DNA of 64,000 nt, taken from positions 1 to 64,000 of the forward strand of contig CANKZZ010000001.1 in assembly GCA_947488655.1 (NCBI GenBank). Direction: 5' to 3'. Position numbers and translations under genes: made by a program. Within the stretch, counting starts at the first letter, position 1; the number at the start of each line of letters is the position of its first letter. This DNA is from an uncultured Psychroserpens sp. (GTDB lineage Bacteria; Bacteroidota; Bacteroidia; Flavobacteriales; Flavobacteriaceae). Positions 1 to 64,000 of this stretch are shown in pieces. Under the pieces are notes generated by a model that did not search any database, was not told where the DNA came from, and saw only the letters and a program-made list of their open reading frames with translations.

Positions 1-2657
1 ACTAAATCACTGTGTTTAGTTTGTACTAATTGAGAATCGCCTTTAAGATCTAACGTTCCGCTTAAACCTAAATACCAGGTGTTTTTTATTTGATGAGTAC
101 CTACTACATTTAAAGTTCTATCAGGATCTATGTACATACCCAATTGTGTATGAGAATTTATTGTCTTTATATTATTTTTTATGTGTACAATGCTCCAATC
201 TTTATTTGTGTCAACATCTGTAATATCCCAAACATCTCCATGTAACCAAGAATTTTTATTAGTCCAATTGCCATTTGAACTCGTAACATAAGGCATTGGT
301 GCAGTTTGATCTTGTAGTGTTGTGATATTATGCAAATTTATATCTCTCCCATTATTAGAAAAATCTTTAGTTGTAGTATTTAAAATATCGGTCATTGGAT
401 AATAAGCCATGAGGTTCGTCCAAGGAATAGTAGACGATGATGTTATATCAATAATATCTTTATCAATAATTTTACCTTTTACTTTACCAACATTATTCTC
501 TATCTCTTGATAAACAATTCGCTGAATTTGATCATTTGTAATGGCATTACTAAAAACCCTTACCTCATCTATTTCTCCATTAAAATATTCTTTATCGGTA
601 TTGGTAGTATCTGTTCTTCCTATTTCAAAATCAAAAGCTCCTAAAATAGGTTTTCCAACTATATTGTTATGATTTACACCAGATACTAATTCTCCATCTA
701 TATAAAGATATACTGAGCCATTAGTATTAGAGTAACGACCAGTTAGATGATGCCATTCATTATACTTTATACCTTGAAAAGGAAATACAGTTGATATACC
801 AGATGATGTACTAATACTAAAACCAGGAATATTACCGTCTTTAACTAATAATCTACATGCTCTACCTTGTCCTGCCACAGTAACAGTACTTTGACCTGAA
901 CTCTCTGGATCAATTTTAATCCATGCCATTATGGTCACTTCATTTAAACCATTAAGAAAACCATCACGAGATAAATAGTCATCAATGCCATCAAAATCTA
1001 TGGTTGCTGATGAAATTAAAACGTCTATAACATCTCTATAATCTAAATCACCACCAAGCGGTAAATCTTCATCTGTATCTGGTAAAATAGAACTTTGAGG
1101 TAAGTTTATATCGTCGTTTACATCATAAGAGTCGTTAGCATTTCCTCCTTCAAATAAAATATCTAATCCATCGTTATCTGTATCCGAAAAATTCGAAATA
1201 GAATTAGCCATTCCATTTTCTTCAATATCAGGTTTCCCATCGTTATCTGAGTCTAAATCTATATAGTCAAAAACGCCATCTCCATCTGTATCCTCTAATT
1301 TTAGTGTTGTACCATAATTATCATCAATACCTCGATTAGTAATATCGCTCATTAAGGTTCCTATTCCGCTAGGAGCAATGTAACCCAATGTTGGTTGTGC
1401 TTCGATATTATCTGGAATACCATCATCGTCTGAATCGATGTCTAAATAGTTATCATTTCCTGTATTATCTGTGTTAATTGGGTTAGTACCTAATCCTGCT
1501 GAGCTTGGAATACCAAAAGATATGAATGATGTAGATGCATCTCCATCTGCAACACCATCTTTATCTACATCAATTCCGCTAGATTCGATAACATCCATTA
1601 TACCATCATTATCACTATCTAAATCTAAATGGTTTGGAATTCCGTCGGAATCAAAATCTAAATTTTCACATATACCAGAACTGCTGAGTGTACAAAAGTC
1701 TGGATCCTGGTAGTTAGGGATACCATCTATATCATGATCTGCAGAAGGATCTATGCCTCCAGACTCAACCGTATCTCTTATACCATCATTATCATCATCA
1801 AAATCATCGATATCACTAATTGCATCATTATCATGATCTGGGAAGGTTAATATAAAAAGTTTACCATCACCATCGTCTACTGTTGAAGATGTAAGTTGAA
1901 CTTTTGTAATTGTTGCTCCAAAAGGAGCGATATCATCTAAATAAAATAACGCAATACCTATAGTACCACCTGTATTTACCACACGGTCGCTAAGCCAATA
2001 ATCTGAACCACCACTTGGAGCAGTTGTAGCACCTGGTACACCAAGAGAACCTGGTGTTCCTGTACCTCCAAAACCGTACGCTACAGTACCTTGATTAACA
2101 AATGTTTGACCAAGAGATTTCTCTATTGTCTCTCCCTTAAGTGTTCCAAAAAATTCTAGATGATAACAATTATTAGCATTACGCTCTGTTATAGCAATAA
2201 TACCACTTGAAGTCGCTTTAATTCCTGAGCCATAAGTTAAGGTTTGCCTTTGAGCTGTAGTAGTTTTCTCTGCTGTGTAATTATCACAAATATTTTGACC
2301 ATTACTAACATTTTCGAAATAATGATTTAAGTTTAAATCTTGAAAAGCATTAAGTGCAGAAGTATTCCAAGTAATATTAGCACTACTATTTTCTATATTA
2401 ACACCATTTAATAAAATATTATTTTTATCATGTCCACCTGGTCCTAATTGTGTTAATTCATAACCTGTAGGGACTCCAAAATTATAATATAAAGTTCCAT
2501 CTATTGTAATACTTTCTATAGAAGCGGGTTGATTTTTATTTGTTTGAAGATTACTCCATTGAAAAGACACACCAGACTCTATACTTGGAGAGTTTGTTTG
2601 AGAGAAGCCAATTAAACTTAAAAACAATACGTTTATTATAAGTAATTTTATTTTCAT
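1..2657 (-). CDS. Partial large secreted protein with TSP3-like repeats and LamG domain
   Basis: The frame is open from an ATG at 2657 to the left window edge, so the C-terminus is missing (about 885 residues visible). It starts with a signal peptide (MKIKLLIINVLFLSLIGFSQ). Residues roughly 270-540 are Asp-rich repeats of the form DxDxDGIxD, resembling calcium-binding thrombospondin type 3 repeats. Roughly 550-710 is a LamG/concanavalin-like domain (IDDYLSRDGF...MAWIKI...EWHHLTGRYS...GEIDEVRVF). A further part with NGNWTNKNSW follows, a pattern common in large flavobacterial surface proteins. From the family I infer a T9SS-exported, cell-surface or adhesive protein, but the sorting tail would lie outside the window. 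It has its own promoter candidate and a 5' hairpin. Confidence 0.85.
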   Translation of the reverse strand, partial: MKIKLLIINVLFLSLIGFSQTNSPSIESGVSFQWSNLQTNKNQPASIESITIDGTLYYNFGVPTGYELTQLGPGGHDKNNILLNGVNIENSSANITWNTSALNAFQDLNLNHYFENVSNGQNICDNYTAEKTTTAQRQTLTYGSGIKATSSGIIAITERNANNCYHLEFFGTLKGETIEKSLGQTFVNQGTVAYGFGGTGTPGSLGVPGATTAPSGGSDYWLSDRVVNTGGTIGIALFYLDDIAPFGATITKVQLTSSTVDDGDGKLFILTFPDHDNDAISDIDDFDDDNDGIRDTVESGGIDPSADHDIDGIPNYQDPDFCTLSSSGICENLDFDSDGIPNHLDLDSDNDGIMDVIESSGIDVDKDGVADGDASTSFISFGIPSSAGLGTNPINTDNTGNDNYLDIDSDDDGIPDNIEAQPTLGYIAPSGIGTLMSDITNRGIDDNYGTTLKLEDTDGDGVFDYIDLDSDNDGKPDIEENGMANSISNFSDTDNDGLDILFEGGNANDSYDVNDDINLPQSSILPDTDEDLPLGGDLDYRDVIDVLISSATIDFDGIDDYLSRDGFLNGLNEVTIMAWIKIDPESSGQSTVTVAGQGRACRLLVKDGNIPGFSISTSSGISTVFPFQGIKYNEWHHLTGRYSNTNGSVYLYIDGELVSGVNHNNIVGKPILGAFDFEIGRTDTTNTDKEYFNGEIDEVRVFSNAITNDQIQRIVYQEIENNVGKVKGKIIDKDIIDITSSSTIPWTNLMAYYPMTDILNTTTKDFSNNGRDINLHNITTLQDQTAPMPYVTSSNGNWTNKNSWLHGDVWDITDVDTNKDWSIVHIKNNIKTINSHTQLGMYIDPDRTLNVVGTHQIKNTWYLGLSGTLDLKGDSQLVQTKHSDL

Positions 2658-2664
2658 ATTACAA

Positions 2665-2700
2665 CATAATTAATAGCTCTATGGCTATAGATTAATTATG
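2665..2700 (-). promoter_or_regulatory. 5' leader hairpin before the adhesin-like gene
   Basis: A perfect 10-bp inverted repeat (CATAATTAAT at 2665-2674, ATTAATTATG at 2691-2700) lies 7 nt upstream of the ATG at 2657. It would form a hairpin in the mRNA leader close to the ribosome-binding region. No T-run follows, so it does not look like a terminator. Role unknown. Confidence 0.4.
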
Positions 2701-2797
2701 CACTTCGATAAAATTCTAGTCAATGGACGTTTTTTGGTCGTTGAGGGAAGTAAACTATTTTAATAAGCATCTTAAGGATGTATCCTAAAACAGTCTG

Positions 2798-2828
2798 CAA
2801 ATGTACTTTATTGTAGGAAAATAAACAA
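2798..2828 (-). promoter_or_regulatory. Candidate promoter for the adhesin-like gene
   Basis: On the minus strand TTG (2828-2826) is followed after 20 nt by TACATTTG (2805-2798). This matches the Bacteroidetes primary-sigma pattern TTG-N17-23-TAnnTTTG. The implied leader is about 130 nt and contains the hairpin at 2665-2700. Confidence 0.5.
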
Positions 2829-2937
2829 TTTAAAAGTGTGAAATTTTAGTTGAAAGGTAGTATTTATTCGACAAAAGGTATTATGGTAAATATGAAATAC
2901 AAATTTATCTGTTTAAAAACCTTTATAAATCAATTAG

Positions 2938-4296
2938 TTAAACAATTAAATCTACAACATCTTCGATTTTTGAGATTAATTGAATTTTAATACCTAAATT
3001 TTTCAATGTAATTTTATTGTATTTCGAAACAAAAATTGTTGAAAACCCTAATTTTTCTGCCTCTAGAATACGTTGCTCAACACGCTGTATAGGACGTACT
3101 TCTCCAGAAAGTCCTATTTCGGCAGCAAAACAGAAATCTTTCTGTAATGCAACATCTTCATTAGAAGATAGTATGGCAGCAATAACAGCTAAATCAATTG
3201 CAGGATCATCAACAGTAATTCCTCCTGTAATATTTAAAAAAACGTCTTTTGCACCTAACCTAAAACCTGCACGTTTTTCTAAAACAGCTAATAACATATT
3301 AAGTCTCTTGGCATTAAATCCTGTTGCGCTTCTTTGAGGTGTACCGTAAACAGCTGTACTAACTAGCGCTTGCACTTCTATCATTAATGGTCGCATACCT
3401 TCTAAAGTTGCTGCTATAGCATGACCCGATAAATCTTCGTCTTTTTGAGATATTAATAATTCTGATGGGTTAGATACTTCTCTTAAACCCGACCCTTGCA
3501 TTTCATAAATACCAAGTTCGTTGGTTGATCCAAAACGATTTTTATTAGCTCTTAAAATTCTAAATACATGATTACGATCTCCTTCAAACTGTAAAACGGT
3601 ATCAACCATATGCTCCAATATTTTTGGTCCAGCAATATTACCATCTTTGGTAATATGACCTATTAATATTACTGGTGTAGCAGTCTCTTTTGCAAACTTT
3701 ATTAGCTCTGTAGTACACTCTTTAATTTGTGAAATACTACCAGATGAAGACTCAATGTAATCGCTATGTAATGTTTGAATAGAATCTATAACCACAATAT
3801 CTGGTTCTAATGCTTCTATTTGTTTAAAAATGTTTTGGGTTTTTGTTTCTGTAAGAATATAACAGTGATTTGAGCTTGGGTTAATACGCTCTGCACGCAT
3901 CTTTATTTGCTTTTGACTTTCTTCTCCAGAAACATAAAGCGTTTTATATGGTAATTTTAATGAAATTTGAAGTAGTAACGTACTTTTTCCAATACCTGGT
4001 TCTCCACCTAAAAGTGTTAACGACCCAGGCACTAAGCCTCCACCAAGCACACGATTAAACTCTGCATCTTCTGTGTTTAATCTTGCTTCTTTTGAGGTAT
4101 CAATCTCATTAATTAGTAATGGTTTTGACGCTTTTTTATTTACAGAGTTTGGGGTTTTCCAATCACTCTTCTCGGGTTTTTGAATAACTTCTTCTGTAAT
4201 TGTATTCCACTCTTTACATGCTGTACACTGCCCTTGCCATTTTGAATATTGGGTCCCGCAATTTTGACAAAAAAATGTTGTTTTAAGTTTAGCCAT
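2938..4296 (-). CDS. radA: DNA repair protein RadA
   Basis: RadA is a RecA-like ATPase that drives branch migration of recombination intermediates in the cytoplasm. Visible parts are an N-terminal C4 zinc finger (C10, C13, C24, C27), a Walker A motif GEPGIGKST at about residues 98-106, the RadA-specific KNRFG motif near residue 250, and a Lon-protease-like C-terminal domain. The length of 452 residues is normal for the family. It is the last of a run of minus-strand genes, 197 nt after the upstream esterase-like gene, so it may have its own promoter. A TTCTTCGGAA word sits 7 nt upstream of the ATG. Confidence 0.97.
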   Translation of the reverse strand: MAKLKTTFFCQNCGTQYSKWQGQCTACKEWNTITEEVIQKPEKSDWKTPNSVNKKASKPLLINEIDTSKEARLNTEDAEFNRVLGGGLVPGSLTLLGGEPGIGKSTLLLQISLKLPYKTLYVSGEESQKQIKMRAERINPSSNHCYILTETKTQNIFKQIEALEPDIVVIDSIQTLHSDYIESSSGSISQIKECTTELIKFAKETATPVILIGHITKDGNIAGPKILEHMVDTVLQFEGDRNHVFRILRANKNRFGSTNELGIYEMQGSGLREVSNPSELLISQKDEDLSGHAIAATLEGMRPLMIEVQALVSTAVYGTPQRSATGFNAKRLNMLLAVLEKRAGFRLGAKDVFLNITGGITVDDPAIDLAVIAAILSSNEDVALQKDFCFAAEIGLSGEVRPIQRVEQRILEAEKLGFSTIFVSKYNKITLKNLGIKIQLISKIEDVVDLIV

Positions 4297-4493
4297 CTTT
4301 CTTTCTTCGGAAAATAGTATTCCGCAGTTAAAATTTCAGCTAAATTAAGATATTTTAATTGATATCTTTAAACAATGTTAAGATTGAAAATATTTTGAGA
4401 GGTACTAGTTTTGATTTTAAGTTTGAAGTTAAAAATCCTTTGATTCTCTTAAATATGTAAAGAAAAAAATAATCTGTCGAGTATATACTTAGT

Positions 4494-5675
4494 TTAGTTT
4501 TCTTCATCGTCTTCGGCTTCAGTTACTGTATCGTCTTCTACAAATTTTAAATCCTCTACATGCGACATAATAAATTCTCTATTAATGTGTGCCATGTCTT
4601 CTAAGGCAAGTGCAGATTCGTATAACTTTACTGCCTTTTTTGTTTTACCCAATTTTTCGGCATGAAGTGCCATATAATAGGTGCCAAAAGATGAATTTGG
4701 ATTTAGTTTATTCGCTAATTTTCCAATTTTATAAACAGACTCAATATCTTCTCTCTGATCTGCAATGACGATTAATTGTTGTAACTCTTCTTCGGAAATA
4801 GGTTTAAAAATTCCGAATAAATCATCAATACGTTTGTAACGATCTACGATATAATTATCTAATGTGCCTTCATAAGGCAGTGCTTTTTCTTTTAATTCTT
4901 TTTCATCGAGTGGTTTATACAGCTCAAATATTCTATCTAATGCTTTTGATAATGCTCCAGTAACTAAGGTATAATGCGAATCGCCTACTAACTCATCATA
5001 GTAATACGTTAAGTTTTGATTATCTAGTGTTTTTAATTTATCATTTGTGTTCCTAATTCTATCTCTTATAGGTTTGATATCTTTATCTGCAGTTGCCATA
5101 TAATAAAACACATCATTATCTAACCATTCTAATCGCGTTGCCACGTTTTCGTTCATGGTACCTTTAAAATCTGGACTCAAATTTATATAAGCCTGAAATA
5201 CAGGTGTTTCATGAAATAAAAATGAGTTTATAAAATTACCCATTAAATCATGACCAACTGCTACTTTAAATTTACTAGTGTTGAAATTAGAATCTAAATA
5301 CGGTATTAATTCTTGGTCTATAAATTTGTAGAAACGATCGCCAGACTCAAACGGTAATCCTGATACCTCATCATAATAACTATCATAAAAACGCTCTTTA
5401 CCTTGTACAACTCCAACTATGATAGATTTTGGCATTTCATCAAAATAGGTTTGATAACTTACTTGACCAGCAACTGGCTCAAATAAATATTCGGCATCAA
5501 AAACTATAATAACTGGATGTTTTAAATCAGACTCTGGGTCGTAGTTATCTGGAAGTTTAATTTTTAACTCCCTAGAGGAGTTTAATTTTCTAGATTCGAA
5601 TTTCTCATAAGTTACCTGTGCAAATGATTGCGCACATAACAGCAATGAGAAGATAAAAATAAGGCTATTTTTCAT
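4494..5675 (-). CDS. Exported esterase-like alpha/beta-hydrolase with Asp at the nucleophile position
   Basis: The 393-residue protein has a signal peptide ending at ...CAQSFAQ (residue 20). It then has a putative-esterase (PF00756-like) fold: a LPDNYDPESD start, a VIIVFDAEY strand, and the nucleophile elbow VAVGHDLMGN at about 138-147. The expected GxS is GHD here, so Asp143 replaces the catalytic Ser. A His in DSHYTLV is kept. Residues from about 270 look helical and TPR-like, and the tail is acidic. Its upstream neighbour is a clear paralog with the same substitution. It may be a pseudo-enzyme or use an Asp nucleophile as dehalogenases and epoxide hydrolases do; substrate unknown. Confidence 0.75.
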   Translation of the reverse strand: MKNSLIFIFSLLLCAQSFAQVTYEKFESRKLNSSRELKIKLPDNYDPESDLKHPVIIVFDAEYLFEPVAGQVSYQTYFDEMPKSIIVGVVQGKERFYDSYYDEVSGLPFESGDRFYKFIDQELIPYLDSNFNTSKFKVAVGHDLMGNFINSFLFHETPVFQAYINLSPDFKGTMNENVATRLEWLDNDVFYYMATADKDIKPIRDRIRNTNDKLKTLDNQNLTYYYDELVGDSHYTLVTGALSKALDRIFELYKPLDEKELKEKALPYEGTLDNYIVDRYKRIDDLFGIFKPISEEELQQLIVIADQREDIESVYKIGKLANKLNPNSSFGTYYMALHAEKLGKTKKAVKLYESALALEDMAHINREFIMSHVEDLKFVEDDTVTEAEDDEEN

Positions 5676-5767
5676 CTTGTAGTAGGTTTAAATTTAGGGA
5701 CTGTAAATATACCTAAAAATAGTTAAACTACTAATTTATTCGATGAAATGCACAAATTCGTTAGCTT

Positions 5768-6907
5768 TTACTCTTGAAGATCGTAAATTTTATCTAAAAG
5801 CATGTCTTTATTTATAAACTCAGACTCTTCTAATAATAAGCCAGATTGGTACTCTACTAAAGCTCGTCTATCATTACCATTCATTTCTTGGTACAAACCA
5901 GAGTAGTATGCACTTATCATTGATTCTGGATATTCTTTTTTAGCAAGCTTAGATAAACTTTTCATAGATTCTATATCATCCTTTTTCTTTGCTGCTGCAA
6001 GTATTGCTCTAAGATCATTTTCTACTACTTTTTTTTCAAAACCGTAGAAAAACTCTATATCTTCATATTTTTTCATGAGATATGCATAAGGTCCCTCTTC
6101 ATAAGTTAACACCTTCTCTTTATACTCTTGCATGTTAATTGGTTTATATAAACCAAATATTTCATTTATTGCTTTTGGGATCCCTAAACCTACGAGAGAA
6201 TAATGATCTGCATCTGTAAAGTCATCATATCTATAATGAAGCTTGGCATTATCTATAGCGCTAAGAGCTGCATCACATGCTATAATAGACTCTCTTAATT
6301 CTTTGACATCATTATCTGCTGTGGCTAAGTAGTAAAAAGTATCTTCTGTAGTAATAGCAAGTTTTTCTTGTAAACGATTTACCATTTCTGGAGATAGATC
6401 AGGACTAAAAGCTATATAACCTCTAAAAAGAGGTTTATCTTTAAATAACCAATAATTTATAAAGTTTGCGCTTTGGTCATGACCAACAACAATTCTAAAA
6501 TTTGAGGTTAGATACTTCTCATTTATATAAGGTATTAACTCCATACCTATAAATTCAAAAAATTGTGAACCTCCTTCATCTGACGGAAAATAATTAGTAT
6601 CGCTATAAGATAAATCTGCATCTCTTTTTTTAGCCTGATTTATACCAACAATAATAGATTTTGGCATATCTCCCCAATATGAATGATAATCTGCATTACC
6701 TATCATTGGCTCAAACAAATAATCACCATCCAACACAACTATAAGAGGGTATAGAATATCACCTTCTGGATCGTAATTTCTAGGCAGTTGAATTTTAATC
6801 TCTCTTTGTTCTCCTAATTTAGAAGACTCTATAGTTTCATAAGTAACTTGTGCAGTTGCTATTTGAAAAAAGAATGCAAAACTTATTAATAATATTATTT
6901 TATTCAT
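5768..6907 (-). CDS. Exported esterase-like paralog, also GHD at the nucleophile elbow
   Basis: This is a paralog of the downstream gene, with shared QVTYE at the mature N-terminus, DMPKSIIVG, ELIPYI and VVGHD. I chose the ATG at 6907 because it begins a clean signal peptide (MNKIILLISFAFFFQIATAQ); an in-frame ATG at 6934 would add nine residues in front of it. In the shorter numbering the elbow is GHD at 142-144, so Asp again replaces the Ser nucleophile, and the His of DADHYSLV is kept. The C-terminal third is helical. It follows the flippase-like gene by 36 nt and probably belongs to the pan operon transcript. Function unknown. Confidence 0.75.
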   Translation of the reverse strand: MNKIILLISFAFFFQIATAQVTYETIESSKLGEQREIKIQLPRNYDPEGDILYPLIVVLDGDYLFEPMIGNADYHSYWGDMPKSIIVGINQAKKRDADLSYSDTNYFPSDEGGSQFFEFIGMELIPYINEKYLTSNFRIVVGHDQSANFINYWLFKDKPLFRGYIAFSPDLSPEMVNRLQEKLAITTEDTFYYLATADNDVKELRESIIACDAALSAIDNAKLHYRYDDFTDADHYSLVGLGIPKAINEIFGLYKPINMQEYKEKVLTYEEGPYAYLMKKYEDIEFFYGFEKKVVENDLRAILAAAKKKDDIESMKSLSKLAKKEYPESMISAYYSGLYQEMNGNDRRALVEYQSGLLLEESEFINKDMLLDKIYDLQE

Positions 6908-6943
6908 GACAAGCAAAGTTTTATAATAAGGCAAGGTAAAAAA

Positions 6944-7897
6944 TTATTTAATTCTATTATAAATTGGTAAATATATAAATGACAAACTCCCAGCAATTAT
7001 AATCATAACCGTTTGCGATGACCACATAATCCACCCAAAAGCAAAACTAGGATCTTTAGCAATACCAAACACAGTAAAAGCTGTCATTACAGCTACAGGA
7101 TATACAAAAATCCCTCCATTAGTTGCAGCTATTGTAAAACTTGCCGAAATAAATGCTACCAAGATTGCGCCAATACTTACATTATTTAAATCTGGAAGCG
7201 CAAAAGTTGTAACATAAAACATCAAAACATACATTCCCCAAATAAATAAGGTATGACCAATAAAAGCCCATTTGTATTTCATTTTAAAAATACTCAACAT
7301 ACCTTCTACTAACCCTTTAAGAAACGTTTTAACTTTTAAAGCAAATTTAGATTGACTTCGTTTTATAAAGATTACAACTAAAGCAACTAAAATAAGTCCT
7401 GCAGCACCTAATAGCACTAACTTTTTAGGTTGAAATGATTTTTGAAGTAAATCTATTATGAACTCAAATTCTAAAACCAAAGTAATTGCAATAATACCCA
7501 TCATAACAACCAAATCTGCAATACGCTCTGCTACAATGGTACCAAAACTTTTTTCAAAAGGCACATTCTCATAATTTGTGAGAACCGCAGCTCTTAATAC
7601 TTCACCAGATCTAGGAATACCATAATTTGCCAGGTAAGTTATAAATACTGCCATAATACTGTTAGGAAACCTAATTTCAAAACCCATAGGTTGTAAAAGA
7701 TATTTCCAGCGGTAAGCTCTAGATAAATGACTAAGTAATCCAAAAAAAACACCCAAAGCAATCCACCAATAATTTGCAGATTTTACAAACGGTATAATAG
7801 TTGAAACTGGTAATTTAGAAAACGTGTACCAACCAAAAAATACAGCCAAAGCTAGCGGAATAATTAACCTTAGACGTTTTTTAAGTTTAGAACTCAA
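6944..7897 (-). CDS. Lysylphosphatidylglycerol synthase/flippase-type membrane protein (UPF0104/YbhN-like)
   Basis: A 317-residue polytopic inner-membrane protein with about eight hydrophobic segments. It has the conserved SRAYRWKYLL and YGIPRSGEVLRAAVL motifs of the LPG_synthase_TM family (PF03706). Only the membrane part of MprF is present, without a synthase domain, so a role in lipid or lipid-linked substrate flipping is a family-level guess. The start is a TTG at 7897, four nt after the panD stop; no ATG occurs near the N-terminus. It is likely co-transcribed with panC and panD, though I see no functional link to pantothenate. Confidence 0.8.
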   Translation of the reverse strand: MSSKLKKRLRLIIPLALAVFFGWYTFSKLPVSTIIPFVKSANYWWIALGVFFGLLSHLSRAYRWKYLLQPMGFEIRFPNSIMAVFITYLANYGIPRSGEVLRAAVLTNYENVPFEKSFGTIVAERIADLVVMMGIIAITLVLEFEFIIDLLQKSFQPKKLVLLGAAGLILVALVVIFIKRSQSKFALKVKTFLKGLVEGMLSIFKMKYKWAFIGHTLFIWGMYVLMFYVTTFALPDLNNVSIGAILVAFISASFTIAATNGGIFVYPVAVMTAFTVFGIAKDPSFAFGWIMWSSQTVMIIIAGSLSFIYLPIYNRIK

Positions 7898-7901
7898 AAG
7901 T

Positions 7902-8252
7902 TTATTTTAATAAATTGTTGGCTTCATTTGGAAAAACCAGAGAAGGCTTAAATACTTTAGCGTCTTCAATATCCATAAACGCATAAGTGATTAAAATTAA
8001 GGTGTCACCAACAGCTACTTTTCTAGCTGCAGCGCCATTTAATGTAATTTCACCGCTATTTCGAGGTCCAGGTATACAATAAGTTTCTAAACGCTCTCCA
8101 TTATCATTATTAACAATTTGAACTTTCTCTCCTTGGATAATGTTTGCTGCTTCCATTAAATCCTCATCAATAGTTATACTACCAATATAATTTAGTTCGG
8201 CACCTGTAACTTTTACACGGTGAATTTTAGATTTTACTACTTGAATTTGCAT
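7902..8252 (-). CDS. panD: Aspartate 1-decarboxylase
   Basis: PanD makes beta-alanine from aspartate for pantothenate and CoA synthesis. The 116-residue proenzyme shows the self-cleavage site Gly24-Ser25 in YIGSITID, where Ser25 becomes the pyruvoyl cofactor. Lys9, His11 and Tyr22 are also in family positions. It lies 13 nt downstream of panC, so the two pantothenate genes form one operon. The first base of its ATG is at 8252. Confidence 0.97.
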
Positions 8253-8265
8253 GAGGCAAAGATAA

Positions 8266-9117
8266 TTAATTTAGTGCGATATTATCTATTAGTCTAATAT
8301 CATCTGCATATACTGCAATAAATGCTCTATATGACTTTTGGTTTGATTTTCTTTTAACTGTTTTAAGGGTATCAACATCTGCTATAATAAAATATTCTAG
8401 TTTTAATAAATCATGTTTAGCAAATTGTATAGTTACCCACTCTGTCACTTTATTAGCACTTTTTGTGCCAAATTTTTCTTTAGCAGTTCTTAAGGTTTTA
8501 AAAATAAAAGGTGCAGCATCTCTATACTCAGGTTTTAATCGTGTATTACGAGAACTCATAGCTAAACCATCCTTAGCCCTATGTATTTTACAACCAATAA
8601 CTTTAACTGGTATATTATGTTTAACTACCAGTTTTTTTATAATCATTAATTGCTGGAAATCTTTTTCGCCAAAATATGCCTTATCTGGTCTAACAATTTC
8701 AAAAAGTCGTTTTACGATTGTACCAACACCATCAAAATGACCATCTCTAAAACGACCTTCCATTTCATGCTCTAAACCATCATAATTAAAAGATTTAGAC
8801 ACTACATTATCTCCATAAATATCCTCTACAGATGGCGCGTACACTATAATTTTTTCTTCGGAAATCGTCTTCAACAACTCAACATCGCTGTCTAAAGTTC
8901 TTGGGTAGTTAACTAAATCTTCATGATTGTCAAACTGCGTTGGATTAACAAAAATACTAACCGCTATATAGTCATTTTGGCTTAATCCTTTTATTATTAA
9001 AGAAGCATGACCTTGGTGCAATGCACCCATAGTTGGCACAAAACCAAGAGTTTTCTTTTTAGACTTTAAATCATCTACATAAGTGATTACGTCCTTTTTA
9101 TTTTTAAAAATCTTCAT
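8266..9117 (-). CDS. panC: Pantothenate synthetase (pantoate--beta-alanine ligase)
   Basis: PanC condenses pantoate and beta-alanine using ATP. The protein of 283 residues has the nucleotidyltransferase HxGH motif (MGALHQGH near residue 31), the FVNPTQF pantoate-site strand and the KMSKS-like segment AMSSRN near residue 187. The length is typical. It is the first gene of a minus-strand operon with panD and the flippase-like gene. It is divergent from the GT5-like gene, with which it shares about 110 nt of promoter region. Confidence 0.97.
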
Positions 9118-9142
9118 ACCATAACAAAAGTTTAACAGCGTG

Positions 9143-9189
9143 CAAACTTAATATTTTACAAGCAATCTGCATAAATTTTTGTAATTTTG
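9143..9189. promoter_or_regulatory. Divergent -7 boxes, panC and GT5-like gene
   Basis: TAAGTTTG reads on the minus strand (9150-9143) toward panC, and TAATTTTG reads on the plus strand (9182-9189) toward the glycosyltransferase-like gene. Neither has a convincing TTG at -33. The plus-strand box favours the ATG at 9227 over the in-frame ATG at 9191, which would lie before the expected transcript start. Confidence 0.4.
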
Positions 9190-9226
9190 CATGTTTTTTA
9201 CACTTAATTCCAAAAACGAAAGATTT

Positions 9227-10036
9227 ATGAAAGATAAGAGAATATTGTATGTGTCATCTGAGGTTGTACCATATTTACCAGAAACAGAGATTTCTTCAAT
9301 GTCATTTGAAGCTCCAAAAATGGTAAACAAACAAGGAGGTCAAATACGAATATTTATGCCTCGTTATGGAAACATTAATGAAAGAAGACATCAACTTCAT
9401 GAGGTTATTCGCTTATCTGGTATTAACCTAGTCATAAATGATTTAGATATGCCATTAATTATTAAGGTGGCATCTATTCCGAAGGAAAGAATACAAGTAT
9501 ACTTTATAGACAACGAAGAGTATTTTAAAAGAAAGGCTACGTTAACTGACGAAAACGGAAATCTTTTTAATGATAATGATGAGCGTGCTATCTTTTTTGC
9601 TAAAGGTGTTATAGAAACAGTAAAAAAACTAAACTGGTCTCCAGATATTATTCATGTTAATGGATGGTTAGCTTCACTGCTACCATTATACTTAAAAGAA
9701 TTTTATAAAAACGAACCATTATTTACAGAAAGTAAAATTGTAACCTCTGTATACAATCAAAGCTTTGAAGGTACGTTAGATAAGAACATGATTAATAAAG
9801 TAAAATTTGACAATATTGACGAGAGCAAAATTAAAGGTCTAGAAAAGCCTACCTATAATAATCTTATGAAGATTGCAATTGATAACTCTGATGCGCTTAT
9901 TAAAGGTTCAAATGATTTACCAAAAGAACTAAGTGAGTATTTAGATGCTGCTGATAAGCCAGTATTAGACTATTTTCCTATTGAAGATTTTGCAGAGCAC
10001 TACACAGAATTTTACAACACTAAAGTATTAGATTAG
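9227..10036 (+). CDS. Reduced glycogen/starch synthase-like protein (GT5 N-domain only)
   Basis: The 269-residue protein resembles the N-terminal Rossmann half of glycogen synthase (KRILYVSSEVVPYL, IRIFMPRYGNI, DIIHVNGWLASLLPLYLK, SVYNQSFEG). It lacks the whole C-terminal GT-B domain, and the usual KxGGL sugar-nucleotide motif after the first strand is replaced by PETEIS. It is therefore unlikely to be a working glycogen synthase, even though such proteins are commonly labelled so. It starts a plus-strand run with a DUF4270 lipoprotein (11-nt gap) and glmS (6-nt gap), which suggests an envelope-related or regulatory role. I use the ATG at 9227 because the one at 9191 precedes the likely transcription start. 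Confidence 0.8.
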   Translation: MKDKRILYVSSEVVPYLPETEISSMSFEAPKMVNKQGGQIRIFMPRYGNINERRHQLHEVIRLSGINLVINDLDMPLIIKVASIPKERIQVYFIDNEEYFKRKATLTDENGNLFNDNDERAIFFAKGVIETVKKLNWSPDIIHVNGWLASLLPLYLKEFYKNEPLFTESKIVTSVYNQSFEGTLDKNMINKVKFDNIDESKIKGLEKPTYNNLMKIAIDNSDALIKGSNDLPKELSEYLDAADKPVLDYFPIEDFAEHYTEFYNTKVLD

Positions 10037-10047
10037 TAAATATATTT

Positions 10048-11715
10048 ATGAAAAAAAGAAGAATTGCCCTGAGACATCTAGCACTATTAACAATTGTGCT
10101 TAGCTCATTTATTGCTTGTGACAAAGATTTTGCTAATATCGATTCAGATATTATTAATAATGATAATGCAACCCATTTTGATACAAATTCTCAAGAATAT
10201 GAAGTAATAGCTTACACAAAAGCCTTAGAGCCAGTGCAGTCAAATGCATTGCCTTTAAATCTTTTAGGTGATTATGATGATCCAACAGTGAGTTATGGTC
10301 GCACAGTGTCAAGTTTTGTATCACAAATACGTGGTACATTAACAGATCCAGATTTTGGAGAAAATGCAGTAATAGACTCGGTTGTTTTAACCGTACCTTA
10401 TTTTAGTACACCTACTGCAATTGATGCTGATGGTGTTACGTCGTACGAGTTAGATTCCATTTTTGGAGGAGGCTCATTTAATTTATCTATACACGAAAGT
10501 AATTACTTTTTAAGGGATTTTGACCCGACAGCTTCAGACATTGACGAACCTCAAAGCTATTATGCTAATATGTCTACAGGTTCAAATATGATAAGTGATT
10601 CTCAATTAGAAGGACAGTTATTATTTGAGCAGTTAAATTTTATCCCTTCACCTAACGAAATTCAATTATATGCAGGAGAGGGTGATGAACGTGCAATTTC
10701 TTCGAGATTGGCACCAGCATTAAGAGTAAAATTTAGTGAAGAAATTGAACAGTTTTGGCAGCAAAAAATTATTGATATGGCAGGTCAGCCAGAACTAAGT
10801 AATATAAACAACTTTAATAATTACTTTAGAGGTATCTATTTTAAAGCAGAGTCTAATGGTAGTACTGGAAATGGTACATCTGGAGGTAGAATGTTACTTT
10901 TAAATATGGCATCCACCTCTGCCAATGTTGTAATTTATTACACAAGAGACCCTTTCACAGAAGGAGCAGATAGAGTTCAAACTACATATACATTTAATTT
11001 TTCTGGTAATAGAGTAAATTTTATTTCTAATGATTTTCCGCTTACTAGTGGAGATGAAGTTACGGGAGATGAAAATCTATTCTTAAAAGGAGGACAAGGT
11101 TCTATTGCCGAAATAAAATTATTTGATGGAGAAGATTTAGATGGAGACAATTCTACAGATAATACTTTTGAATTATTTAAAAAAGATTTTGTAGAAACAG
11201 ACGAAGATGGAAATTTCTTAGAATCAAAAAAATTAATTAACGAAGCTAATTTAGTGTTTTATGTTAATCAAGCACTAGTAGATGCTAATGGTGACGAGCC
11301 AACGCGTGTATTTTTATATGACACGCAAAATAATACCGCATTGGTAGATTATTTTTTTGATACTGCAAATACTGTATCTCCAGAATTTTCAAGAAGCATT
11401 CACTCTGTACCTTTGGAAAGAGAAAATAATGAAGCTACAGGAGATGGCGTTAGATATAAAGTTAGAATAACAGAGCACCTTAATAACTTAATTCTCAAAG
11501 ATTCTACAAACGTTAAACTTGGTTTAGCAGTAACTGGCAATATAAATACAGAGTCTGCATCAATTCAGTACGATGTACTTAGTGCAAATGATAATGAAAA
11601 AGTACCAGTAAGCTCTATAATTACACCAAGAGGAACCGTATTGTACGGTAATAACACTGCCAACGAGAGCAAAAAATTATATTTAGAAATATTTTTTACA
11701 GAACCTAACAACTAA
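10048..11715 (+). CDS. DUF4270 family lipoprotein
   Basis: A 555-residue outer-membrane-type lipoprotein with a short signal sequence and lipobox SFIAC (Cys24) followed by DKDF. The rest is beta-rich with repeated Asp/Asn loops and conserved DUF4270-like stretches (VIDSVVLTVPY near residue 110, INEANLVFYVNQ near 397, RGTVLYGNN near the end). The function of the family is not known to me. It is tightly spaced between the GT5-like gene and glmS, an arrangement I recall from other Bacteroidota, so a shared transcript is likely. Confidence 0.8.
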   Translation: MKKRRIALRHLALLTIVLSSFIACDKDFANIDSDIINNDNATHFDTNSQEYEVIAYTKALEPVQSNALPLNLLGDYDDPTVSYGRTVSSFVSQIRGTLTDPDFGENAVIDSVVLTVPYFSTPTAIDADGVTSYELDSIFGGGSFNLSIHESNYFLRDFDPTASDIDEPQSYYANMSTGSNMISDSQLEGQLLFEQLNFIPSPNEIQLYAGEGDERAISSRLAPALRVKFSEEIEQFWQQKIIDMAGQPELSNINNFNNYFRGIYFKAESNGSTGNGTSGGRMLLLNMASTSANVVIYYTRDPFTEGADRVQTTYTFNFSGNRVNFISNDFPLTSGDEVTGDENLFLKGGQGSIAEIKLFDGEDLDGDNSTDNTFELFKKDFVETDEDGNFLESKKLINEANLVFYVNQALVDANGDEPTRVFLYDTQNNTALVDYFFDTANTVSPEFSRSIHSVPLERENNEATGDGVRYKVRITEHLNNLILKDSTNVKLGLAVTGNINTESASIQYDVLSANDNEKVPVSSIITPRGTVLYGNNTANESKKLYLEIFFTEPNN

Positions 11716-11721
11716 AATTAT

Positions 11722-13569
11722 ATGTGTGGAATAGTAGGCTATATTGGTCATAGAGAAGCATACCCAATAGTACTCAAAGGACTAAAACGCTTAGAATATA
11801 GAGGCTATGATAGCGCAGGTATTGCGCTTTATGATGGTAACGAAATTAAATTATCTAAAACCAAAGGCAAGGTAGCAGATTTAGAAGAGCGTCTTGAAAA
11901 AGAAATTTCTACTACAGGAACATTAGGTATTGGTCATACACGATGGGCTACTCACGGAGTGCCTAATGATGTTAATTCTCATCCACATTATTCAAATTCT
12001 GGAGATTTAGTTATTATTCATAATGGTATCATAGAAAATTATGAATCTCTAAAAAAAGAGTTAATTAAACGTGGTTATACTTTTAAATCAGATACTGATA
12101 CAGAAGTATTAGTTAACCTTATAGAAGACGTTAAAAAGAAAGAAAATACCAAATTAGGAAAAGCGGTTCAAATTGCACTTAACCAAGTAGTTGGAGCATA
12201 TGCAATTGCAGTGTTTGATAAAAATAAACCTAATGAGATTGTTGTAGCAAGACTAGGAAGTCCACTTGCAATTGGTATTGGCGAAGATGAATTTTTCATT
12301 GCCAGTGATGCATCACCTTTTATAGAGTACACAAAAAACGCTATTTATTTAGAAGATGAGGAAATGGCTATTGTGCGTCGTCACAAAGGCATAAAGATTA
12401 GAAAAATTAAAGATGATTCTTTAGTAGCTCCATATATTCAAGAATTACAATTAAATCTTGAGCAAATAGAGAAAGGTGGTTACGATCATTTTATGCTGAA
12501 AGAAATTTATGAGCAACCAAATGCCATATTAGATACTTTTAGAGGAAGATTATTAACCAAAGATGCTATTATAAAAATGGCTGGTATTGAGGATAATATG
12601 AAACGTTTCCTTAATGCTAACAAAATAACTATTGTTGCTTGTGGTACGTCATGGCATGCTGGTTTAGTTGCAGAGTATATTTTTGAAGACTTAGCTCGTA
12701 TTCCGGTAGAAGTTGAATACGCATCAGAGTTTAGATATAGAAATCCTGTCATTAATGATAATGATATCGTTATAGCTATTTCACAATCGGGCGAAACTGC
12801 AGATACTCTTGCAGCTATAAAATTAGCTAAATCTAAAGGCGCTTTCGTATTTGGAGTTTGTAATGTTGTTGGGTCCTCTATTGCTAGGGAAACAGATGCA
12901 GGTGCTTACACTCATGCAGGTCCAGAAATTGGAGTAGCATCAACCAAAGCATTCACAACACAAATCACAGTATTAACTTTAATTGCTCTTCGTTTGGCAA
13001 GAGCAAAAGGGACACTTTCTAGTTCAGACTATAGAAATCACCTTATTGAGTTAGAGTTAATTCCGGAGAAAGTAAAAAAAGCATTAGAGTCTGATGCATA
13101 TGTAGAAACCATTGCTGCCATTTATAAAGATGCCAAAAACTTTTTATATTTAGGTAGAGGATATAATTTCCCTGTTGCTTTAGAAGGTGCACTTAAGCTA
13201 AAGGAGATTTCATATATTCATGCTGAAGGATATCCTGCTGCAGAAATGAAACATGGACCTATTGCACTTATAGACGAGAATATGCCCATTGTAGTAATTG
13301 CTACTAAAAAAGGTCATTATGAAAAAGTAGTGAGTAATATTCAAGAAATCAAATCTAGATCTGGTAAAATTATAGGTATTGTAACTGTTGGAGATAAGCA
13401 AGTAAAAGACCTAGCAGATCATGTTATTGAAGTTCCAGAGACAATAGAATCATTAACACCTTTATTAACGACAATTCCTCTGCAACTTTTATCCTACCAC
13501 ATAGCACTTATGTTAGGAAAAAATGTAGATCAACCACGTAATTTAGCTAAAGCGGTTACCGTAGAATAG
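11722..13569 (+). CDS. glmS: Glutamine--fructose-6-phosphate aminotransferase (isomerizing)
   Basis: GlmS makes glucosamine-6-phosphate, the first step to UDP-GlcNAc for peptidoglycan and lipid A. The N-terminal glutamine amidotransferase domain begins MCGIVGYIG with the nucleophile Cys2 and contains GHTRWATHG. Two SIS isomerase domains follow (VACGTSWHAG, ISQSGETADTL, GRGYNFPVALEGALKLKE). The C-terminus DQPRNLAKAVTVE is canonical and the length of 615 residues is complete. It is the third gene of its run and is followed by a strong terminator. No glmS ribozyme or other leader element is visible. Confidence 0.98.
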   Translation: MCGIVGYIGHREAYPIVLKGLKRLEYRGYDSAGIALYDGNEIKLSKTKGKVADLEERLEKEISTTGTLGIGHTRWATHGVPNDVNSHPHYSNSGDLVIIHNGIIENYESLKKELIKRGYTFKSDTDTEVLVNLIEDVKKKENTKLGKAVQIALNQVVGAYAIAVFDKNKPNEIVVARLGSPLAIGIGEDEFFIASDASPFIEYTKNAIYLEDEEMAIVRRHKGIKIRKIKDDSLVAPYIQELQLNLEQIEKGGYDHFMLKEIYEQPNAILDTFRGRLLTKDAIIKMAGIEDNMKRFLNANKITIVACGTSWHAGLVAEYIFEDLARIPVEVEYASEFRYRNPVINDNDIVIAISQSGETADTLAAIKLAKSKGAFVFGVCNVVGSSIARETDAGAYTHAGPEIGVASTKAFTTQITVLTLIALRLARAKGTLSSSDYRNHLIELELIPEKVKKALESDAYVETIAAIYKDAKNFLYLGRGYNFPVALEGALKLKEISYIHAEGYPAAEMKHGPIALIDENMPIVVIATKKGHYEKVVSNIQEIKSRSGKIIGIVTVGDKQVKDLADHVIEVPETIESLTPLLTTIPLQLLSYHIALMLGKNVDQPRNLAKAVTVE

Positions 13570-13594
13570 TCATATCTTAATATATGTTAAAAAT

Positions 13595-13636
13595 GAAGCT
13601 GAAAATGTGATATCCATATTTTCAGCTTCTTTTTTT
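13595..13636 (+). terminator. Rho-independent terminator after glmS
   Basis: A 12-bp stem (GAAGCTGAAAAT at 13595-13606 with ATTTTCAGCTTC at 13618-13629) and an 11-nt loop are followed by seven T. Confidence 0.92.
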
Positions 13637-13665
13637 GTATATAATCTAAAGTTTTCACGTCTTTT

Positions 13666-13697
13666 TTGTTAAAAATTACTATGCACGCATAACTTTT
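13666..13697 (+). promoter_or_regulatory. Candidate promoter for the TonB receptor / SGNH operon
   Basis: TTG at 13666-13668 is followed after 21 nt by TAACTTTT at 13690-13697, one mismatch from TAnnTTTG. It lies about 70 nt before the ATG at 13767 and just downstream of the glmS terminator. Confidence 0.4.
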
Positions 13698-13766
13698 TAG
13701 TATTTTTTCATTTCAGTATCATTAAATTATTTATATTGCTTTACTAAATTTAACTAATTCTCTAAA

Positions 13767-16556
13767 ATGAAAACAATTTTTAAGATTATGACGCTGTTTT
13801 GTTGTGCTATAACATTTGCGCAATCAACGACAGTAAAAGGTAAAGTCATCGACAATAATGGAGTTCCATTACCAGGTGCAAATATCATCGTTGTTGGAAC
13901 AACAACTGGTACAATTACAGATTTTGATGGTAATTATACTTTAGTTGTAAATCAAGCACCTCCTTTCTCGATACAAGTGAGTAGTGTAGGTTTTGACAGT
14001 GTTACAAAAGAAGTTACCACAAGCCCTCAAACTATTGATATTACAATGATTGAAGGGACTTCACTTGACGAAGTCGTGATTTCAGCATCTAGAACACCAG
14101 AACGTATTTTTGAATCGCCAGTTACGGTTGAACGTTTTGGATTAAAAGAAATTAAAAATACTGCTTCTGCAGATTTTTATGGAGGTCTAGAAAATCTTAA
14201 AGGTGTAGATGTTAATACAAATAGTTTAACATTTAAATCTGTTAACACCAGAGGTTTCGCAACATTTGCTAATACTCGATTTATGCAATTAGTAGATGGA
14301 ATGGATAACTCTACTCCTGCGCTTAATTTTCCAATTGGAAATTTAGTTGGTATGGTAGAGACTGATGTATTAAGCGTAGAATTACTTCCTGGTGCATCAT
14401 CTGCTTTATATGGAGCAAATGCCTTTAACGGTATTTTATTTATGAGAAGTAAAAACCCATTTGATCATCAAGGTATAAGTGGTTACATCAAAAGAGGTAT
14501 TACTTCACAAGAAGCTGCTGGAGATAATGAGTATACAGATCTAGGACTTAGAATGGCATATAAATTTAGTGATAAATTTGCTGCCAAAATCAATTTTGGA
14601 TATTTAAAAGGTACTGATTGGGCTGCTACAAGTGAAGTAGACAGTGATACTCCTGGCGGAACAAGAGCTACAAATTTAAACTATAACGGTATTAACGTTT
14701 ATGGAGACGAAGTAAGTACAGATATTAAAGATGTTGCTGTAACTTTAGAAGGATTAGGTATCTTACCTGGTGGAGCAAATGCTTTAGTACCTTCTGTCAA
14801 CGTTAGTAGAACAGGTTACAACGAACGTGATTTAACAAACTATAATGCAGAGAGTATCAAAGCAGATTGGGGATTATACTATAGACCTATTGAAGATAAT
14901 AGTTTAGAATTATCTTATGTTGGTAAAGTTGGTACAGGATCTACAATCTATCAAGGTACAAATAGATATAATATTAATGGCTTTTTTCAAGAACAACATA
15001 AATTAGAGGTTAGAAATGATAACTTTTTCTTGAGAGGTTACGTAGTTGCAGATAAAGCAGGAGACTCATATGATATGGTTTTTACTGGTATTAACATTAA
15101 CAGAGCATGGAAAGATGACAACACATGGTTTGGAGAATATACTGGTGCATATGTTCAAGCTACTTTAGCAGGAGCAACTAATGAACAAGCTCATGCTACA
15201 GCTAGAGCTACTGCAGAGACTGGTCGTTTTGAACCAGGAACACCAGAGTTTCAAACAGCTTTTGAAGAAAGTATCTCTAACCCTGACTTAAGTCAAGGAT
15301 CAAAATTTCAAGATGCTTCAAAATATTATCACGCAGATGGTAATTATAACTTTAGTCATTTAACAGACGTTGCCGATATACAAGTTGGTGGATCTTTTAG
15401 ACAATATAGTCTTAACTCTGGAGGAACTATTTATACTGATACTGACGGACCAATAGATTATTCAGAATTTGGTATTTATACACAAATACAAAAAGAGTTA
15501 GAAATAAGTGAAATGATGGATTTAAAATTAACAGGATCTGTACGTTATGATAAATCAGAATTTTTTGACGGTTTCTTATCTCCAAGATTATCTGCTGGTT
15601 TAACAGTTAACAGAGATCACAACATTAGAGCATCTGTACAAACAGGTTTTAGAAATCCAACTACACAAGATTTATTTATTGGTTTGGATGCAGGTAGAGC
15701 AATATTAGTTGGATCTGCACCAGATAATTTAGACAGATATTCTAGAAATTATGCTGTAAGCGGAGCAGGTCAAGGTTTAGGCTTACCAGCTACAATTAAT
15801 CAAACAGGAGCAGCAGCATATAACAACTCTTATACTGTGACTTCTGTACAAGCTTTAGGCGAAACAGGAAACCCTGCAGTATTAGAAATTGCAAATCCAG
15901 ATTTAATTAAACCAGAACAAGTTACCTCTGCGGAAATAGGATATCGTGGTAAATTCAGTAATTTAACAGTAGATTTTAGCACTTATTACAACAGTTACAA
16001 AGATTTTATATCTCAAAAAGTAGTTGCTGCTCCTTTTTATGGAGAAGTTGGTGATGGTGGCTTATCTGTAGCTGCAATAGCTAATGGAGATTTCCAAGTT
16101 TATAGTTCTTACACTAACTCTGAAGCAGATGTAAACTCATATGGTGCTTCAATAGGATTATCTACAAAAGTATTTAAAGACTTTGATTTAAGCGGAAGTT
16201 ACACATTTACTAAACTTGATTTTGATCAATCTTCAGATCCAGACTTAATGATTAGTTTCAATACTCCAGAGCATAAATTCAAAGCTTCTTTTGGAAATAC
16301 AGATTTATTTAAAAACTTTGGTTTCAATGTGTCTTATAGATTTAGTGATGATTACTTCTGGGAAGCAACGTTTGGAAATGGTGTTGTGCCAGAATTTCAT
16401 GTCGTAGATGCACAGTTAAACTATAGAGTACCAAGCTTAAAATCATCTTTTAAAGTTGGTGCTACAAACTTAACTGGTAATGAATACTTTACTGCGTTTG
16501 GTACTGGATTTATTGGATCTATGTATTATGCATCATGGACAATTAATAACTTATAA
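13767..16556 (+). CDS. TonB-dependent receptor with carboxypeptidase-regulatory-like N-domain
   Basis: A 929-residue outer-membrane active transporter. A signal peptide (to about residue 19, ...CAITFAQ) is followed by a CarboxypepD_reg-like beta-sandwich (TVKGKVIDNNGVPLPGANII). A TonB-box-like region and plug (LDEVVISASRTPERIFESP, GASSALYGANAFNGILF) come next, then a 22-strand-type barrel ending in alternating hydrophobic/aromatic residues. It lacks the long SusC-type plug signature and has no SusD neighbour. Instead an SGNH-hydrolase lipoprotein follows 11 nt later, so the pair probably handles one nutrient. The substrate cannot be read from the sequence. Confidence 0.93.
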   Translation: MKTIFKIMTLFCCAITFAQSTTVKGKVIDNNGVPLPGANIIVVGTTTGTITDFDGNYTLVVNQAPPFSIQVSSVGFDSVTKEVTTSPQTIDITMIEGTSLDEVVISASRTPERIFESPVTVERFGLKEIKNTASADFYGGLENLKGVDVNTNSLTFKSVNTRGFATFANTRFMQLVDGMDNSTPALNFPIGNLVGMVETDVLSVELLPGASSALYGANAFNGILFMRSKNPFDHQGISGYIKRGITSQEAAGDNEYTDLGLRMAYKFSDKFAAKINFGYLKGTDWAATSEVDSDTPGGTRATNLNYNGINVYGDEVSTDIKDVAVTLEGLGILPGGANALVPSVNVSRTGYNERDLTNYNAESIKADWGLYYRPIEDNSLELSYVGKVGTGSTIYQGTNRYNINGFFQEQHKLEVRNDNFFLRGYVVADKAGDSYDMVFTGININRAWKDDNTWFGEYTGAYVQATLAGATNEQAHATARATAETGRFEPGTPEFQTAFEESISNPDLSQGSKFQDASKYYHADGNYNFSHLTDVADIQVGGSFRQYSLNSGGTIYTDTDGPIDYSEFGIYTQIQKELEISEMMDLKLTGSVRYDKSEFFDGFLSPRLSAGLTVNRDHNIRASVQTGFRNPTTQDLFIGLDAGRAILVGSAPDNLDRYSRNYAVSGAGQGLGLPATINQTGAAAYNNSYTVTSVQALGETGNPAVLEIANPDLIKPEQVTSAEIGYRGKFSNLTVDFSTYYNSYKDFISQKVVAAPFYGEVGDGGLSVAAIANGDFQVYSSYTNSEADVNSYGASIGLSTKVFKDFDLSGSYTFTKLDFDQSSDPDLMISFNTPEHKFKASFGNTDLFKNFGFNVSYRFSDDYFWEATFGNGVVPEFHVVDAQLNYRVPSLKSSFKVGATNLTGNEYFTAFGTGFIGSMYYASWTINNL

Positions 16557-16567
16557 AAAAAACAATA

Positions 16568-18217
16568 ATGAAAACTATAAAATATATATTACTATCTGCT
16601 GTCCTTATTGGCTTTACCGCATGTAATGATGAAGAAGATTTCGATATGTCTGAAGAAGCAGTTGAACTTCCTGCATTAACAGCTGGATCTGCAAATCTTT
16701 CTACATACGTAGCGTTAGGAAACTCATTAACTGCTGGTTTTACAGATAATGCTTTATTTATCGCAGCTCAACAAAACTCTTTTCCTAATACTTTATCTCA
16801 AAAATTTGCTCTAGTTGGAGGCGGAAGTTTTACTCAACCTCTTACTAATGATAACTTTGGTGGTTTAATCGCTGGAGGTAATGTCGTGGTTAATCCAATA
16901 ACTATGGATACGCTTTTTAAGCCAAGATTAGTTTTTGGAGGCGCAGGACCTGTACCTTTAGAAAGTTTAAATCCTTTAGCAGTGCCAACTACAGATTTTT
17001 TATTAAACAATCCTACAGGACCATTTAATAATTTAGGTGTACCTGGAGCTGCAAGTTTTCACTTATTAGCTCCTGGTTATGGAAATTTTGCAAATTTTCC
17101 AGCTGCAGCAAATCCTTATGCTATTAGAATAACAGGAAATACAGATGCTTCTATATTAGAATTAGCAATGGCTCAAACGCCAAGTTTCTTTTCTTTATGG
17201 ATTGGTAACAATGATGTTTTAGGTTATGCTACTTCTGGAGGTGCTTCTGGAGCACTAACAGATCAAGCTACTTTTGATTTTGCATACACAACTTTAATAA
17301 GTACGCTTACATCGCAAGGTGCACAAGGTGTTGTAGCAAATATTCCAGATGTAACAACGATTCCATATTTTACAACTGTACCATTTGCGCCATTAGACCC
17401 ATCTAATCCAGCATTTGGACCATTAATTCCAACCTTAAACGGAATTTTCAGTCAAATAAATCAAGTGTATGCTTTCTTAGAAAGTCAAGGTGTACCTAAT
17501 GCTACAGATCGTCAAATTGTGTTTTCTGAAACTGCAGCAAGCGCAGTAGTTATACACGATGAATCTTTAATGGATTTATCATCTCAAATGGCAAATGTAT
17601 TTAACAACAGCCCTACATTTCCTGCATTTGTTCAATCATTTGGCTTACCAGCAGAAGCAGCACCAGCTGTTGCCAATTTATTAGGACTTGTTTATGGACA
17701 ATCGAGACAAGCAAATGCCGATGATTTATTGGTACTACCAAGTTCAGCAGCAATTGGAACCGTAAATGAAAATTTTGCTGCATTTTTAGGTACTCAAGGT
17801 TTACCTCCAGCTTTAGCTGGTCAATTCTCTGTAGAGGGTGTTTCTCTTCCATTAGAAGATAAATGGGTATTATTACCATCAGAACAAGCAGAAGTTGCTC
17901 AAGCAACATCAGGTTTTAACGCTACAATTTCTGCAAGTGCTAGTCAAGCTGGTTTAGCATTTGTTGATGCAAATGGTCTACTAACTCAATTAGCTAATGG
18001 TGGTATAACTACTGGAGATTTCACATTAACAAGTAACTTAGTTACTGGTGGTGCATTCTCTTTAGACGGTGTACATCCAAATGCTAGAGGCTATGCTTTA
18101 ATTGCAAATGAATTTATGAGAGCTATTGATCTTACTTATGGATCTAATTTTGAAGCTTCAGGTAATTTCGTTGATGTAGGTAATTATCCAACAAATTACT
18201 CGCCTGCTCTGCAATAA
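16568..18217 (+). CDS. SGNH/GDSL-type hydrolase lipoprotein
   Basis: A 549-residue lipoprotein with lipobox GFTAC (Cys19). The SGNH blocks are visible. Block I is ALGNSLTAG with the candidate nucleophile Ser53, the block III-like segment is LWIGNNDVLG around residue 215, and block V is DGVHPNARGY with Asp500 and His503. The large spacing between blocks III and V means a long insertion compared with small GDSL enzymes. The family hydrolyses esters, often of lipids or acetylated sugars. Its position 11 nt after a TonB receptor suggests a surface- or periplasm-facing esterase that prepares the receptor's cargo, which is inference. Confidence 0.82.
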   Translation: MKTIKYILLSAVLIGFTACNDEEDFDMSEEAVELPALTAGSANLSTYVALGNSLTAGFTDNALFIAAQQNSFPNTLSQKFALVGGGSFTQPLTNDNFGGLIAGGNVVVNPITMDTLFKPRLVFGGAGPVPLESLNPLAVPTTDFLLNNPTGPFNNLGVPGAASFHLLAPGYGNFANFPAAANPYAIRITGNTDASILELAMAQTPSFFSLWIGNNDVLGYATSGGASGALTDQATFDFAYTTLISTLTSQGAQGVVANIPDVTTIPYFTTVPFAPLDPSNPAFGPLIPTLNGIFSQINQVYAFLESQGVPNATDRQIVFSETAASAVVIHDESLMDLSSQMANVFNNSPTFPAFVQSFGLPAEAAPAVANLLGLVYGQSRQANADDLLVLPSSAAIGTVNENFAAFLGTQGLPPALAGQFSVEGVSLPLEDKWVLLPSEQAEVAQATSGFNATISASASQAGLAFVDANGLLTQLANGGITTGDFTLTSNLVTGGAFSLDGVHPNARGYALIANEFMRAIDLTYGSNFEASGNFVDVGNYPTNYSPALQ

Positions 18218-18240
18218 AATTAAGTCATTATACATACTAA

Positions 18241-18281
18241 AAACACCATCTTTCTTAAGTAATGAAAGATGGTGTTTTTTT
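18241..18281 (+). terminator. Rho-independent terminator after the SGNH lipoprotein
   Basis: A 14-bp stem (AAACACCATCTTTC at 18241-18254 with its complement at 18264-18277) and a 9-nt loop run into a T-tract. Confidence 0.92.
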
Positions 18282-18329
18282 ATACTGAAAAAAGCCAAAA
18301 TATAGACTTTAATTTTAAATTAAAAATTA

Positions 18330-18337
18330 TATCTTTG
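18330..18337 (+). promoter_or_regulatory. -7 box for atpD-atpC
   Basis: TATCTTTG followed by CACCGC matches TAnnTTTG, about 83 nt before the atpD ATG. The region upstream is A/T-rich without a clear TTG at -33. Its place directly after a terminator supports an independent atpDC transcript. Confidence 0.55.
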
Positions 18338-18416
18338 CACCGCGAAAACAGAGTACCCAATTTAATTGAGTATTAAATGTTTTTTCAATAGAAATATCTA
18401 AACATTAAACACATAA

Positions 18417-19928
<1,512 letters not shown>

Positions 19929-19945
19929 TCTAAAATAATAGAAAC

Positions 19946-20239
19946 ATGCTTTTAGAAATTGTATCACCAGAAGCTACATTGTTTAGTAGTGAAGTAGACT
20001 CGGTTGTTTTACCAGGAGTTAATGGAGAATTTCAATTATTGAACAATCACTCTCCTATTATTTCATTATTATCAGCTGGTACTATTAAAATACATACGCA
20101 TAAGCAATCTCATTTAGCATCTGATGAGTTACATGCGTCTATTGTACCACAAAGTGATGATAATAAAATTTTGACGGTGAAAATTAATTCTGGAACAATT
20201 GAAATGAAAGACAATAAAGTAATTGTATTAGCAGACTAA
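19946..20239 (+). CDS. atpC: F0F1 ATP synthase subunit epsilon (short form)
   Basis: A 97-residue protein matching the N-terminal beta-sandwich of epsilon (LEIVSPEATLFSSEVDSVVLPGVNGEFQLLNNHSPIIS is spread over the first 45 residues). The C-terminal helical hairpin found in the ~135-residue E. coli protein is absent; short epsilon subunits are usual in this phylum. It is co-transcribed with atpD and followed by a bidirectional terminator. Confidence 0.93.
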   Translation: MLLEIVSPEATLFSSEVDSVVLPGVNGEFQLLNNHSPIISLLSAGTIKIHTHKQSHLASDELHASIVPQSDDNKILTVKINSGTIEMKDNKVIVLAD

Positions 20240-20261
20240 ACAAATTCTTTATTTATATATA

Positions 20262-20293
20262 AAAAATGCCAAACTATAAGTTTGGCATTTTTT
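20262..20293. terminator. Bidirectional terminator between atpC and umuD
   Basis: A 14-bp stem AAAAATGCCAAACT / AGTTTGGCATTTTT with a 3-nt loop has a T-run on either strand. It can end both the atpDC transcript and the leftward umuD transcript. Confidence 0.9.
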
Positions 20294-20322
20294 ATATATA
20301 ATACTAATACTACTCTTTATTT

Positions 20323-20760
20323 CTACACTTTTTTAATCACATTAGTAACAATACCCCAAATTAAAAAATCATTTTCTGGAGTAATATTTATAATAGGATA
20401 ATCAGGATTTTCAGGCTGTAACCACATTTGATTATCTGAAACTCGCAAACGCTTCACTGTAAACTCTCCATTTAAAAAGCATACTGCAATTTTATTATTT
20501 GAAGGCTCAAGACTTCTATCAATAACTAACAAATCATTATCATCTAATCCTGCACCAATCATAGATTGACCGCTAACTCGAGCATAAAATGTTGTTTCTT
20601 TATTTTTAACCAACTCTACATCTAAAGACAAATGATGGTCACTAAAATCTTCTGCTGGTGACGGAAATCCTGCCGAAATTCCTGTATCAAAAAATTGTGC
20701 TGCTGCACCTTCTATAGTTTCTGGCGAGAAGAACGTCAAGGTTTCAGATTTATTTATCAT
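20323..20760 (-). CDS. umuD: UmuD-like S24 protease subunit
   Basis: A 145-residue LexA/UmuD-family protein that is expected to cleave itself upon RecA activation and then support translesion synthesis. It shows a cleavage site Ala30-Gly31 (GISAGFPSPAED), the nucleophile Ser66 in SGQSM and the general base Lys103 in FTVKRL. The Ser-Lys distance of 37 matches the family. It follows the HTH-S24 regulator by 39 nt on the same strand. A 12-bp palindrome overlaps that regulator's stop codon. No umuC lies next to it; the Y-family partner nearby is dinB-type on the opposite arm. Confidence 0.92.
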   Translation of the reverse strand: MINKSETLTFFSPETIEGAAAQFFDTGISAGFPSPAEDFSDHHLSLDVELVKNKETTFYARVSGQSMIGAGLDDNDLLVIDRSLEPSNNKIAVCFLNGEFTVKRLRVSDNQMWLQPENPDYPIINITPENDFLIWGIVTNVIKKV

Positions 20761-20790
20761 TATTTTTAGGTGTTTTTTAATTATATTAAA

Positions 20791-20802
20791 TAGACTAGTC
20801 TA
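20791..20802. promoter_or_regulatory. 12-bp perfect palindrome before umuD
   Basis: TAGACTAGTCTA is self-complementary and lies 31 nt upstream of the umuD start, overlapping the stop codon of the HTH-S24 gene. It could be an operator for an internal umuD promoter. Confidence 0.35.
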
Positions 20803-21567
20803 CATATTTTTAACAGCTTCTAGCTCTACACGTAACTCTTGAAACATAGATATAATATTACTCATTTTTAATTCTTTTTCATCATATTCTTGCGTATTAA
20901 TACAACAGGTAAATTCCCAAAGCTCTAAAATATGCTCCTTAGATACCAAATAGGGTTTATACGCTTTATTATCTGAGCTTAATAACAAATTATCCACATC
21001 ATCATTTGGTAAATACACACGTTTATAAACTAAACCATCTGTTTTAGTTAATATAATATATGTTCTACCATTTTTAATATCATCAATAGACTCTATAAAC
21101 TTTGCAACAATAAAAGCACCATCTTTAACAGGCAACATAGAATCTCCTTTTATAGGAAACGCACGATGTGTACCTGTGGGTAAAAAAGGTAACTTAATTT
21201 TTTGCAATTGTTCTATATATTCAGGATCGTCATAGCCAGATAAATACCCAGCAGATGCTTTTGCTGGCACAATCTCTATTAAATCTTCATTATCATCACT
21301 AACCGTTATAGGAAACAAAACACGCTTATTACCTATTTGAATAAAAGACGTATCCTTAGCACGTCTCAAATCGTTTTTAACTAATATATCTATTGGTATA
21401 TTAAAGTAGTTAGATAAATCTATTAAACGCTCAATTGGAGGCTCACTCCTTCCCTCTTCATACGAGCCAACAATAGAACGCGACCAACCTAAATCATCTG
21501 CAAATCGTTCTTGAGATAGCTTTTTAAGTGTACGCAAATGTTTAATGTTTACTTGTATGTTTTTCAT
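20800..21567 (-). CDS. HTH-XRE repressor with S24 (LexA-like) self-cleavage domain
   Basis: A 255-residue regulator. The N-terminal XRE helix-turn-helix covers residues 4-65 (LSQERFADDLGWSRSIVGSY). The C-terminal S24 domain has a plausible Ala106-Gly107 cleavage site (KASAGYLSG), Ser143 in IKGDSMLP and Lys182 in LVYKRV. This is the architecture of cI-like and LexA-substitute repressors that inactivate themselves on RecA activation. It starts divergently from the dnaE-like gene and shares 150 nt with it, full of inverted repeats. The inferred role is repressor of its own operon with umuD and of the dnaE-dinB arm. Confidence 0.9.
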   Translation of the reverse strand: MKNIQVNIKHLRTLKKLSQERFADDLGWSRSIVGSYEEGRSEPPIERLIDLSNYFNIPIDILVKNDLRRAKDTSFIQIGNKRVLFPITVSDDNEDLIEIVPAKASAGYLSGYDDPEYIEQLQKIKLPFLPTGTHRAFPIKGDSMLPVKDGAFIVAKFIESIDDIKNGRTYIILTKTDGLVYKRVYLPNDDVDNLLLSSDNKAYKPYLVSKEHILELWEFTCCINTQEYDEKELKMSNIISMFQELRVELEAVKNM

Positions 21568-21586
21568 TCTACTAATTTACTTTAAC

Positions 21587-21638
21587 AGTATTTGCTACAA
21601 ATATAAGCAACAAATACTACATATAGTAGTTAATTTTG
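21587..21638. promoter_or_regulatory. Divergent promoter/operator region of the mutagenesis cassette
   Basis: AGTATTTG (21587-21594) is mirrored by CAAATACT (21611-21618). Nested inside, TTGCT (21592-21596) is mirrored by AGCAA (21606-21610). ACTAC and GTAGT flank a 5-nt spacer at 21616-21630. A minus-strand -7 box TATATTTG (21605-21598) sits between the nested arms, and a plus-strand box TAATTTTG (21631-21638) directly follows the last dyad. This is the geometry expected for a repressor covering both promoters. Confidence 0.6.
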
Positions 21639-21717
21639 TTAATCCGTTAAAATTTCAGAATTAATACAAAAAACACATCTCACTTTTTTGAGATTTTCTT
21701 CGGAAATGTAAAAACTT

Positions 21718-24717
21718 ATGTACCTCAACACACACACATATTATAGTCTACGATACGGTACAATTGCACCAAAGCAATTGTTAGATATTGCATTAAAAAA
21801 CAATATTAAAACCTTGGTACTAACAGATATTAATAATACATCTGCCTGTTTAGAATTTGTACGCTTATCTCAAAAACTAAATATTAAACCTATACTTGGT
21901 GTAGATTTTAGAAATGGCGCACAACAACAATTTATTGCTATTGCAAAAAATAACACAGGCTTTGAGCAAATTAATCGTTATTTATCTCTGTTTTTACATG
22001 ATAAAACATTAAAAATTCCAGATTGTATTGAAGTAGAACTTACAAACTGCTTTATTATTTACCCGTTTGATTTTGAAAAAGAGTACGATTTAAAACCTAA
22101 TGAATTTATTGGCATTAAACCACAACAGGTTAATCGCCTTAAGTTTTCTAAAAAACAATTAGACTACAATAAGTTGGTGGTTTTAAAAACAACATCGTTT
22201 AGAAACAAGAAAGATTTTAACACACATCGTTTACTTCGTGCTATAGACAATAATATGTTATTAAGTAAGCTTCCTAAAACAGAGCAGAGCAGCGAACATG
22301 ACATATTTATAACACTTGCCGAAATTGAAGAAGCATACAAAGATTTCCCCAAAATATTACACAATACGCAGTCTCTCTTAAGACAATGCAGTATTGATTT
22401 TGATTTTTCCGAAGAAAAAAAACCTGCGAACAAACAGCATTTTACATCATCTGCTAAAGAGGATTACAAACTTTTAAAATCATTAGCATATAATGGCATT
22501 GCTTACCGTTATGGGACACCAGATGACACTATTTGTTCTCGTATAGAAAAGGAACTTCATATTATTAAAGAAAAAGGCTTTATTTCTTACTTTTTAATCA
22601 ATTGGGACATTTTAAAATATGCGAGAAGTAAAAATTACTTTTATGTTGGTCGTGGTAGTGGAGCCAATAGTATTATTGCTTATTTATTGCGTATTACAGA
22701 TGTAGACCCTATAGAATTAGACTTGTATTTTGAGCGTTTTATAAATATGTATCGTACAAATCCGCCAGATTTTGATCTCGATTTTTCATGGCGCGATCGT
22801 GATGATATTACCCAATATATTTTTAATAAATATCAAAATACAGCATTAATAACGGTTTATAATACGTTTAAATTTAAGGCTTCTGTTAGAGAGTTGGGTA
22901 AAGTATTTGGTTTGCCAAAAAGTGAAATAGATAAGTTAACTCAGGGAAAATTTATTATCAATCAATTAGATAAACTTTCAAAACTTGTTCTAATTTACAG
23001 TGAGTACATTCAAGGTTTTCCTAATTATTTAGGGATTCATGCTGGTGGTATTTTAATTTCAGAACAACCTATTCATCATTATACAGCTACTTTTTTACCT
23101 CCAAAAGGTTATGCAACCACACATTTTGATATGGTTACTGCAGAAGATATTGGACTGTATAAATTTGATATTTTGAGTCAACGTGGTTTGGGTAAAATTA
23201 AAGAAGCAGTAGAAATTATAAATAAAAATTATACCAACCAACCACCTGTAGACATTCATAATATTAAACGCTTTAAACAAGATGAGCGTATTAAAGACTT
23301 ATTAAGAAACGCTAAAGCTATTGGTTGCTTTTATGTAGAGTCTCCTGCTATGCGTATGCTCTTAAAAAAATTGCAAGTAGATGATTATTTAGGGCTTGTT
23401 GCAGCAAGTTCTGTTATAAGACCAGGTGTTTCTAACTCTGGTATGATGCAACAGTATATTATAAGACATCGCAACCCTAGCCGAAGAAAGGATGCTCATC
23501 CTACTCTTTTAAAAATTATGCCAGATACGTATGGTGTTATGGTATATCAAGAAGATGTAATTAAAGTTGCTCATCATTTTGGTGGTTTAGATTTGGGAGA
23601 AGCAGATATGTTGAGACGTGGTATGTCTGGGAAATTTCGTTCGCGCGAAGAGTTTTTAAAAGTAAAGCAACAATTTTTTGATAATTGTAAAGCTAGCGGA
23701 AAACCAGATGAATTAGCAATAGATATTTGGAGACAAATAGAAAGTTTTGCTGGCTATGCATTTGCAAAAGGACATAGTGCCTCTTATGCTGTAGAAAGTT
23801 ATCAAAGTTTATTTTTAAAGGCTTATTACCCTTTAGAATATATGGTAGCAACCATTAATAATTTTGGTGGTTTTTATAGAACAGAACTCTATGTACACGA
23901 AGCTAAAATGCATAATGCTATTGTGCAAGCACCTTGCGTTAATAGAAGTAAAATTGAAGCAATTATTGAGAAAAAAACAATTTATTTAGGCTTTATGTTT
24001 TTGCAATCTTTTGAGCAAAGGGTAAGTGAACATATTTTAGATGAGCGTCTTAAAAACGGACCATTTATATCTTTAGATGACTTTATAGAACGTGTTCCAA
24101 TTTCCGTAGAGCAAATTGTCATTTTAATAAAAATAGATGCCTTTAGATTTACTAATAGAAACAAGCGCGAATTACTTTGGGAAGCGCATTTAAAACTCAA
24201 TAAAGTTAAAGCTGAAACTCCAAAAAACACCTTATTTAAAGCAGAACGCAAACAGTATAATACACCAAATTTACCAAGTACATTAACAGAAAATGCATTT
24301 GATGAATTAGAGCTTTTAGGCTTTTCGTTATGCAACGCGTTTCATCTATTACAACAACCTATAAAAAGTAAATTACGTGCAAAACATTTACTTCAATTTG
24401 ATAGGAGACTTATTAATATTCAAGGCTATTTAATTACACTTAAAAATACGCGTACAGTGAATAAAAAAAATATGTTTTTTGGGACGTTTTTAGACTACGA
24501 TGGAGATTTTATTGATACGGTTCATTTTCCGCCAGTGTCAGTAAAATACCCGTTGTCTGGCAGCGGTATTTACGACATTATTGGTACTGTTAGTATTTCT
24601 TTTGGCTGTACAACAATTGAAGTTAAATCTATACAACGTTTAGATATTATTGAAGATCCTCGTTACTCAATAGCTCCTATAAGATTACCAGAATCTAATT
24701 ATAGTAAAACATCATGA
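21718..24717 (+). CDS. DnaE-type DNA polymerase III alpha, short error-prone form
   Basis: A 999-residue C-family polymerase, much shorter than a replicative Bacteroidota DnaE. The N-terminal PHP domain looks degraded: the first motif reads LNTHTYYS and the second reads LTDINN where TDHG is normal. The polymerase palm keeps PPDFDLDF near residue 350 and YFYVGRGSGANS. Helix-hairpin-helix and OB-fold segments follow (INIQGYLITLKNT near 900). The stop overlaps the dinB start (ATGA), so translation is coupled. The setting with umuD and a LexA-like repressor suggests a damage-induced, error-prone polymerase of the DnaE2/ImuC kind. imuA and imuB are not seen here. Confidence 0.9.
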   Translation: MYLNTHTYYSLRYGTIAPKQLLDIALKNNIKTLVLTDINNTSACLEFVRLSQKLNIKPILGVDFRNGAQQQFIAIAKNNTGFEQINRYLSLFLHDKTLKIPDCIEVELTNCFIIYPFDFEKEYDLKPNEFIGIKPQQVNRLKFSKKQLDYNKLVVLKTTSFRNKKDFNTHRLLRAIDNNMLLSKLPKTEQSSEHDIFITLAEIEEAYKDFPKILHNTQSLLRQCSIDFDFSEEKKPANKQHFTSSAKEDYKLLKSLAYNGIAYRYGTPDDTICSRIEKELHIIKEKGFISYFLINWDILKYARSKNYFYVGRGSGANSIIAYLLRITDVDPIELDLYFERFINMYRTNPPDFDLDFSWRDRDDITQYIFNKYQNTALITVYNTFKFKASVRELGKVFGLPKSEIDKLTQGKFIINQLDKLSKLVLIYSEYIQGFPNYLGIHAGGILISEQPIHHYTATFLPPKGYATTHFDMVTAEDIGLYKFDILSQRGLGKIKEAVEIINKNYTNQPPVDIHNIKRFKQDERIKDLLRNAKAIGCFYVESPAMRMLLKKLQVDDYLGLVAASSVIRPGVSNSGMMQQYIIRHRNPSRRKDAHPTLLKIMPDTYGVMVYQEDVIKVAHHFGGLDLGEADMLRRGMSGKFRSREEFLKVKQQFFDNCKASGKPDELAIDIWRQIESFAGYAFAKGHSASYAVESYQSLFLKAYYPLEYMVATINNFGGFYRTELYVHEAKMHNAIVQAPCVNRSKIEAIIEKKTIYLGFMFLQSFEQRVSEHILDERLKNGPFISLDDFIERVPISVEQIVILIKIDAFRFTNRNKRELLWEAHLKLNKVKAETPKNTLFKAERKQYNTPNLPSTLTENAFDELELLGFSLCNAFHLLQQPIKSKLRAKHLLQFDRRLINIQGYLITLKNTRTVNKKNMFFGTFLDYDGDFIDTVHFPPVSVKYPLSGSGIYDIIGTVSISFGCTTIEVKSIQRLDIIEDPRYSIAPIRLPESNYSKTS

Positions 24718-25934
24718 CAGATAAAAATAGAGCAATTGTACATATGGATTTGGATACTTTTTTTGTGTCCTGTGAGCGTAAATTAGATAGTCGTTTAAAT
24801 AATAGACCTGTATTAATTGGTGGTACTAGCGATCGTGGAGTGGTTGCATCTTGTAGTTATGAGGCTCGCAGGTTTGGTATACACTCAGCAATGCCTATGA
24901 GGTTAGCAAAGCAACTGTGCCCAGAAGCTGTTATTTTAAGAGGAAACTCGGGTATTTATTCTAAATTTTCTAATGAAGTAACCGAAATTATAAAAGAAAG
25001 TGTGCCTATTTATGAGAAATCTTCGGTAGATGAATTTTATATGGATCTTACAGGAATGGATAAGTTTTTTGGCTGTCATCAATTAGCTTCAGAATTACGT
25101 CATCGTATTATAAAAGAAACAGGATTACCTATCTCTTTTGGACTATCAACAAACAAAACAGTTTCAAAAATTGCCACAGGAGAGGCTAAACCTAACAATG
25201 AAATACGTATCATTTCTGGTACCGAAAAACCATTTCTCGCGCCACTCTCGGTAAAAAAAATACCAATGGTAGGCACTGTAACTTATAAAACTTTGTGTGA
25301 TTTAGGTGTAAAGCAAATTAAAACTGTACAAGATATGCCTATGGAATATATGCATAAGGTTTTAGGCAAAAACGGGTTGACGATTTGGCAAAAAGCAAAC
25401 GGTTTAGATAATAATCCTGTGGTGCAATATAAAGAACGTAAATCTATTTCTACAGAGCGTACTTTTGATAAAGACACCATAGATGTTAATAAACTAAAGA
25501 GTATCATTATTGCAATGACAGAGAATTTGGCGTTTCAATTACGTCGTGGTAATAAATTAACCGCTTGTGTGGGTTTTAGAATTAGGTATTCAGATTTTCA
25601 AACCTATACACTTCAACAACGTATTGCTTATAGCTCTTTAGATGAAGATTTAATTGCTGTTGCATTAGGTCTCTATAATAAATTATATAACAGAAGATTA
25701 CTTGTACGATTGGTTGGTGTAAAATTTAGCCATTTGGTAGAAGGTGGTCACCAGATTAATCTATTTCAAGATAACCAAAAGCAACTTAATTTAATTCAAG
25801 CTATTGATGGTTTACGAGAACGTTATGGAGATCGCAGTGTCATTAAAGCCTCTGGAATGGATGCTAAATCTATTAGTAGATGGAATCCATTTACTGGAGA
25901 GCCTCCTCCTCTTTTAGCAAATAGAAGACGTTAA
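24714..25934 (+). CDS. dinB: Y-family DNA polymerase IV
   Basis: A 406-residue translesion polymerase. Catalytic acids are Asp12 (MDLDTFF) and Asp106-Glu107 (SSVDEFYMDL), and the steric-gate-like YEARRFGI segment follows the usual spacing. A beta-clamp-binding peptide QINLFQD lies around residues 346-352. The sequence is closer to DinB than to UmuC, which would start with a DCNNFY-type motif. The ATG overlaps the stop of the DnaE-like gene by four bases. It converges with the small HTH gene, with only three bases between them. Confidence 0.94.
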   Translation: MTDKNRAIVHMDLDTFFVSCERKLDSRLNNRPVLIGGTSDRGVVASCSYEARRFGIHSAMPMRLAKQLCPEAVILRGNSGIYSKFSNEVTEIIKESVPIYEKSSVDEFYMDLTGMDKFFGCHQLASELRHRIIKETGLPISFGLSTNKTVSKIATGEAKPNNEIRIISGTEKPFLAPLSVKKIPMVGTVTYKTLCDLGVKQIKTVQDMPMEYMHKVLGKNGLTIWQKANGLDNNPVVQYKERKSISTERTFDKDTIDVNKLKSIIIAMTENLAFQLRRGNKLTACVGFRIRYSDFQTYTLQQRIAYSSLDEDLIAVALGLYNKLYNRRLLVRLVGVKFSHLVEGGHQINLFQDNQKQLNLIQAIDGLRERYGDRSVIKASGMDAKSISRWNPFTGEPPPLLANRRR

Positions 25935-25937
25935 ATT

Positions 25938-26144
25938 TTAATCATTAACATACTCTAAAATATCGCCTGGCTGGCAATCTAAAGCTTCACATATAGCTTC
26001 TAAGGTAGAAAACCTTACAGCCTTTGCTTTGCCAGATTTTAAAATAGACAGGTTGGCTGTAGTAATGCCAATAATTTCTGCCAAGTCTTTGCTTTTCATT
26101 TTACGCTTAGCAAGCATCACATCAAGATTGATTACTATTGGCAT
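25938..26144 (-). CDS. Small HTH regulator (YozG-like XRE family)
   Basis: A 68-residue protein that is almost only an XRE helix-turn-helix (KSKDLAEIIGITTANLSILK) ending in CQPGDILEYVND, typical of the YozG/HTH_26 group. Such genes usually sit behind DUF2975 membrane-protein genes, as here: the gap to the upstream DUF2975 stop is 2 nt. It is likely co-transcribed with both DUF2975 genes. It may control the promoter at about 27.2 kb, where a long inverted repeat overlaps the -33 element. Confidence 0.85.
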   Translation of the reverse strand: MPIVINLDVMLAKRKMKSKDLAEIIGITTANLSILKSGKAKAVRFSTLEAICEALDCQPGDILEYVND

Positions 26145-26170
26145 AATTATATGGTTAACTCGTTTTCTTG
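26142..26170. repeat. 29-bp direct repeat, copy 1
   Basis: A 29-base stretch is identical to 26660-26688. It covers the 3' end of a DUF2975 gene (encoding QENELTI and the stop), a 2-nt spacer and the next start codon. It marks duplication of the DUF2975 unit. Confidence 0.9.
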
Positions 26171-26662
26171 ATTAATTTTAAAGGCTTTATTAAAAATTTC
26201 TGATAAAGCCATAAAGAACAAACCAATAGCTATTAGAAAAAATGATGAATCAAAACCTATTGGTAGAGAGAATTTTACAACAGTAGTGTTAGATAAAAAA
26301 GGCGTAATTATTGAAGGCATAACCATTAAAAAGACCGAAATTAAAAAATGCAATCCTATTTCTCTTAACAGCTTAACGGTTTTAAATTCGAAAAACTTTC
26401 CTTGATAAAACAATTCAATAATCTTTTTAAAATTTTTCAACACTAAAATATATACTAACAGAGCTAAAAATAAAAATGGATATATAATATATAAATTTTG
26501 ACTAAGACTCAAATTGTTATAATCTTTTAATTTAAAAGGCAAATCAGATAAATCCCATCCAAATAGCACTACTAAATAGAATCCTAAAAAAACTATTAGA
26601 CCTATTATTGCACTAATATAAAGTATATCTATTATCAATTTTAAAGTAGATAGTTTTTTCAT
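26147..26662 (-). CDS. DUF2975 membrane protein
   Basis: A 171-residue protein with about four hydrophobic segments (near residues 10-35, 55-75, 98-120 and 135-155) and the shape of the DUF2975 family. Function unknown. It ends in NQENELTI exactly like its upstream paralog and is spaced 2 nt from both neighbours. The pairing of DUF2975 with a YozG-like HTH is common in Firmicutes and Bacteroidota. Confidence 0.8.
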   Translation of the reverse strand: MKKLSTLKLIIDILYISAIIGLIVFLGFYLVVLFGWDLSDLPFKLKDYNNLSLSQNLYIIYPFLFLALLVYILVLKNFKKIIELFYQGKFFEFKTVKLLREIGLHFLISVFLMVMPSIITPFLSNTTVVKFSLPIGFDSSFFLIAIGLFFMALSEIFNKAFKINQENELTI

Positions 26663-26688
26663 AATTATATGGTTAACTCGTTTTCTTG
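26660..26688. repeat. 29-bp direct repeat, copy 2
   Basis: Second copy of the repeat at 26142-26170, at the junction between the two DUF2975 genes. Confidence 0.9.
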
Positions 26689-27141
26689 TTTTAATAAATT
26701 TCCGTTTTGTAAAATATCTGAAATAATATAGAGACTAAACCCTATAATCATTAAAAGAAATCCTTGTCCAATTTCACCAAGGAATAAAACTTCTTCTGAA
26801 CGAAAAAGTAATACCATGCTATACACAAGGTTCAAAAACCCTGATATTAAGAACAGTTTTCCTGCAATTTTAAATTTAGTAGCGCTTGTAGTATTGAAGA
26901 ACCCTTCTTTTATAATTTCTCCTAATCCATTTTTTATAAATAGTAAACCTATAAAGGTTAATACAGAAAAAACTAAACCAACAAACTGTGTATAGTATCC
27001 AAAAATAAATTCCTTGTATAAGTGTTCAAATTGATTTGTGAAACCAGTGAAAAAAGTGAGATAAGCATTCCCTAAAAAATGAATTAAATAAATCACGATT
27101 AACACCAGTACAAAAGCGTTTAAGAATTTTATTTTTTTCAT
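26665..27141 (-). CDS. DUF2975 membrane protein, paralog
   Basis: Predicted four-segment membrane protein, paralogous to the next gene (shared layout and QENELTI C-terminus). I chose the ATG at 27141 (MKKIKFLNAFVLVLIVIYL, 158 residues). The in-frame ATG at 27177 would add a short polar tail and overlap the predicted -7 box, so it is very unlikely. It is the first gene of a three-gene leftward operon with a good promoter. Function unknown. Confidence 0.78.
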   Translation of the reverse strand: MKKIKFLNAFVLVLIVIYLIHFLGNAYLTFFTGFTNQFEHLYKEFIFGYYTQFVGLVFSVLTFIGLLFIKNGLGEIIKEGFFNTTSATKFKIAGKLFLISGFLNLVYSMVLLFRSEEVLFLGEIGQGFLLMIIGFSLYIISDILQNGNLLKQENELTI

Positions 27142-27174
27142 GATTAAATCAATTTTATTATCGTTTAACAATAA

Positions 27175-27210
27175 CAAATATATAAAAATTATTGATAAAC
27201 AATAATTTTT
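27175..27210 (-). promoter_or_regulatory. Promoter and operator dyad for the DUF2975-HTH operon
   Basis: On the minus strand TTG (27202-27200) is followed after 17 nt by TATATTTG (27182-27175), a full match to the Bacteroidetes consensus. A perfect 11-bp inverted repeat, AAAAATTATTG (27184-27194) and CAATAATTTTT (27200-27210) with a 5-nt spacer, covers the -33 element. A repressor bound there would block the promoter; the HTH encoded by the operon is the natural candidate. Confidence 0.6.
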
Positions 27211-27270
27211 TATTAAAATAAGATCAATTTATTGTATTTCAAATGACGCTGTATTACAAATTTCATTATC

Positions 27271-27278
27271 TATATTTG
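27271..27278 (+). promoter_or_regulatory. -7 box immediately before a start codon
   Basis: TATATTTG ends only five bases before the ATG at 27284, so the transcript could begin at or next to the start codon (leaderless). No TTG is visible at -33. Confidence 0.35.
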
Positions 27279-27283
27279 TGGCT

Positions 27284-27811
27284 ATGGATGCAATTATTAG
27301 ATATACAAGAAAAGTGCCTATATGGAAAACTATATTAGGATTTGCTGCAATTGCGGTTGGTCTTCTAGGCTTAATATCTCTAGTCTATTTAGCATTAGTC
27401 CCTCTTCTTTTTGGCTTTTTAATGTTAAAAACAGAAGGTGCTGAAATAGATTTAGAGTCAAAAACTTATAGAAGAACAAATGCTGTATTAGGAATTAGTG
27501 TAGGAAAATGGGAGTCTCTTCACAACCCAGAATATATTTCTGTGTTTAATACAACAGAAGATATTACTGTTAGAGTCATTACTGCCGAATCTACAAATAC
27601 CTTTCCAATCATCGTACTGAACATTTTTTATGAAAGAAATAAAAAAATTACAGTTTATAAAACAGAAGATATTAAAGACGCTTTTGATGTTGCCTCTCAC
27701 ATTGCAGATGCTTTAGCAATAGACCTATTAGATGCTACTGTAAAAAATGATTATAAATGGGTTGACACAGATATTCTTAGAGAAAAAGGTGACATTGTTT
27801 ATACAGATTAA
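27284..27811 (+). CDS. Unknown membrane-anchored protein
   Basis: About 175 residues that I do not recognise. One or two membrane segments (about residues 18-50) are followed by a soluble, beta-rich part with KTEGAEIDLESKTYRR, suggesting a PH-like or DUF-type cytoplasmic domain. I use the ATG at 27284; a GTG at 27278 in the same frame lies inside the -7 box. It precedes bioF by 9 nt and may be transcribed with the biotin genes. Confidence 0.6.
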   Translation: MDAIIRYTRKVPIWKTILGFAAIAVGLLGLISLVYLALVPLLFGFLMLKTEGAEIDLESKTYRRTNAVLGISVGKWESLHNPEYISVFNTTEDITVRVITAESTNTFPIIVLNIFYERNKKITVYKTEDIKDAFDVASHIADALAIDLLDATVKNDYKWVDTDILREKGDIVYTD

Positions 27812-27820
27812 TTGTAAAGG

Positions 27821-28972
27821 ATGCTACCAAAAAAACTCCAAAACAAACTCGATAAGCGTCAACAAGACAATGCGTTTAGACAATTAGGATCATCCAATAA
27901 TCTCGTCGATTTTTCTTCTAACGATTATTTAGGGTTTTCAAAGTCTACAGCTATTTTTGAGAATGCTCACAAATATCTGTTAGACAACAACCTCACAAAA
28001 AACGGAGCAACAGGCTCACGATTATTATCTGGAAACAACCAACTTTTTAACCAAGTAGAACAACAAATAAGTGATTTTCATAATAGTGAGACTGCGCTCA
28101 TTTTTAATTCTGGTTACGATGCCAACTTAGGCTTTTTCTCATGTGTACCTCAACGAAATGATATTATCCTGTATGACCAATTTTGCCATGCATCCATTCG
28201 TGATGGTATTAATATGAGTAACGCAAAAGCATATAAGTTTGAACATAATAATTTGCAAGCGTTAGAAAAAGAGATTCTTCGCTTCGCTGTTAATGACAAC
28301 GATATATATGTCGTCACAGAGTCTGTGTTTTCTATGGATGGTGATTCTCCAAACCTAGAGCAACTCTCTAAAATATGTGCAATACACAATGCAAACCTCA
28401 TTATTGATGAAGCACACGCTGTTGGTGTTTTTGGGAATAACGGAAACGGATTGGTGAACGCGCTCCAATTAGAACACCAAGTTTTCGCAAGACTCATCAC
28501 CTTTGGCAAAGCGTTGGGATGTCATGGCGCAGCAATTTTAGGAAGCCAAAAACTCAAAGATTATCTCATCAATTTTTCGCGACCTTTTATTTATACTACA
28601 GCCTTGCCTCCACACTCGTTAGCGACGATAAAAGTTGCTTATAGTGAGCTTTCCATCACGAGCAATAGCGAAGAATCCCAATTAAATCAACTCCATCAAA
28701 ACATCATTTTTTTTAATTCTGAAATTAAACGACTGCAACTTCAGCAGTTATTTATAGATAGTAATTCGGCAATTCAATGTTGTATTATCTCCGGAAATGA
28801 GCAGGTAAAGCACATTTCCGAAGCATTAAAAAAACAAGGCTTTGACGTTAAAGCCATACTATCTCCAACGGTTACTAAAGATAAAGAGCGACTACGTTTT
28901 TGCTTACACAGTTACAATACTCCTAAAGAAATCACCAAAGTTTTAGAGTTACTCACTACCTTTACATTCTAA
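27821..28972 (+). CDS. bioF: 8-amino-7-oxononanoate synthase
   Basis: BioF condenses a pimeloyl thioester with alanine (PLP-dependent) in biotin synthesis. The 383-residue protein has GATGSRLLSGN near residues 62-72, the cofactor-site DEAHAVGVFG (Asp197, His200) and the Schiff-base Lys230 in TFGKALGCHGAA. The length is typical. It heads the biotin cluster bioF-DUF2007-bioD. To the eye it uses CTC and ATC codons more than its neighbours outside the cluster, which was not counted. Confidence 0.95.
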   Translation: MLPKKLQNKLDKRQQDNAFRQLGSSNNLVDFSSNDYLGFSKSTAIFENAHKYLLDNNLTKNGATGSRLLSGNNQLFNQVEQQISDFHNSETALIFNSGYDANLGFFSCVPQRNDIILYDQFCHASIRDGINMSNAKAYKFEHNNLQALEKEILRFAVNDNDIYVVTESVFSMDGDSPNLEQLSKICAIHNANLIIDEAHAVGVFGNNGNGLVNALQLEHQVFARLITFGKALGCHGAAILGSQKLKDYLINFSRPFIYTTALPPHSLATIKVAYSELSITSNSEESQLNQLHQNIIFFNSEIKRLQLQQLFIDSNSAIQCCIISGNEQVKHISEALKKQGFDVKAILSPTVTKDKERLRFCLHSYNTPKEITKVLELLTTFTF

Positions 28973-28990
28973 AATAGTTTATTAGAAAGT

Positions 28991-29431
28991 ATGAGTAACA
29001 TCTTTACAACAATAGCTAGATTTCAATACACCACAGAAGCTCAAATTATTAAAGGCAGGTTGGAGGCAGATGGTATAGAAGTTTTTCTAAAAGATCATTT
29101 AACTATAGATACAGATCCTTTAGTAAGCAACGCAATTGGAGGTGTAAAACTACAAGTACTATCTAAAGATGCCATGAAAGCAAAACATATTTTGAGCACC
29201 ATTAATAAGTACTCCTTAGATGATGATGGTAATCAAATTGAATGTCCAAATTGTAGTAGTGGCACAGTAGAATTATTTTCTACCATCACAAATTTTAAAT
29301 CATTTTTTGCCTTCTTGGTTGGGTTTATGTTTGGCACATTACCTTTTCATACGCGTTATAAATACAAGTGCGAAAACTGTAACACTCAATTTTCTAAAGA
29401 AGACATTAAACTTAAAAGCAACAACGCTTAA
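28991..29431 (+). CDS. DUF2007 protein with C-terminal zinc ribbon
   Basis: A 146-residue protein. Residues 5-70 match the DUF2007 pattern (ARFQYTTEAQIIKGRLEADGIEVFLKD, shown here in two halves of one helix-strand unit). CPNC and CENC pairs near residues 82 and 128 flank a short hydrophobic stretch. Function unknown; the family is called a putative signal-transducing protein. It sits 18 nt after bioF and 7 nt before bioD, so it is transcribed with them, but nothing in it points to biotin chemistry. Confidence 0.8.
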   Translation: MSNIFTTIARFQYTTEAQIIKGRLEADGIEVFLKDHLTIDTDPLVSNAIGGVKLQVLSKDAMKAKHILSTINKYSLDDDGNQIECPNCSSGTVELFSTITNFKSFFAFLVGFMFGTLPFHTRYKYKCENCNTQFSKEDIKLKSNNA

Positions 29432-29438
29432 TCTCATT

Positions 29439-30056
29439 ATGCAAACATATTTTATTACAGGTATAGGCACAGAAGTAGGCAAAACTATGGTCTCTGCAAT
29501 CGTAACAGAAGCTTTAAAGGCAGACTATTGGAAACCTATACAAGCAGGAGAACTAAACCATTGCGATAGCAAAAAAGTACAAGACCTTATATCAAATACA
29601 AATTCTAAATTTCACGAGAACAGCTATGCATTACAAACACCAATGAGTCCGCATGCTGCAGCAGATATCGAAAATATTACAATCGAACTCAAAAAGATAA
29701 AACCTCCAAAAACCAAAAATAATTTGGTAATTGAAGGAGCTGGCGGTTTGTTAGTACCTCTAAATCATAAAGACACAATTTTAGATCTTATCAAACCAAA
29801 CTACAAAGTCATTGTTGTATCAAGACATTATTTAGGCAGCATCAATCACACTCTTTTAACCATTAATCTATTAAAAGAAAAAGGGTTTGATGTATCTATT
29901 ATTTTCTCCGGAAATGAGCACAAAACAACAGAAAATATTATAACAACAATGACGAATGTAAACGTTATTGGGCGAATCGATGAAGAACCTTATTTTGATA
30001 AAAATGTGATTTTGGAATACGCGGAAGAATTGAGAAGCAACTTGAAATCATTATAG
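29439..30056 (+). CDS. bioD: Dethiobiotin synthetase
   Basis: BioD closes the ureido ring of dethiobiotin with CO2 and ATP. The 205-residue protein starts MQTYFITGIGTEVGKT, with the P-loop GIGTEVGKT at 8-16 and a conserved VIEGAGGLLVPL. The ATG at 29439 is chosen because the frame upstream of it lies inside the DUF2007 gene and adds unrelated residues. It is shorter than the E. coli enzyme (225) but complete in its motifs. Confidence 0.95.
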   Translation: MQTYFITGIGTEVGKTMVSAIVTEALKADYWKPIQAGELNHCDSKKVQDLISNTNSKFHENSYALQTPMSPHAAADIENITIELKKIKPPKTKNNLVIEGAGGLLVPLNHKDTILDLIKPNYKVIVVSRHYLGSINHTLLTINLLKEKGFDVSIIFSGNEHKTTENIITTMTNVNVIGRIDEEPYFDKNVILEYAEELRSNLKSL

Positions 30057-30319
30057 AAAAATACAATCCATTGTGCTCTCAAAATGAAATTAGATATTCG
30101 AGTCCCAAATTTCGACAACGTCGAAAAAATGTCAATCTGCAGAAATAATGAGAGAAAGAATGGAGATGCAAAGCAAAGCTTTAAGCACGTAATTCTGAAA
30201 GCGAATGTTTCACAGGAATTTCCTCAGATTGTCTTGATTTTTGGTTCGTTTTGCATCAAGTCAAAATGAATAGAGAAAAAGTAACTAGACTTCTAGCTAT
30301 ACGAGTATAAAAAAACAGT

Positions 30320-30327
30320 TAATTTTG
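30320..30327 (+). promoter_or_regulatory. Candidate -7 box for bioA
   Basis: TAATTTTG fits TAnnTTTG about 130 nt before the bioA start. No -33 TTG is visible. The leader would contain the inverted-repeat element at 30376-30444. Confidence 0.35.
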
Positions 30328-30375
30328 TTAGTGTAAGTAAATGGCAAAGCCAAATTAAGGTTATCAAAAAATGAG

Positions 30376-30444
30376 ATGCTGACATCGAAGATTCATGAAT
30401 ACTTTATCAAACAATAAAGATTGATGAATAAACAAGTTCAGCAT
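30376..30444. repeat. Nested inverted-repeat element upstream of bioA
   Basis: Outer arms ATGCTGA (30376-30382) and TCAGCAT (30438-30444) enclose two near-identical 14-mers (AAGATTCATGAATA at 30388-30401 and AAGATTGATGAATA at 30417-30430). Between these lie inverted arms CTTTAT and ATAAAG. It resembles the short palindromic intergenic units spread through flavobacterial genomes. Confidence 0.5.
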
Positions 30445-30454
30445 GACAACGAGT

Positions 30455-31720
30455 ATGAAATTAAAACAAAGAGATAAAAAACACCTCTGGCATCCATTAA
30501 AGCAACACCAATTACAGCCAGAAAGTTTAGCAATTGTAAAAGCAAAAGGCTGCATCTTAACAGACGAAGATGGTAATGATTATATTGACGCCATTTCCTC
30601 TTGGTACACATCAATGTATGGACATTGCAATGATTACATCATCGAGAAAACTTATGCGCAAATGCAGCAACTCGACCAAATCATGTTTAGTGATTTTACG
30701 CATGAGCCAGCAATTGAACTATCTGAAAAACTTATAAAAATTCTACCAAAAGGTCAAAACAAGATTTTTTTTAATGATAATGGCTCAACAGCTGTAGAAG
30801 CTGCTATTAAAATGGCGTTACAATATCATTTTAATAAAAATGATAAACGCTCTGTGTTTATAGCGTTTGAAAACGGGTTTCATGGCGACACCTTTGGCGC
30901 TATGAGCGTTTCTGGTTTATCAGTATATAATGGTCCTTTTGAGGAGTTTTTAATAGATGTTAAACGCATTCCTACACCAAATGGTAACAATCATGATTTA
31001 ATCATCAACCAACTACGCACGCTAGCGTTAGAAAATGATATCGCTGGTTTTATCTACGAGCCATTAGTACAAGGAGCTGCAGGAATGAAAATTCATGATG
31101 CACAGGGTTTAAATAGTATTCTATCATTTTGCAAACAACATAAAATCTTAACTATTGCCGACGAAGTCATGACAGGTTTTGGTAAAACAGGACGTTATTT
31201 CGCTTCAGATTATATCGAAACCAAACCAGATATTATTTGTTTAAGTAAAGCGTTAACCGCAGGATTAATACCTATGGCAATTACCTCATGCACACAAGAT
31301 ATTTATGATGCATTTTTAAGTAACGATATGGCAAAAGGCTTTTTTCATTGTCATACCTACTCTGCAAATCCAATAGCGTGTGCAACTGCAATTGCTGGAA
31401 TTGACCTATTGATTTCTTCGGAAATTCAACAAAGCATTAAACATATTTCTAAAGCTCATATAGAATTTGAACACAAAATAAAAAATCATCCAAAAGTCAA
31501 CGCAACCAGATGTTTAGGTGTAATTTTCGCATTAGACCTCAACACCAAAATGGAACGCTATGGAGATTTAAGAGATAAACTACTTAAATTCTTTATGGAT
31601 CGAGATGTCTTTTTAAGACCTTTAGGCAATACCATTTATATTCAAGTGCCTTATGTGATTTCTAATGCGCAACTCAAAAAAGTGTATCAGGTTATTGAAG
31701 AGGCTTTAGAGATTATCTAA
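30455..31720 (+). CDS. bioA: Adenosylmethionine--8-amino-7-oxononanoate aminotransferase
   Basis: BioA transfers the amino group from SAM to KAPA, using PLP. The protein has the signature LWHPLKQHQ at the N-terminus, the NGSTAVEAAIK and ADEVMTGFGKTG motifs, and the PLP lysine in CLSKALTAG (Lys265). I prefer the ATG at 30455 (421 residues). An in-frame ATG at 30443 falls inside the right arm of the upstream repeat. The gene is separated from bioD by a gene-free stretch but reads in the same direction, so it belongs to the biotin cluster, perhaps with its own promoter. Confidence 0.94.
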   Translation: MKLKQRDKKHLWHPLKQHQLQPESLAIVKAKGCILTDEDGNDYIDAISSWYTSMYGHCNDYIIEKTYAQMQQLDQIMFSDFTHEPAIELSEKLIKILPKGQNKIFFNDNGSTAVEAAIKMALQYHFNKNDKRSVFIAFENGFHGDTFGAMSVSGLSVYNGPFEEFLIDVKRIPTPNGNNHDLIINQLRTLALENDIAGFIYEPLVQGAAGMKIHDAQGLNSILSFCKQHKILTIADEVMTGFGKTGRYFASDYIETKPDIICLSKALTAGLIPMAITSCTQDIYDAFLSNDMAKGFFHCHTYSANPIACATAIAGIDLLISSEIQQSIKHISKAHIEFEHKIKNHPKVNATRCLGVIFALDLNTKMERYGDLRDKLLKFFMDRDVFLRPLGNTIYIQVPYVISNAQLKKVYQVIEEALEII

Positions 31721-31752
31721 CTAACATCGGCACGATAATAGAACGATATTAA

Positions 31753-31760
31753 TATCTTTG
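31753..31760 (+). promoter_or_regulatory. Candidate -7 box for the ketoacyl synthase gene
   Basis: TATCTTTG matches TAnnTTTG, 16 nt before the TTG start at 31777; no clear -33 element. Confidence 0.35.
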
Positions 31761-31776
31761 TCAAAACAAAAATTAC

Positions 31777-32940
31777 TTGCAACACCCAATTTCTATAACC
31801 GCAATGTCATCCATTTCTCCTTTAGGTAAGTCTCCTAATAAAATCTGGAACAATTACTTAAATGATTCTCATTGTTTTACTGAAAAAGACGGTGTTTTAG
31901 TGGCTACATTTCCGAAGGAATTAAAAGCAGATATAGAACAATTAAGACAATCCAATACAAAATACAAATCATTAGACGACTCGGTTTTGTTTGCCATTTT
32001 CGCATCAAGACAAGCGATTAAAAATGCTGGATGGACGTCTACTGATAACTTTGGAATCAACATAGGATCTTCAAGAGGTGCAACCGCACTTTTTGAAAAT
32101 TATCACGAAGAATTTCTACGGAATAAAAAAGCAGAAACCCTTACATCTCCAACCACAACCTTAGGAAACATATCCTCATGGGTTGCTCATGATTTACAAA
32201 CGCAAGGCCCAGAAATTTCGCATTCTATCACCTGCTCTACTGCTTTACATGCAATGCTAAATGGTATTGCATGGATCAACTCTGGTATGTGCGATAAATT
32301 TTTAGTTGGTGGTAGCGAAGCGCCTTTAACTGCATTTACGATTGCCCAAATGCAAGCTTTGAAAATTTATTCAAGAGCAAGTTGCCATTTAGATCAGAAC
32401 GAAGAATCTCATTACCCAAACCAAGCCCTAAACCTCAACAAAACCGAAAACACCATGATACTCGGTGAAGGTGCTACAATGGCTTGTTTAGAATCTGGAA
32501 CAACCAAAAACGCTTTAGCAAAAATTATAGGTATTGGCTATGCAACAGAGCCTTTAGAGCACAATGCCTCTTTATCTACAAATGCTATTTGTTTTCAACG
32601 CTCAATGGCAATGGCTTTGGGTCAATTGAACCCTCAAGATGTTGACATTGTTGTTACTCATACACCAGGAACAATTAAAGGTGACCAGGCAGAAATAAAT
32701 GCCATAAATGAAATTTTTTGTAACAAAATGCCTGTATTAACTACTAATAAGTGGAAGATAGGTCACAGCCTTGGTGCCTCTGGACTTTTAAGTATTGAAA
32801 TGGCAATTCTAATGTTACAACATCAAAAATTCATTTCAGTCCCTTATATAAAAACCGAAGTTCCAAAACGCATCAAACATATTCTTGTTAATGCTGTTGG
32901 ATTTGGAGGCAATGCAGTATCTATTTTACTTTCAAAATAA
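31777..32940 (+). CDS. Beta-ketoacyl synthase in the biotin cluster
   Basis: A 387-residue thiolase-fold condensing enzyme of the KAS I/II type. The catalytic Cys153 is in SITCSTALHA, His295 in THTPGTIKGD, and Lys325/His330 in NKWKIGHSLGASG, so the Cys-His-His set is intact. It starts with TTG at 31777, which supplies the first strand (ISITAMSSISPLG); the next ATG at 31804 would cut into it. It lies 56 nt after bioA. Its place suggests a part in making the pimeloyl moiety or another acyl chain, a role known for the KAS III-type BioZ, but this is inference. Confidence 0.85.
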   Translation: MQHPISITAMSSISPLGKSPNKIWNNYLNDSHCFTEKDGVLVATFPKELKADIEQLRQSNTKYKSLDDSVLFAIFASRQAIKNAGWTSTDNFGINIGSSRGATALFENYHEEFLRNKKAETLTSPTTTLGNISSWVAHDLQTQGPEISHSITCSTALHAMLNGIAWINSGMCDKFLVGGSEAPLTAFTIAQMQALKIYSRASCHLDQNEESHYPNQALNLNKTENTMILGEGATMACLESGTTKNALAKIIGIGYATEPLEHNASLSTNAICFQRSMAMALGQLNPQDVDIVVTHTPGTIKGDQAEINAINEIFCNKMPVLTTNKWKIGHSLGASGLLSIEMAILMLQHQKFISVPYIKTEVPKRIKHILVNAVGFGGNAVSILLSK

Positions 32941-33010
32941 CATTTATTTATAGTGTAAGACTCTTTTAAAGGTCTTATATTTCAATATTAATTCTTAATA
33001 CTAACCGATT

Positions 33011-33640
33011 ATGGAATGGTTTTCAGCTTTAGATGGATTCTCGCAATTCTTTTGGGTCATTGCGCTCATTGGCTCTCTAATTTTCGTTTTTGTTATCATT
33101 ACTACATTTCTTGGAATGGATGGTGGCGACGATTTTGATGGTGTTGATTCTGAAATAGATGCAGATGGAGGCATTGGCTTTCAATTTATAACCTTTAAAA
33201 ACCTAGTTGGTTTCTTTACCATTTTTGGATGGATAGGCATCGCTTGTATAAATGCAGGGTTTTCAAAACCAATAACAGTAGTAGTTTCCTTATTTTGTGG
33301 TTTATTAATGATGACCATCATGGCAGCAATGTTTTATGCTATGGGTAAATTAACAGATAGTGGTACTTTAAATTATAAAAATGCTATTGGTGCCATAGGC
33401 GAAATTTATCTAACTGTTGGCGCAAATCGTGAGAGTATGGGAAAAGTAAGTGTTAGAGTTCAAGGCACTTTGAGAGAACTTGAAGCACTATCAGATTCGT
33501 TGTCAGAGCTTAAATCTGGCACCATTATTAAAGTGGTAGATGTTACCAGCAACGGTATATTAATAGTAGAACAAACAAAAAAAGCAATAGAACCAATTAA
33601 AACCAAAACATATGAACTACCTAGTGACACAAAACTTTGA
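33011..33640 (+). CDS. NfeD-like membrane protein (YuaF-type flotillin partner)
   Basis: A 209-residue protein with membrane segments near residues 14-35, 62-80 and 85-108, an acidic loop (DGGDDFDGVDSEID), and a C-terminal beta-rich domain from about 125 (GAIGEIYLTV...GTIIKVVDV) that fits the NfeD OB-fold. NfeD proteins pair with flotillin/SPFH proteins, as YuaF with FloT in Bacillus. Here the flotillin gene starts inside its last codons (29-base overlap), which supports that pairing. Confidence 0.8.
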   Translation: MEWFSALDGFSQFFWVIALIGSLIFVFVIITTFLGMDGGDDFDGVDSEIDADGGIGFQFITFKNLVGFFTIFGWIGIACINAGFSKPITVVVSLFCGLLMMTIMAAMFYAMGKLTDSGTLNYKNAIGAIGEIYLTVGANRESMGKVSVRVQGTLRELEALSDSLSELKSGTIIKVVDVTSNGILIVEQTKKAIEPIKTKTYELPSDTKL

Positions 33641-35039
33641 TTTAGGATTTCCTATTGCAGCAGTTGCTGCAATACTATTCATCTTTGTCTTTTTAATCAT
33701 TCTTATAAAACGTTATAAGCGTTGTCCATCTGACCGTATTTTAGTGGTCTATGGTAAAGTAGGTGGAGGCCAATCGGCAAAATGTATTCATGGTGGAGCA
33801 GCCTTTATTGTTCCAGTATTTCAGGATTATGAATTTCTAGATTTAACGCCAATTTCTATTGAGGTGAATCTTGTAAATGCATTATCTAAGCAAAACATTC
33901 GTGTAAATGTACCTTCACGATTTACTATTGGAGTTTCTACAGAACCTGGTGTGATGCAAAATGCAGCAGAACGTTTATTAGGCTTAGGTCAAAATGAAAT
34001 TCAAGAATTAGCACAAGAAATTATTTTTGGACAATTACGTTTAGTAGTTGCCTCTATGGATATTGAAGAAATTAATAACGATCGTGATAAATTTTTAACT
34101 AACATTTCTGCAAGTGTTGAGTCTGAATTAAAGAAAGTAGGTCTAAAATTAATCAACGTAAATATTACAGATATCGTTGATGAGTCTGGATACATTGAGG
34201 CACTTGGTAAAGAAGCTGCAGCACACGCAATTAACGCTGCACGTAAATCGGTTGCAGAGAAAACTAGAGACGGTTCTATTGGTGAAGCAAATGCTGTACA
34301 AGATGAAAGAACTCAAGTTGCTGCTGCCAACGCACAAGCTGTTGAAGGAGAAAACACTGCAAAAATTGCAGTCGCAAATTCAGATTCGTTACGTCGTCAA
34401 CGTGAAGCAGAAGCTGAGCGTGTGGCAATCGCCTCAGAGAAAGTACAGAGTGCAAAAGCATTGCAAGAATCATATGCTGCAGAGCAAGAAGCAGAAACTG
34501 CAAGAGCAGAACGTGAGCGTTCTTCTCAAATGGCAGATGTTATTGTTCCTGCGGAAATTGATAAACGTAAAGTGGAGATAGATGCAGAAGCAGAGGCTGA
34601 ACGCATTAGAAGACGAGCAAAAGGTGAGGCAGATGCGATATTATTTAAAGCGCAAGCCGAAGCGCAAGGTCAGTTTGAAGTTTTAACAAAACAAGCTGCT
34701 GGTATGGAGCAAATTGTTAAAGCTGCAGGAAACTCAAGTCGTGATGCAGTATTATTGTTAATTGCAGATAAATTACCAGAATTGGTGAGATTGCAAGCTG
34801 AAGCTATCAAAAACATTAAGATTGATAAAGTTACCGTTTGGGATAATGGAAGTAAAGGCGAAGATGGAAAATCATCTACAGCTAATTTCTTATCAGGAAT
34901 GTACAAATCGGTTCCACCACTTCAAGAAATGTTTAATATGGCTGGTATGGATTTGCCTGAGTATTTAAAAGGGAAGGACAAAGTACAACCAGAAGACGCT
35001 AAAATTCTTCCGAAGAAAAAAGAAGACGATAAAAGCTAA
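33612..35039 (+). CDS. Flotillin-like SPFH-domain protein
   Basis: A 475-residue protein with an N-terminal membrane segment (residues 14-33), then a Band 7/SPFH domain (ILVVYGKVGGGQSAKCIHGG ... VNVPSRFTIGVSTEPG) to about residue 200. A long Ala/Glu-rich coiled coil spans about 200-370 (EAEAERIRRRAKGEADA). The C-terminus is acidic and lysine-rich. Flotillins form membrane microdomain scaffolds. The ATG overlaps the NfeD-like gene by 29 bases. A strong terminator follows. The closest architecture is FloT/YqiK. Confidence 0.9.
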   Translation: MNYLVTQNFDLGFPIAAVAAILFIFVFLIILIKRYKRCPSDRILVVYGKVGGGQSAKCIHGGAAFIVPVFQDYEFLDLTPISIEVNLVNALSKQNIRVNVPSRFTIGVSTEPGVMQNAAERLLGLGQNEIQELAQEIIFGQLRLVVASMDIEEINNDRDKFLTNISASVESELKKVGLKLINVNITDIVDESGYIEALGKEAAAHAINAARKSVAEKTRDGSIGEANAVQDERTQVAAANAQAVEGENTAKIAVANSDSLRRQREAEAERVAIASEKVQSAKALQESYAAEQEAETARAERERSSQMADVIVPAEIDKRKVEIDAEAEAERIRRRAKGEADAILFKAQAEAQGQFEVLTKQAAGMEQIVKAAGNSSRDAVLLLIADKLPELVRLQAEAIKNIKIDKVTVWDNGSKGEDGKSSTANFLSGMYKSVPPLQEMFNMAGMDLPEYLKGKDKVQPEDAKILPKKKEDDKS

Positions 35040-35054
35040 TGTTATATAGATTGA

Positions 35055-35080
35055 AAAATCCGCCATGTGGCGGATTTTTT
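35055..35080 (+). terminator. Rho-independent terminator after the flotillin gene
   Basis: A 10-bp stem AAAATCCGCC / GGCGGATTTT with loop ATGT, followed by T residues. Confidence 0.9.
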
Positions 35081-35097
35081 GTTATACTTTATGTTAA

Positions 35098-35237
35098 GTA
35101 TCTATTATCTACATTGAAGAGATTCTTCAGTCATACTTCTTTCTGAATGACAGTAGGCCATTAATTAATAACTAGTTTTTAAAAAAAATCTAAATGTCAT
35201 TCATAACGCAGTGAAGAATCTTTTTTATAATAGATAC
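35098..35237. repeat. 140-bp element with terminal inverted repeats (MITE-like)
   Basis: Perfect 11-bp ends GTATCTATTAT (35098-35108) and ATAATAGATAC (35227-35237) enclose two further mirrored pairs: GATTCTTCA/TGAAGAATC (35121-35129, 35212-35220) and TGAATGACA/TGTCATTCA (35144-35152, 35195-35203). No coding capacity. It fills most of the gene-free stretch 35040-35345; the rest of that stretch shows only the flotillin terminator and A/T-rich sequence. Confidence 0.65.
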
Positions 35238-35345
35238 CAGCAACTTAAATAATTAAAATTCTTCAATGCGTTATATAATACAACTAGAGTTTAGCTAATT
35301 TAGAGGCAGACATTTTTCTTTTATATTTACAATAAATTCATCCTT

Positions 35346-36314
35346 ATGACCTCTACATTAAAAACTTTACTTGTTTTTGCATGTTTCACATGTTCAACGA
35401 TATATTCCCAAACAGACCCAAACATCTTCGAGAAATTCGAATCTAAATTCTACACCATAGATGGTTACAAAATTAATGTTGAAGTTTTAGGAGAAGGTGA
35501 TCCTATATTTTTTCTTCCTGGAGGTCCAGGAAATTCTCACGATTATATGCAAGGTGCTTTTGGTCAGTATTACAAAACCAATACGGTTGTCTTTTTTGAT
35601 TGGTTAGGTCGTGGTAAGAGTGATGATGCAAAAGATGTTAGTGAATATAGTGTCGAAGCAGATGTGGAACTCATTGAAAAACTTCGTCAACTCCTCAAAT
35701 TTGAAAAGATTTCTCTCGTTGGTCATTCTTATGGTACTGTACCTGCTCAAGCTTATGCCATAAAATATAAAGACAATGTCAAAAATATGGTACTTATAAA
35801 TGGATTTCATTCTGGAGCGATGTGGCAAGCCAATTGTGATAGTTATAATAATTATGCAAAAACGCATTTTCCAGAGAAATGGGTTGCTGTTGATTCGCTT
35901 CGTAAATTAGGATATTTGTCTAGTCAAGAGCCTTTAAAAAGTGTGTATGGTGATTTTCCGACGAAATACATCTACTATCATAATACGACGTTGCGCTCTA
36001 AAGTTCCGAAGAAAACATTTAGAGGTTGGGCAGGAGATGTGTACACCACAATTATAGGTAAAGATGGTGATTTTGATGTGTCTGGTAGTATGATAAATCA
36101 AGATTACAGACAACAACTAAAAGATGTTAAAGCAAAAACTTTAATTGTTGCAGGTCGTTATGATGGTGTATCTACTCCAGAGTTTGCTGTACAATATAAA
36201 ACCTTTATGCCTCAGGCTCAGTTTGAAATGTTTGAGCAAAGTGGGCATAATCCTTATCTTGAAGAACCCAAAAAATTTTATGCCCTTTTTGATGATTTTA
36301 TGGGTGTAAAATAA
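35346..36314 (+). CDS. Exported alpha/beta hydrolase, prolyl-iminopeptidase-like
   Basis: A 322-residue protein with a signal peptide (to about residue 21, ...STIYSQ). It has the oxyanion motif FLPGGPGNSHDY, typical of peptidase S33, nucleophile Ser128 in VGHSYG, an acid in AGRYDGVSTPE and the His in SGHNPYLEEP. So the triad looks intact. It lies 35 nt before bioB. A BioH-like pimeloyl-ester hydrolase is possible by position, but the signal peptide and the GGPG motif argue for a periplasmic peptidase or esterase. Confidence 0.82.
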   Translation: MTSTLKTLLVFACFTCSTIYSQTDPNIFEKFESKFYTIDGYKINVEVLGEGDPIFFLPGGPGNSHDYMQGAFGQYYKTNTVVFFDWLGRGKSDDAKDVSEYSVEADVELIEKLRQLLKFEKISLVGHSYGTVPAQAYAIKYKDNVKNMVLINGFHSGAMWQANCDSYNNYAKTHFPEKWVAVDSLRKLGYLSSQEPLKSVYGDFPTKYIYYHNTTLRSKVPKKTFRGWAGDVYTTIIGKDGDFDVSGSMINQDYRQQLKDVKAKTLIVAGRYDGVSTPEFAVQYKTFMPQAQFEMFEQSGHNPYLEEPKKFYALFDDFMGVK

Positions 36315-36349
36315 GTATTTTTGATTTTTAAAATGACTAACTGATTACT

Positions 36350-37444
36350 ATGAGCGAGATAAAACATAATTGGACAAAAGAAGACATATTAGCGATTTAT
36401 AACAAACCTCTAATGGATTTGCTTTTTGATGCTGCAACAATACATCGTAAGCATCATGACCCAAATACTGTACAAGTATCAACCTTATTATCTATAAAAA
36501 CTGGTGGTTGTCCAGAAGATTGTGGCTATTGCCCACAAGCTGCAAGATATCATACAGATATAGAAGGTAATGACTTAATGACCGTTCAACATGTAAAGGC
36601 ACAAGCTTTGCGTGCAAAATCATCTGGTAGTTCTCGTGTATGCATGGGAGCAGCATGGCGTAATGTAAAAGATGGCGAAGAGTTTGACCAAGTTTTAGAA
36701 ATGGTGAGAACCATTAATAAATTGGATATGGAAGTATGTTGTACACTTGGTATGATTACCGAAAATCAAGCCCATCGTCTTGCCGAAGCTGGTTTATATG
36801 CCTACAATCACAACTTAGATTCTAGTGAGGAGTATTATAAAGAAGTCATTTCTACTCGTGGTTATGAAGACCGTTTAGAAACGATTGATAATGTTAGAAA
36901 AACTAATGTAACCGTTTGCTCTGGTGGTATTATTGGTATGGGAGAAAAACCTGAGGATAGAGCAGGTATGTTAGTCGCTCTTGCCACATTAAACCCACAA
37001 CCAGAATCTGTACCAATTAATGCTCTAGTCGCAGTAGAAGGTACACCTTTAGAAGACCAAAAACCAGTTTCTATTTGGGACATGGTACGTATGGTTGCTA
37101 CCACAAGAATTGTAATGCCAGAAACTCAAGTGAGATTAAGTGCAGGACGTACCGAAATGTCTCGCGAAGGTCAAGCCATGTGTTTCTTTGCAGGTGCCAA
37201 CTCTATTTTTGCTGGAGACAAACTTTTAACAACTCCAAATCCAGATGTAAGTGAAGATATGGAGATGTTTAAACTTCTTGGTTTAAATCCACAAAAACCA
37301 TTCATCAAAAAAATGCAGCCAGAAACTGTAGAGGCTACCGATTCTAAATACCAAGCCTTAGGAGAAAAACCAAAATGGACACGTCCTGATCATAAAATAG
37401 ATCGTAACGAAGAGGCTAAGCAAAAAGCCAAAGTACTTAAATAA
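36350..37444 (+). CDS. bioB: Biotin synthase
   Basis: BioB is a radical-SAM enzyme that inserts sulfur into dethiobiotin. The cluster-binding motif is C54-x3-C58-x2-C61 (GGCPEDCGYCPQAARYHT), and conserved AWRN, MEVCCTLGM, YNHNLDSS and RLSAGR follow. It has 364 residues, with a charged tail a little longer than E. coli BioB. It sits about 3.4 kb from the other bio genes, after the NfeD-flotillin pair and a hydrolase. A DUF3784 gene starts at the base following its stop. Confidence 0.97.
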   Translation: MSEIKHNWTKEDILAIYNKPLMDLLFDAATIHRKHHDPNTVQVSTLLSIKTGGCPEDCGYCPQAARYHTDIEGNDLMTVQHVKAQALRAKSSGSSRVCMGAAWRNVKDGEEFDQVLEMVRTINKLDMEVCCTLGMITENQAHRLAEAGLYAYNHNLDSSEEYYKEVISTRGYEDRLETIDNVRKTNVTVCSGGIIGMGEKPEDRAGMLVALATLNPQPESVPINALVAVEGTPLEDQKPVSIWDMVRMVATTRIVMPETQVRLSAGRTEMSREGQAMCFFAGANSIFAGDKLLTTPNPDVSEDMEMFKLLGLNPQKPFIKKMQPETVEATDSKYQALGEKPKWTRPDHKIDRNEEAKQKAKVLK

Positions 37445-37762
37445 ATGAATTTAACAGTAGCTGCCATATTTATTGTATTAGGCGTGCTTATTAAAAACTT
37501 TAAGTTCTACTTTTTAATTGCAGGTTACAATACGATGCCTAAAAAAGATCAAGACAATTATGATATCAAAGGCATTGCTACAGTATTTAGAAATGCTATG
37601 TTTGGTATGGCTTTAATACTACTTTTAGGCTACGCAATATCATTATGGTTAGACCAACCAAAAATTGAAGTATACGCACTAATTATAGCTATTGCCATTG
37701 GTTTACCTTATCTTTTAATACGATCAAATTCTAGTAAATACAAGATTAATAAAAGCAAATAA
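37445..37762 (+). CDS. DUF3784 membrane protein
   Basis: A 105-residue protein with three hydrophobic segments and the family signature YFLIAGYNTMPKKDQDNYD near residues 22-40. Function unknown. The ATG directly abuts the bioB stop codon, so the two are co-transcribed and probably translationally coupled. Confidence 0.82.
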   Translation: MNLTVAAIFIVLGVLIKNFKFYFLIAGYNTMPKKDQDNYDIKGIATVFRNAMFGMALILLLGYAISLWLDQPKIEVYALIIAIAIGLPYLLIRSNSSKYKINKSK

Positions 37763-37873
37763 TTTAAAGGTTTAATTTTATTTTCTTCGGAAATGTGCTA
37801 GACATAAAACCGTTATCGTTTTTTAAACGTATAAACTTTAACAAACAATTAAAATGGTTTCGTAACGTTTTCT

Positions 37874-37881
37874 TAACTTTG
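37874..37881 (+). promoter_or_regulatory. Candidate -7 box for the cupin-like gene
   Basis: TAACTTTG matches TAnnTTTG and lies 20 nt before the TTG start at 37902; no -33 TTG is visible. Confidence 0.35.
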
Positions 37882-37901
37882 AAACCTAAATTTTTTCACA
37901 T

Positions 37902-38762
37902 TTGAAACTCAATCTACAAGATATTCCTCGTGTTAAAAATATCACGAAAGAAGATTTCTTAAAACACTACTTTAAACCTCAAAAACCTGTGGTTATTGAG
38001 CGTTTTATTGAAGATTGGCCTGCGTATACAAAATGGAGTTTAGATTACATTAAAGATGTAGCAGGAGATAAAACGGTACCTCTATATGACGATCGTCCTG
38101 TAGATTACAAAGATGGTTTTAACGAGCCTCATGCCACTATGAAAATGAGTGAGTACGTAGACCTACTTAAGCGTGAACCCACGAAATATCGTATTTTTCT
38201 TTGGAATGTTTTAAAAGAAATACCACAATTACAAAAAGATTACACCTTTCCAGATTTTGGTATTAAACTAATGAAGAGTTTACCAATGTTATTTTTTGGT
38301 GGTACAAACTCGCATACATTTATGCATTACGATATAGATTTGGCTAATATTTTCCATTTTCATTTCGAAGGCAAAAAGCAATGTATTTTGTTTGACCAGA
38401 AACAAAACGAACATTTATATAAAATACCACACTCGTTAATTACACGAGAAGATATAGATTTTTCTAATCCAGATTTTATCAAATGGCCTGCACTTAAAAA
38501 TGCAAAAGGATGGCAATGTGAGTTAAACCATGGCGAGGTTTTATACATGCCAGAAGGTTATTGGCATTATATGAAATATATAACACCAGGATTTTCTATG
38601 AGCTTAAGAGCCATTGCCAGACACCCTAAAAACTTAGGAAAAGCGGTTTATAACGTCATGGTTATGCGACATTTTGATAATTTAATGCGACGCATTAAAG
38701 GTCAAAAATGGATAGACTGGAAAAACGAACAAGCTGTTAAACGCACCAACGCAGCCATATAA
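37902..38762 (+). CDS. Cupin-like (JmjC-type) Fe(II)/2-oxoglutarate-dependent oxygenase
   Basis: A 286-residue protein of the Cupin_8 group. Metal-ligand residues are visible as His142-x-Asp144 in MHYDIDLAN and His222 in EGYWHYMKY. The N-terminal PVVIERFIEDWPAYTKW segment is typical of FIH/JmjC-like hydroxylases. The substrate could be a protein side chain but cannot be read here. The start is a TTG at 37902, since the first internal Met is at residue 80 and the N-terminal motif needs this start. It has no close operon partner. Confidence 0.85.
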   Translation: MKLNLQDIPRVKNITKEDFLKHYFKPQKPVVIERFIEDWPAYTKWSLDYIKDVAGDKTVPLYDDRPVDYKDGFNEPHATMKMSEYVDLLKREPTKYRIFLWNVLKEIPQLQKDYTFPDFGIKLMKSLPMLFFGGTNSHTFMHYDIDLANIFHFHFEGKKQCILFDQKQNEHLYKIPHSLITREDIDFSNPDFIKWPALKNAKGWQCELNHGEVLYMPEGYWHYMKYITPGFSMSLRAIARHPKNLGKAVYNVMVMRHFDNLMRRIKGQKWIDWKNEQAVKRTNAAI

Positions 38763-38823
38763 TTATCAAATTATCTCGTAAGAGAGTTTTTGACAAAACT
38801 ACCTATGTGTTAAAAACTTATAA

Positions 38824-38831
38824 TATATTTG
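38824..38831 (+). promoter_or_regulatory. -7 box for the small barrel protein
   Basis: TATATTTG followed by CAA, 26 nt before the ATG at 38858. It supports that start over the in-frame ATG at 38807, which would lie upstream of the transcript. Confidence 0.5.
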
Positions 38832-38857
38832 CAATCTCAAATTTTACAATAACAATT

Positions 38858-39349
38858 ATGAAAAAATTACTTTTAATTATCGCATTAGTATCTGTCTCAT
38901 TTGTAAATGCTCAAGCATTTGAAGGCAAAGGAGACCAAAAATTTCAGGTTGGTGCAAACATCCAAGATGAAGCCACAGGAATTAACGTGAGTTTTGACTA
39001 CGGTTTAGGAGAAAACATTTCTATTGGTATTTCATCTGCTTATGCATTAGGCATAGATGATAGATTAGATGCAGACTTTGGAGACCGTTTTGATTTAAAG
39101 GCGCGTTTTAATGCCAACTTAGGTAATGTATTAAACATTGATGAAAACTTTGATCTCTATCCTGGTTTAAGTTTAAGTTTAAAGAACTTTGGTGGACATT
39201 TAGGAGCAAGATATTTCTTTACAAACGGTTTTGGTGTATTTACAGAAGCAACGTTTCCGTTAGCAAAATATAGTAACGACAAGTTAGATGTTGGGTATTA
39301 CATACATAACCAATTTGCTTTAAATATTGGAGCTACTTTTAACTTGTAG
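38858..39349 (+). CDS. Small outer-membrane beta-barrel-like protein
   Basis: 163 residues with a signal peptide (MKKLLLIIALVSVSFVNAQ) and then about eight amphipathic strands with glycine-rich turns, ending NQFALNIGATFNL, as in 8-stranded porin-like barrels. I recall the flavobacterial label DUF6646 for similar proteins, unverified. Function unknown. It is monocistronic, with its own -7 box and a strong terminator. Confidence 0.75.
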   Translation: MKKLLLIIALVSVSFVNAQAFEGKGDQKFQVGANIQDEATGINVSFDYGLGENISIGISSAYALGIDDRLDADFGDRFDLKARFNANLGNVLNIDENFDLYPGLSLSLKNFGGHLGARYFFTNGFGVFTEATFPLAKYSNDKLDVGYYIHNQFALNIGATFNL

Positions 39350-39370
39350 TCTCTACCTATATTATACATA

Positions 39371-39403
39371 AAAAAAGCACCTTAGTTTTAAGGTGCTTTT
39401 TTT
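39371..39403. terminator. Bidirectional terminator, barrel protein / recX
   Basis: Stem AAAAAAGCACCTT / AAGGTGCTTTTTT with loop AGTTTT has T-runs on both strands. It ends the barrel gene and overlaps the recX stop. Confidence 0.9.
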
Positions 39404-39875
39404 ATGGTATTAACTCACGTATTTTGTCATACACCAAATGGCTTTCCCAACCTCTATAAAAGAGATAATCTGCTAATTTTTTACGCTTTTTCTGTGTGTT
39501 GGTTTCTCGTATATTTTCTACCTTTTTTTCGGCTAGATCATTAAACGTGCTATAATAATCATCATCGCTAATCTCTTTTAGCGCAATTGAGATTATTGTT
39601 TTACTAATATCTTTTCTTCGCAATTCTAGTTGTATGCGTTGTTTTCCCCATTTTTTTATTCTAAATTTTCCTCTAACAAAAGCTTTAGCAAAACGCTCTT
39701 CATTTAAAAAATTATGTTGCAGTAAATGCACAATAATTTGATCTCTCGCTTCAGGAATCATTTTCATATCATATAATTTTTGTGTCACCTCTTTATGACA
39801 ACGTTCTTGATATGCACAATAAGATTCTAATCGTTTTTGCGCTTCATCGACAGTATATGTTTTTGATAGATTCAT
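39402..39875 (-). CDS. recX: Regulatory protein RecX
   Basis: RecX inhibits and modulates RecA filaments. The 157-residue protein has the three-helix repeats of the family (ERCHKEVTQKLYD, NFLNEERFAKAFVRGKFRIKKWGKQRI). I use the ATG at 39875 (MNLSKTYTVDEAQKRLE); an in-frame ATG at 39929 would add 18 residues unlike the family. It stands alone, not next to recA, and ends at a shared terminator. Confidence 0.93.
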   Translation of the reverse strand: MNLSKTYTVDEAQKRLESYCAYQERCHKEVTQKLYDMKMIPEARDQIIVHLLQHNFLNEERFAKAFVRGKFRIKKWGKQRIQLELRRKDISKTIISIALKEISDDDYYSTFNDLAEKKVENIRETNTQKKRKKLADYLFYRGWESHLVYDKIRELIP

Positions 39876-39934
39876 TGTGTAAAAGTATAACAATTTGTTA
39901 ATAAAACCGTGACATTCAAGAGCTAACAAAACAT

Positions 39935-39942
39935 TAATTTTG
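39935..39942 (+). promoter_or_regulatory. Candidate -7 box for the 1864-residue secreted protein
   Basis: TAATTTTG fits TAnnTTTG 46 nt before the ATG at 39989; -33 not clear. Confidence 0.35.
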
Positions 39943-39988
39943 TATATTAGCGTGTTTGCGTAATTGCAGCATTTAATTAATTATCCCT

Positions 39989-42900
39989 ATGAAGAAAAAT
40001 TACTCCCTCATCTTAATAGCATTCCTATGCTCAATTTTGTCTGGTTATGGGCAAATATTTTCTGAAAATTTTACTGGTCAAAATGGAAAAGGTGCAGTTG
40101 GTCCTAATCCACCTACAATTGATTTAACAGGTGTTCCATGGTCAATTGATATTTCCAGTTCAGATTTAAGCGCAAATACAGATTGGTTTCGAGTACAAAA
40201 TGAAGTTTTTGAAGCTAGAGACGTTGATGGCATTTCAATATGGTTATCTCCATCAATTGACATCTCAGCTTTTACAGATGTAGAATTTAGTCTAGACGCA
40301 TCTGAACAAGGAAATCATGAAACAGAAGATATTCTCAATACTGAATATAGAATAAATGGAGGTACGTGGTTATCAGCTTCTACTAATGGAAACTTAAATG
40401 ATGATTTTACTAATGCTACTGTTTCTCAAACTGGATTAAATGGAACAACATTAGAAATTAGAGTTATAATGGAGAACAATGCTGGTACAGAATATTTAAG
40501 GATAGACAATGTCCTTGTGAATGGAACACCAGCAGTAACATCAGACTTAGCAATATCAGGATCTACTTTAGATCATGGCTCAACATGTATCAATACTGCA
40601 GCAACAACTATACAATATACAATTACAAATAATGGAGCTGTTCCTGCGGTAGGCGTAGACGCTGTATCAGACAATCCAGAGTTTGTTGTGAGCAATTTAT
40701 CAACTACAACTATTGCACCAGCTGGCACAGCAACTTATGATTTAACATTTACACCAACTACGGTTGGTGCAAAATCTGCGACAATAACAGTGAGCAGTAC
40801 CACGATTACAGATGATGCTACAAGCACTTTAACTGGCTTAGGCATAACAACACCAACAATATCAATTCAACCTACAAATGTAACACGTGTTATTCCTAAT
40901 ACAGCTACATTTACAGTTGCCTCAAGTGATGCAACTTCGTACCAATGGCAAGTAGATACTGGTGCTGGTTTTAATAATGTTACAGGAGGCACTGGAGCAA
41001 CTACAGACACGTATACAACAACTGCAACTAATGCAGCAATGCATAACAATGTTTATAGATGTGTACTTACAAATGCTTGTGGCTCTACAAACTCTAATGG
41101 AGCAACGTTGACATTAACCAACTCTAATCCTTCAAATGCGCAAAATCTAGAAGGTTGTTTTGAAGATACTTTAGTAGACCTATCATGGAACAACCCTTCT
41201 ACTCCACCAACAGGAGGCTATATCATCTTTGCTATAGAAGGCGCAACGCAACCAACAGTGCCAACCAACGATGCAAATACCTATACAGCAAACTCTGATT
41301 TTTCAGCAGCTCCTTTTGAAACACCAGCTTCTTTGGGTAAAGTTGTTTATAAAGGTAATGGAACAACCGCAACCGTTACTGGTTTAACAGAAGATACTAT
41401 TTACTCATTCAGAATTTTCGCTTACAATGGTGAGGCACTAACAGGATATTCTAATGGTACATCTGGTGGAAGTAACTTAGAACAGGCTGCTCAAGGCGAT
41501 GTGAGCAATTTAGTTGCTACGCCTTTAACTAATCAAGTAAATTTAAATTGGAACAACTCATTACCAACATCGTGTTTTGACCAATTACTAATTGTAGCTA
41601 ATGAAGGTCCTGTTGTATTTACTCCAGCAGGCACTTATACCAATACAGATGTAGATTACTCAACACCAAACTCAATTGTTTACGCAACAATGGGAACGGT
41701 AAGTGTAAATTCAGTTGGTGGCCTTACAAATGGCACTAATTATTGTTTTAAGGTATTTATACGTAGAGGAACAGAATGGTCTGAAGGTGTAGAAGTGTGT
41801 GCAGTACCATCGTTGACGTATTGTACATCTGAGGGTAATGGTACTGATGGTTTTTTAACTCTTATAAACAATGTAGAATTTAATACTATTGATAATGCAT
41901 CACCAACTGGTGTTGACAATGGCTATTCAGATTTCACTTCAATATCTACAGATGTCGTTCTTGGCGAAACTTATAACTTAAATGTAAGAGTAGAAACCGA
42001 TGGTGCATACACAACAACAACGAGAGCTTGGATAGATTGGAATAATGATGGCACTTTTGATGCCAATGAACAGTATGAATTAGGTAACGCCTTTGATGTT
42101 ATAGATGGCTCAACAGATGGTAGTCCGTTAGCGATTGAAGTTCCAACCAATGCAGCCATAGCAGCAACAAGAATGAGAGTATCTACAAGGTTTGGTGCTA
42201 CTACTCCATCAACAGCATGTTTTAATGCAGCTAATTTTGATGGAGAAGTAGAAGACTATACCATAAACGTTATACAACCTGTAAATGCCGAAATGAATAT
42301 TAAAGGAAATAATATTTCTATCGCCAATGGCTTTGATGCACCTTATGGTTTAAATAACACACTTTTTGGATCTCAAGATGTTGGAAGCACAAGTGCTTTT
42401 AAGAATTATTTTGTAGAAAATATAGGTGCCACAACGTTAAATTTAACAGGTAATCCTAGAGTTGAAATTATTGGTGCACATGCTGGAGATTTTAATGTAA
42501 CACAGCAGCCTAATGCAACAGTAGGTTCTCTTTCTAGTTCAGAATTTAGAATTGTGTTTTCTCCCACTGCAGATGGTACGAGAACTGCAACCGTGAGAAT
42601 AGAAAACACAGATAGTGATGAAGACCCTTACGAATTTGATATAGAAGGTACTGCTGTATGCTCTACAATACTCACAAGTTCTATGTGGCCAACAGAAGGC
42701 CCAGAAAATACAGAAGTAACCATTACCTCTGCAAACGATTTAACTGGAGCTACTGCTACAATTAATGGAGAAACCATGACTATAGTTTCTTCTACTGCTA
42801 CTGAGCTTGTTGTATTAGTACCTGCAGGTGCAATTAGCGGTAATTTACAAGTTTTATTTAGTACAGGTTGTTCATCTACAAACGCATTTACAGTTATAGA

Positions 42901-45583
42901 TAATGTTATTGGAGGTTGTGAAACTGCTGCAGCATCTACAGTACCTTCTGATTTATTTATAAGCGAAATATCTGATGCTTCTAGTGGAAGTTCTTCTCTC
43001 ATAGAAATATTTAATGGTACAGCAGGTACCATAAATCTAGCTAATTATAGCATTAGAGTTTTTAACAACGGAAGCTCTTCACCCTCTACAACATCAAACC
43101 TTGTAGGTAGTTTGGCTCCTGGAGAATTACACGTTATTAGTATTGGTACAACATCTTGTGATTTGTCTGCAACTGGTCTAGCGAGCGGTTTGCCAGACCA
43201 AGCCTTTAATAGTGCAGGAGGTATAAATTTTGATAATAATAGCTCTGATGCTATACAACTCTTTAATGGAGGAACACCAATTGATAGTTTTGGAGTTATA
43301 GGTAGCTCAACTTGGGCTAACGGTTTAGGTATTGATGGTGATGGTGTTAACTATAGACGTCAAAATACTGCTGCAACATTGCCTAATACCACTTTTGACA
43401 TTACAGAGTGGGATGAATTTGATTGGACATCTTGTGATGATTCAGACTACAGTAATTTTGGTCTTTATGATTTTTCACTTGGAGTACCTCCAACAGTATC
43501 TGTATTAAATGCACCTAGCTTTAGCTGTGCGTCATCAACTACACTTACTGTAACAGGAACAGAAGGTGTTCCTTCTGGTTTTGGCTTAGTGTACCAATGG
43601 TACTATTTAGCTCCAAACGCGACAACTTTTGTGGTTGTACCTGATAATGCAGATTTTAATGATGTTACTACAAATACATTAGAGGTTGTAAACAGTTTAC
43701 CTTTTAATGAGTATCAATTTTACTGCCAGGTCAGAGAAAACACAGCGTCTTGTTATTCTGCTAGTAATGCAGTAAAATTAGTTGCTGATGGTGCTGTTTG
43801 GGATGGAACTAATTGGTCTTCACCTCCTACAATAGATAAAATTGCTGTTATAGATGGTGATTATGACACGAGTATTGGTGCAAACGGACAGACGAGTTTT
43901 GATGCTTGTCAATTAATCGTAAATACAGATTACATATTAACTATACAAAATAACGACTATGTTAAAGTTCAAAACAACGTGACTGTTAATGGTAACATTG
44001 TTGTTAAATCAGATGGTGCATTTGTACAGGTTGATGACTTAGCTATTGTTAATGGAGATGTATTGACATCTAAAGATAAAATTAGTGTAGAAAAGGAAAC
44101 TGCACCTCTAGCTACTTATCAAGAATATACGTATTGGAGTTCTCCTGTAAATGGAGAATTAATTGGAGATGGTTTGTTTGAAGGCGACCCTAACCGTACA
44201 TTTTGGTACAATGGTAGAAATTTCTTAGACGAAACTGAAGAGACTGGAAATAATGATGCTACCGTAGATGGACAAGATGATATTGATGATAATGCAAATG
44301 ATTGGCAAATTGCAGATTTAACGACACCAATGCTTACAGGTGTTGGTTACGCAGCAACTCATAACAGTATAGGATTTATGCCTGGTCAATTTATATATGT
44401 TTTTGAAGGTCCGTTTAATAATGGAATAATCAACGTTCCTATTTATAGAAATGACGCTGAAACAAATGATAATAACTGGAATTTTATTGGCAACCCTTAC
44501 CCTTCTGCTATTGACGCAGACCTATTTTTAGCTGCTAACGGATCAATTGATCAAACTGTAGGTGCTACAAATGGTGCCATATTTTTCTGGTCGCACAACA
44601 CTGCTGCAGATGGTAACACAAATGGTAATGAGGTATTAAACTATACGCAAAGTGATTACGCAATTATCAATGGTACAGGACAATTAGCTGGTGGAGATAA
44701 TGTGATACCTACTAGACATATACCTTCAGGGCAAGGTTTCTTTGTGTCTATGGATGATGGAGCTGCATCAACATCTGCTGGTGGAACGATAAGAACTACA
44801 GATGTTGTATTTAATAACAGTATGAGAGTTACAGGAAACAATGATCAGTTTTTTAGAAATTCTAATGTGGCTCAATTCAATAAATTAAGGATAAATCTCA
44901 CCTCAGACAACGGAATTTTTAACCAGATATTAGTGGGTTACGTGGATGGCGCAACAAATGATGACGATGGCATGTACTATGATGCAACTAGAAACTTAGC
45001 TGCTAACGCAAGTTCTATCGCTTATTCTCTTATTAATACTACAAGTGATAAGAAGTTTGCAATACAAGGTAAAGCTCCAAGTAGTTTAACTTTAGACGAA
45101 GTGATTCCTTTAGGATTCTATACATCTATTGATGAAGCCACTTTATATAAATTCTCTATTGCAGAACTTCAAGGCGAATTTATGAACAGTAACACTGTTT
45201 ACATTAAGGATAACCTAATGAATATAACACACGACTTAAATGCAAATGATTATACGTTTACTTCGGAAACAGGCGAATTTAACGATCGTTTTGAAATTGT
45301 TTTTCAACGTGAAACACTTTCGGTTGAATCGAATGAATTATCGCCTAACGATTTAACAATTGTAGAACTGGGTAATGGAGACGTTAAATTTTCCGTAGGA
45401 AAAAATATTACAATCAAATCTGTTGAAATTTTAGATGTACTGGGAAGAACGATTTACAACCTAAGAGGACAAAACAATACAGAGACTTATAATTTATCTC
45501 AATTGAGTCAAGCTACATATATAGCAAGAGTTACGCTATCTAATGGACAAACCATTACTAAAAAGGCTATGAAAATAAAATAA
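39989..45583 (+). CDS. 1864-residue multidomain T9SS-secreted protein
   Basis: The signal peptide (MKKNYSLILIAFLCSILSGYGQ) is followed by modules in approximate residue order. These are a lectin-like N-domain to 180, an ASH/choice-of-anchor-D-like domain (184-280), an Ig-like domain (290-380), two FN3-like domains (380-607), a GEVED domain (about 650-760, WIDWNNDGTFDANE), a second choice-of-anchor D domain (767-889), an IPT/TIG-like domain (890-970) and a lamin-tail domain (984-1160). An Ig-like part and a long passenger follow. The last 80 residues are a type A T9SS sorting tail (VEILDVLGRTIYNL ... QTITKKAMKIK). It is likely surface-exposed and adhesive; no catalytic motif is seen. Confidence 0.9.
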   Translation: MKKNYSLILIAFLCSILSGYGQIFSENFTGQNGKGAVGPNPPTIDLTGVPWSIDISSSDLSANTDWFRVQNEVFEARDVDGISIWLSPSIDISAFTDVEFSLDASEQGNHETEDILNTEYRINGGTWLSASTNGNLNDDFTNATVSQTGLNGTTLEIRVIMENNAGTEYLRIDNVLVNGTPAVTSDLAISGSTLDHGSTCINTAATTIQYTITNNGAVPAVGVDAVSDNPEFVVSNLSTTTIAPAGTATYDLTFTPTTVGAKSATITVSSTTITDDATSTLTGLGITTPTISIQPTNVTRVIPNTATFTVASSDATSYQWQVDTGAGFNNVTGGTGATTDTYTTTATNAAMHNNVYRCVLTNACGSTNSNGATLTLTNSNPSNAQNLEGCFEDTLVDLSWNNPSTPPTGGYIIFAIEGATQPTVPTNDANTYTANSDFSAAPFETPASLGKVVYKGNGTTATVTGLTEDTIYSFRIFAYNGEALTGYSNGTSGGSNLEQAAQGDVSNLVATPLTNQVNLNWNNSLPTSCFDQLLIVANEGPVVFTPAGTYTNTDVDYSTPNSIVYATMGTVSVNSVGGLTNGTNYCFKVFIRRGTEWSEGVEVCAVPSLTYCTSEGNGTDGFLTLINNVEFNTIDNASPTGVDNGYSDFTSISTDVVLGETYNLNVRVETDGAYTTTTRAWIDWNNDGTFDANEQYELGNAFDVIDGSTDGSPLAIEVPTNAAIAATRMRVSTRFGATTPSTACFNAANFDGEVEDYTINVIQPVNAEMNIKGNNISIANGFDAPYGLNNTLFGSQDVGSTSAFKNYFVENIGATTLNLTGNPRVEIIGAHAGDFNVTQQPNATVGSLSSSEFRIVFSPTADGTRTATVRIENTDSDEDPYEFDIEGTAVCSTILTSSMWPTEGPENTEVTITSANDLTGATATINGETMTIVSSTATELVVLVPAGAISGNLQVLFSTGCSSTNAFTVIDNVIGGCETAAASTVPSDLFISEISDASSGSSSLIEIFNGTAGTINLANYSIRVFNNGSSSPSTTSNLVGSLAPGELHVISIGTTSCDLSATGLASGLPDQAFNSAGGINFDNNSSDAIQLFNGGTPIDSFGVIGSSTWANGLGIDGDGVNYRRQNTAATLPNTTFDITEWDEFDWTSCDDSDYSNFGLYDFSLGVPPTVSVLNAPSFSCASSTTLTVTGTEGVPSGFGLVYQWYYLAPNATTFVVVPDNADFNDVTTNTLEVVNSLPFNEYQFYCQVRENTASCYSASNAVKLVADGAVWDGTNWSSPPTIDKIAVIDGDYDTSIGANGQTSFDACQLIVNTDYILTIQNNDYVKVQNNVTVNGNIVVKSDGAFVQVDDLAIVNGDVLTSKDKISVEKETAPLATYQEYTYWSSPVNGELIGDGLFEGDPNRTFWYNGRNFLDETEETGNNDATVDGQDDIDDNANDWQIADLTTPMLTGVGYAATHNSIGFMPGQFIYVFEGPFNNGIINVPIYRNDAETNDNNWNFIGNPYPSAIDADLFLAANGSIDQTVGATNGAIFFWSHNTAADGNTNGNEVLNYTQSDYAIINGTGQLAGGDNVIPTRHIPSGQGFFVSMDDGAASTSAGGTIRTTDVVFNNSMRVTGNNDQFFRNSNVAQFNKLRINLTSDNGIFNQILVGYVDGATNDDDGMYYDATRNLAANASSIAYSLINTTSDKKFAIQGKAPSSLTLDEVIPLGFYTSIDEATLYKFSIAELQGEFMNSNTVYIKDNLMNITHDLNANDYTFTSETGEFNDRFEIVFQRETLSVESNELSPNDLTIVELGNGDVKFSVGKNITIKSVEILDVLGRTIYNLRGQNNTETYNLSQLSQATYIARVTLSNGQTITKKAMKIK

Positions 45584-45600
45584 TTGATTTGCAATCACTA

Positions 45601-45634
45601 AAAAAAGGCTCTGGTTAAACCAGAGCCTTTTTTT
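45601..45634. terminator. Bidirectional terminator, giant secreted protein / TonB receptor
   Basis: Stem AAAAAAGGCTCTGG / CCAGAGCCTTTTTT with a 5-nt loop has T-runs on both strands, between two convergent genes. Confidence 0.92.
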
Positions 45635-48041
45635 ATAATGTATATCGTAAAGACAAAATTAAGTTTCGTCCAGGAGCTGCAATACCAGATGAGTACGTTT
45701 GATAACGTTGGTCTGTAATATTCTCTAATGATGCAGTAAACGTAATTGCTTTAGAGTATTGATATCTTGTTCTTAAATTAAGTGTGTACCAAGATGGCGC
45801 GTATGGATTACCGTTTGCATCTAAAGCGTAGATGTAATCTTTAGCTTGCTCTGAAGGCGCTATATCGTTAAATGATAATTCGTTATTATACTCAGCAAAA
45901 GCATCTAACTGTAGTCTCCCTTTTTCCCATGAAAAGTGTGTGTTTCCAAAATTTGGAGCAATATGTCTTACAGGAACTTCTATACCTTCATCTTCTTCTG
46001 TACCACCAATAATATTATACTGTGAAGTGAGTTTAAAATTATCTGAAATATGAAGTTGAATTCCTGCTTCAAAACCATAAATCCAAGCTTTTGAAGCATT
46101 TTGAATCGCTTGTACATTACTTAACTCACCATCATACTCTACTTGTGTCTCACCATTTAAAGTAAAATCTCTACGCACCAAAGCATTATCTAAAAAGGTA
46201 TAGTACGTTGCCATATCGACAATAAACACATTATTAAAATTAAGCTTTAATCCTAATTCTCCACCATAAGCATATTCTGGTTTTAAATCTTGGTTAGGAA
46301 CTACTACAGAGCCAGGCTCAGAATCAAACACCTTACCAATATCATCAATATTTGGAGCTCTAAAGGCAGTAGATGCATTTAATTTCCATTGCATGATATC
46401 ACTAGGTATCCAACTTATACCTGCAGTACCTGTTAAGGCTCCAGTGTTAAGTTTAGTGCTGTTAAACGGTAGGTTTAAATATTGGTTATTCTCTGTAAAA
46501 TCTGCCTGAGCAATAATATGATTATATCTTAAACCAGATTGAAATACGAATTTTGCATTTGGCTTAAATTTGTAGCTTGCATAAGCAGCTAGCGATTGCC
46601 AGCTAGAACCATTTGGGTATCTAGATATCGTTGGTGTAGATGTATTTGTTTCTATATTTATTTCATCTCCTATAGAGTTTATATTGTTATATACGTACTC
46701 TAATCCATAAAACAACTCACTCTTAGCACTTAATCCTTTTTCTAAATCTATATTAAACGAGTAAGCGTCTACAGTCTCTTCTCTTACATTTCTTATTGAA
46801 GATTGAAAATCTCTATCAAATCTACTTTCTTGAAAATTTTGATACGCAACAGTAGCTTGAATTTTATCATATAAGTTAGAGCTGCTACTTAATTTAGTTA
46901 CCTGAAAATTTCCCATAAACCAACCTTGTGGGCCATAATCCCACTCGGCAGATCTTAAAACATCGTCTCGGTATCTAATTAATCTATCGTACCTAGAGTA
47001 ACTAGACGTCGTGGTATAAAACAAGCCTAAATCAAAACTTAAATCTTCTTTAGGTTCGTACCTTACTTTTTGTAATACGTTTATTTGATCATAACCTGTT
47101 GGAGTTTGTACCAAAGGATTTTCATTTTGAACAATAACATCTTCACCATTAATGGTTTCAACAAACTCTGGTCTTAAATAATCATCAGGACCATACTTAC
47201 CCATGCGTAAATCATCAAAATCTGTATAACTTACACTGGTTAAAAATGCCCATTTTTTTAACCCGAAATTTAAATCTAAATGTCCCGTTTTTTCGTTGTT
47301 TGCAGTTGCATATCTAAGTGCTGCATTTGCGTTGAAATACAACGAGTCTTTGTAAGATAATTGAGGTTTTTTGGTATAAAAACTCATGACTCCTCCAATA
47401 GCATCACTACCGTAAACAACAGATCCTGCACCTAAAGTTATTTCGGTATTTTGGATAGCAAAAGGATCTATTGATATTACGTTTTGTAAATTACCACCTC
47501 TAAAGGTGGCATTATTCATCCTAACTCCATCTACGGTTATTAGTAATCTATTGGTAGAAAAACCTCTTATCATAGGGCTACCACCTCCTAATTGACTTTT
47601 TTGAATAAACACATTGCCTGTACTTTCTAATAAGTCTGCACTCGTTTGAGGATTCTCAAACTCAATATCTTTGGCATTTATATTTACAATTGTTTGTGGT
47701 ATATCTCGTTTGCTCTGTTCAAACTTTGAGGCAGATATAACTATTTGATTTAAGTCTTCAATTTTTGGCACTAAATATACCGTAAAATCAACACCACCTT
47801 TAGCGATTTTTATAGCTCTTTTTTTATATAATAGATTTTGAATATAGATAGTCTCGTTAACATCAAAAAGTTCTAAAGAAGCTTTACCATCTAAATTTGT
47901 TATGACAGACTTATCTTTTTTTAAATTGAAAATGGCAACACCAGATATTGGCTCATTTGTGCCTTCTTCTAAAACAGTTACAGTTTGAGAATGCCCTATT
48001 ATTAAAGAAAAAATAAATAAAACTGTTAATTTTAATCTCAT
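45633..48041 (-). CDS. TonB-dependent receptor, heme/hemoglobin-receptor type
   Basis: An 802-residue outer-membrane transporter. A signal peptide and a short carboxypeptidase-regulatory-like domain (to about 90) are followed by a plug (LNQIVISASKFEQSKRDIPQ, GGSPMIRGFSTNRLLITVDG). The barrel carries FRAPNIDDIGKVFD and PNQDLKPEYAYGGELG, close to the FRAP and NPNL boxes of heme receptors. The barrel end LILSLRYTL closes on an aromatic/hydrophobic strand. Heme or a similar metal complex is the likely cargo, which is inference. It lies 5 nt after recO on the same strand, an unexpected operon partner. Confidence 0.88.
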   Translation of the reverse strand: MRLKLTVLFIFSLIIGHSQTVTVLEEGTNEPISGVAIFNLKKDKSVITNLDGKASLELFDVNETIYIQNLLYKKRAIKIAKGGVDFTVYLVPKIEDLNQIVISASKFEQSKRDIPQTIVNINAKDIEFENPQTSADLLESTGNVFIQKSQLGGGSPMIRGFSTNRLLITVDGVRMNNATFRGGNLQNVISIDPFAIQNTEITLGAGSVVYGSDAIGGVMSFYTKKPQLSYKDSLYFNANAALRYATANNEKTGHLDLNFGLKKWAFLTSVSYTDFDDLRMGKYGPDDYLRPEFVETINGEDVIVQNENPLVQTPTGYDQINVLQKVRYEPKEDLSFDLGLFYTTTSSYSRYDRLIRYRDDVLRSAEWDYGPQGWFMGNFQVTKLSSSSNLYDKIQATVAYQNFQESRFDRDFQSSIRNVREETVDAYSFNIDLEKGLSAKSELFYGLEYVYNNINSIGDEINIETNTSTPTISRYPNGSSWQSLAAYASYKFKPNAKFVFQSGLRYNHIIAQADFTENNQYLNLPFNSTKLNTGALTGTAGISWIPSDIMQWKLNASTAFRAPNIDDIGKVFDSEPGSVVVPNQDLKPEYAYGGELGLKLNFNNVFIVDMATYYTFLDNALVRRDFTLNGETQVEYDGELSNVQAIQNASKAWIYGFEAGIQLHISDNFKLTSQYNIIGGTEEDEGIEVPVRHIAPNFGNTHFSWEKGRLQLDAFAEYNNELSFNDIAPSEQAKDYIYALDANGNPYAPSWYTLNLRTRYQYSKAITFTASLENITDQRYQTYSSGIAAPGRNLILSLRYTL

Positions 48042-48046
48042 AAACT

Positions 48047-48766
48047 CTAATTAAATACCTGATTAAATATTTGTAATGATTTTGGTTTTCTAAAACTGCC
48101 CAAATGTAATTCAAAATACAGTAAAAGCATCGTTAGAAATGACTGTCTTTGTTTTGAATTTAATTTAATACCATCAAGAGCATCAAAATTTGTGCCTAAG
48201 AGCTGTTTTAAGATTGTTAAATTTTCTCCAGAAACACTGTAAACGTTCTCTTTTGAAGACTCAAAAAGACCATTACTTAAATTAAAGTACATTTGATTTG
48301 TGTCTGAAATATCAGGATAAAAACCTAAGTGTTTTGTAAGATTAAGTAGAAATAATAAATGAAAATTTGAAAACTCATCTTTCGCATCTAACCATCTAAA
48401 GGTGGTTTCTAAATAATCATATAATTGATGATTTTCTTCTTCTTCTCTTAATACTGACGATAATACTTCAGCAAGAAACATGACTATAGAGCCTTTAAAT
48501 AAATTGGTATGGAGCGAAGCAAAATTATAATCTAAACGCACATCTCTTATATATTGTAGAGATTGGTTTTGCCTATAGTTTTCTTCAATTTGAAGTTGTG
48601 ATAATAACTGGTAGTAAGCAGCTTTAGAACTGCCTTTTTTTGAGTTTAAAACTCCTTTAAGTAAATAACTTACGACGCCTCTATGATAAGTAAAGCATTT
48701 TACGATTAAATCATTGTCTCTATATTTAATCTTAGAGAGCACAATAACTTTAGATTTATTGAGCAT
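48047..48766 (-). CDS. recO: DNA repair protein RecO
   Basis: RecO helps load RecA at gaps in the RecFOR pathway. The 239-residue protein starts with the OB-fold (KVIVLSKIKYRDNDLIVKCFT, HRGVVSYLLKGV) and has a helical C-terminal part; the length is normal. As in many Bacteroidota the zinc-finger cysteines are not evident. It is tightly packed between the PorZ-like gene (12 nt) and the TonB receptor (5 nt). Confidence 0.93.
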   Translation of the reverse strand: MLNKSKVIVLSKIKYRDNDLIVKCFTYHRGVVSYLLKGVLNSKKGSSKAAYYQLLSQLQIEENYRQNQSLQYIRDVRLDYNFASLHTNLFKGSIVMFLAEVLSSVLREEEENHQLYDYLETTFRWLDAKDEFSNFHLLFLLNLTKHLGFYPDISDTNQMYFNLSNGLFESSKENVYSVSGENLTILKQLLGTNFDALDGIKLNSKQRQSFLTMLLLYFELHLGSFRKPKSLQIFNQVFN

Positions 48767-48778
48767 ACGAGGTGGAGA

Positions 48779-51151
48779 TTATCTAATAATCAATAATTTA
48801 AGAACAGTTGTTTCAAACGAGTCTAAATCTGATATTAGGAATAAATACACGCCAGAAGCAACAACATTTCCTCTTAAATTTTTACCATTCCAAATTCCTG
48901 TTCCGCCATCAATAGCAAAATTATAATTTGCTTTAGATGACCTTTGATTAACTCTAGACTGTGCCTCTGCTACAAGATTACCTTCTATATCTGTAATTTT
49001 TACGTTTACGTTTTCAGTAAGTCCAGAGACTTTTACACCATTATTGATATTATTTAGGTCATCAAAACCTAAAATATCATATTCTGGTCTTACTGGATTT
49101 GGATAAACATATGCCTCTTCTAATGTTTCTTTTGGCTTTGTTCCACCAGAAGAAAATGACACTAGACCTTTATCTGTAGCAATATATACTTTACCAGATT
49201 GAGAATCTATTGAGATATCTGTAATAGAATTTGATGGTAATGGAGAATTATCTGTTGTAAACTGGTATATCGTTTCTTGACCATCTGGAGAAAAATAAAA
49301 TATCCCAGAATCTAGTGTGCCTACCCATTTATTATCAGACCCATCTACTTTAATATCTGTTATAAATTGATTAGATAACAACTCTGTAGGTATGCCATCT
49401 TCTAAAATAACAATGGTACTAACGCTTGGCTCAGGATCATCAATAAAATTAGAGGTATTAAATAATACTCGTATGCCTTTAATTGTACCAATCCAAAGTT
49501 GATTTCTACTATCTAAAGCTACCGCTTTTACAACAGCACTTGGCATATTTTGTTCTTCCGAAGAAACACTATTAATTTGTTCTGTATCGGTATTATAGCC
49601 AATAACACCATGAGAGTAAGACGCTATCCATTTAGTGCCACCTGTCCCAACTTCTAAGTCACCAAAACCATTTTCGCCACTTAGTGCAACAGGTATTAAC
49701 TCTGAAAAACTATAACCTTGCCATTGATTTGTAGCAGGATCAAATGATTTTAAAGCACGATCTACTTTGGAAGTGAGCGTCCACATCAAACCTGTTCTAT
49801 CAAATTTGGATGCAGATTGACGAATACTTACTGTATTGGGATTATTTGCTACTAATGATTCTAACCCACTATTAGTTTGATTGTATAAAATTGTAGCCTC
49901 CTCATTATTCATTTCTATTATTCCATGCTGAAAAGAGCTGATAAAAACTTGATCTGGATTAAAAGGATTAATTGCTATATCAACTAAATTTTTTGCGTTT
50001 AGCAAACTATCAAATGGTATATTATTCCACTCTTCATCTCTTAAAATACTAATTCCTCGAGATCGTTGAGGGTTTGGATTAAAAGACAGTGTGTAATCTC
50101 CATAGGTTAACCATAATTTACTATTACCTGCTTCTATTTTAAATGCGCTATTACTAGATGGACCATCTGGTAGTATCACATCAAAAATTTGAGACTCTCC
50201 AGGCACTGTTTTTAAAACTCCTGTTGAGTTTGTACCTAAATACAACTGGTCATCGATTGCTATTGTTCCTGATGTAAAATCTGTATTGTAATCTTGATTT
50301 GTTGATGCAATTTGAATTTCGTTGAAATCTTCATCATACACAAATACGGTCTCACTTAATGCAACTATAAGTTTAGAATTTATAGACCTAATATCTACAG
50401 GTGATGACGGATAGTTTCTAAGAAAAACAAGATTATCACTAATAATCTCATAAATTGAATTGTTTAATCTCGTTGCATATAACTTGGCACCAACAGTTTG
50501 AATAGAGATGAAGTTTCCACCAGAAATTGTTGTCCATTGCTGATAATCTATCAAATTTGAATTTGCTAAGGACGCCTTTTTTAAAGCGTTGTTAGACCCA
50601 CAAGCTGCGTAAATATTATCTTCATAAATTGTGGTTTGATAAATAGGTATTTGACTTCCTCCATTACCAATGAAATAAGTATCTCCAAATTGCAATTGAC
50701 TTAAGTTATATACGGAAATACCATAATCTGTAGAAATATATATAACTCCGTCATGCTCATTTAAATGATTTATTTTTTTTAAAACAGGAGAAATACTTTC
50801 TTTTTCGAGAATATCTACCACAGATAATATTTCATCTTCATCATCAAAAACAATTTCAATCAAACCTGTTTCATAACCAACTACTAATAAATCAAAATCT
50901 TCACTATATGAAATAGTAGAAATAGTTTCTCCAGAGAGTCCTTCTATTGTAGTAATCTTATTAATCTCATTTGTAAGTACATCATAACTAAAAATAGCAT
51001 TTTCTGAAGCTGCAAAAATTTTATCATTTCCTTGTGATATGTCTTTAATTTCAAAGTATGAAAAATAGCCTTCCCACAATGAAGAAAATTCTTGGGAGAC
51101 GCCTTTAAATGAAATTAAAGCCAAAAGGATGAATACTATTTTTTTAATCAT
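48779..51151 (-). CDS. PorZ-like double beta-propeller protein of the type IX secretion system
   Basis: A 790-residue exported protein. The signal peptide (to about 19) is followed by many short WD/propeller-like repeats (SGETISTISYSEDFDLLVVG, GYNTDTEQINSV, VYIATDKGLVSFSSGG) forming two propellers. A C-terminal FlgD/T9SS-type beta-sandwich begins at about 670 (AYVYPNPVRPEYD ... VYLFLISD). Size, architecture and the neighbouring recO match what I recall for PorZ, a T9SS attachment-complex component that handles A-LPS. A generic two-component-regulator propeller protein is the alternative. Confidence 0.7.
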   Translation of the reverse strand: MIKKIVFILLALISFKGVSQEFSSLWEGYFSYFEIKDISQGNDKIFAASENAIFSYDVLTNEINKITTIEGLSGETISTISYSEDFDLLVVGYETGLIEIVFDDEDEILSVVDILEKESISPVLKKINHLNEHDGVIYISTDYGISVYNLSQLQFGDTYFIGNGGSQIPIYQTTIYEDNIYAACGSNNALKKASLANSNLIDYQQWTTISGGNFISIQTVGAKLYATRLNNSIYEIISDNLVFLRNYPSSPVDIRSINSKLIVALSETVFVYDEDFNEIQIASTNQDYNTDFTSGTIAIDDQLYLGTNSTGVLKTVPGESQIFDVILPDGPSSNSAFKIEAGNSKLWLTYGDYTLSFNPNPQRSRGISILRDEEWNNIPFDSLLNAKNLVDIAINPFNPDQVFISSFQHGIIEMNNEEATILYNQTNSGLESLVANNPNTVSIRQSASKFDRTGLMWTLTSKVDRALKSFDPATNQWQGYSFSELIPVALSGENGFGDLEVGTGGTKWIASYSHGVIGYNTDTEQINSVSSEEQNMPSAVVKAVALDSRNQLWIGTIKGIRVLFNTSNFIDDPEPSVSTIVILEDGIPTELLSNQFITDIKVDGSDNKWVGTLDSGIFYFSPDGQETIYQFTTDNSPLPSNSITDISIDSQSGKVYIATDKGLVSFSSGGTKPKETLEEAYVYPNPVRPEYDILGFDDLNNINNGVKVSGLTENVNVKITDIEGNLVAEAQSRVNQRSSKANYNFAIDGGTGIWNGKNLRGNVVASGVYLFLISDLDSFETTVLKLLIIR

Positions 51152-51221
51152 AGTGATGATTTTTTTTCAAATATATTTATATCTAACGACTTTTTTACAA
51201 TTATCATATAGTCATACAAAT

Positions 51222-51254
51222 AAAAAAAGCTTTCAAAATGTATTTGAAAGCTTT
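51222..51254 (-). terminator. Terminator after gdhA
   Basis: A 12-bp stem AAAGCTTTCAAA / TTTGAAAGCTTT with a 5-nt loop; on the minus strand it runs into seven T. Confidence 0.88.
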
Positions 51255-51277
51255 TATATTTTAAAAGAACTTGTTAT

Positions 51278-52621
<1,344 letters not shown>

Positions 52622-52660
52622 TTATTAAAGTATTAATAATCTAAGTTGATATTTCTTAGA

Positions 52661-52668
52661 CAAAGATA
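52661..52668 (-). promoter_or_regulatory. -7 box for gdhA
   Basis: TATCTTTG on the minus strand, 39 nt before the ATG at 52621. No TTG is seen at -33, so it may need an activator. Confidence 0.45.
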
Positions 52669-52780
52669 CATTATCTTTAAAATGTTCATACATTTTTTTT
52701 TATATTCTCAGTGAAAAGTTAATTAAGTGTTAATATAACAAATTGCCATTGTTCGGATAAATTTACATTTCATCTAATTA

Positions 52781-52811
52781 TTTGGTAGTTAATCTAGTTT
52801 TTATATATTTG
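52781..52811 (+). promoter_or_regulatory. Consensus promoter for the secreted protein at 52845
   Basis: TTTG (52781-52784), 19 nt, TATATTTG (52804-52811): a full match to the Bacteroidetes consensus. It rules out the in-frame ATG at 52782 as the start, because that codon lies inside the -33 box. Confidence 0.65.
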
Positions 52812-52844
52812 TTAACGTTTAAGTCCCTCAATAACATAATACCT

Positions 52845-53663
52845 ATGACGCTTAATTTTAAACAATTAACATTTCTATTCGTTTTTATACTAGGTATAAA
52901 CGAATGTTATTCTCAGCTTGGCTTCTCTCATGAAATTGGTGTTATTGCTGGACCTGTAGCCTTTCAATCTGACTTTGGAGAGCGTAGAGATTTTGAAACT
53001 AATGCAGGAAACACTGGTATAGGTATTGGTGTTGTACATTACATTAACTTTGCTTACAGAGCAGATTGTAACTGTTATTCTACAGATACTTTTTTTAATG
53101 ATCATTTTAAACTACGAAACGAAATTTCTTGGAACAAAACCAAACTCAACCACTTTGGTAAATGGGTAGATGCCTCTAGAACTGGTGCAAATGCAGAGCG
53201 ATTAAGATCACACTCTGGATTTTCTCAAAATTTAGATATAGGTACGCAAATAGAATTTTTTCCTAAAAGTATTAGAGCCTTTCAGGCATTTAGTTATTCG
53301 TTTGCTCCATTTGTGAGCTTAGGTGTTCATCTAACGTCTTTTAATCCCAAGGTAGAAACGAATTATAATGGATCTACTAATATAAACGACTCTAATAATT
53401 TTTACCAACCGTGGGTAAATGCAGCTAATCCTAATGTTAATGAAGATCCATTTTTATTTAATGGTAATGACACAGCATGGTCGGTTGTTGGTAGTGTAGG
53501 CTCTCGTTATAAACTTACAGTATTATCAGATTTAATGATAGATTTAAGATGGCAATATTTCTTTGGAGATAAAGTTGATGGTTTAGACCATAATCTAAGA
53601 TCTAACAAAGCTAATGATTGGTTAGTTTGGCTAAATTTTGGATATATATATTATTTAGATTAA
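52845..53663 (+). CDS. Exported outer-membrane-type protein of unknown function
   Basis: 272 residues from the ATG at 52845, with a signal peptide MTLNFKQLTFLFVFILGINE and processing near CYSQ. The mature part begins LGFSHEIGVIAGPVAFQSDF and is rich in alternating strands with aromatic ends (YKLTVLSDLMIDLRWQYFFG), ending WLVWLNFGYIYYLD, as in outer-membrane barrels. I recall similar flavobacterial proteins filed under the label THC0290_0291, unverified. It is monocistronic with its own consensus promoter and terminator; a role cannot be read. Confidence 0.72.
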   Translation: MTLNFKQLTFLFVFILGINECYSQLGFSHEIGVIAGPVAFQSDFGERRDFETNAGNTGIGIGVVHYINFAYRADCNCYSTDTFFNDHFKLRNEISWNKTKLNHFGKWVDASRTGANAERLRSHSGFSQNLDIGTQIEFFPKSIRAFQAFSYSFAPFVSLGVHLTSFNPKVETNYNGSTNINDSNNFYQPWVNAANPNVNEDPFLFNGNDTAWSVVGSVGSRYKLTVLSDLMIDLRWQYFFGDKVDGLDHNLRSNKANDWLVWLNFGYIYYLD

Positions 53664-53675
53664 AACTTAAAAAAC

Positions 53676-53710
53676 AAAAAAAAGACCAAACTCACGTTTG
53701 GTCTTTTTTT
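53676..53710. terminator. Bidirectional terminator, secreted protein / transsulfuration gene
   Basis: Stem AAAGACCAAAC / GTTTGGTCTTT with loop TCAC is extended by A- and T-runs on either side. It serves both convergent genes. Confidence 0.9.
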
Positions 53711-53727
53711 GTTATAATGAATTCTAA

Positions 53728-54867
53728 TTAGCCAATAGCTTGTTTTAAATCTGCAATTAAATCATCTTCATCTTCTATACCAACACTTAATCTAATTAAA
53801 GAATCTACAACACCAGTTTTTTCTCTCTCTTCTTTAGGAATACTTGCATGTGTCATGCTCGCTGGATGACCAGCTAAAGACTCTACTCCTCCTAAAGATT
53901 CTGCAAGAGTAAAAACCTTAAGATTTTCTACAATTTTAATAGCTTCTTTATAATTATTCCCTTTAGTAGTAAAAGATACCATACCTCCAAAATCATTCAT
54001 TTGATTTTTGGCAATCGCATGGTTTGGATGGTTTTCAAAACCAGGCCAATAGACGTTTTCTATTTTAGGATGATTTGCTAAATAATGAGCTACAGCTCTA
54101 CCATTTTCGCAATGACGTTGCATCCTTACATGAAGTGTTTTAATACCTCTTAACGCTAAAAAACTATCTTGAGGACCACAAACTGCTCCACTTGCATTTT
54201 GTATAAAATACAATCGTTTTGCTAGTGCCTCATCCTTTACTATTAGTGCTCCCATTACCAAATCACTATGACCTCCAAGATATTTTGTGGCAGAATGCAT
54301 TATAATATCTGCTCCCAAATCTAGTGGTCGTTGAAGGTATGGTGTAGCAAACGTGTTATCCACTGCGAGTAAAATATTATGTTTATTGGCTATTGTTGCT
54401 GTTGCTTTAATATCAATAATAGTCATCATTGGATTTGTTGGCGTTTCTACCCAAATCAATTTTGTATTATTTGTAATATAACTTTCAATATTTGCAGCAT
54501 TTGCCATGCCTATAAATTTAAAGTTAATACCAAATTTCTCAAAAATACTAGTAAATAAACGGTAAGTTCCACCATATAAATCGTTGGTAGAAATTACTTC
54601 GTCTCCTGGTTTTAAAAGTTTTAAAACTGCATCTATAGCTGCTAAGCCAGAACTAAAGGCTAAACCAAACTTTCCGTTTTCTATACTGGCAAATGAGTTT
54701 TCTAATGCAGTTCTTGTTGGGTTTGCACTTCTAGAATATTCGTATCCTTTATGACCACCAGGAGTAGATTGTGCATAGGTTGAAGTTTGATAAATTGGAG
54801 GCATTACACTACCATATGCAGCATCAGGTTTTTGACCACCATGTATTGTTTTTGTATTAAACTTCAT
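53728..54867 (-). CDS. Cystathionine gamma-synthase/lyase family enzyme
   Basis: A 379-residue PLP enzyme of the Cys/Met metabolism family. It has the phosphate-binding SSGLAAIDA, the pyridine-ring Asp170 in LLAVDNTFATPYLQRPL and the Schiff-base Lys195 in MHSATKYLGGHSD. Sequence alone does not cleanly separate metB (gamma-synthase) from mccB/cystathionine gamma-lyase; the overall pattern (YGGTYRLF, NPTRTALE) suits either. No SAM riboswitch is visible in the leader. Confidence 0.9.
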   Translation of the reverse strand: MKFNTKTIHGGQKPDAAYGSVMPPIYQTSTYAQSTPGGHKGYEYSRSANPTRTALENSFASIENGKFGLAFSSGLAAIDAVLKLLKPGDEVISTNDLYGGTYRLFTSIFEKFGINFKFIGMANAANIESYITNNTKLIWVETPTNPMMTIIDIKATATIANKHNILLAVDNTFATPYLQRPLDLGADIIMHSATKYLGGHSDLVMGALIVKDEALAKRLYFIQNASGAVCGPQDSFLALRGIKTLHVRMQRHCENGRAVAHYLANHPKIENVYWPGFENHPNHAIAKNQMNDFGGMVSFTTKGNNYKEAIKIVENLKVFTLAESLGGVESLAGHPASMTHASIPKEEREKTGVVDSLIRLSVGIEDEDDLIADLKQAIG

Positions 54868-54964
54868 TTGCTTTTCTTATTTTAATATTGAAATATCTTA
54901 GCCAAAAATCTTTTCAAATAATTTCAAAATGTTAACGTTAATAACAAACTTAAGGTTTAATTCG

Positions 54965-54992
54965 TTGTATTCAAATCTTAGTAATACCTTTA
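54965..54992 (+). promoter_or_regulatory. Weak promoter candidate for the DUF3298-like lipoprotein
   Basis: TTG (54965-54967), 17 nt, TACCTTTA (54985-54992), one mismatch from TAnnTTTG, 28 nt before the TTG start at 55021. Confidence 0.35.
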
Positions 54993-55020
54993 TATCATGT
55001 TTAACAAAATCTCTTAAGTT

Positions 55021-55740
55021 TTGAAAAAAGCTAGCCTCATAACACTTGTTTTAATTCTTTTAATGTCTTGCAAAAAGGAAGTAAGAGTTGATTTTTCCGA
55101 AGAAATAATAGAAACATCAGACATTACAGAAATAGCTATTAACTACCCTAAAGCAAATGGTAGCGAAGAGATTACAAACCGTATAAATAAAACTCTAGAG
55201 CGTCATATTATTAAACAAATTAATGTCTCTGAAAACGAGGATACGAAAGGCAATTTGTATGATGCCATTGCAAAATTTAATTATGAGTATAAAAGTTTTA
55301 AAAATGATTTTCCAGAAACTGCATTGCCATGGGAAGCATTTATTGATGGAGAGGTGACTTATCGTTCTCCAGAAATTATAAGTATTGCTATAACGTCATA
55401 CTTAGATACTGGTGGAGCACATGGAAACTCTAGTGTTAGGTTTTTTAATTTTGATCCGCAAACAGGAGAACAATTATTTATAAATGATTTAGTGAGTAAT
55501 GTTGAAGGTTTATCTAATGTAATAAAAGAAAAACTCGTTACTGCAATTAAAGCAGAAGCAGATGATGCTATGCAGGATGTTTTCTTCGGAAAAGATTTTC
55601 AACTACCAGAAACTTTAGGATATAGTGACGAAGGCTTAATAATTTTATATAATCCTTATGAAATTGCAACTTACACACAAGGCATTGTTGAGTTTAGCAT
55701 CCCATTTGAAGCTGTTAATACATTTTTAAAGCTTAATTAG
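55021..55740 (+). CDS. DUF4163/DUF3298 (RsiV-like) lipoprotein
   Basis: 239 residues with lipobox LLMSC (Cys17) followed by KKE. An N-terminal DUF4163-like part is followed by a DUF3298-like part (ISIAITSYLDTGGAHGNSSVRFFNFDPQTGEQLFINDL over residues 121-160, read here in two motifs: YLDTGGAHGN and FDPQTGEQL). The family includes the B. subtilis anti-sigma factor RsiV and PdaC. It starts with TTG at 55021, which gives a perfect lipoprotein signal; no ATG is available. Its last four bases overlap the convergent antiporter gene. Confidence 0.82.
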   Translation: MKKASLITLVLILLMSCKKEVRVDFSEEIIETSDITEIAINYPKANGSEEITNRINKTLERHIIKQINVSENEDTKGNLYDAIAKFNYEYKSFKNDFPETALPWEAFIDGEVTYRSPEIISIAITSYLDTGGAHGNSSVRFFNFDPQTGEQLFINDLVSNVEGLSNVIKEKLVTAIKAEADDAMQDVFFGKDFQLPETLGYSDEGLIILYNPYEIATYTQGIVEFSIPFEAVNTFLKLN

Positions 55741-56984
55741 TCTGCTCCCTTAGAAAGTCTCTTAATAACAGGCTCTACAGTTAAGCCTTGACCAATTATT
55801 GAGAACACTACAATAATATAAGTAATCACCAAAAATAACTCTCGATGCATTTCTTGAGTTAAACTTAATGCTAATGCTATTGAGATACCACCTCGTAATC
55901 CTCCCCAAGTCATAATTAAGTTGGTGTTTTTTACAAATTGTAGCTTCTTATCAAAGAATTTTATAGGCAACCATAATGATATATATCGACTCAATAATAC
56001 TAACGGTATTGATATGATACCTGCTAGTATATAATCAAATTGAAATGTGAGTACTAACATCTCCATACCTATCATCACAAACAGTATAGTGTTTAATAAT
56101 ACATCTACTAACTCCCAAAATTTATCAACGTACATTTCGGTAATTTCAGACATTGCAGATTGTCTTACAGTATCATTACCAACTATTAATCCTGCAGTAA
56201 CCATTGCTAATGGTGCAGATAGATGCCAATTATGCGCTAGCAAACTCCCACCCATTACCGTAGCAATAGTTATAATGACTTCTACCTCATAATCGTTTAT
56301 AGATTTTAATAATTTATAAGTTATATAACCTAAAACTAAACCAAGACCAATACCACCTAAAACTTCTTGACCAAATAATTTTGCTATTTCTCCAAACTCA
56401 ATAGCAGCATCTGGTTTGGCAGCAATTGCAAAAATTGTTAAAAATACAACTACACCAACTCCATCATTAAATAATGATTCTCCAACAATTTTTGTTTCTA
56501 ATTTTTTAGGAGCACCTGCTTTTTTTAAAATACCTAATACTGCAATTGGATCTGTTGGAGATATTAATGCGCCAAATAATAAACAGTAGATAAAAGCAAC
56601 TTCTACGCCTAATATCTTTAAAAGGTAAAAAGTAAAAACTCCTACTAAAAAAGTAGACACCAATACACCCAAAGTTGCAAAAACTAATACTGGCCAACGT
56701 TGGATTTTTAATTGATTAAAATTAGTGTGTAATGCACCTGCAAACAATAAAAAACTCAACATTATATCTAAGAGAACAGTCTTAAAATCAATTTGAGAGA
56801 TTAATGCTTTTTCTCGTAATAATAAGGTGTCATCAAATTGACCAATTGCAACTATTATTACAGTAAAAACAATAGTAATTAGCATTAACCCAATGGTTAT
56901 AGGAAGTTTTAAAAACTTAACGTTTATATATCCAAAAAGTGCAGACAGTACAATTAAGACAGATGCAATAGCATAATAATCCAT
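55737..56984 (-). CDS. Cation:proton antiporter (CPA1, NhaP-like)
   Basis: A 415-residue polytopic membrane protein with about twelve hydrophobic segments. Conserved CPA1 motifs include GALISPTDPIAVLGILK, ESLFNDGVGVVVFL (the ND pair of the ion site) and TWGGLRGGISIALALSL. It exchanges Na+ or K+ for H+ across the inner membrane. There is no long C-terminal regulatory domain. It converges with the DUF3298-like gene with a 4-base overlap. Confidence 0.92.
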   Translation of the reverse strand: MDYYAIASVLIVLSALFGYINVKFLKLPITIGLMLITIVFTVIIVAIGQFDDTLLLREKALISQIDFKTVLLDIMLSFLLFAGALHTNFNQLKIQRWPVLVFATLGVLVSTFLVGVFTFYLLKILGVEVAFIYCLLFGALISPTDPIAVLGILKKAGAPKKLETKIVGESLFNDGVGVVVFLTIFAIAAKPDAAIEFGEIAKLFGQEVLGGIGLGLVLGYITYKLLKSINDYEVEVIITIATVMGGSLLAHNWHLSAPLAMVTAGLIVGNDTVRQSAMSEITEMYVDKFWELVDVLLNTILFVMIGMEMLVLTFQFDYILAGIISIPLVLLSRYISLWLPIKFFDKKLQFVKNTNLIMTWGGLRGGISIALALSLTQEMHRELFLVITYIIVVFSIIGQGLTVEPVIKRLSKGAD

Positions 56985-57085
56985 AGGTGCTTAAATTTTA
57001 GATAAAAGTAAGTATTTTTCTTTTTAAAACTATTTACTTTGCACTAAGCAATCCAAGATATTAGTTGATAAATTAGATTAAAATA

Positions 57086-57445
57086 ATGAAAAAATTTTAC
57101 TATCTCAAAACATGTAGTACTTGTGTAAGAATTATTAAAGCATTGAATTTACCAAATGATGTCAAATTTCAAGATATAAAAACCGAGAGTATAACTCTAA
57201 AGCAATTAGAAGAGTTAGCAGAATTGGCAGGAAGTTACGAGGCGCTTTTTAGTAAAAGAGCTAAGCTATATAAAGAAATGGGACTAAAAGATTTAGATTT
57301 AAAAGATGCAGATTTTAAGCAATATATATTAGACCATTATACGTTTTTAAAACGTCCTGTTTTAATCTATAATGACTCTATTTTTATTGGTAACAGTTCA
57401 AAAACAGTAGAAGCTGCAAAGGCTTTTATTCTTGCAAATGAATAG
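57086..57445 (+). CDS. ArsC/Spx-family thioredoxin-fold protein
   Basis: A 119-residue protein with CSTC (Cys10, Cys13) near the N-terminus and a family-like FLKRPVLIYNDSIFIG stretch before the C-terminal helix. This is the layout of the arsenate reductase-like group, which also includes Spx regulators and YffB. The CxxC pair resembles Spx more than classical ArsC, but the function cannot be settled. No arsenic-resistance genes are nearby. Its stop overlaps the EamA-type gene start. Confidence 0.82.
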   Translation: MKKFYYLKTCSTCVRIIKALNLPNDVKFQDIKTESITLKQLEELAELAGSYEALFSKRAKLYKEMGLKDLDLKDADFKQYILDHYTFLKRPVLIYNDSIFIGNSSKTVEAAKAFILANE

Positions 57446-58331
57446 TCGTACTTTTGCTTTAATAGCACTCTTTATGGTGCAGGTTCTTTATGGCTTAAAT
57501 TATACTTATGCTAAAAATGTAATGAATGAAAACTTCATTAAACCATTTGGCTTTGTATTGCTTAGAGTTGCAGGTGCCACACTTTTATTTTGGTTAATGG
57601 GTTTTGTTTTTAAGAGTGAAAAAATAGACCGTAAAGATTATGTTACTATCTTTTTTGCAGCTGTTTTTGGTGTAGGAATTAATATGATATTATTTTTAAA
57701 AGGTTTAGAGCTAACCTCACCAATACATGCCTCTGTAATTATGACTATAACACCTGTTATTATCATGGTACTTTCTATATTTTTCTTAAATGAGAAACTC
57801 ACTAAACTTAAAATTGGTGGTATTTTTTTAGCGTTTTGTGGAGGAGTTCTATTAACTGCCTTAGGCAAGTCTGATAGGGTTGGTGATAATGTTTTACTTG
57901 GTAATATTTTTATTTTTATAAATGCAATATCATATAGTATTTATGTAATAATTATTAAAAAACTTACAGCTAAATACCATCCTTTTACCTTTATAAAATG
58001 GCTCTTTTTATTCGGGCTAATTTTAATATTACCGTTTGGTTATGGAGAAACTACAGAGATTGTTTGGAGTAGTTTCTCGCCATACATATGGTTTTCTGTG
58101 CTATTTGTAATAATTGGCGCAACCTTTGGTACTTACTTTTTAAACCCATTAGCATTAAAATCTCTTAAAGCATCTACAGTAGGTGTATTTATTTATTTAC
58201 AGCCTGTAATTGCAGGTCTTTTTGCAATAATTATGGGTGCAGACAAAATAGACAGCATTAAAATTATGGCTATGTGTCTCATTTTTTCTGGAGTATATCT
58301 GGTAACTAAGAAACCTAAAAAACTAATTTAA
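57438..58331 (+). CDS. EamA-type (DMT) transporter
   Basis: An inner-membrane protein of 297 residues with ten hydrophobic segments arranged as two EamA repeats (FVLLRVAGATLLFWL near 35, ASVIMTITPVIIMVLS near 98, second repeat from about 148). It exports an unknown metabolite. I use the ATG at 57438, which overlaps the upstream stop; a TTG at 57432 is also in frame. The last nine bases overlap the convergent thioesterase gene. Confidence 0.88.
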   Translation: MNSRTFALIALFMVQVLYGLNYTYAKNVMNENFIKPFGFVLLRVAGATLLFWLMGFVFKSEKIDRKDYVTIFFAAVFGVGINMILFLKGLELTSPIHASVIMTITPVIIMVLSIFFLNEKLTKLKIGGIFLAFCGGVLLTALGKSDRVGDNVLLGNIFIFINAISYSIYVIIIKKLTAKYHPFTFIKWLFLFGLILILPFGYGETTEIVWSSFSPYIWFSVLFVIIGATFGTYFLNPLALKSLKASTVGVFIYLQPVIAGLFAIIMGADKIDSIKIMAMCLIFSGVYLVTKKPKKLI

Positions 58332-58799
58332 ATCTTGAGGTTTTTTACCAGATTGTCGTGTATCTTCTTTTGTTAAGGTTTTAAAGTTTGATGACTTCGG
58401 AAATTTAGAAACCAACTCCTTTAAATACTCAGGAAGCATTGTTAAGCTTCTCGTTTTTAAATCTATCCAAGCACCAAGAATATCACATGTAGCAACATGT
58501 TTTCCTTTTTGATTATAAAAGTTATGTTCAAATTTAAAAAACATGCCATCATCACTTAAACCCGAAACAGTAAGCGATACTGTTAATGTTTGACCTAGAA
58601 AAGATTCTTTAAAATAATGTATCTGCTCAGAGAAAACTACTGGTCCAATACCATACTCAATAAGCTTTTTCATAGAAAACCCATGCGCGTTTAAAAAACC
58701 AACACGTGTGTGACTCATAAAGTTTAAATAAGCAGAATTGGCTAAATGCCCATTTGCATCCACATCACTCCATCTAATTTCAAAATCTTTTTTGTACAT
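58323..58799 (-). CDS. Acyl-CoA thioesterase (4HBT/YbgC-like hotdog fold)
   Basis: A 158-residue hotdog-fold protein. The 4HBT signature is IRWSDVDANGHLANSAYLNFM, with the catalytic-type Asp and the His of GHLANS, followed by the usual RVGFLNAHG segment. It hydrolyses acyl-CoA or aryl-CoA thioesters; the exact substrate is unknown. The C-terminal tail is polar and overlaps the neighbouring gene end. Confidence 0.88.
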   Translation of the reverse strand: MYKKDFEIRWSDVDANGHLANSAYLNFMSHTRVGFLNAHGFSMKKLIEYGIGPVVFSEQIHYFKESFLGQTLTVSLTVSGLSDDGMFFKFEHNFYNQKGKHVATCDILGAWIDLKTRSLTMLPEYLKELVSKFPKSSNFKTLTKEDTRQSGKKPQDLN

Positions 58800-58818
58800 A
58801 TTTTAATATTTAAGTGTA

Positions 58819-58826
58819 CAAAGTTA
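58819..58826 (-). promoter_or_regulatory. -7 box for the thioesterase gene
   Basis: TAACTTTG on the minus strand, 19 nt before the ATG at 58799, with TTTG (58846-58843) sixteen nt upstream, just under the usual spacing. Confidence 0.4.
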
Positions 58827-58876
58827 TCGTTTTTTATAAACCCAAACGATGCGCTTTAAAACTTTATGATTTTAGT

Positions 58877-58884
58877 TACCTTTG
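58877..58884 (+). promoter_or_regulatory. -7 box for yicC-gmk-nadD
   Basis: TACCTTTG matches TAnnTTTG, 20 nt before the yicC ATG. No -33 TTG is visible. Confidence 0.45.
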
Positions 58885-58904
58885 TCCAACTTTAAATAGC
58901 GTGC

Positions 58905-59762
58905 ATGATACAATCAATGACAGGATATGGTAAGTCTGTAATACAGCTTCCTACTAAAAAAATATCAATAGAAATTAAATCTCTAAATAGTAAAAATTTA
59001 GATCTCAATACACGAATGCCTTCAATGTATCGTGAAAAGGAGTTAGCCATTAGAAAGCTTATTGCCTCAAAATTAGTAAGAGGTAAAGTAGATTTTTCTC
59101 TATATATGGAAATTACAGGAGAAGAAACCTCAACACAACTTAACAAAACGGTTGTAAAACAATACATCAAACAACTTAAAGAGGTTGTAGATGGTGATGA
59201 TACCGAAATGTTAAAAATGGCAATTCGTATGCCTGATGCATTAACTACTGAGCGCGACGAAATAGATGAAGATGAATGGAATGAAATCTCTGCAGTAATT
59301 GATAGTAGTCTAGAAAAAATTCAACAATACAGGCTTGATGAAGGCCAAACTCTGGAAGATGATTTTGTTGGTCGTGTACAAACTATTTCTACACTTCTAG
59401 ATGAAGTAATTGCAATGGATCCAAATCGTATAGACGGTGTGAGAGAGCGATTAACTAAAGGTATTGCTGATATAAAAGAAAAAGTAGATGAAAACCGTTT
59501 TGAGCAAGAACTTGTCTACTACATAGAAAAATTTGATATTACCGAAGAAAAAGTACGTTTAAAAAATCATTTGGAGTATTTTCAAAAAGCTTTAAAAAGT
59601 GATGATTCTAATGGTAAAAAATTAGGTTTTATTTCTCAAGAAATGGGAAGAGAGATAAATACAATTGGCTCTAAATCAAATTATGCACCGATGCAAAAAT
59701 TGGTGGTACAAATGAAAGATGAGCTAGAGAAAATTAAGGAACAGTTATTGAATGTGCTTTAA
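58905..59762 (+). CDS. yicC: YicC/YloC-family endoribonuclease
   Basis: The 285-residue protein starts MIQSMTGYGKSV, the family signature, and ends with YAPMQKLVVQMKDELEKIKEQLLNVL-type helix residues. The DNRFEQE-like stretch DENRFEQELVYY near 205 and the ENHLEYF-like KNHLEYF near 227 are conserved. YicC proteins are metal-dependent ribonucleases. It precedes gmk, a pairing seen across many bacteria, and the three genes yicC-gmk-nadD form a likely operon. Confidence 0.93.
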   Translation: MIQSMTGYGKSVIQLPTKKISIEIKSLNSKNLDLNTRMPSMYREKELAIRKLIASKLVRGKVDFSLYMEITGEETSTQLNKTVVKQYIKQLKEVVDGDDTEMLKMAIRMPDALTTERDEIDEDEWNEISAVIDSSLEKIQQYRLDEGQTLEDDFVGRVQTISTLLDEVIAMDPNRIDGVRERLTKGIADIKEKVDENRFEQELVYYIEKFDITEEKVRLKNHLEYFQKALKSDDSNGKKLGFISQEMGREINTIGSKSNYAPMQKLVVQMKDELEKIKEQLLNVL

Positions 59763-59826
59763 AAAAATGGTCTACTTATCAAAATAAGACCTAATATATA
59801 GAGTAAGACAAATTTAAAATAAAACC

Positions 59827-60417
59827 GTGTCAGAAATAAAAAACAAAAATAGAGGAAAACTAATTGTGTTCTCAGCACCTTCGGGATCTGGAAAAACAAC
59901 TATTGTAAGACATTTACTCAAACAAAAAGAACTCAACTTGGAGTTTTCTATTTCGGCTACATCAAGAGCAAAACGTGGTAACGAAATACATGGTAAAGAT
60001 TACTACTTTCTAGACGTTAAAGATTTTAAAAACCGCATTAAAAACGATGAGTTTTTAGAATGGGAAGAAGTATATCGTGATAATTTCTACGGAACATTAA
60101 AAACAGAAATTGAACGTATTTGGGGAAAAGGAAAAAATGTAATTTTTGATATTGATGTCTCTGGAGGTTTGCGTATAAAACGAAAATTCCCAGAAGAAAC
60201 AATAGCTATTTTTGTTAAACCACCAGATTTAAACGAGCTTATAATACGATTAAAAGAACGTGGAGAAGAGAGCGAAGATAAAATAAGCATGAGAGTTGCA
60301 AAAGCGCCATCTGAGTTGGCAACCGCACCACTATTTGATAAAATTGTTTTAAACAAAGATTTAGATACTGCTCTCGAAGAGGCATATAGCCTAGTATCAA
60401 ATTTTATTGAAGCCTAA
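59827..60417 (+). CDS. gmk: Guanylate kinase
   Basis: Gmk phosphorylates GMP to GDP. The 196-residue protein has P-loop PSGSGKTT at about 18-25, the GMP-binding SRAKRGNEIHGKDYYF, and WEEVYRDNFYGT. The start is GTG at 59827, since the P-loop sits at the usual distance from it and no closer ATG exists. It lies 64 nt after yicC and 3 nt before nadD. Confidence 0.96.
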   Translation: MSEIKNKNRGKLIVFSAPSGSGKTTIVRHLLKQKELNLEFSISATSRAKRGNEIHGKDYYFLDVKDFKNRIKNDEFLEWEEVYRDNFYGTLKTEIERIWGKGKNVIFDIDVSGGLRIKRKFPEETIAIFVKPPDLNELIIRLKERGEESEDKISMRVAKAPSELATAPLFDKIVLNKDLDTALEEAYSLVSNFIEA

Positions 60418-60420
60418 ATT

Positions 60421-60999
60421 ATGAAGATTGGTTTATACTTTGGCACATTTAACCCTATTCATATTGGTCATTTAACAATAGCCAATCATCTCGCAGAGCA
60501 TAGTGATTTAGATAAAATTTGGTTTGTTGTAACACCTCATAGTCCTTTTAAAAAGAAAAGTTCGTTATTAGATAATCGTCAACGATATGAAATGGTCTAT
60601 CGTGCAACAAAAGATTATGATAAACTAGAACCAAGTGATATTGAGTTTAATTTGCCACAACCAAATTACACTATTAATACATTAACTTATCTTCAAGAAA
60701 AATATCCAAAACATGAATTTTCACTCATTATGGGTGAGGATAATTTAAAGAGTTTTCATAAATGGAAAAATTATGAACTCATTTTAGAGCATCACGATAT
60801 CTACGTGTATCCAAGAATATCTGAAGGAAAAACAGATACACAATTTCACAATCATAAGAAGATACATAGAATAAATGCACCCATCATGGAACTATCTTCT
60901 ACTTTTTTACGTAAATCTATAAAAGAGGGCAAAAATATACGCCCAATGTTACCAGAGCATGTCTGGGAATATTTAGATGAGATGAATTTTTATAGATAG
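60421..60999 (+). CDS. nadD: Nicotinate-nucleotide adenylyltransferase
   Basis: NadD adenylates nicotinate mononucleotide in NAD synthesis. The 192-residue protein has the nucleotidyltransferase GTFNPIHIGH motif (His14, His17), the VTPHSPFKKK stretch and the C-terminal ISSTxxR-like ELSSTFLRKSIKEG. It directly follows gmk by 3 nt. Confidence 0.96.
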   Translation: MKIGLYFGTFNPIHIGHLTIANHLAEHSDLDKIWFVVTPHSPFKKKSSLLDNRQRYEMVYRATKDYDKLEPSDIEFNLPQPNYTINTLTYLQEKYPKHEFSLIMGEDNLKSFHKWKNYELILEHHDIYVYPRISEGKTDTQFHNHKKIHRINAPIMELSSTFLRKSIKEGKNIRPMLPEHVWEYLDEMNFYR

Positions 61000-61125
61000 A
61001 AATACAATAAATATTTAGTTTAAACGTTGCTCTATTTAACAAGAAGAAAATACAAACTAATTGTTAAAATTGTTTCAATCATTAAAAAATATCTTTACAT
61101 TTATTATCTAATTTTTTAATCATAA

Positions 61126-61464
61126 ATGAGTACAACACTTATCATAGGAATTTCCCTCATCTCCCTATTACTCTATAAGGTTTTAGAATGCGTTAAACGT
61201 AACAACCTCACTAAATTAGGCAAAATTAAGTTTTCAATTTCATCATTATTAATAATCGCGTACATTGCTACGGGTTACTTTTTAAATTATCCAGACTCTT
61301 TATATTGGTTTATATTTTTAGCTGTAATAATTTTAGCTTTTAGTCTGTCATCACAACTTGTTAGGCAAGAATTTAAACGTTATTTAGCACTAAGTAATAA
61401 GGATAAAATTATAAATACTTTATACTACACCTTAACTTTTGTTAGTATATCTATCATATTTTAA
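61126..61464 (+). CDS. Unknown small membrane protein
   Basis: 112 residues with about four hydrophobic segments and basic loops (ECVKRNNLTKLGKIKF, RQEFKRY). I do not recognise a family. The frame is open and long for this AT-rich DNA, but it has no clear -7/-33 promoter. Its last four bases overlap the convergent yraN gene. A real gene is likely but not certain. Confidence 0.55.
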   Translation: MSTTLIIGISLISLLLYKVLECVKRNNLTKLGKIKFSISSLLIIAYIATGYFLNYPDSLYWFIFLAVIILAFSLSSQLVRQEFKRYLALSNKDKIINTLYYTLTFVSISIIF

Positions 61465-61820
61465 AAATGATAAAAAGCATCTTCTAAATGCTCTAAACTC
61501 ATACCTTTTTTATTTAACACAATGGCAATTATATCAAAACGCACATCTACATCCATACTATTATCATTCACAAAATAATCTACAGCTTTAATAATACGTT
61601 GTATTTGCTTGGGTTTTAAGAATTGTTGAGGGTCTCCAAAATCTTTACTTGTTCTTGTCTTAACCTCTACTATAGCCAAAATATTATCTTTTTTAGCAAT
61701 GATATCTACTTCGGCTTTTTGATAGACGTAATTTTTAGCCAAAATCTCATAATCGTTTTTAAGCAAAAAGTTTACAGCTAATTCTTCTCCTTTTTTTCCT
61801 AGTTCGTTATGATCTGCCAA
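61461..61820 (-). CDS. yraN: YraN family (UPF0102) putative endonuclease
   Basis: A 119-residue protein with the restriction-endonuclease-like fold. It has NELGKKGEELAVNFL at the N-terminus, the acidic Asp39 in AEVDIIA and the Glu52-x-Lys54 pair in VEVKTRTS, followed by KPKQIQRI. The family is often linked with competence or Holliday-junction-type processing, but its substrate is not proven. The length is typical. Confidence 0.93.
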   Translation of the reverse strand: MADHNELGKKGEELAVNFLLKNDYEILAKNYVYQKAEVDIIAKKDNILAIVEVKTRTSKDFGDPQQFLKPKQIQRIIKAVDYFVNDNSMDVDVRFDIIAIVLNKKGMSLEHLEDAFYHF

Positions 61821-61875
61821 AATTTAATAATTGGTAAAAGTTTAATATTTAAAAGCTTTATAACTGTAAAATGGT

Positions 61876-62886
61876 CTATTCAAAAACTACAGTAGTACCA
61901 TCTTTACGTACTTGCATGGTTATTACTTCTCCCAAAACCATAGCACGATTATCTTTTTCATGACCTGCTGGCATACCAAATGCAATTGGAAAATCATAAT
62001 CTGCTAAAGCATCAAGAATCAATTGCTCTACAGATGTTCCCCAAGGTGTTGTGTTTTTTCGCATTTTACTCATACCTCCAACCAAAACACCTGCACAATT
62101 ATCAAAATATCCAGCGCGTTTCATACTTTGAAGCATACGATCTATATGATACTTATACTCTCCAATTTCTTCAATAAATAAAATTTTACCAGTTGTATCT
62201 ATACTTTCTTTAGAGCCTAGCATAGTATGAAGTATGGTAAGGTTTCCGCCAACTAATGGTCCGCTTGCCTCACCTACTCTATTGTATGTAGAACCTTTTA
62301 AGGTGTAATAAACTGGTTTTCCAAAAATTGTAGACTTAAAGGTTTGCACAGTTTCTTTTATTTCTGAAATATCTTTTGGTAAGCTCACGCACATCATAGC
62401 ATGAATACTTTGAAAACCTTCATTATGAAATTGATTGTGTAACGCTGTAATATCACTATAGCCAATAAGCCATTTTGGGTTTTTCTTAAACTTAGTATAG
62501 TCTAATTTGTCTAAAATTCTAACAGTACCATAACCACCTCGAGCACACCATATCGCACTTATTGTTGGGTCGTCCATTGCTTTTTGAAAATCTTCGCAAC
62601 GCTCTGCATCTGTTCCTGCAAAATGGTCTGCTTTGTTAAACACGTTTTTACCAACAACCGCATGTAATCCCCAACTTTGTAACAAAGCAACTGCTTGGGC
62701 AACCTCATCATTTCGGTTTTTTAATATTCCAGATGGTGCAACAATTGCAACGGTATCGCCAGATTTTAAAAATGGTGGTTGTATCAAAACGGTTGAATTT
62801 TTTTGGACAGATTTATCTTGAGCACTAACATTTCCGAAGAAAAAACATGCGCAAATTAAGATTAAAAAACAATGAATTTTAGTCAT
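61876..62886 (-). CDS. Exported LD-carboxypeptidase (peptidase S66)
   Basis: LD-carboxypeptidases trim the terminal D-Ala from murein tetrapeptides. The protein has the S66 triad: Ser144 in IGYSDITALH, a Glu in FIEEIGEYKYH (239/240) and His309 in PAGHEKDNRA. The conserved CARGGYGTVRIL is also present. I choose the ATG at 62886, which begins a signal peptide MTKIHCFLILICACFFFGNV with processing near VSAQ; an ATG at 62901 adds five residues. E. coli LdcA is cytoplasmic, so export is noteworthy. It is divergent from metG. Confidence 0.9.
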   Translation of the reverse strand: MTKIHCFLILICACFFFGNVSAQDKSVQKNSTVLIQPPFLKSGDTVAIVAPSGILKNRNDEVAQAVALLQSWGLHAVVGKNVFNKADHFAGTDAERCEDFQKAMDDPTISAIWCARGGYGTVRILDKLDYTKFKKNPKWLIGYSDITALHNQFHNEGFQSIHAMMCVSLPKDISEIKETVQTFKSTIFGKPVYYTLKGSTYNRVGEASGPLVGGNLTILHTMLGSKESIDTTGKILFIEEIGEYKYHIDRMLQSMKRAGYFDNCAGVLVGGMSKMRKNTTPWGTSVEQLILDALADYDFPIAFGMPAGHEKDNRAMVLGEVITMQVRKDGTTVVFE

Positions 62887-62929
62887 ATTGTAAATGTACA
62901 TTTTTTTTCTAAATCCCTTGCAAAATGCG

Positions 62930-62937
62930 TACTTTTG
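62930..62937 (+). promoter_or_regulatory. -7 box for metG
   Basis: TACTTTTG matches TAnnTTTG 23 nt before the metG ATG. The nearest TTG is only 9 nt upstream, too close for a -33 element. Confidence 0.45.
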
Positions 62938-62960
62938 TAGCTTGTTAAAACGAAAACAAG

Positions 62961-64000
62961 ATGTCTAAAAGATATACAATTACAGCTGCTTTACCATACA
63001 CCAACGGTCCAATACATATTGGGCATTTAGCTGGTGTTTATGTGCCTGCAGATATTTTTGCACGCTACAAAAGATTAACTGGTAATGACGTCGCTTTTAT
63101 ATGCGGTAGCGATGAACACGGTGTGCCTATTACCATTAAAGCAAAAAAAGAAGGTGTTACGCCTCAAGATATCGTTGATAAATACCATGCGATAATCAAA
63201 AAATCTTTTATTGATTTTGGTATTACGTTTGACAATTACTCACGTACGTCTGCAAAAATTCATCATGATACCGCACAAGAGTTTTTTAAAACTCTTAATG
63301 ATAAAGGAGAATTTATAGAGGAGGTTACAGAGCAGTTGTATGATGAAGAAGCTAACCAGTTTTTAGCAGACCGTTTTGTGACAGGAACGTGCCCAAAATG
63401 TGGTAATGAAGAGGCTTATGGAGATCAATGTGAGAGTTGTGGCTCGAGTTTAAATGCAACAGATTTAATCAATCCAAAATCGGCAATTACTGGTAATGTA
63501 CCTACATTAAAAGAAACAAAACACTGGTTTTTACCACTAGATAAGCATGAAGCTTTTTTAAGAGAATGGATTTTAAAAGGTCATAAAAAAGATTGGAAAC
63601 CTAATGTTTACGGACAAGTAAAATCATGGCTCGATGATGGTTTACGACCAAGAGCTGTAACACGAGATTTAGATTGGGGAATTCCTGTACCTGCTCCTGG
63701 TGGTGAAGGCAAAGTTCTTTATGTTTGGTTTGATGCACCAATTGGTTACATTTCTGCAACTAAAGAATGGGCTGAGCGAGAAGGTAAAGATTGGGAACCG
63801 TATTGGAAAGATGAAGACACCAAACTCGTTCATTTTATTGGTAAAGATAATATCGTATTTCACTGTATTATTTTCCCATCAATGTTAAAAGCCGAAGGGT
63901 CATATATTTTACCAGATAATGTGCCAGCCAATGAGTTTTTAAATTTAGAAGGCAACAAATTATCGACCTCAAAAAACTGGGCTGTTTGGTTACCAGATTA
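62961..64000 (+). CDS. metG: Methionyl-tRNA synthetase, 3' truncated by the window
   Basis: Charges tRNA-Met. About 346 residues are visible, with the class I HIGH motif in [11 protein letters not shown], the zinc knuckle [18 protein letters not shown] near 140-160, DLDWGIPVP and the KMSKS-like [11 protein letters not shown] near the window end. The anticodon-binding and C-terminal parts lie outside. Nothing is odd in the visible part. Confidence 0.98.

Follow-up and report, generated by a model that had tools for sequence, protein, structure and literature searches.

The genome of a Psychroserpens (G000) carries an over-represented DNA word, the 10-mer TTCTTCGGAA, whose core is the octamer CTTCGGAA. 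This word is abundant, belongs to the DNA level, is conserved, has no polarity and is patchily spread in the Flavobacteriaceae. Judging from these genomic sequences, it is probably an independently evolved self mark resembling a DNA uptake sequence, read by a candidate protein of the transformation system.

Abundance and surroundings of the word

The window, i.e. the whole 64,000-nucleotide stretch of DNA that was analysed, contains all 13 exact TTCTTCGGAA copies given in the preliminary description, although one coordinate was off by one (36004, not 36005), and the five further CTTCGGAA cores were found where they had been placed. The GC content, guessed to be about one-third, is 32.8%. The estimate that fewer than one copy of the 10-mer would be expected in 64 kb was also sound: the mean is 0.11 under dinucleotide shuffling, with none of 100 shuffles reaching 13, and 0.09 when a 3rd-order Markov model is fitted to the window. 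The copies are as follows, their intergenic status being based on crude gene calls.

4303..4312, +, TTCTTCGGAA: intergenic, just upstream of radA (2938-4296, -); 8-mer also in P. burtonensis and P. damuponensis
4788..4797, +, TTCTTCGGAA: putative esterase gene (4494-5675, -); 8-mer kept in P. burtonensis, P. damuponensis and A. luteus
8854..8863, +, TTCTTCGGAA: pantoate-beta-alanine ligase gene (8266-9117, -); 8-mer kept in P. burtonensis, P. damuponensis and A. luteus
9477..9484, -, CTTCGGAA: starch-synthase-like gene (9191-10036, +); kept in P. burtonensis, P. damuponensis and A. luteus
21696..21705, +, TTCTTCGGAA: intergenic, 12 bp upstream of the DnaE-like gene (21718-24717, +); outside cross-species alignments
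22407..22416, -, TTCTTCGGAA: DnaE-like gene (21718-24717, +); outside cross-species alignments
28816..28823, -, CTTCGGAA: aminotransferase gene (27821-28972, +); kept in P. burtonensis
31414..31423, +, TTCTTCGGAA: class-III aminotransferase gene (30443-31720, +); kept in P. burtonensis
31910..31917, -, CTTCGGAA: ketoacyl-synthase gene (31777-32940, +); kept in P. burtonensis
35008..35017, -, TTCTTCGGAA: SPFH/Band 7 gene (33612-35039, +); core is ATTCGGAA in P. burtonensis
36004..36013, -, TTCTTCGGAA: alpha/beta-hydrolase gene (35346-36314, +); kept in P. burtonensis
37783..37792, +, TTCTTCGGAA: intergenic, between an ORF end at 37762 and the Cupin_8 gene (37902-38762, +); kept in P. burtonensis
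45261..45268, +, CTTCGGAA: gene for a large GEVED-domain protein (39989-45583, +); kept in P. burtonensis
49556..49565, -, TTCTTCGGAA: PorZ-like gene (48779-51151, -); not kept in P. burtonensis
55095..55104, -, TTCTTCGGAA: PdaC/DUF3298 gene (55021-55740, +); not kept in P. burtonensis
55582..55591, +, TTCTTCGGAA: PdaC/DUF3298 gene (55021-55740, +); 8-mer kept in P. burtonensis and P. mesophilus
58395..58402, +, CTTCGGAA: thioesterase-like gene (58323-58799, -); kept in P. burtonensis
62832..62841, -, TTCTTCGGAA: LD-carboxypeptidase gene (61876-62901, -); kept in P. burtonensis and P. mesophilus

As had been noted, three 10-mers lie between genes by these crude calls (4303, 21696 and 37783), and radA as well as the DnaE-like and cupin-like genes do have a copy upstream, yet the majority of copies are inside genes.

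Genome-wide, there are 603 copies of TTCTTCGGAA (318 and 285 on the two strands) against 12 of the reversed word, and 1,194 of CTTCGGAA against 119 of its reversed control. The latter number of 8-mers per genome is of the right order for an uptake sequence. A 464-kb sample of the genome contains 99 copies of TTCTTCGGAA, whereas Markov models of orders 2, 3 and 4 predict 0.43, 0.90 and 4.84, so that the proposed Markov comparison, made on this sample, does not refute the excess; the expectations of 16.8 and 49.9 at orders 5 and 6 are high because such models already hold most of the word. T's lead into the core and A comes next (in intergenic copies, a T-tract, the core and then A/T), base preference drops off a few bases outside the core, and its single-mismatch forms are in excess at certain positions only. 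In the complete genome of a congener (G006, 3.84 Mb), 500 kb contain 312 copies of CTTCGGAA, and the counts in 25 stretches, with a mean of 12.5 and a variance of 16.7, come close to a Poisson distribution. The spacing along the DNA is roughly random.

Conservation, spread and transformation genes

At places aligned with P. burtonensis (80.5% identity), CTTCGGAA is intact in 53 of 77 cases, compared with 202 of 1,301 (15.5%) for permuted words, of which the best single one is kept at 44%. With P. burtonensis as the starting genome, 53 of 84 word sites (63%) are preserved, versus 14.9% for permuted words, the best single one reaching 61%. Conservation by position is 0.90-0.96 across positions 2-11, except for position 7 (0.82). 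In addition, the word is less dense in DNA that is not shared with P. burtonensis (0.224 versus 0.391 per kb in shared DNA, p = 0.054), and likewise in the unshared DNA of P. burtonensis itself (0.216 versus 0.428 per kb, p = 0.0096). This depletion is approximately twofold, not an absence, and its direction fits uptake sequences. The sparsest two of the 25 G006 stretches, picked post hoc, contain, respectively, a gene for an HsdM-type methylase (L050) and a conjugative element (L059), the latter stretch having 5 copies against a mean of 13.2.

By 10-mer count, the word is enriched in 37 of 397 family genomes and 23 of 237 genera, while most of the 397 genomes have counts near or below that of the reversed-word control. 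CTTCGGAA is the top-ranked octamer in samples of four other genera, and the distant genomes G695, G559 and G735 have 190-210 octamers versus 4-12 of the reversed word. Among Psychroserpens congeners, the copy number varies from 53 to 970, a range of approximately 18-fold; in three low-copy congeners, CTTCGGAA is still 3- to 8-fold over the 2nd-order expectation, and no clear substitute word was found in these three. There is a hint of genus-specific dialects, weakened by whole-genome counts, as two g87 species differ from each other.

Our search covered two transformation genes, and open comEC and dprA are both present in the source genome. ComEC matches were found in 36 of the 37 enriched genomes, the exception (G262) being 68% complete, and in all 23 Psychroserpens genomes searched. 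The latter include low-copy ones; therefore, ComEC is not sufficient for enrichment. The association of ComEC with enrichment across the family is not significant (0/14 versus 33/316, p = 0.38). Several of the ComEC-less family genomes are small. Within genus g31, G316 has ComEC, a near full-length DprA match and 178 10-mers (control 32), its enrichment being moderate (41 versus 10.3 in 200 kb; second among octamers), whereas G052 lacks a ComEC match, shows a DprA-like match that is partial and falls within an SDR-type ORF, and has 13 10-mers (control 41). In this genus, a low word count thus goes with the apparent loss of comEC and dprA.

In the available part of one report, Riemerella columbina is described as having a preference for self DNA, with A/T-rich strings as its listed candidate words (PMC7965970). 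R. anatipestifer is transformable without pilus homologues according to the accessible portion of another (PMC8459023). Our literature search found neither uptake experiments on the enriched genera nor a report of a DNA-uptake-word signal in this phylum.

Alternative readings of the word

Of the five readings offered in the preliminary description, an uptake signal fits best, though it is unproven, KOPS-like polarity is absent, and an RNA hairpin and repeat remnants are not supported. Synonymous shuffling together with the narrow base preference rules out that the word is a side effect of bias in proteins or codons, or that it descends from a small dispersed repeat. Although some reading frames are clearly favoured by TTCTTCGGAA, it occurs on either strand of the sampled source genome, in each of the six frames, and intergenically (23 of 99 copies). 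Synonymous-codon shuffling reduces the coding copies of CTTCGGAA in G000 from 203 to 6.9 and those of TTCTTCGGAA from 107 to 1.2, so that 1-3% survive there and 3-5% in G006; the earlier view that protein constraint is inadequate is borne out, and codon pairs do not explain the word in the genome samples. A transcription-factor, terminator or RNA-hairpin element (TTTC-UUCG-GAAA) is highly improbable and largely refuted. The word is compatible with a C(UUCG)G mini-hairpin, and the intergenic share of copies is in excess in G000 (15.4% versus 8.1%), but there is little excess in G006 (10.3% versus 9.0%), and most copies are in genes, in either orientation. No within-gene orientation bias was detected for TTCTTCGGAA in the G000 sample (30 sense versus 46 antisense, p = 0.08) or for CTTCGGAA (106:97 in G000, 150:130 in G006). 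Furthermore, the nine compensatory stem variants searched for in each of two genomes have 0-5 copies each, approximately the expectation, and opposite-strand partners within 60 bp are not in excess (12 versus 12.6 expected in G000, 28 versus 25.8 in G006).

Replication-strand polarity bears on two further readings. With the G006 origin and terminus located by GC-skew sign alone, 158 octamers are leading and 154 lagging (50.6% leading) in 500 kb of the 3.84-Mb genome, a balance that suits an uptake sequence. KOPS, the FtsK-orienting sites, are similar to CTTCGGAA in word size and frequency but are strongly polar towards the terminus, and a KOPS-like site is contradicted by these counts. A Chi-like hotspot, at which an AddAB-type helicase-nuclease would read single-stranded CTTCGGAA at a broken end and switch to recombination, is quite unlikely. 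Its octamer length, many copies and greater density in shared, core-like DNA suit Chi, for which core bias and accessory depletion are expected as well. However, the 75% strand bias of E. coli Chi is rejected for CTTCGGAA (p = 2.7e-20), an approximately 18-fold spread among congeners and patchiness in the family are odd for a repair signal, and the T/A flanks have, to our knowledge, no role for Chi. Of the 397 family genomes, just one, which is not G000, yielded RecC (PF04257); RecBCD-type Chi, one form of the earlier suggestion, is therefore unlikely, and Chi would need the AddAB type, which is possible. Both polarity, as a defining property, and core-genome bias are ascribed to Chi in the part of the source available to us (PMC8022716). 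The word may instead be the site of a protein that binds or marks DNA all along the chromosome, whether for nucleoid organisation, for methylation or as a defence self-mark, a case resembling the HIP1 word of cyanobacteria; we consider this doubtful. Strong conservation at fixed places and roughly random spacing need no uptake, and patchy spread also suits an accessory protein. By itself, however, such a site predicts neither the lower density in unshared DNA nor the comEC/dprA contrast in g31, and the near-Poisson G006 counts are without the regional clustering of nucleoid-occlusion or terminus sites.

A proposed uptake-type self mark

Several known words resemble CTTCGGAA. Like it, the DUS of Neisseriaceae are short, have many copies in coding and intergenic DNA and are kept between species, and the USS of Pasteurellaceae are 8-10 bp words with an A/T-rich flank, scattered over the genome. 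The sequences and host phyla differ in both cases, and the flank of CTTCGGAA is mainly 5' of the core. It also differs from DUS in lacking an inverted-pair excess, intergenic inverted pairs being common but not universal among uptake sequences and, in our view, no defining trait. The HIP1 word of cyanobacteria is likewise short and very frequent, with lineage-dependent abundance and unproven function, but is a perfect palindrome, unlike the CTTCGGAA core. As far as the consulted parts of the sources go, DUS are over-represented in core DNA and scarce or missing where DNA is newly acquired (PMC2397512; PMC3630211), compared with the twofold depletion here, and USS have no general orientation bias genome-wide, one orientation being commoner within genes (PMC2346458). 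The within-gene orientation preference reported for USS and DUS is not seen for CTTCGGAA, and we do not take it as defining.

Under the uptake reading, the transformation machinery of flavobacteria would include a protein, at the surface or in the periplasm, that binds double-stranded CTTCGGAA, T-rich before and with A after, and this binding would confer a preference for DNA of the same kind. Transformation would then spread and repair the word via biased recombination, so that it would build up where genes tolerate it and decay once the system is lost or altered. We infer both this reading by a competence protein, whichever one it may be, and an effect of the word on uptake. Pilus homologues are absent in the competent relatives covered by the available part of one study (PMC8459023); therefore, a ComP-type pilin receptor cannot be assumed. 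Quite possibly, the Flavobacteriaceae have sequence-specific uptake that is independent of that in Neisseria and Pasteurellaceae and works without type IV pili, CTTCGGAA having arisen or persisted in scattered genera while eroding elsewhere.

If this is true, the family would offer many natural replicates of the rise and fall of an uptake word, and within-genus contrasts would test its spread by molecular drive. An 8-14 bp word would be a probe for fishing out the DNA receptor. The finding may also account for self-DNA preference, and would predict which marine flavobacteria are transformable and which DNA is usable. In a phylum with a largely uncharacterised outer-membrane transformation machinery, uptake words would have a further origin, independent of the others.

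Abundance and anatomy of the word

All 13 exact copies of the 10-mer that the preliminary description had counted in the window were present, as were five additional copies of its octamer core, CTTCGGAA; the copy starts were also correct except for one, which lies at 36004 instead of 36005. The GC content of the window is 32.8%. In the whole source genome (G000, 3.6 Mb), the RadA of which shares 96% identity with that of Psychroserpens damuponensis and 94% with that of P. burtonensis (the second-best match being Arcticiflavibacter luteus, 95%), we found 603 copies of the 10-mer versus 12 of the 10-mer in reversed letter order, and 1,194 copies of the octamer versus 119 of its reversed control. 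When 464 kb of this genome were scanned for enriched words of 8–12 bases, every top-scoring one either lay within the word or extended it. The same 464 kb contain 99 copies of the 10-mer versus 0.43, 0.90 and 4.84 expected from Markov models of orders 2, 3 and 4, respectively, which answers, for this sample, the Markov check proposed in the preliminary description. Orders 5 and 6 yield expectations as high as 16.8 and 49.9 because they contain most of the word. The over-representation of the word stands, to an extent beyond what could be seen in the window. Two further over-represented words in the 464 kb, AGCAGATGCTC (13 copies) and GGCGGATTA (10 copies), are unrelated to it, and two GC-rich 11-mers, CTCGCCAGGGC and CTCGGTGGCTC, with 8–9 copies each in the first 100 kb of the complete congeneric genome G006, probably represent a dispersed repeat.

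In intergenic copies, where no protein constrains the sequence, the approximate consensus is TTTTTT-CTTCGGAA-A-T. Positional tolerance was estimated in G000 and G006 from one-base variants relative to expectation. Next to no substitution is tolerated at positions 3, 8 and 10 and little at positions 4 and 6 (maxima of 4.8- and 2.6-fold over expectation), while A and G are both accepted at position 5 (7- to 14-fold), and other bases at position 9 (2- to 11-fold). The core of the word is non-palindromic. A palindromic dimer site was rejected, because CTTCCGAA owes its enrichment mainly to cases that are the complement of CTTCGGAAG (37 of 43 in G000 and 73 of 75 in G006). The suggested RNA mini-hairpin with a UUCG loop was not supported: variants that compensate in the stem occur close to expectation. 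The spacing between copies is near random, and inverted-pair terminators were dismissed, as one close pair is present (G000:C2:41541/41573) yet such pairs show no excess over chance. In the window copies at 21696, 37783 and 62832 and similar ones, the core is followed by ATGTGC, ATGAGC or ATGTAAC; a 3' extension, CGGAAATGTGC, has 8 copies in the 464 kb versus 0.11 expected.

Genomic context and conservation of the copies

When the coding sequences of 664 kb of G000 were shuffled among synonymous codons (60 runs), 6.9 octamers (maximum 12) and 1.2 10-mers remained versus 203 and 107 observed. The corresponding values in G006 are 15.0 octamers versus 281 observed and 2.9 10-mers versus 105. The reversed octamer, used as a control, was observed 20 times versus 12.9 in G000 and 17 times versus 13.3 in G006. 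A codon explanation is thus ruled out, and the earlier claim that protein constraint does not account for the copies is borne out in both genomes. All six combinations of frame and orientation hold the 10-mer, in unequal numbers. With genes called, here and for the codon shuffling, by a purpose-written script instead of a standard gene finder, 23 of the 99 10-mers in the G000 sample are intergenic, versus 8.8% of the DNA. The octamers of G006 show little such excess (10.3% versus 9.0% of the DNA), and the intergenic excess is therefore not a general feature. No orientation bias within genes was detected, either for the 10-mer (30:46, p = 0.08) or for the octamer (106:97 in G000 and 150:130 in G006); in this respect, the word differs from known uptake sequences, which show such a bias.

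Polarity relative to replication was also absent: among 312 octamers in 25 stretches of G006 (500 kb of 3.84 Mb), 158 lie on the leading and 154 on the lagging strand, these being hand-added totals with the origin and terminus placed solely by the sign of the GC skew, which is noisy. An apparent strand polarity at C1:471–684 kb of G000 was discarded, since minus-strand copies are present there as well. The octamer density in G000 is 0.391 per kb in DNA shared with P. burtonensis versus 0.224 in unshared DNA (p = 0.054), and the reciprocal comparison from P. burtonensis gave 0.428 versus 0.216 per kb (p = 0.0096). The two sparsest stretches of G006, chosen post hoc, are L050, where one of the genes encodes an HsdM-type methylase, and L059 (G006:C1:3440001–3460000), which holds a conjugative element equipped with a coupling protein. 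The latter, word-poor stretch also carries DUF5712 and an AbiEii/DUF6577 pair, and is likely an integrative conjugative element. A sparse island of G000 (C1:137.8–150.1 kb) encodes large secreted surface proteins, indicating that word-poor DNA is not always mobile DNA.

In an alignment with P. burtonensis (197 kb, 80.5% identity), 53 of the 77 octamers of G000 are intact versus 202 of 1,301 occurrences of letter-shuffled (permuted) words (p about 1e-23); of the 41 permuted words found 8 times or more, the best was kept in 44%. Reciprocally, 53 of the 84 octamers of P. burtonensis (63%) are kept versus 198 of 1,331 for permuted words, although a single permuted word among 30 came close to this value, with 61%. 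Base by base, conservation is 0.90–0.96 at positions 2–11, except for position 7 (0.82), and 0.71–0.91 elsewhere. Within the window, P. burtonensis retains 13 of 16 octamers, versus 17% for permuted words. The lower-copy P. mesophilus retains 2 of 10, versus 10% for permuted words and hence with no clear signal, and Bizionia arctica, whose genome shows no enrichment, retains none of 6. Of the 24 G000 sites that P. burtonensis lacks, 10 differ from the core by one base, as do 15 of the 31 P. burtonensis sites missing in G000; at 80.5% identity, these counts do not discriminate between import and point mutation as the route of gain.

Distribution in the family and competence genes

The 10-mer is present in 22 other species of Psychroserpens at 53 to 970 copies. 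Genomes were scored as enriched if they had 100 or more copies and these made up four or more times the reversed control (a table read by eye and recounted once). By this measure, 37 of 397 family genomes, in 23 of 237 genera, are enriched, and in the majority of the remaining genomes the count is close to or under the control. The octamer ranks first among all octamers in four other enriched genera (88–100 kb each) and second in 200 kb of G316, a genome of genus g31 (41 versus 10.3 expected). Enrichment was absent from the named Bizionia and Winogradskyella genomes searched and from most of those of Flavobacterium; Flavobacterium suncheonense is slightly enriched (365 versus 205). No comparable alternative word was found in 100 kb each of the low-copy congeners G002, G014 and G020, and samples of three low-copy Psychroserpens still contain 3 to 8 times as many copies of the octamer as a second-order model predicts. 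Genus-specific dialects, hinted at by the samples, were weakened by whole-genome counts of CTGCGGAA (128 versus 46 for the control in G338 and 355 versus 35 in its congener G123). Phylum-wide presence was rejected: the octamer density of G000 (332 per Mb) is unmatched among the 394 other genomes of a phylum sample that includes just 40 family genomes besides G000, the next-highest density among the matches listed being about 120 per Mb.

Three distant genomes (G695, G559 and G735) contain 190–210 copies of CTTCGGAA versus 4–12 reversed words, at a density about six times below that of G000; their ratios to the reversed word, such as 208 versus 4 in G695, are above that of G000. In the small contigs C11–C13 of the uncultured Algibacter isolate 4-491, several same-strand copies, often 0.6–1.2 kb apart, perhaps belong to a tandem-repeat gene. 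Five loci near radA (L065, L069, L102, L105 and L108) share an octamer pair exactly 492 bp apart, which recurs in several, mostly word-poor genera and presumably sits in one conserved gene.

Open comEC and dprA genes are present in G000. A ComEC match was found in 354 of the 397 family genomes and in 36 of the 37 enriched ones; of the 43 genomes lacking it, 20 were named directly and 23 were deduced from their absence among the matches. Each of the 14 near-complete genomes without ComEC, a number that tallies with 316 of 330 having it, contains at most 20 copies of the 10-mer. Across the family, the association of ComEC with enrichment is consistent in direction and non-significant (p = 0.38), and many of the genomes without ComEC are small. 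Genus g31 provides the clearest contrast, a single one rather than a series. G316, which has ComEC and a DprA match of nearly full length, contains 178 10-mers (control 32) and 257 copies of CTGCGGAA (control 39). In G052, an assembly of about 80 contigs with an estimated completeness of 100%, there is no match to ComEC and just a partial DprA-like domain; this genome contains 13 10-mers (control 41) and 56 copies of CTGCGGAA (control 57). This sole DprA-like match is the C-terminal part of an open frame at L206:18105–19190 (contig C19), the N-terminal part of which reads as a short-chain dehydrogenase (SDR-type). All 23 Psychroserpens genomes have ComEC irrespective of copy number, and comEC is thus at most necessary.

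Candidate function of the word

The word is a DNA-level feature, conserved in place, non-polar, apparently commoner in shared DNA and abundant in some lineages only. A Chi site for RecBCD is very unlikely, since RecC was found in only one of the 397 family genomes. A Chi-like site for a putative AddAB-type enzyme is also improbable: the word lacks the polarity that defines Chi in the excerpted text of PMC8022716, and it would need to be dispensable in most relatives. Recognition by a protein that binds or marks DNA throughout the genome is a minor but appreciable possibility. We somewhat favour a self mark resembling DNA uptake sequences. Open-access literature contained no report of the word, and no proven DNA uptake word for Flavobacteriaceae or Bacteroidota, among the matches listed; of 282 papers containing one of the strings, the 30 listed have titles on unrelated topics. 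It would be premature to class the word as an established uptake sequence, and its status is that of a candidate.

As an uptake mark, the word would be bound on incoming duplex DNA by a protein of the transformation machinery, and self DNA would thereby be favoured. Biased recombination would then spread and repair copies where positions tolerate the word, and loss of the bias would lead to their decay. Similar logic has been proposed for the uptake sequences of Neisseria and Pasteurellaceae, as excerpts of PMC2397512, PMC3630211 and PMC2346458 indicate. In the same broad bacterial group, Riemerella columbina is described as preferring its own DNA, the candidate words listed in the excerpted report being A/T-rich strings (PMC7965970). 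According to excerpts of PMC8459023, R. anatipestifer is transformed without pilus homologues, via partly uncharacterised genes, homologues of which are reported in Psychroserpens. By analogy with this pilus-independent transformation, a receptor for the word would probably represent a new type.
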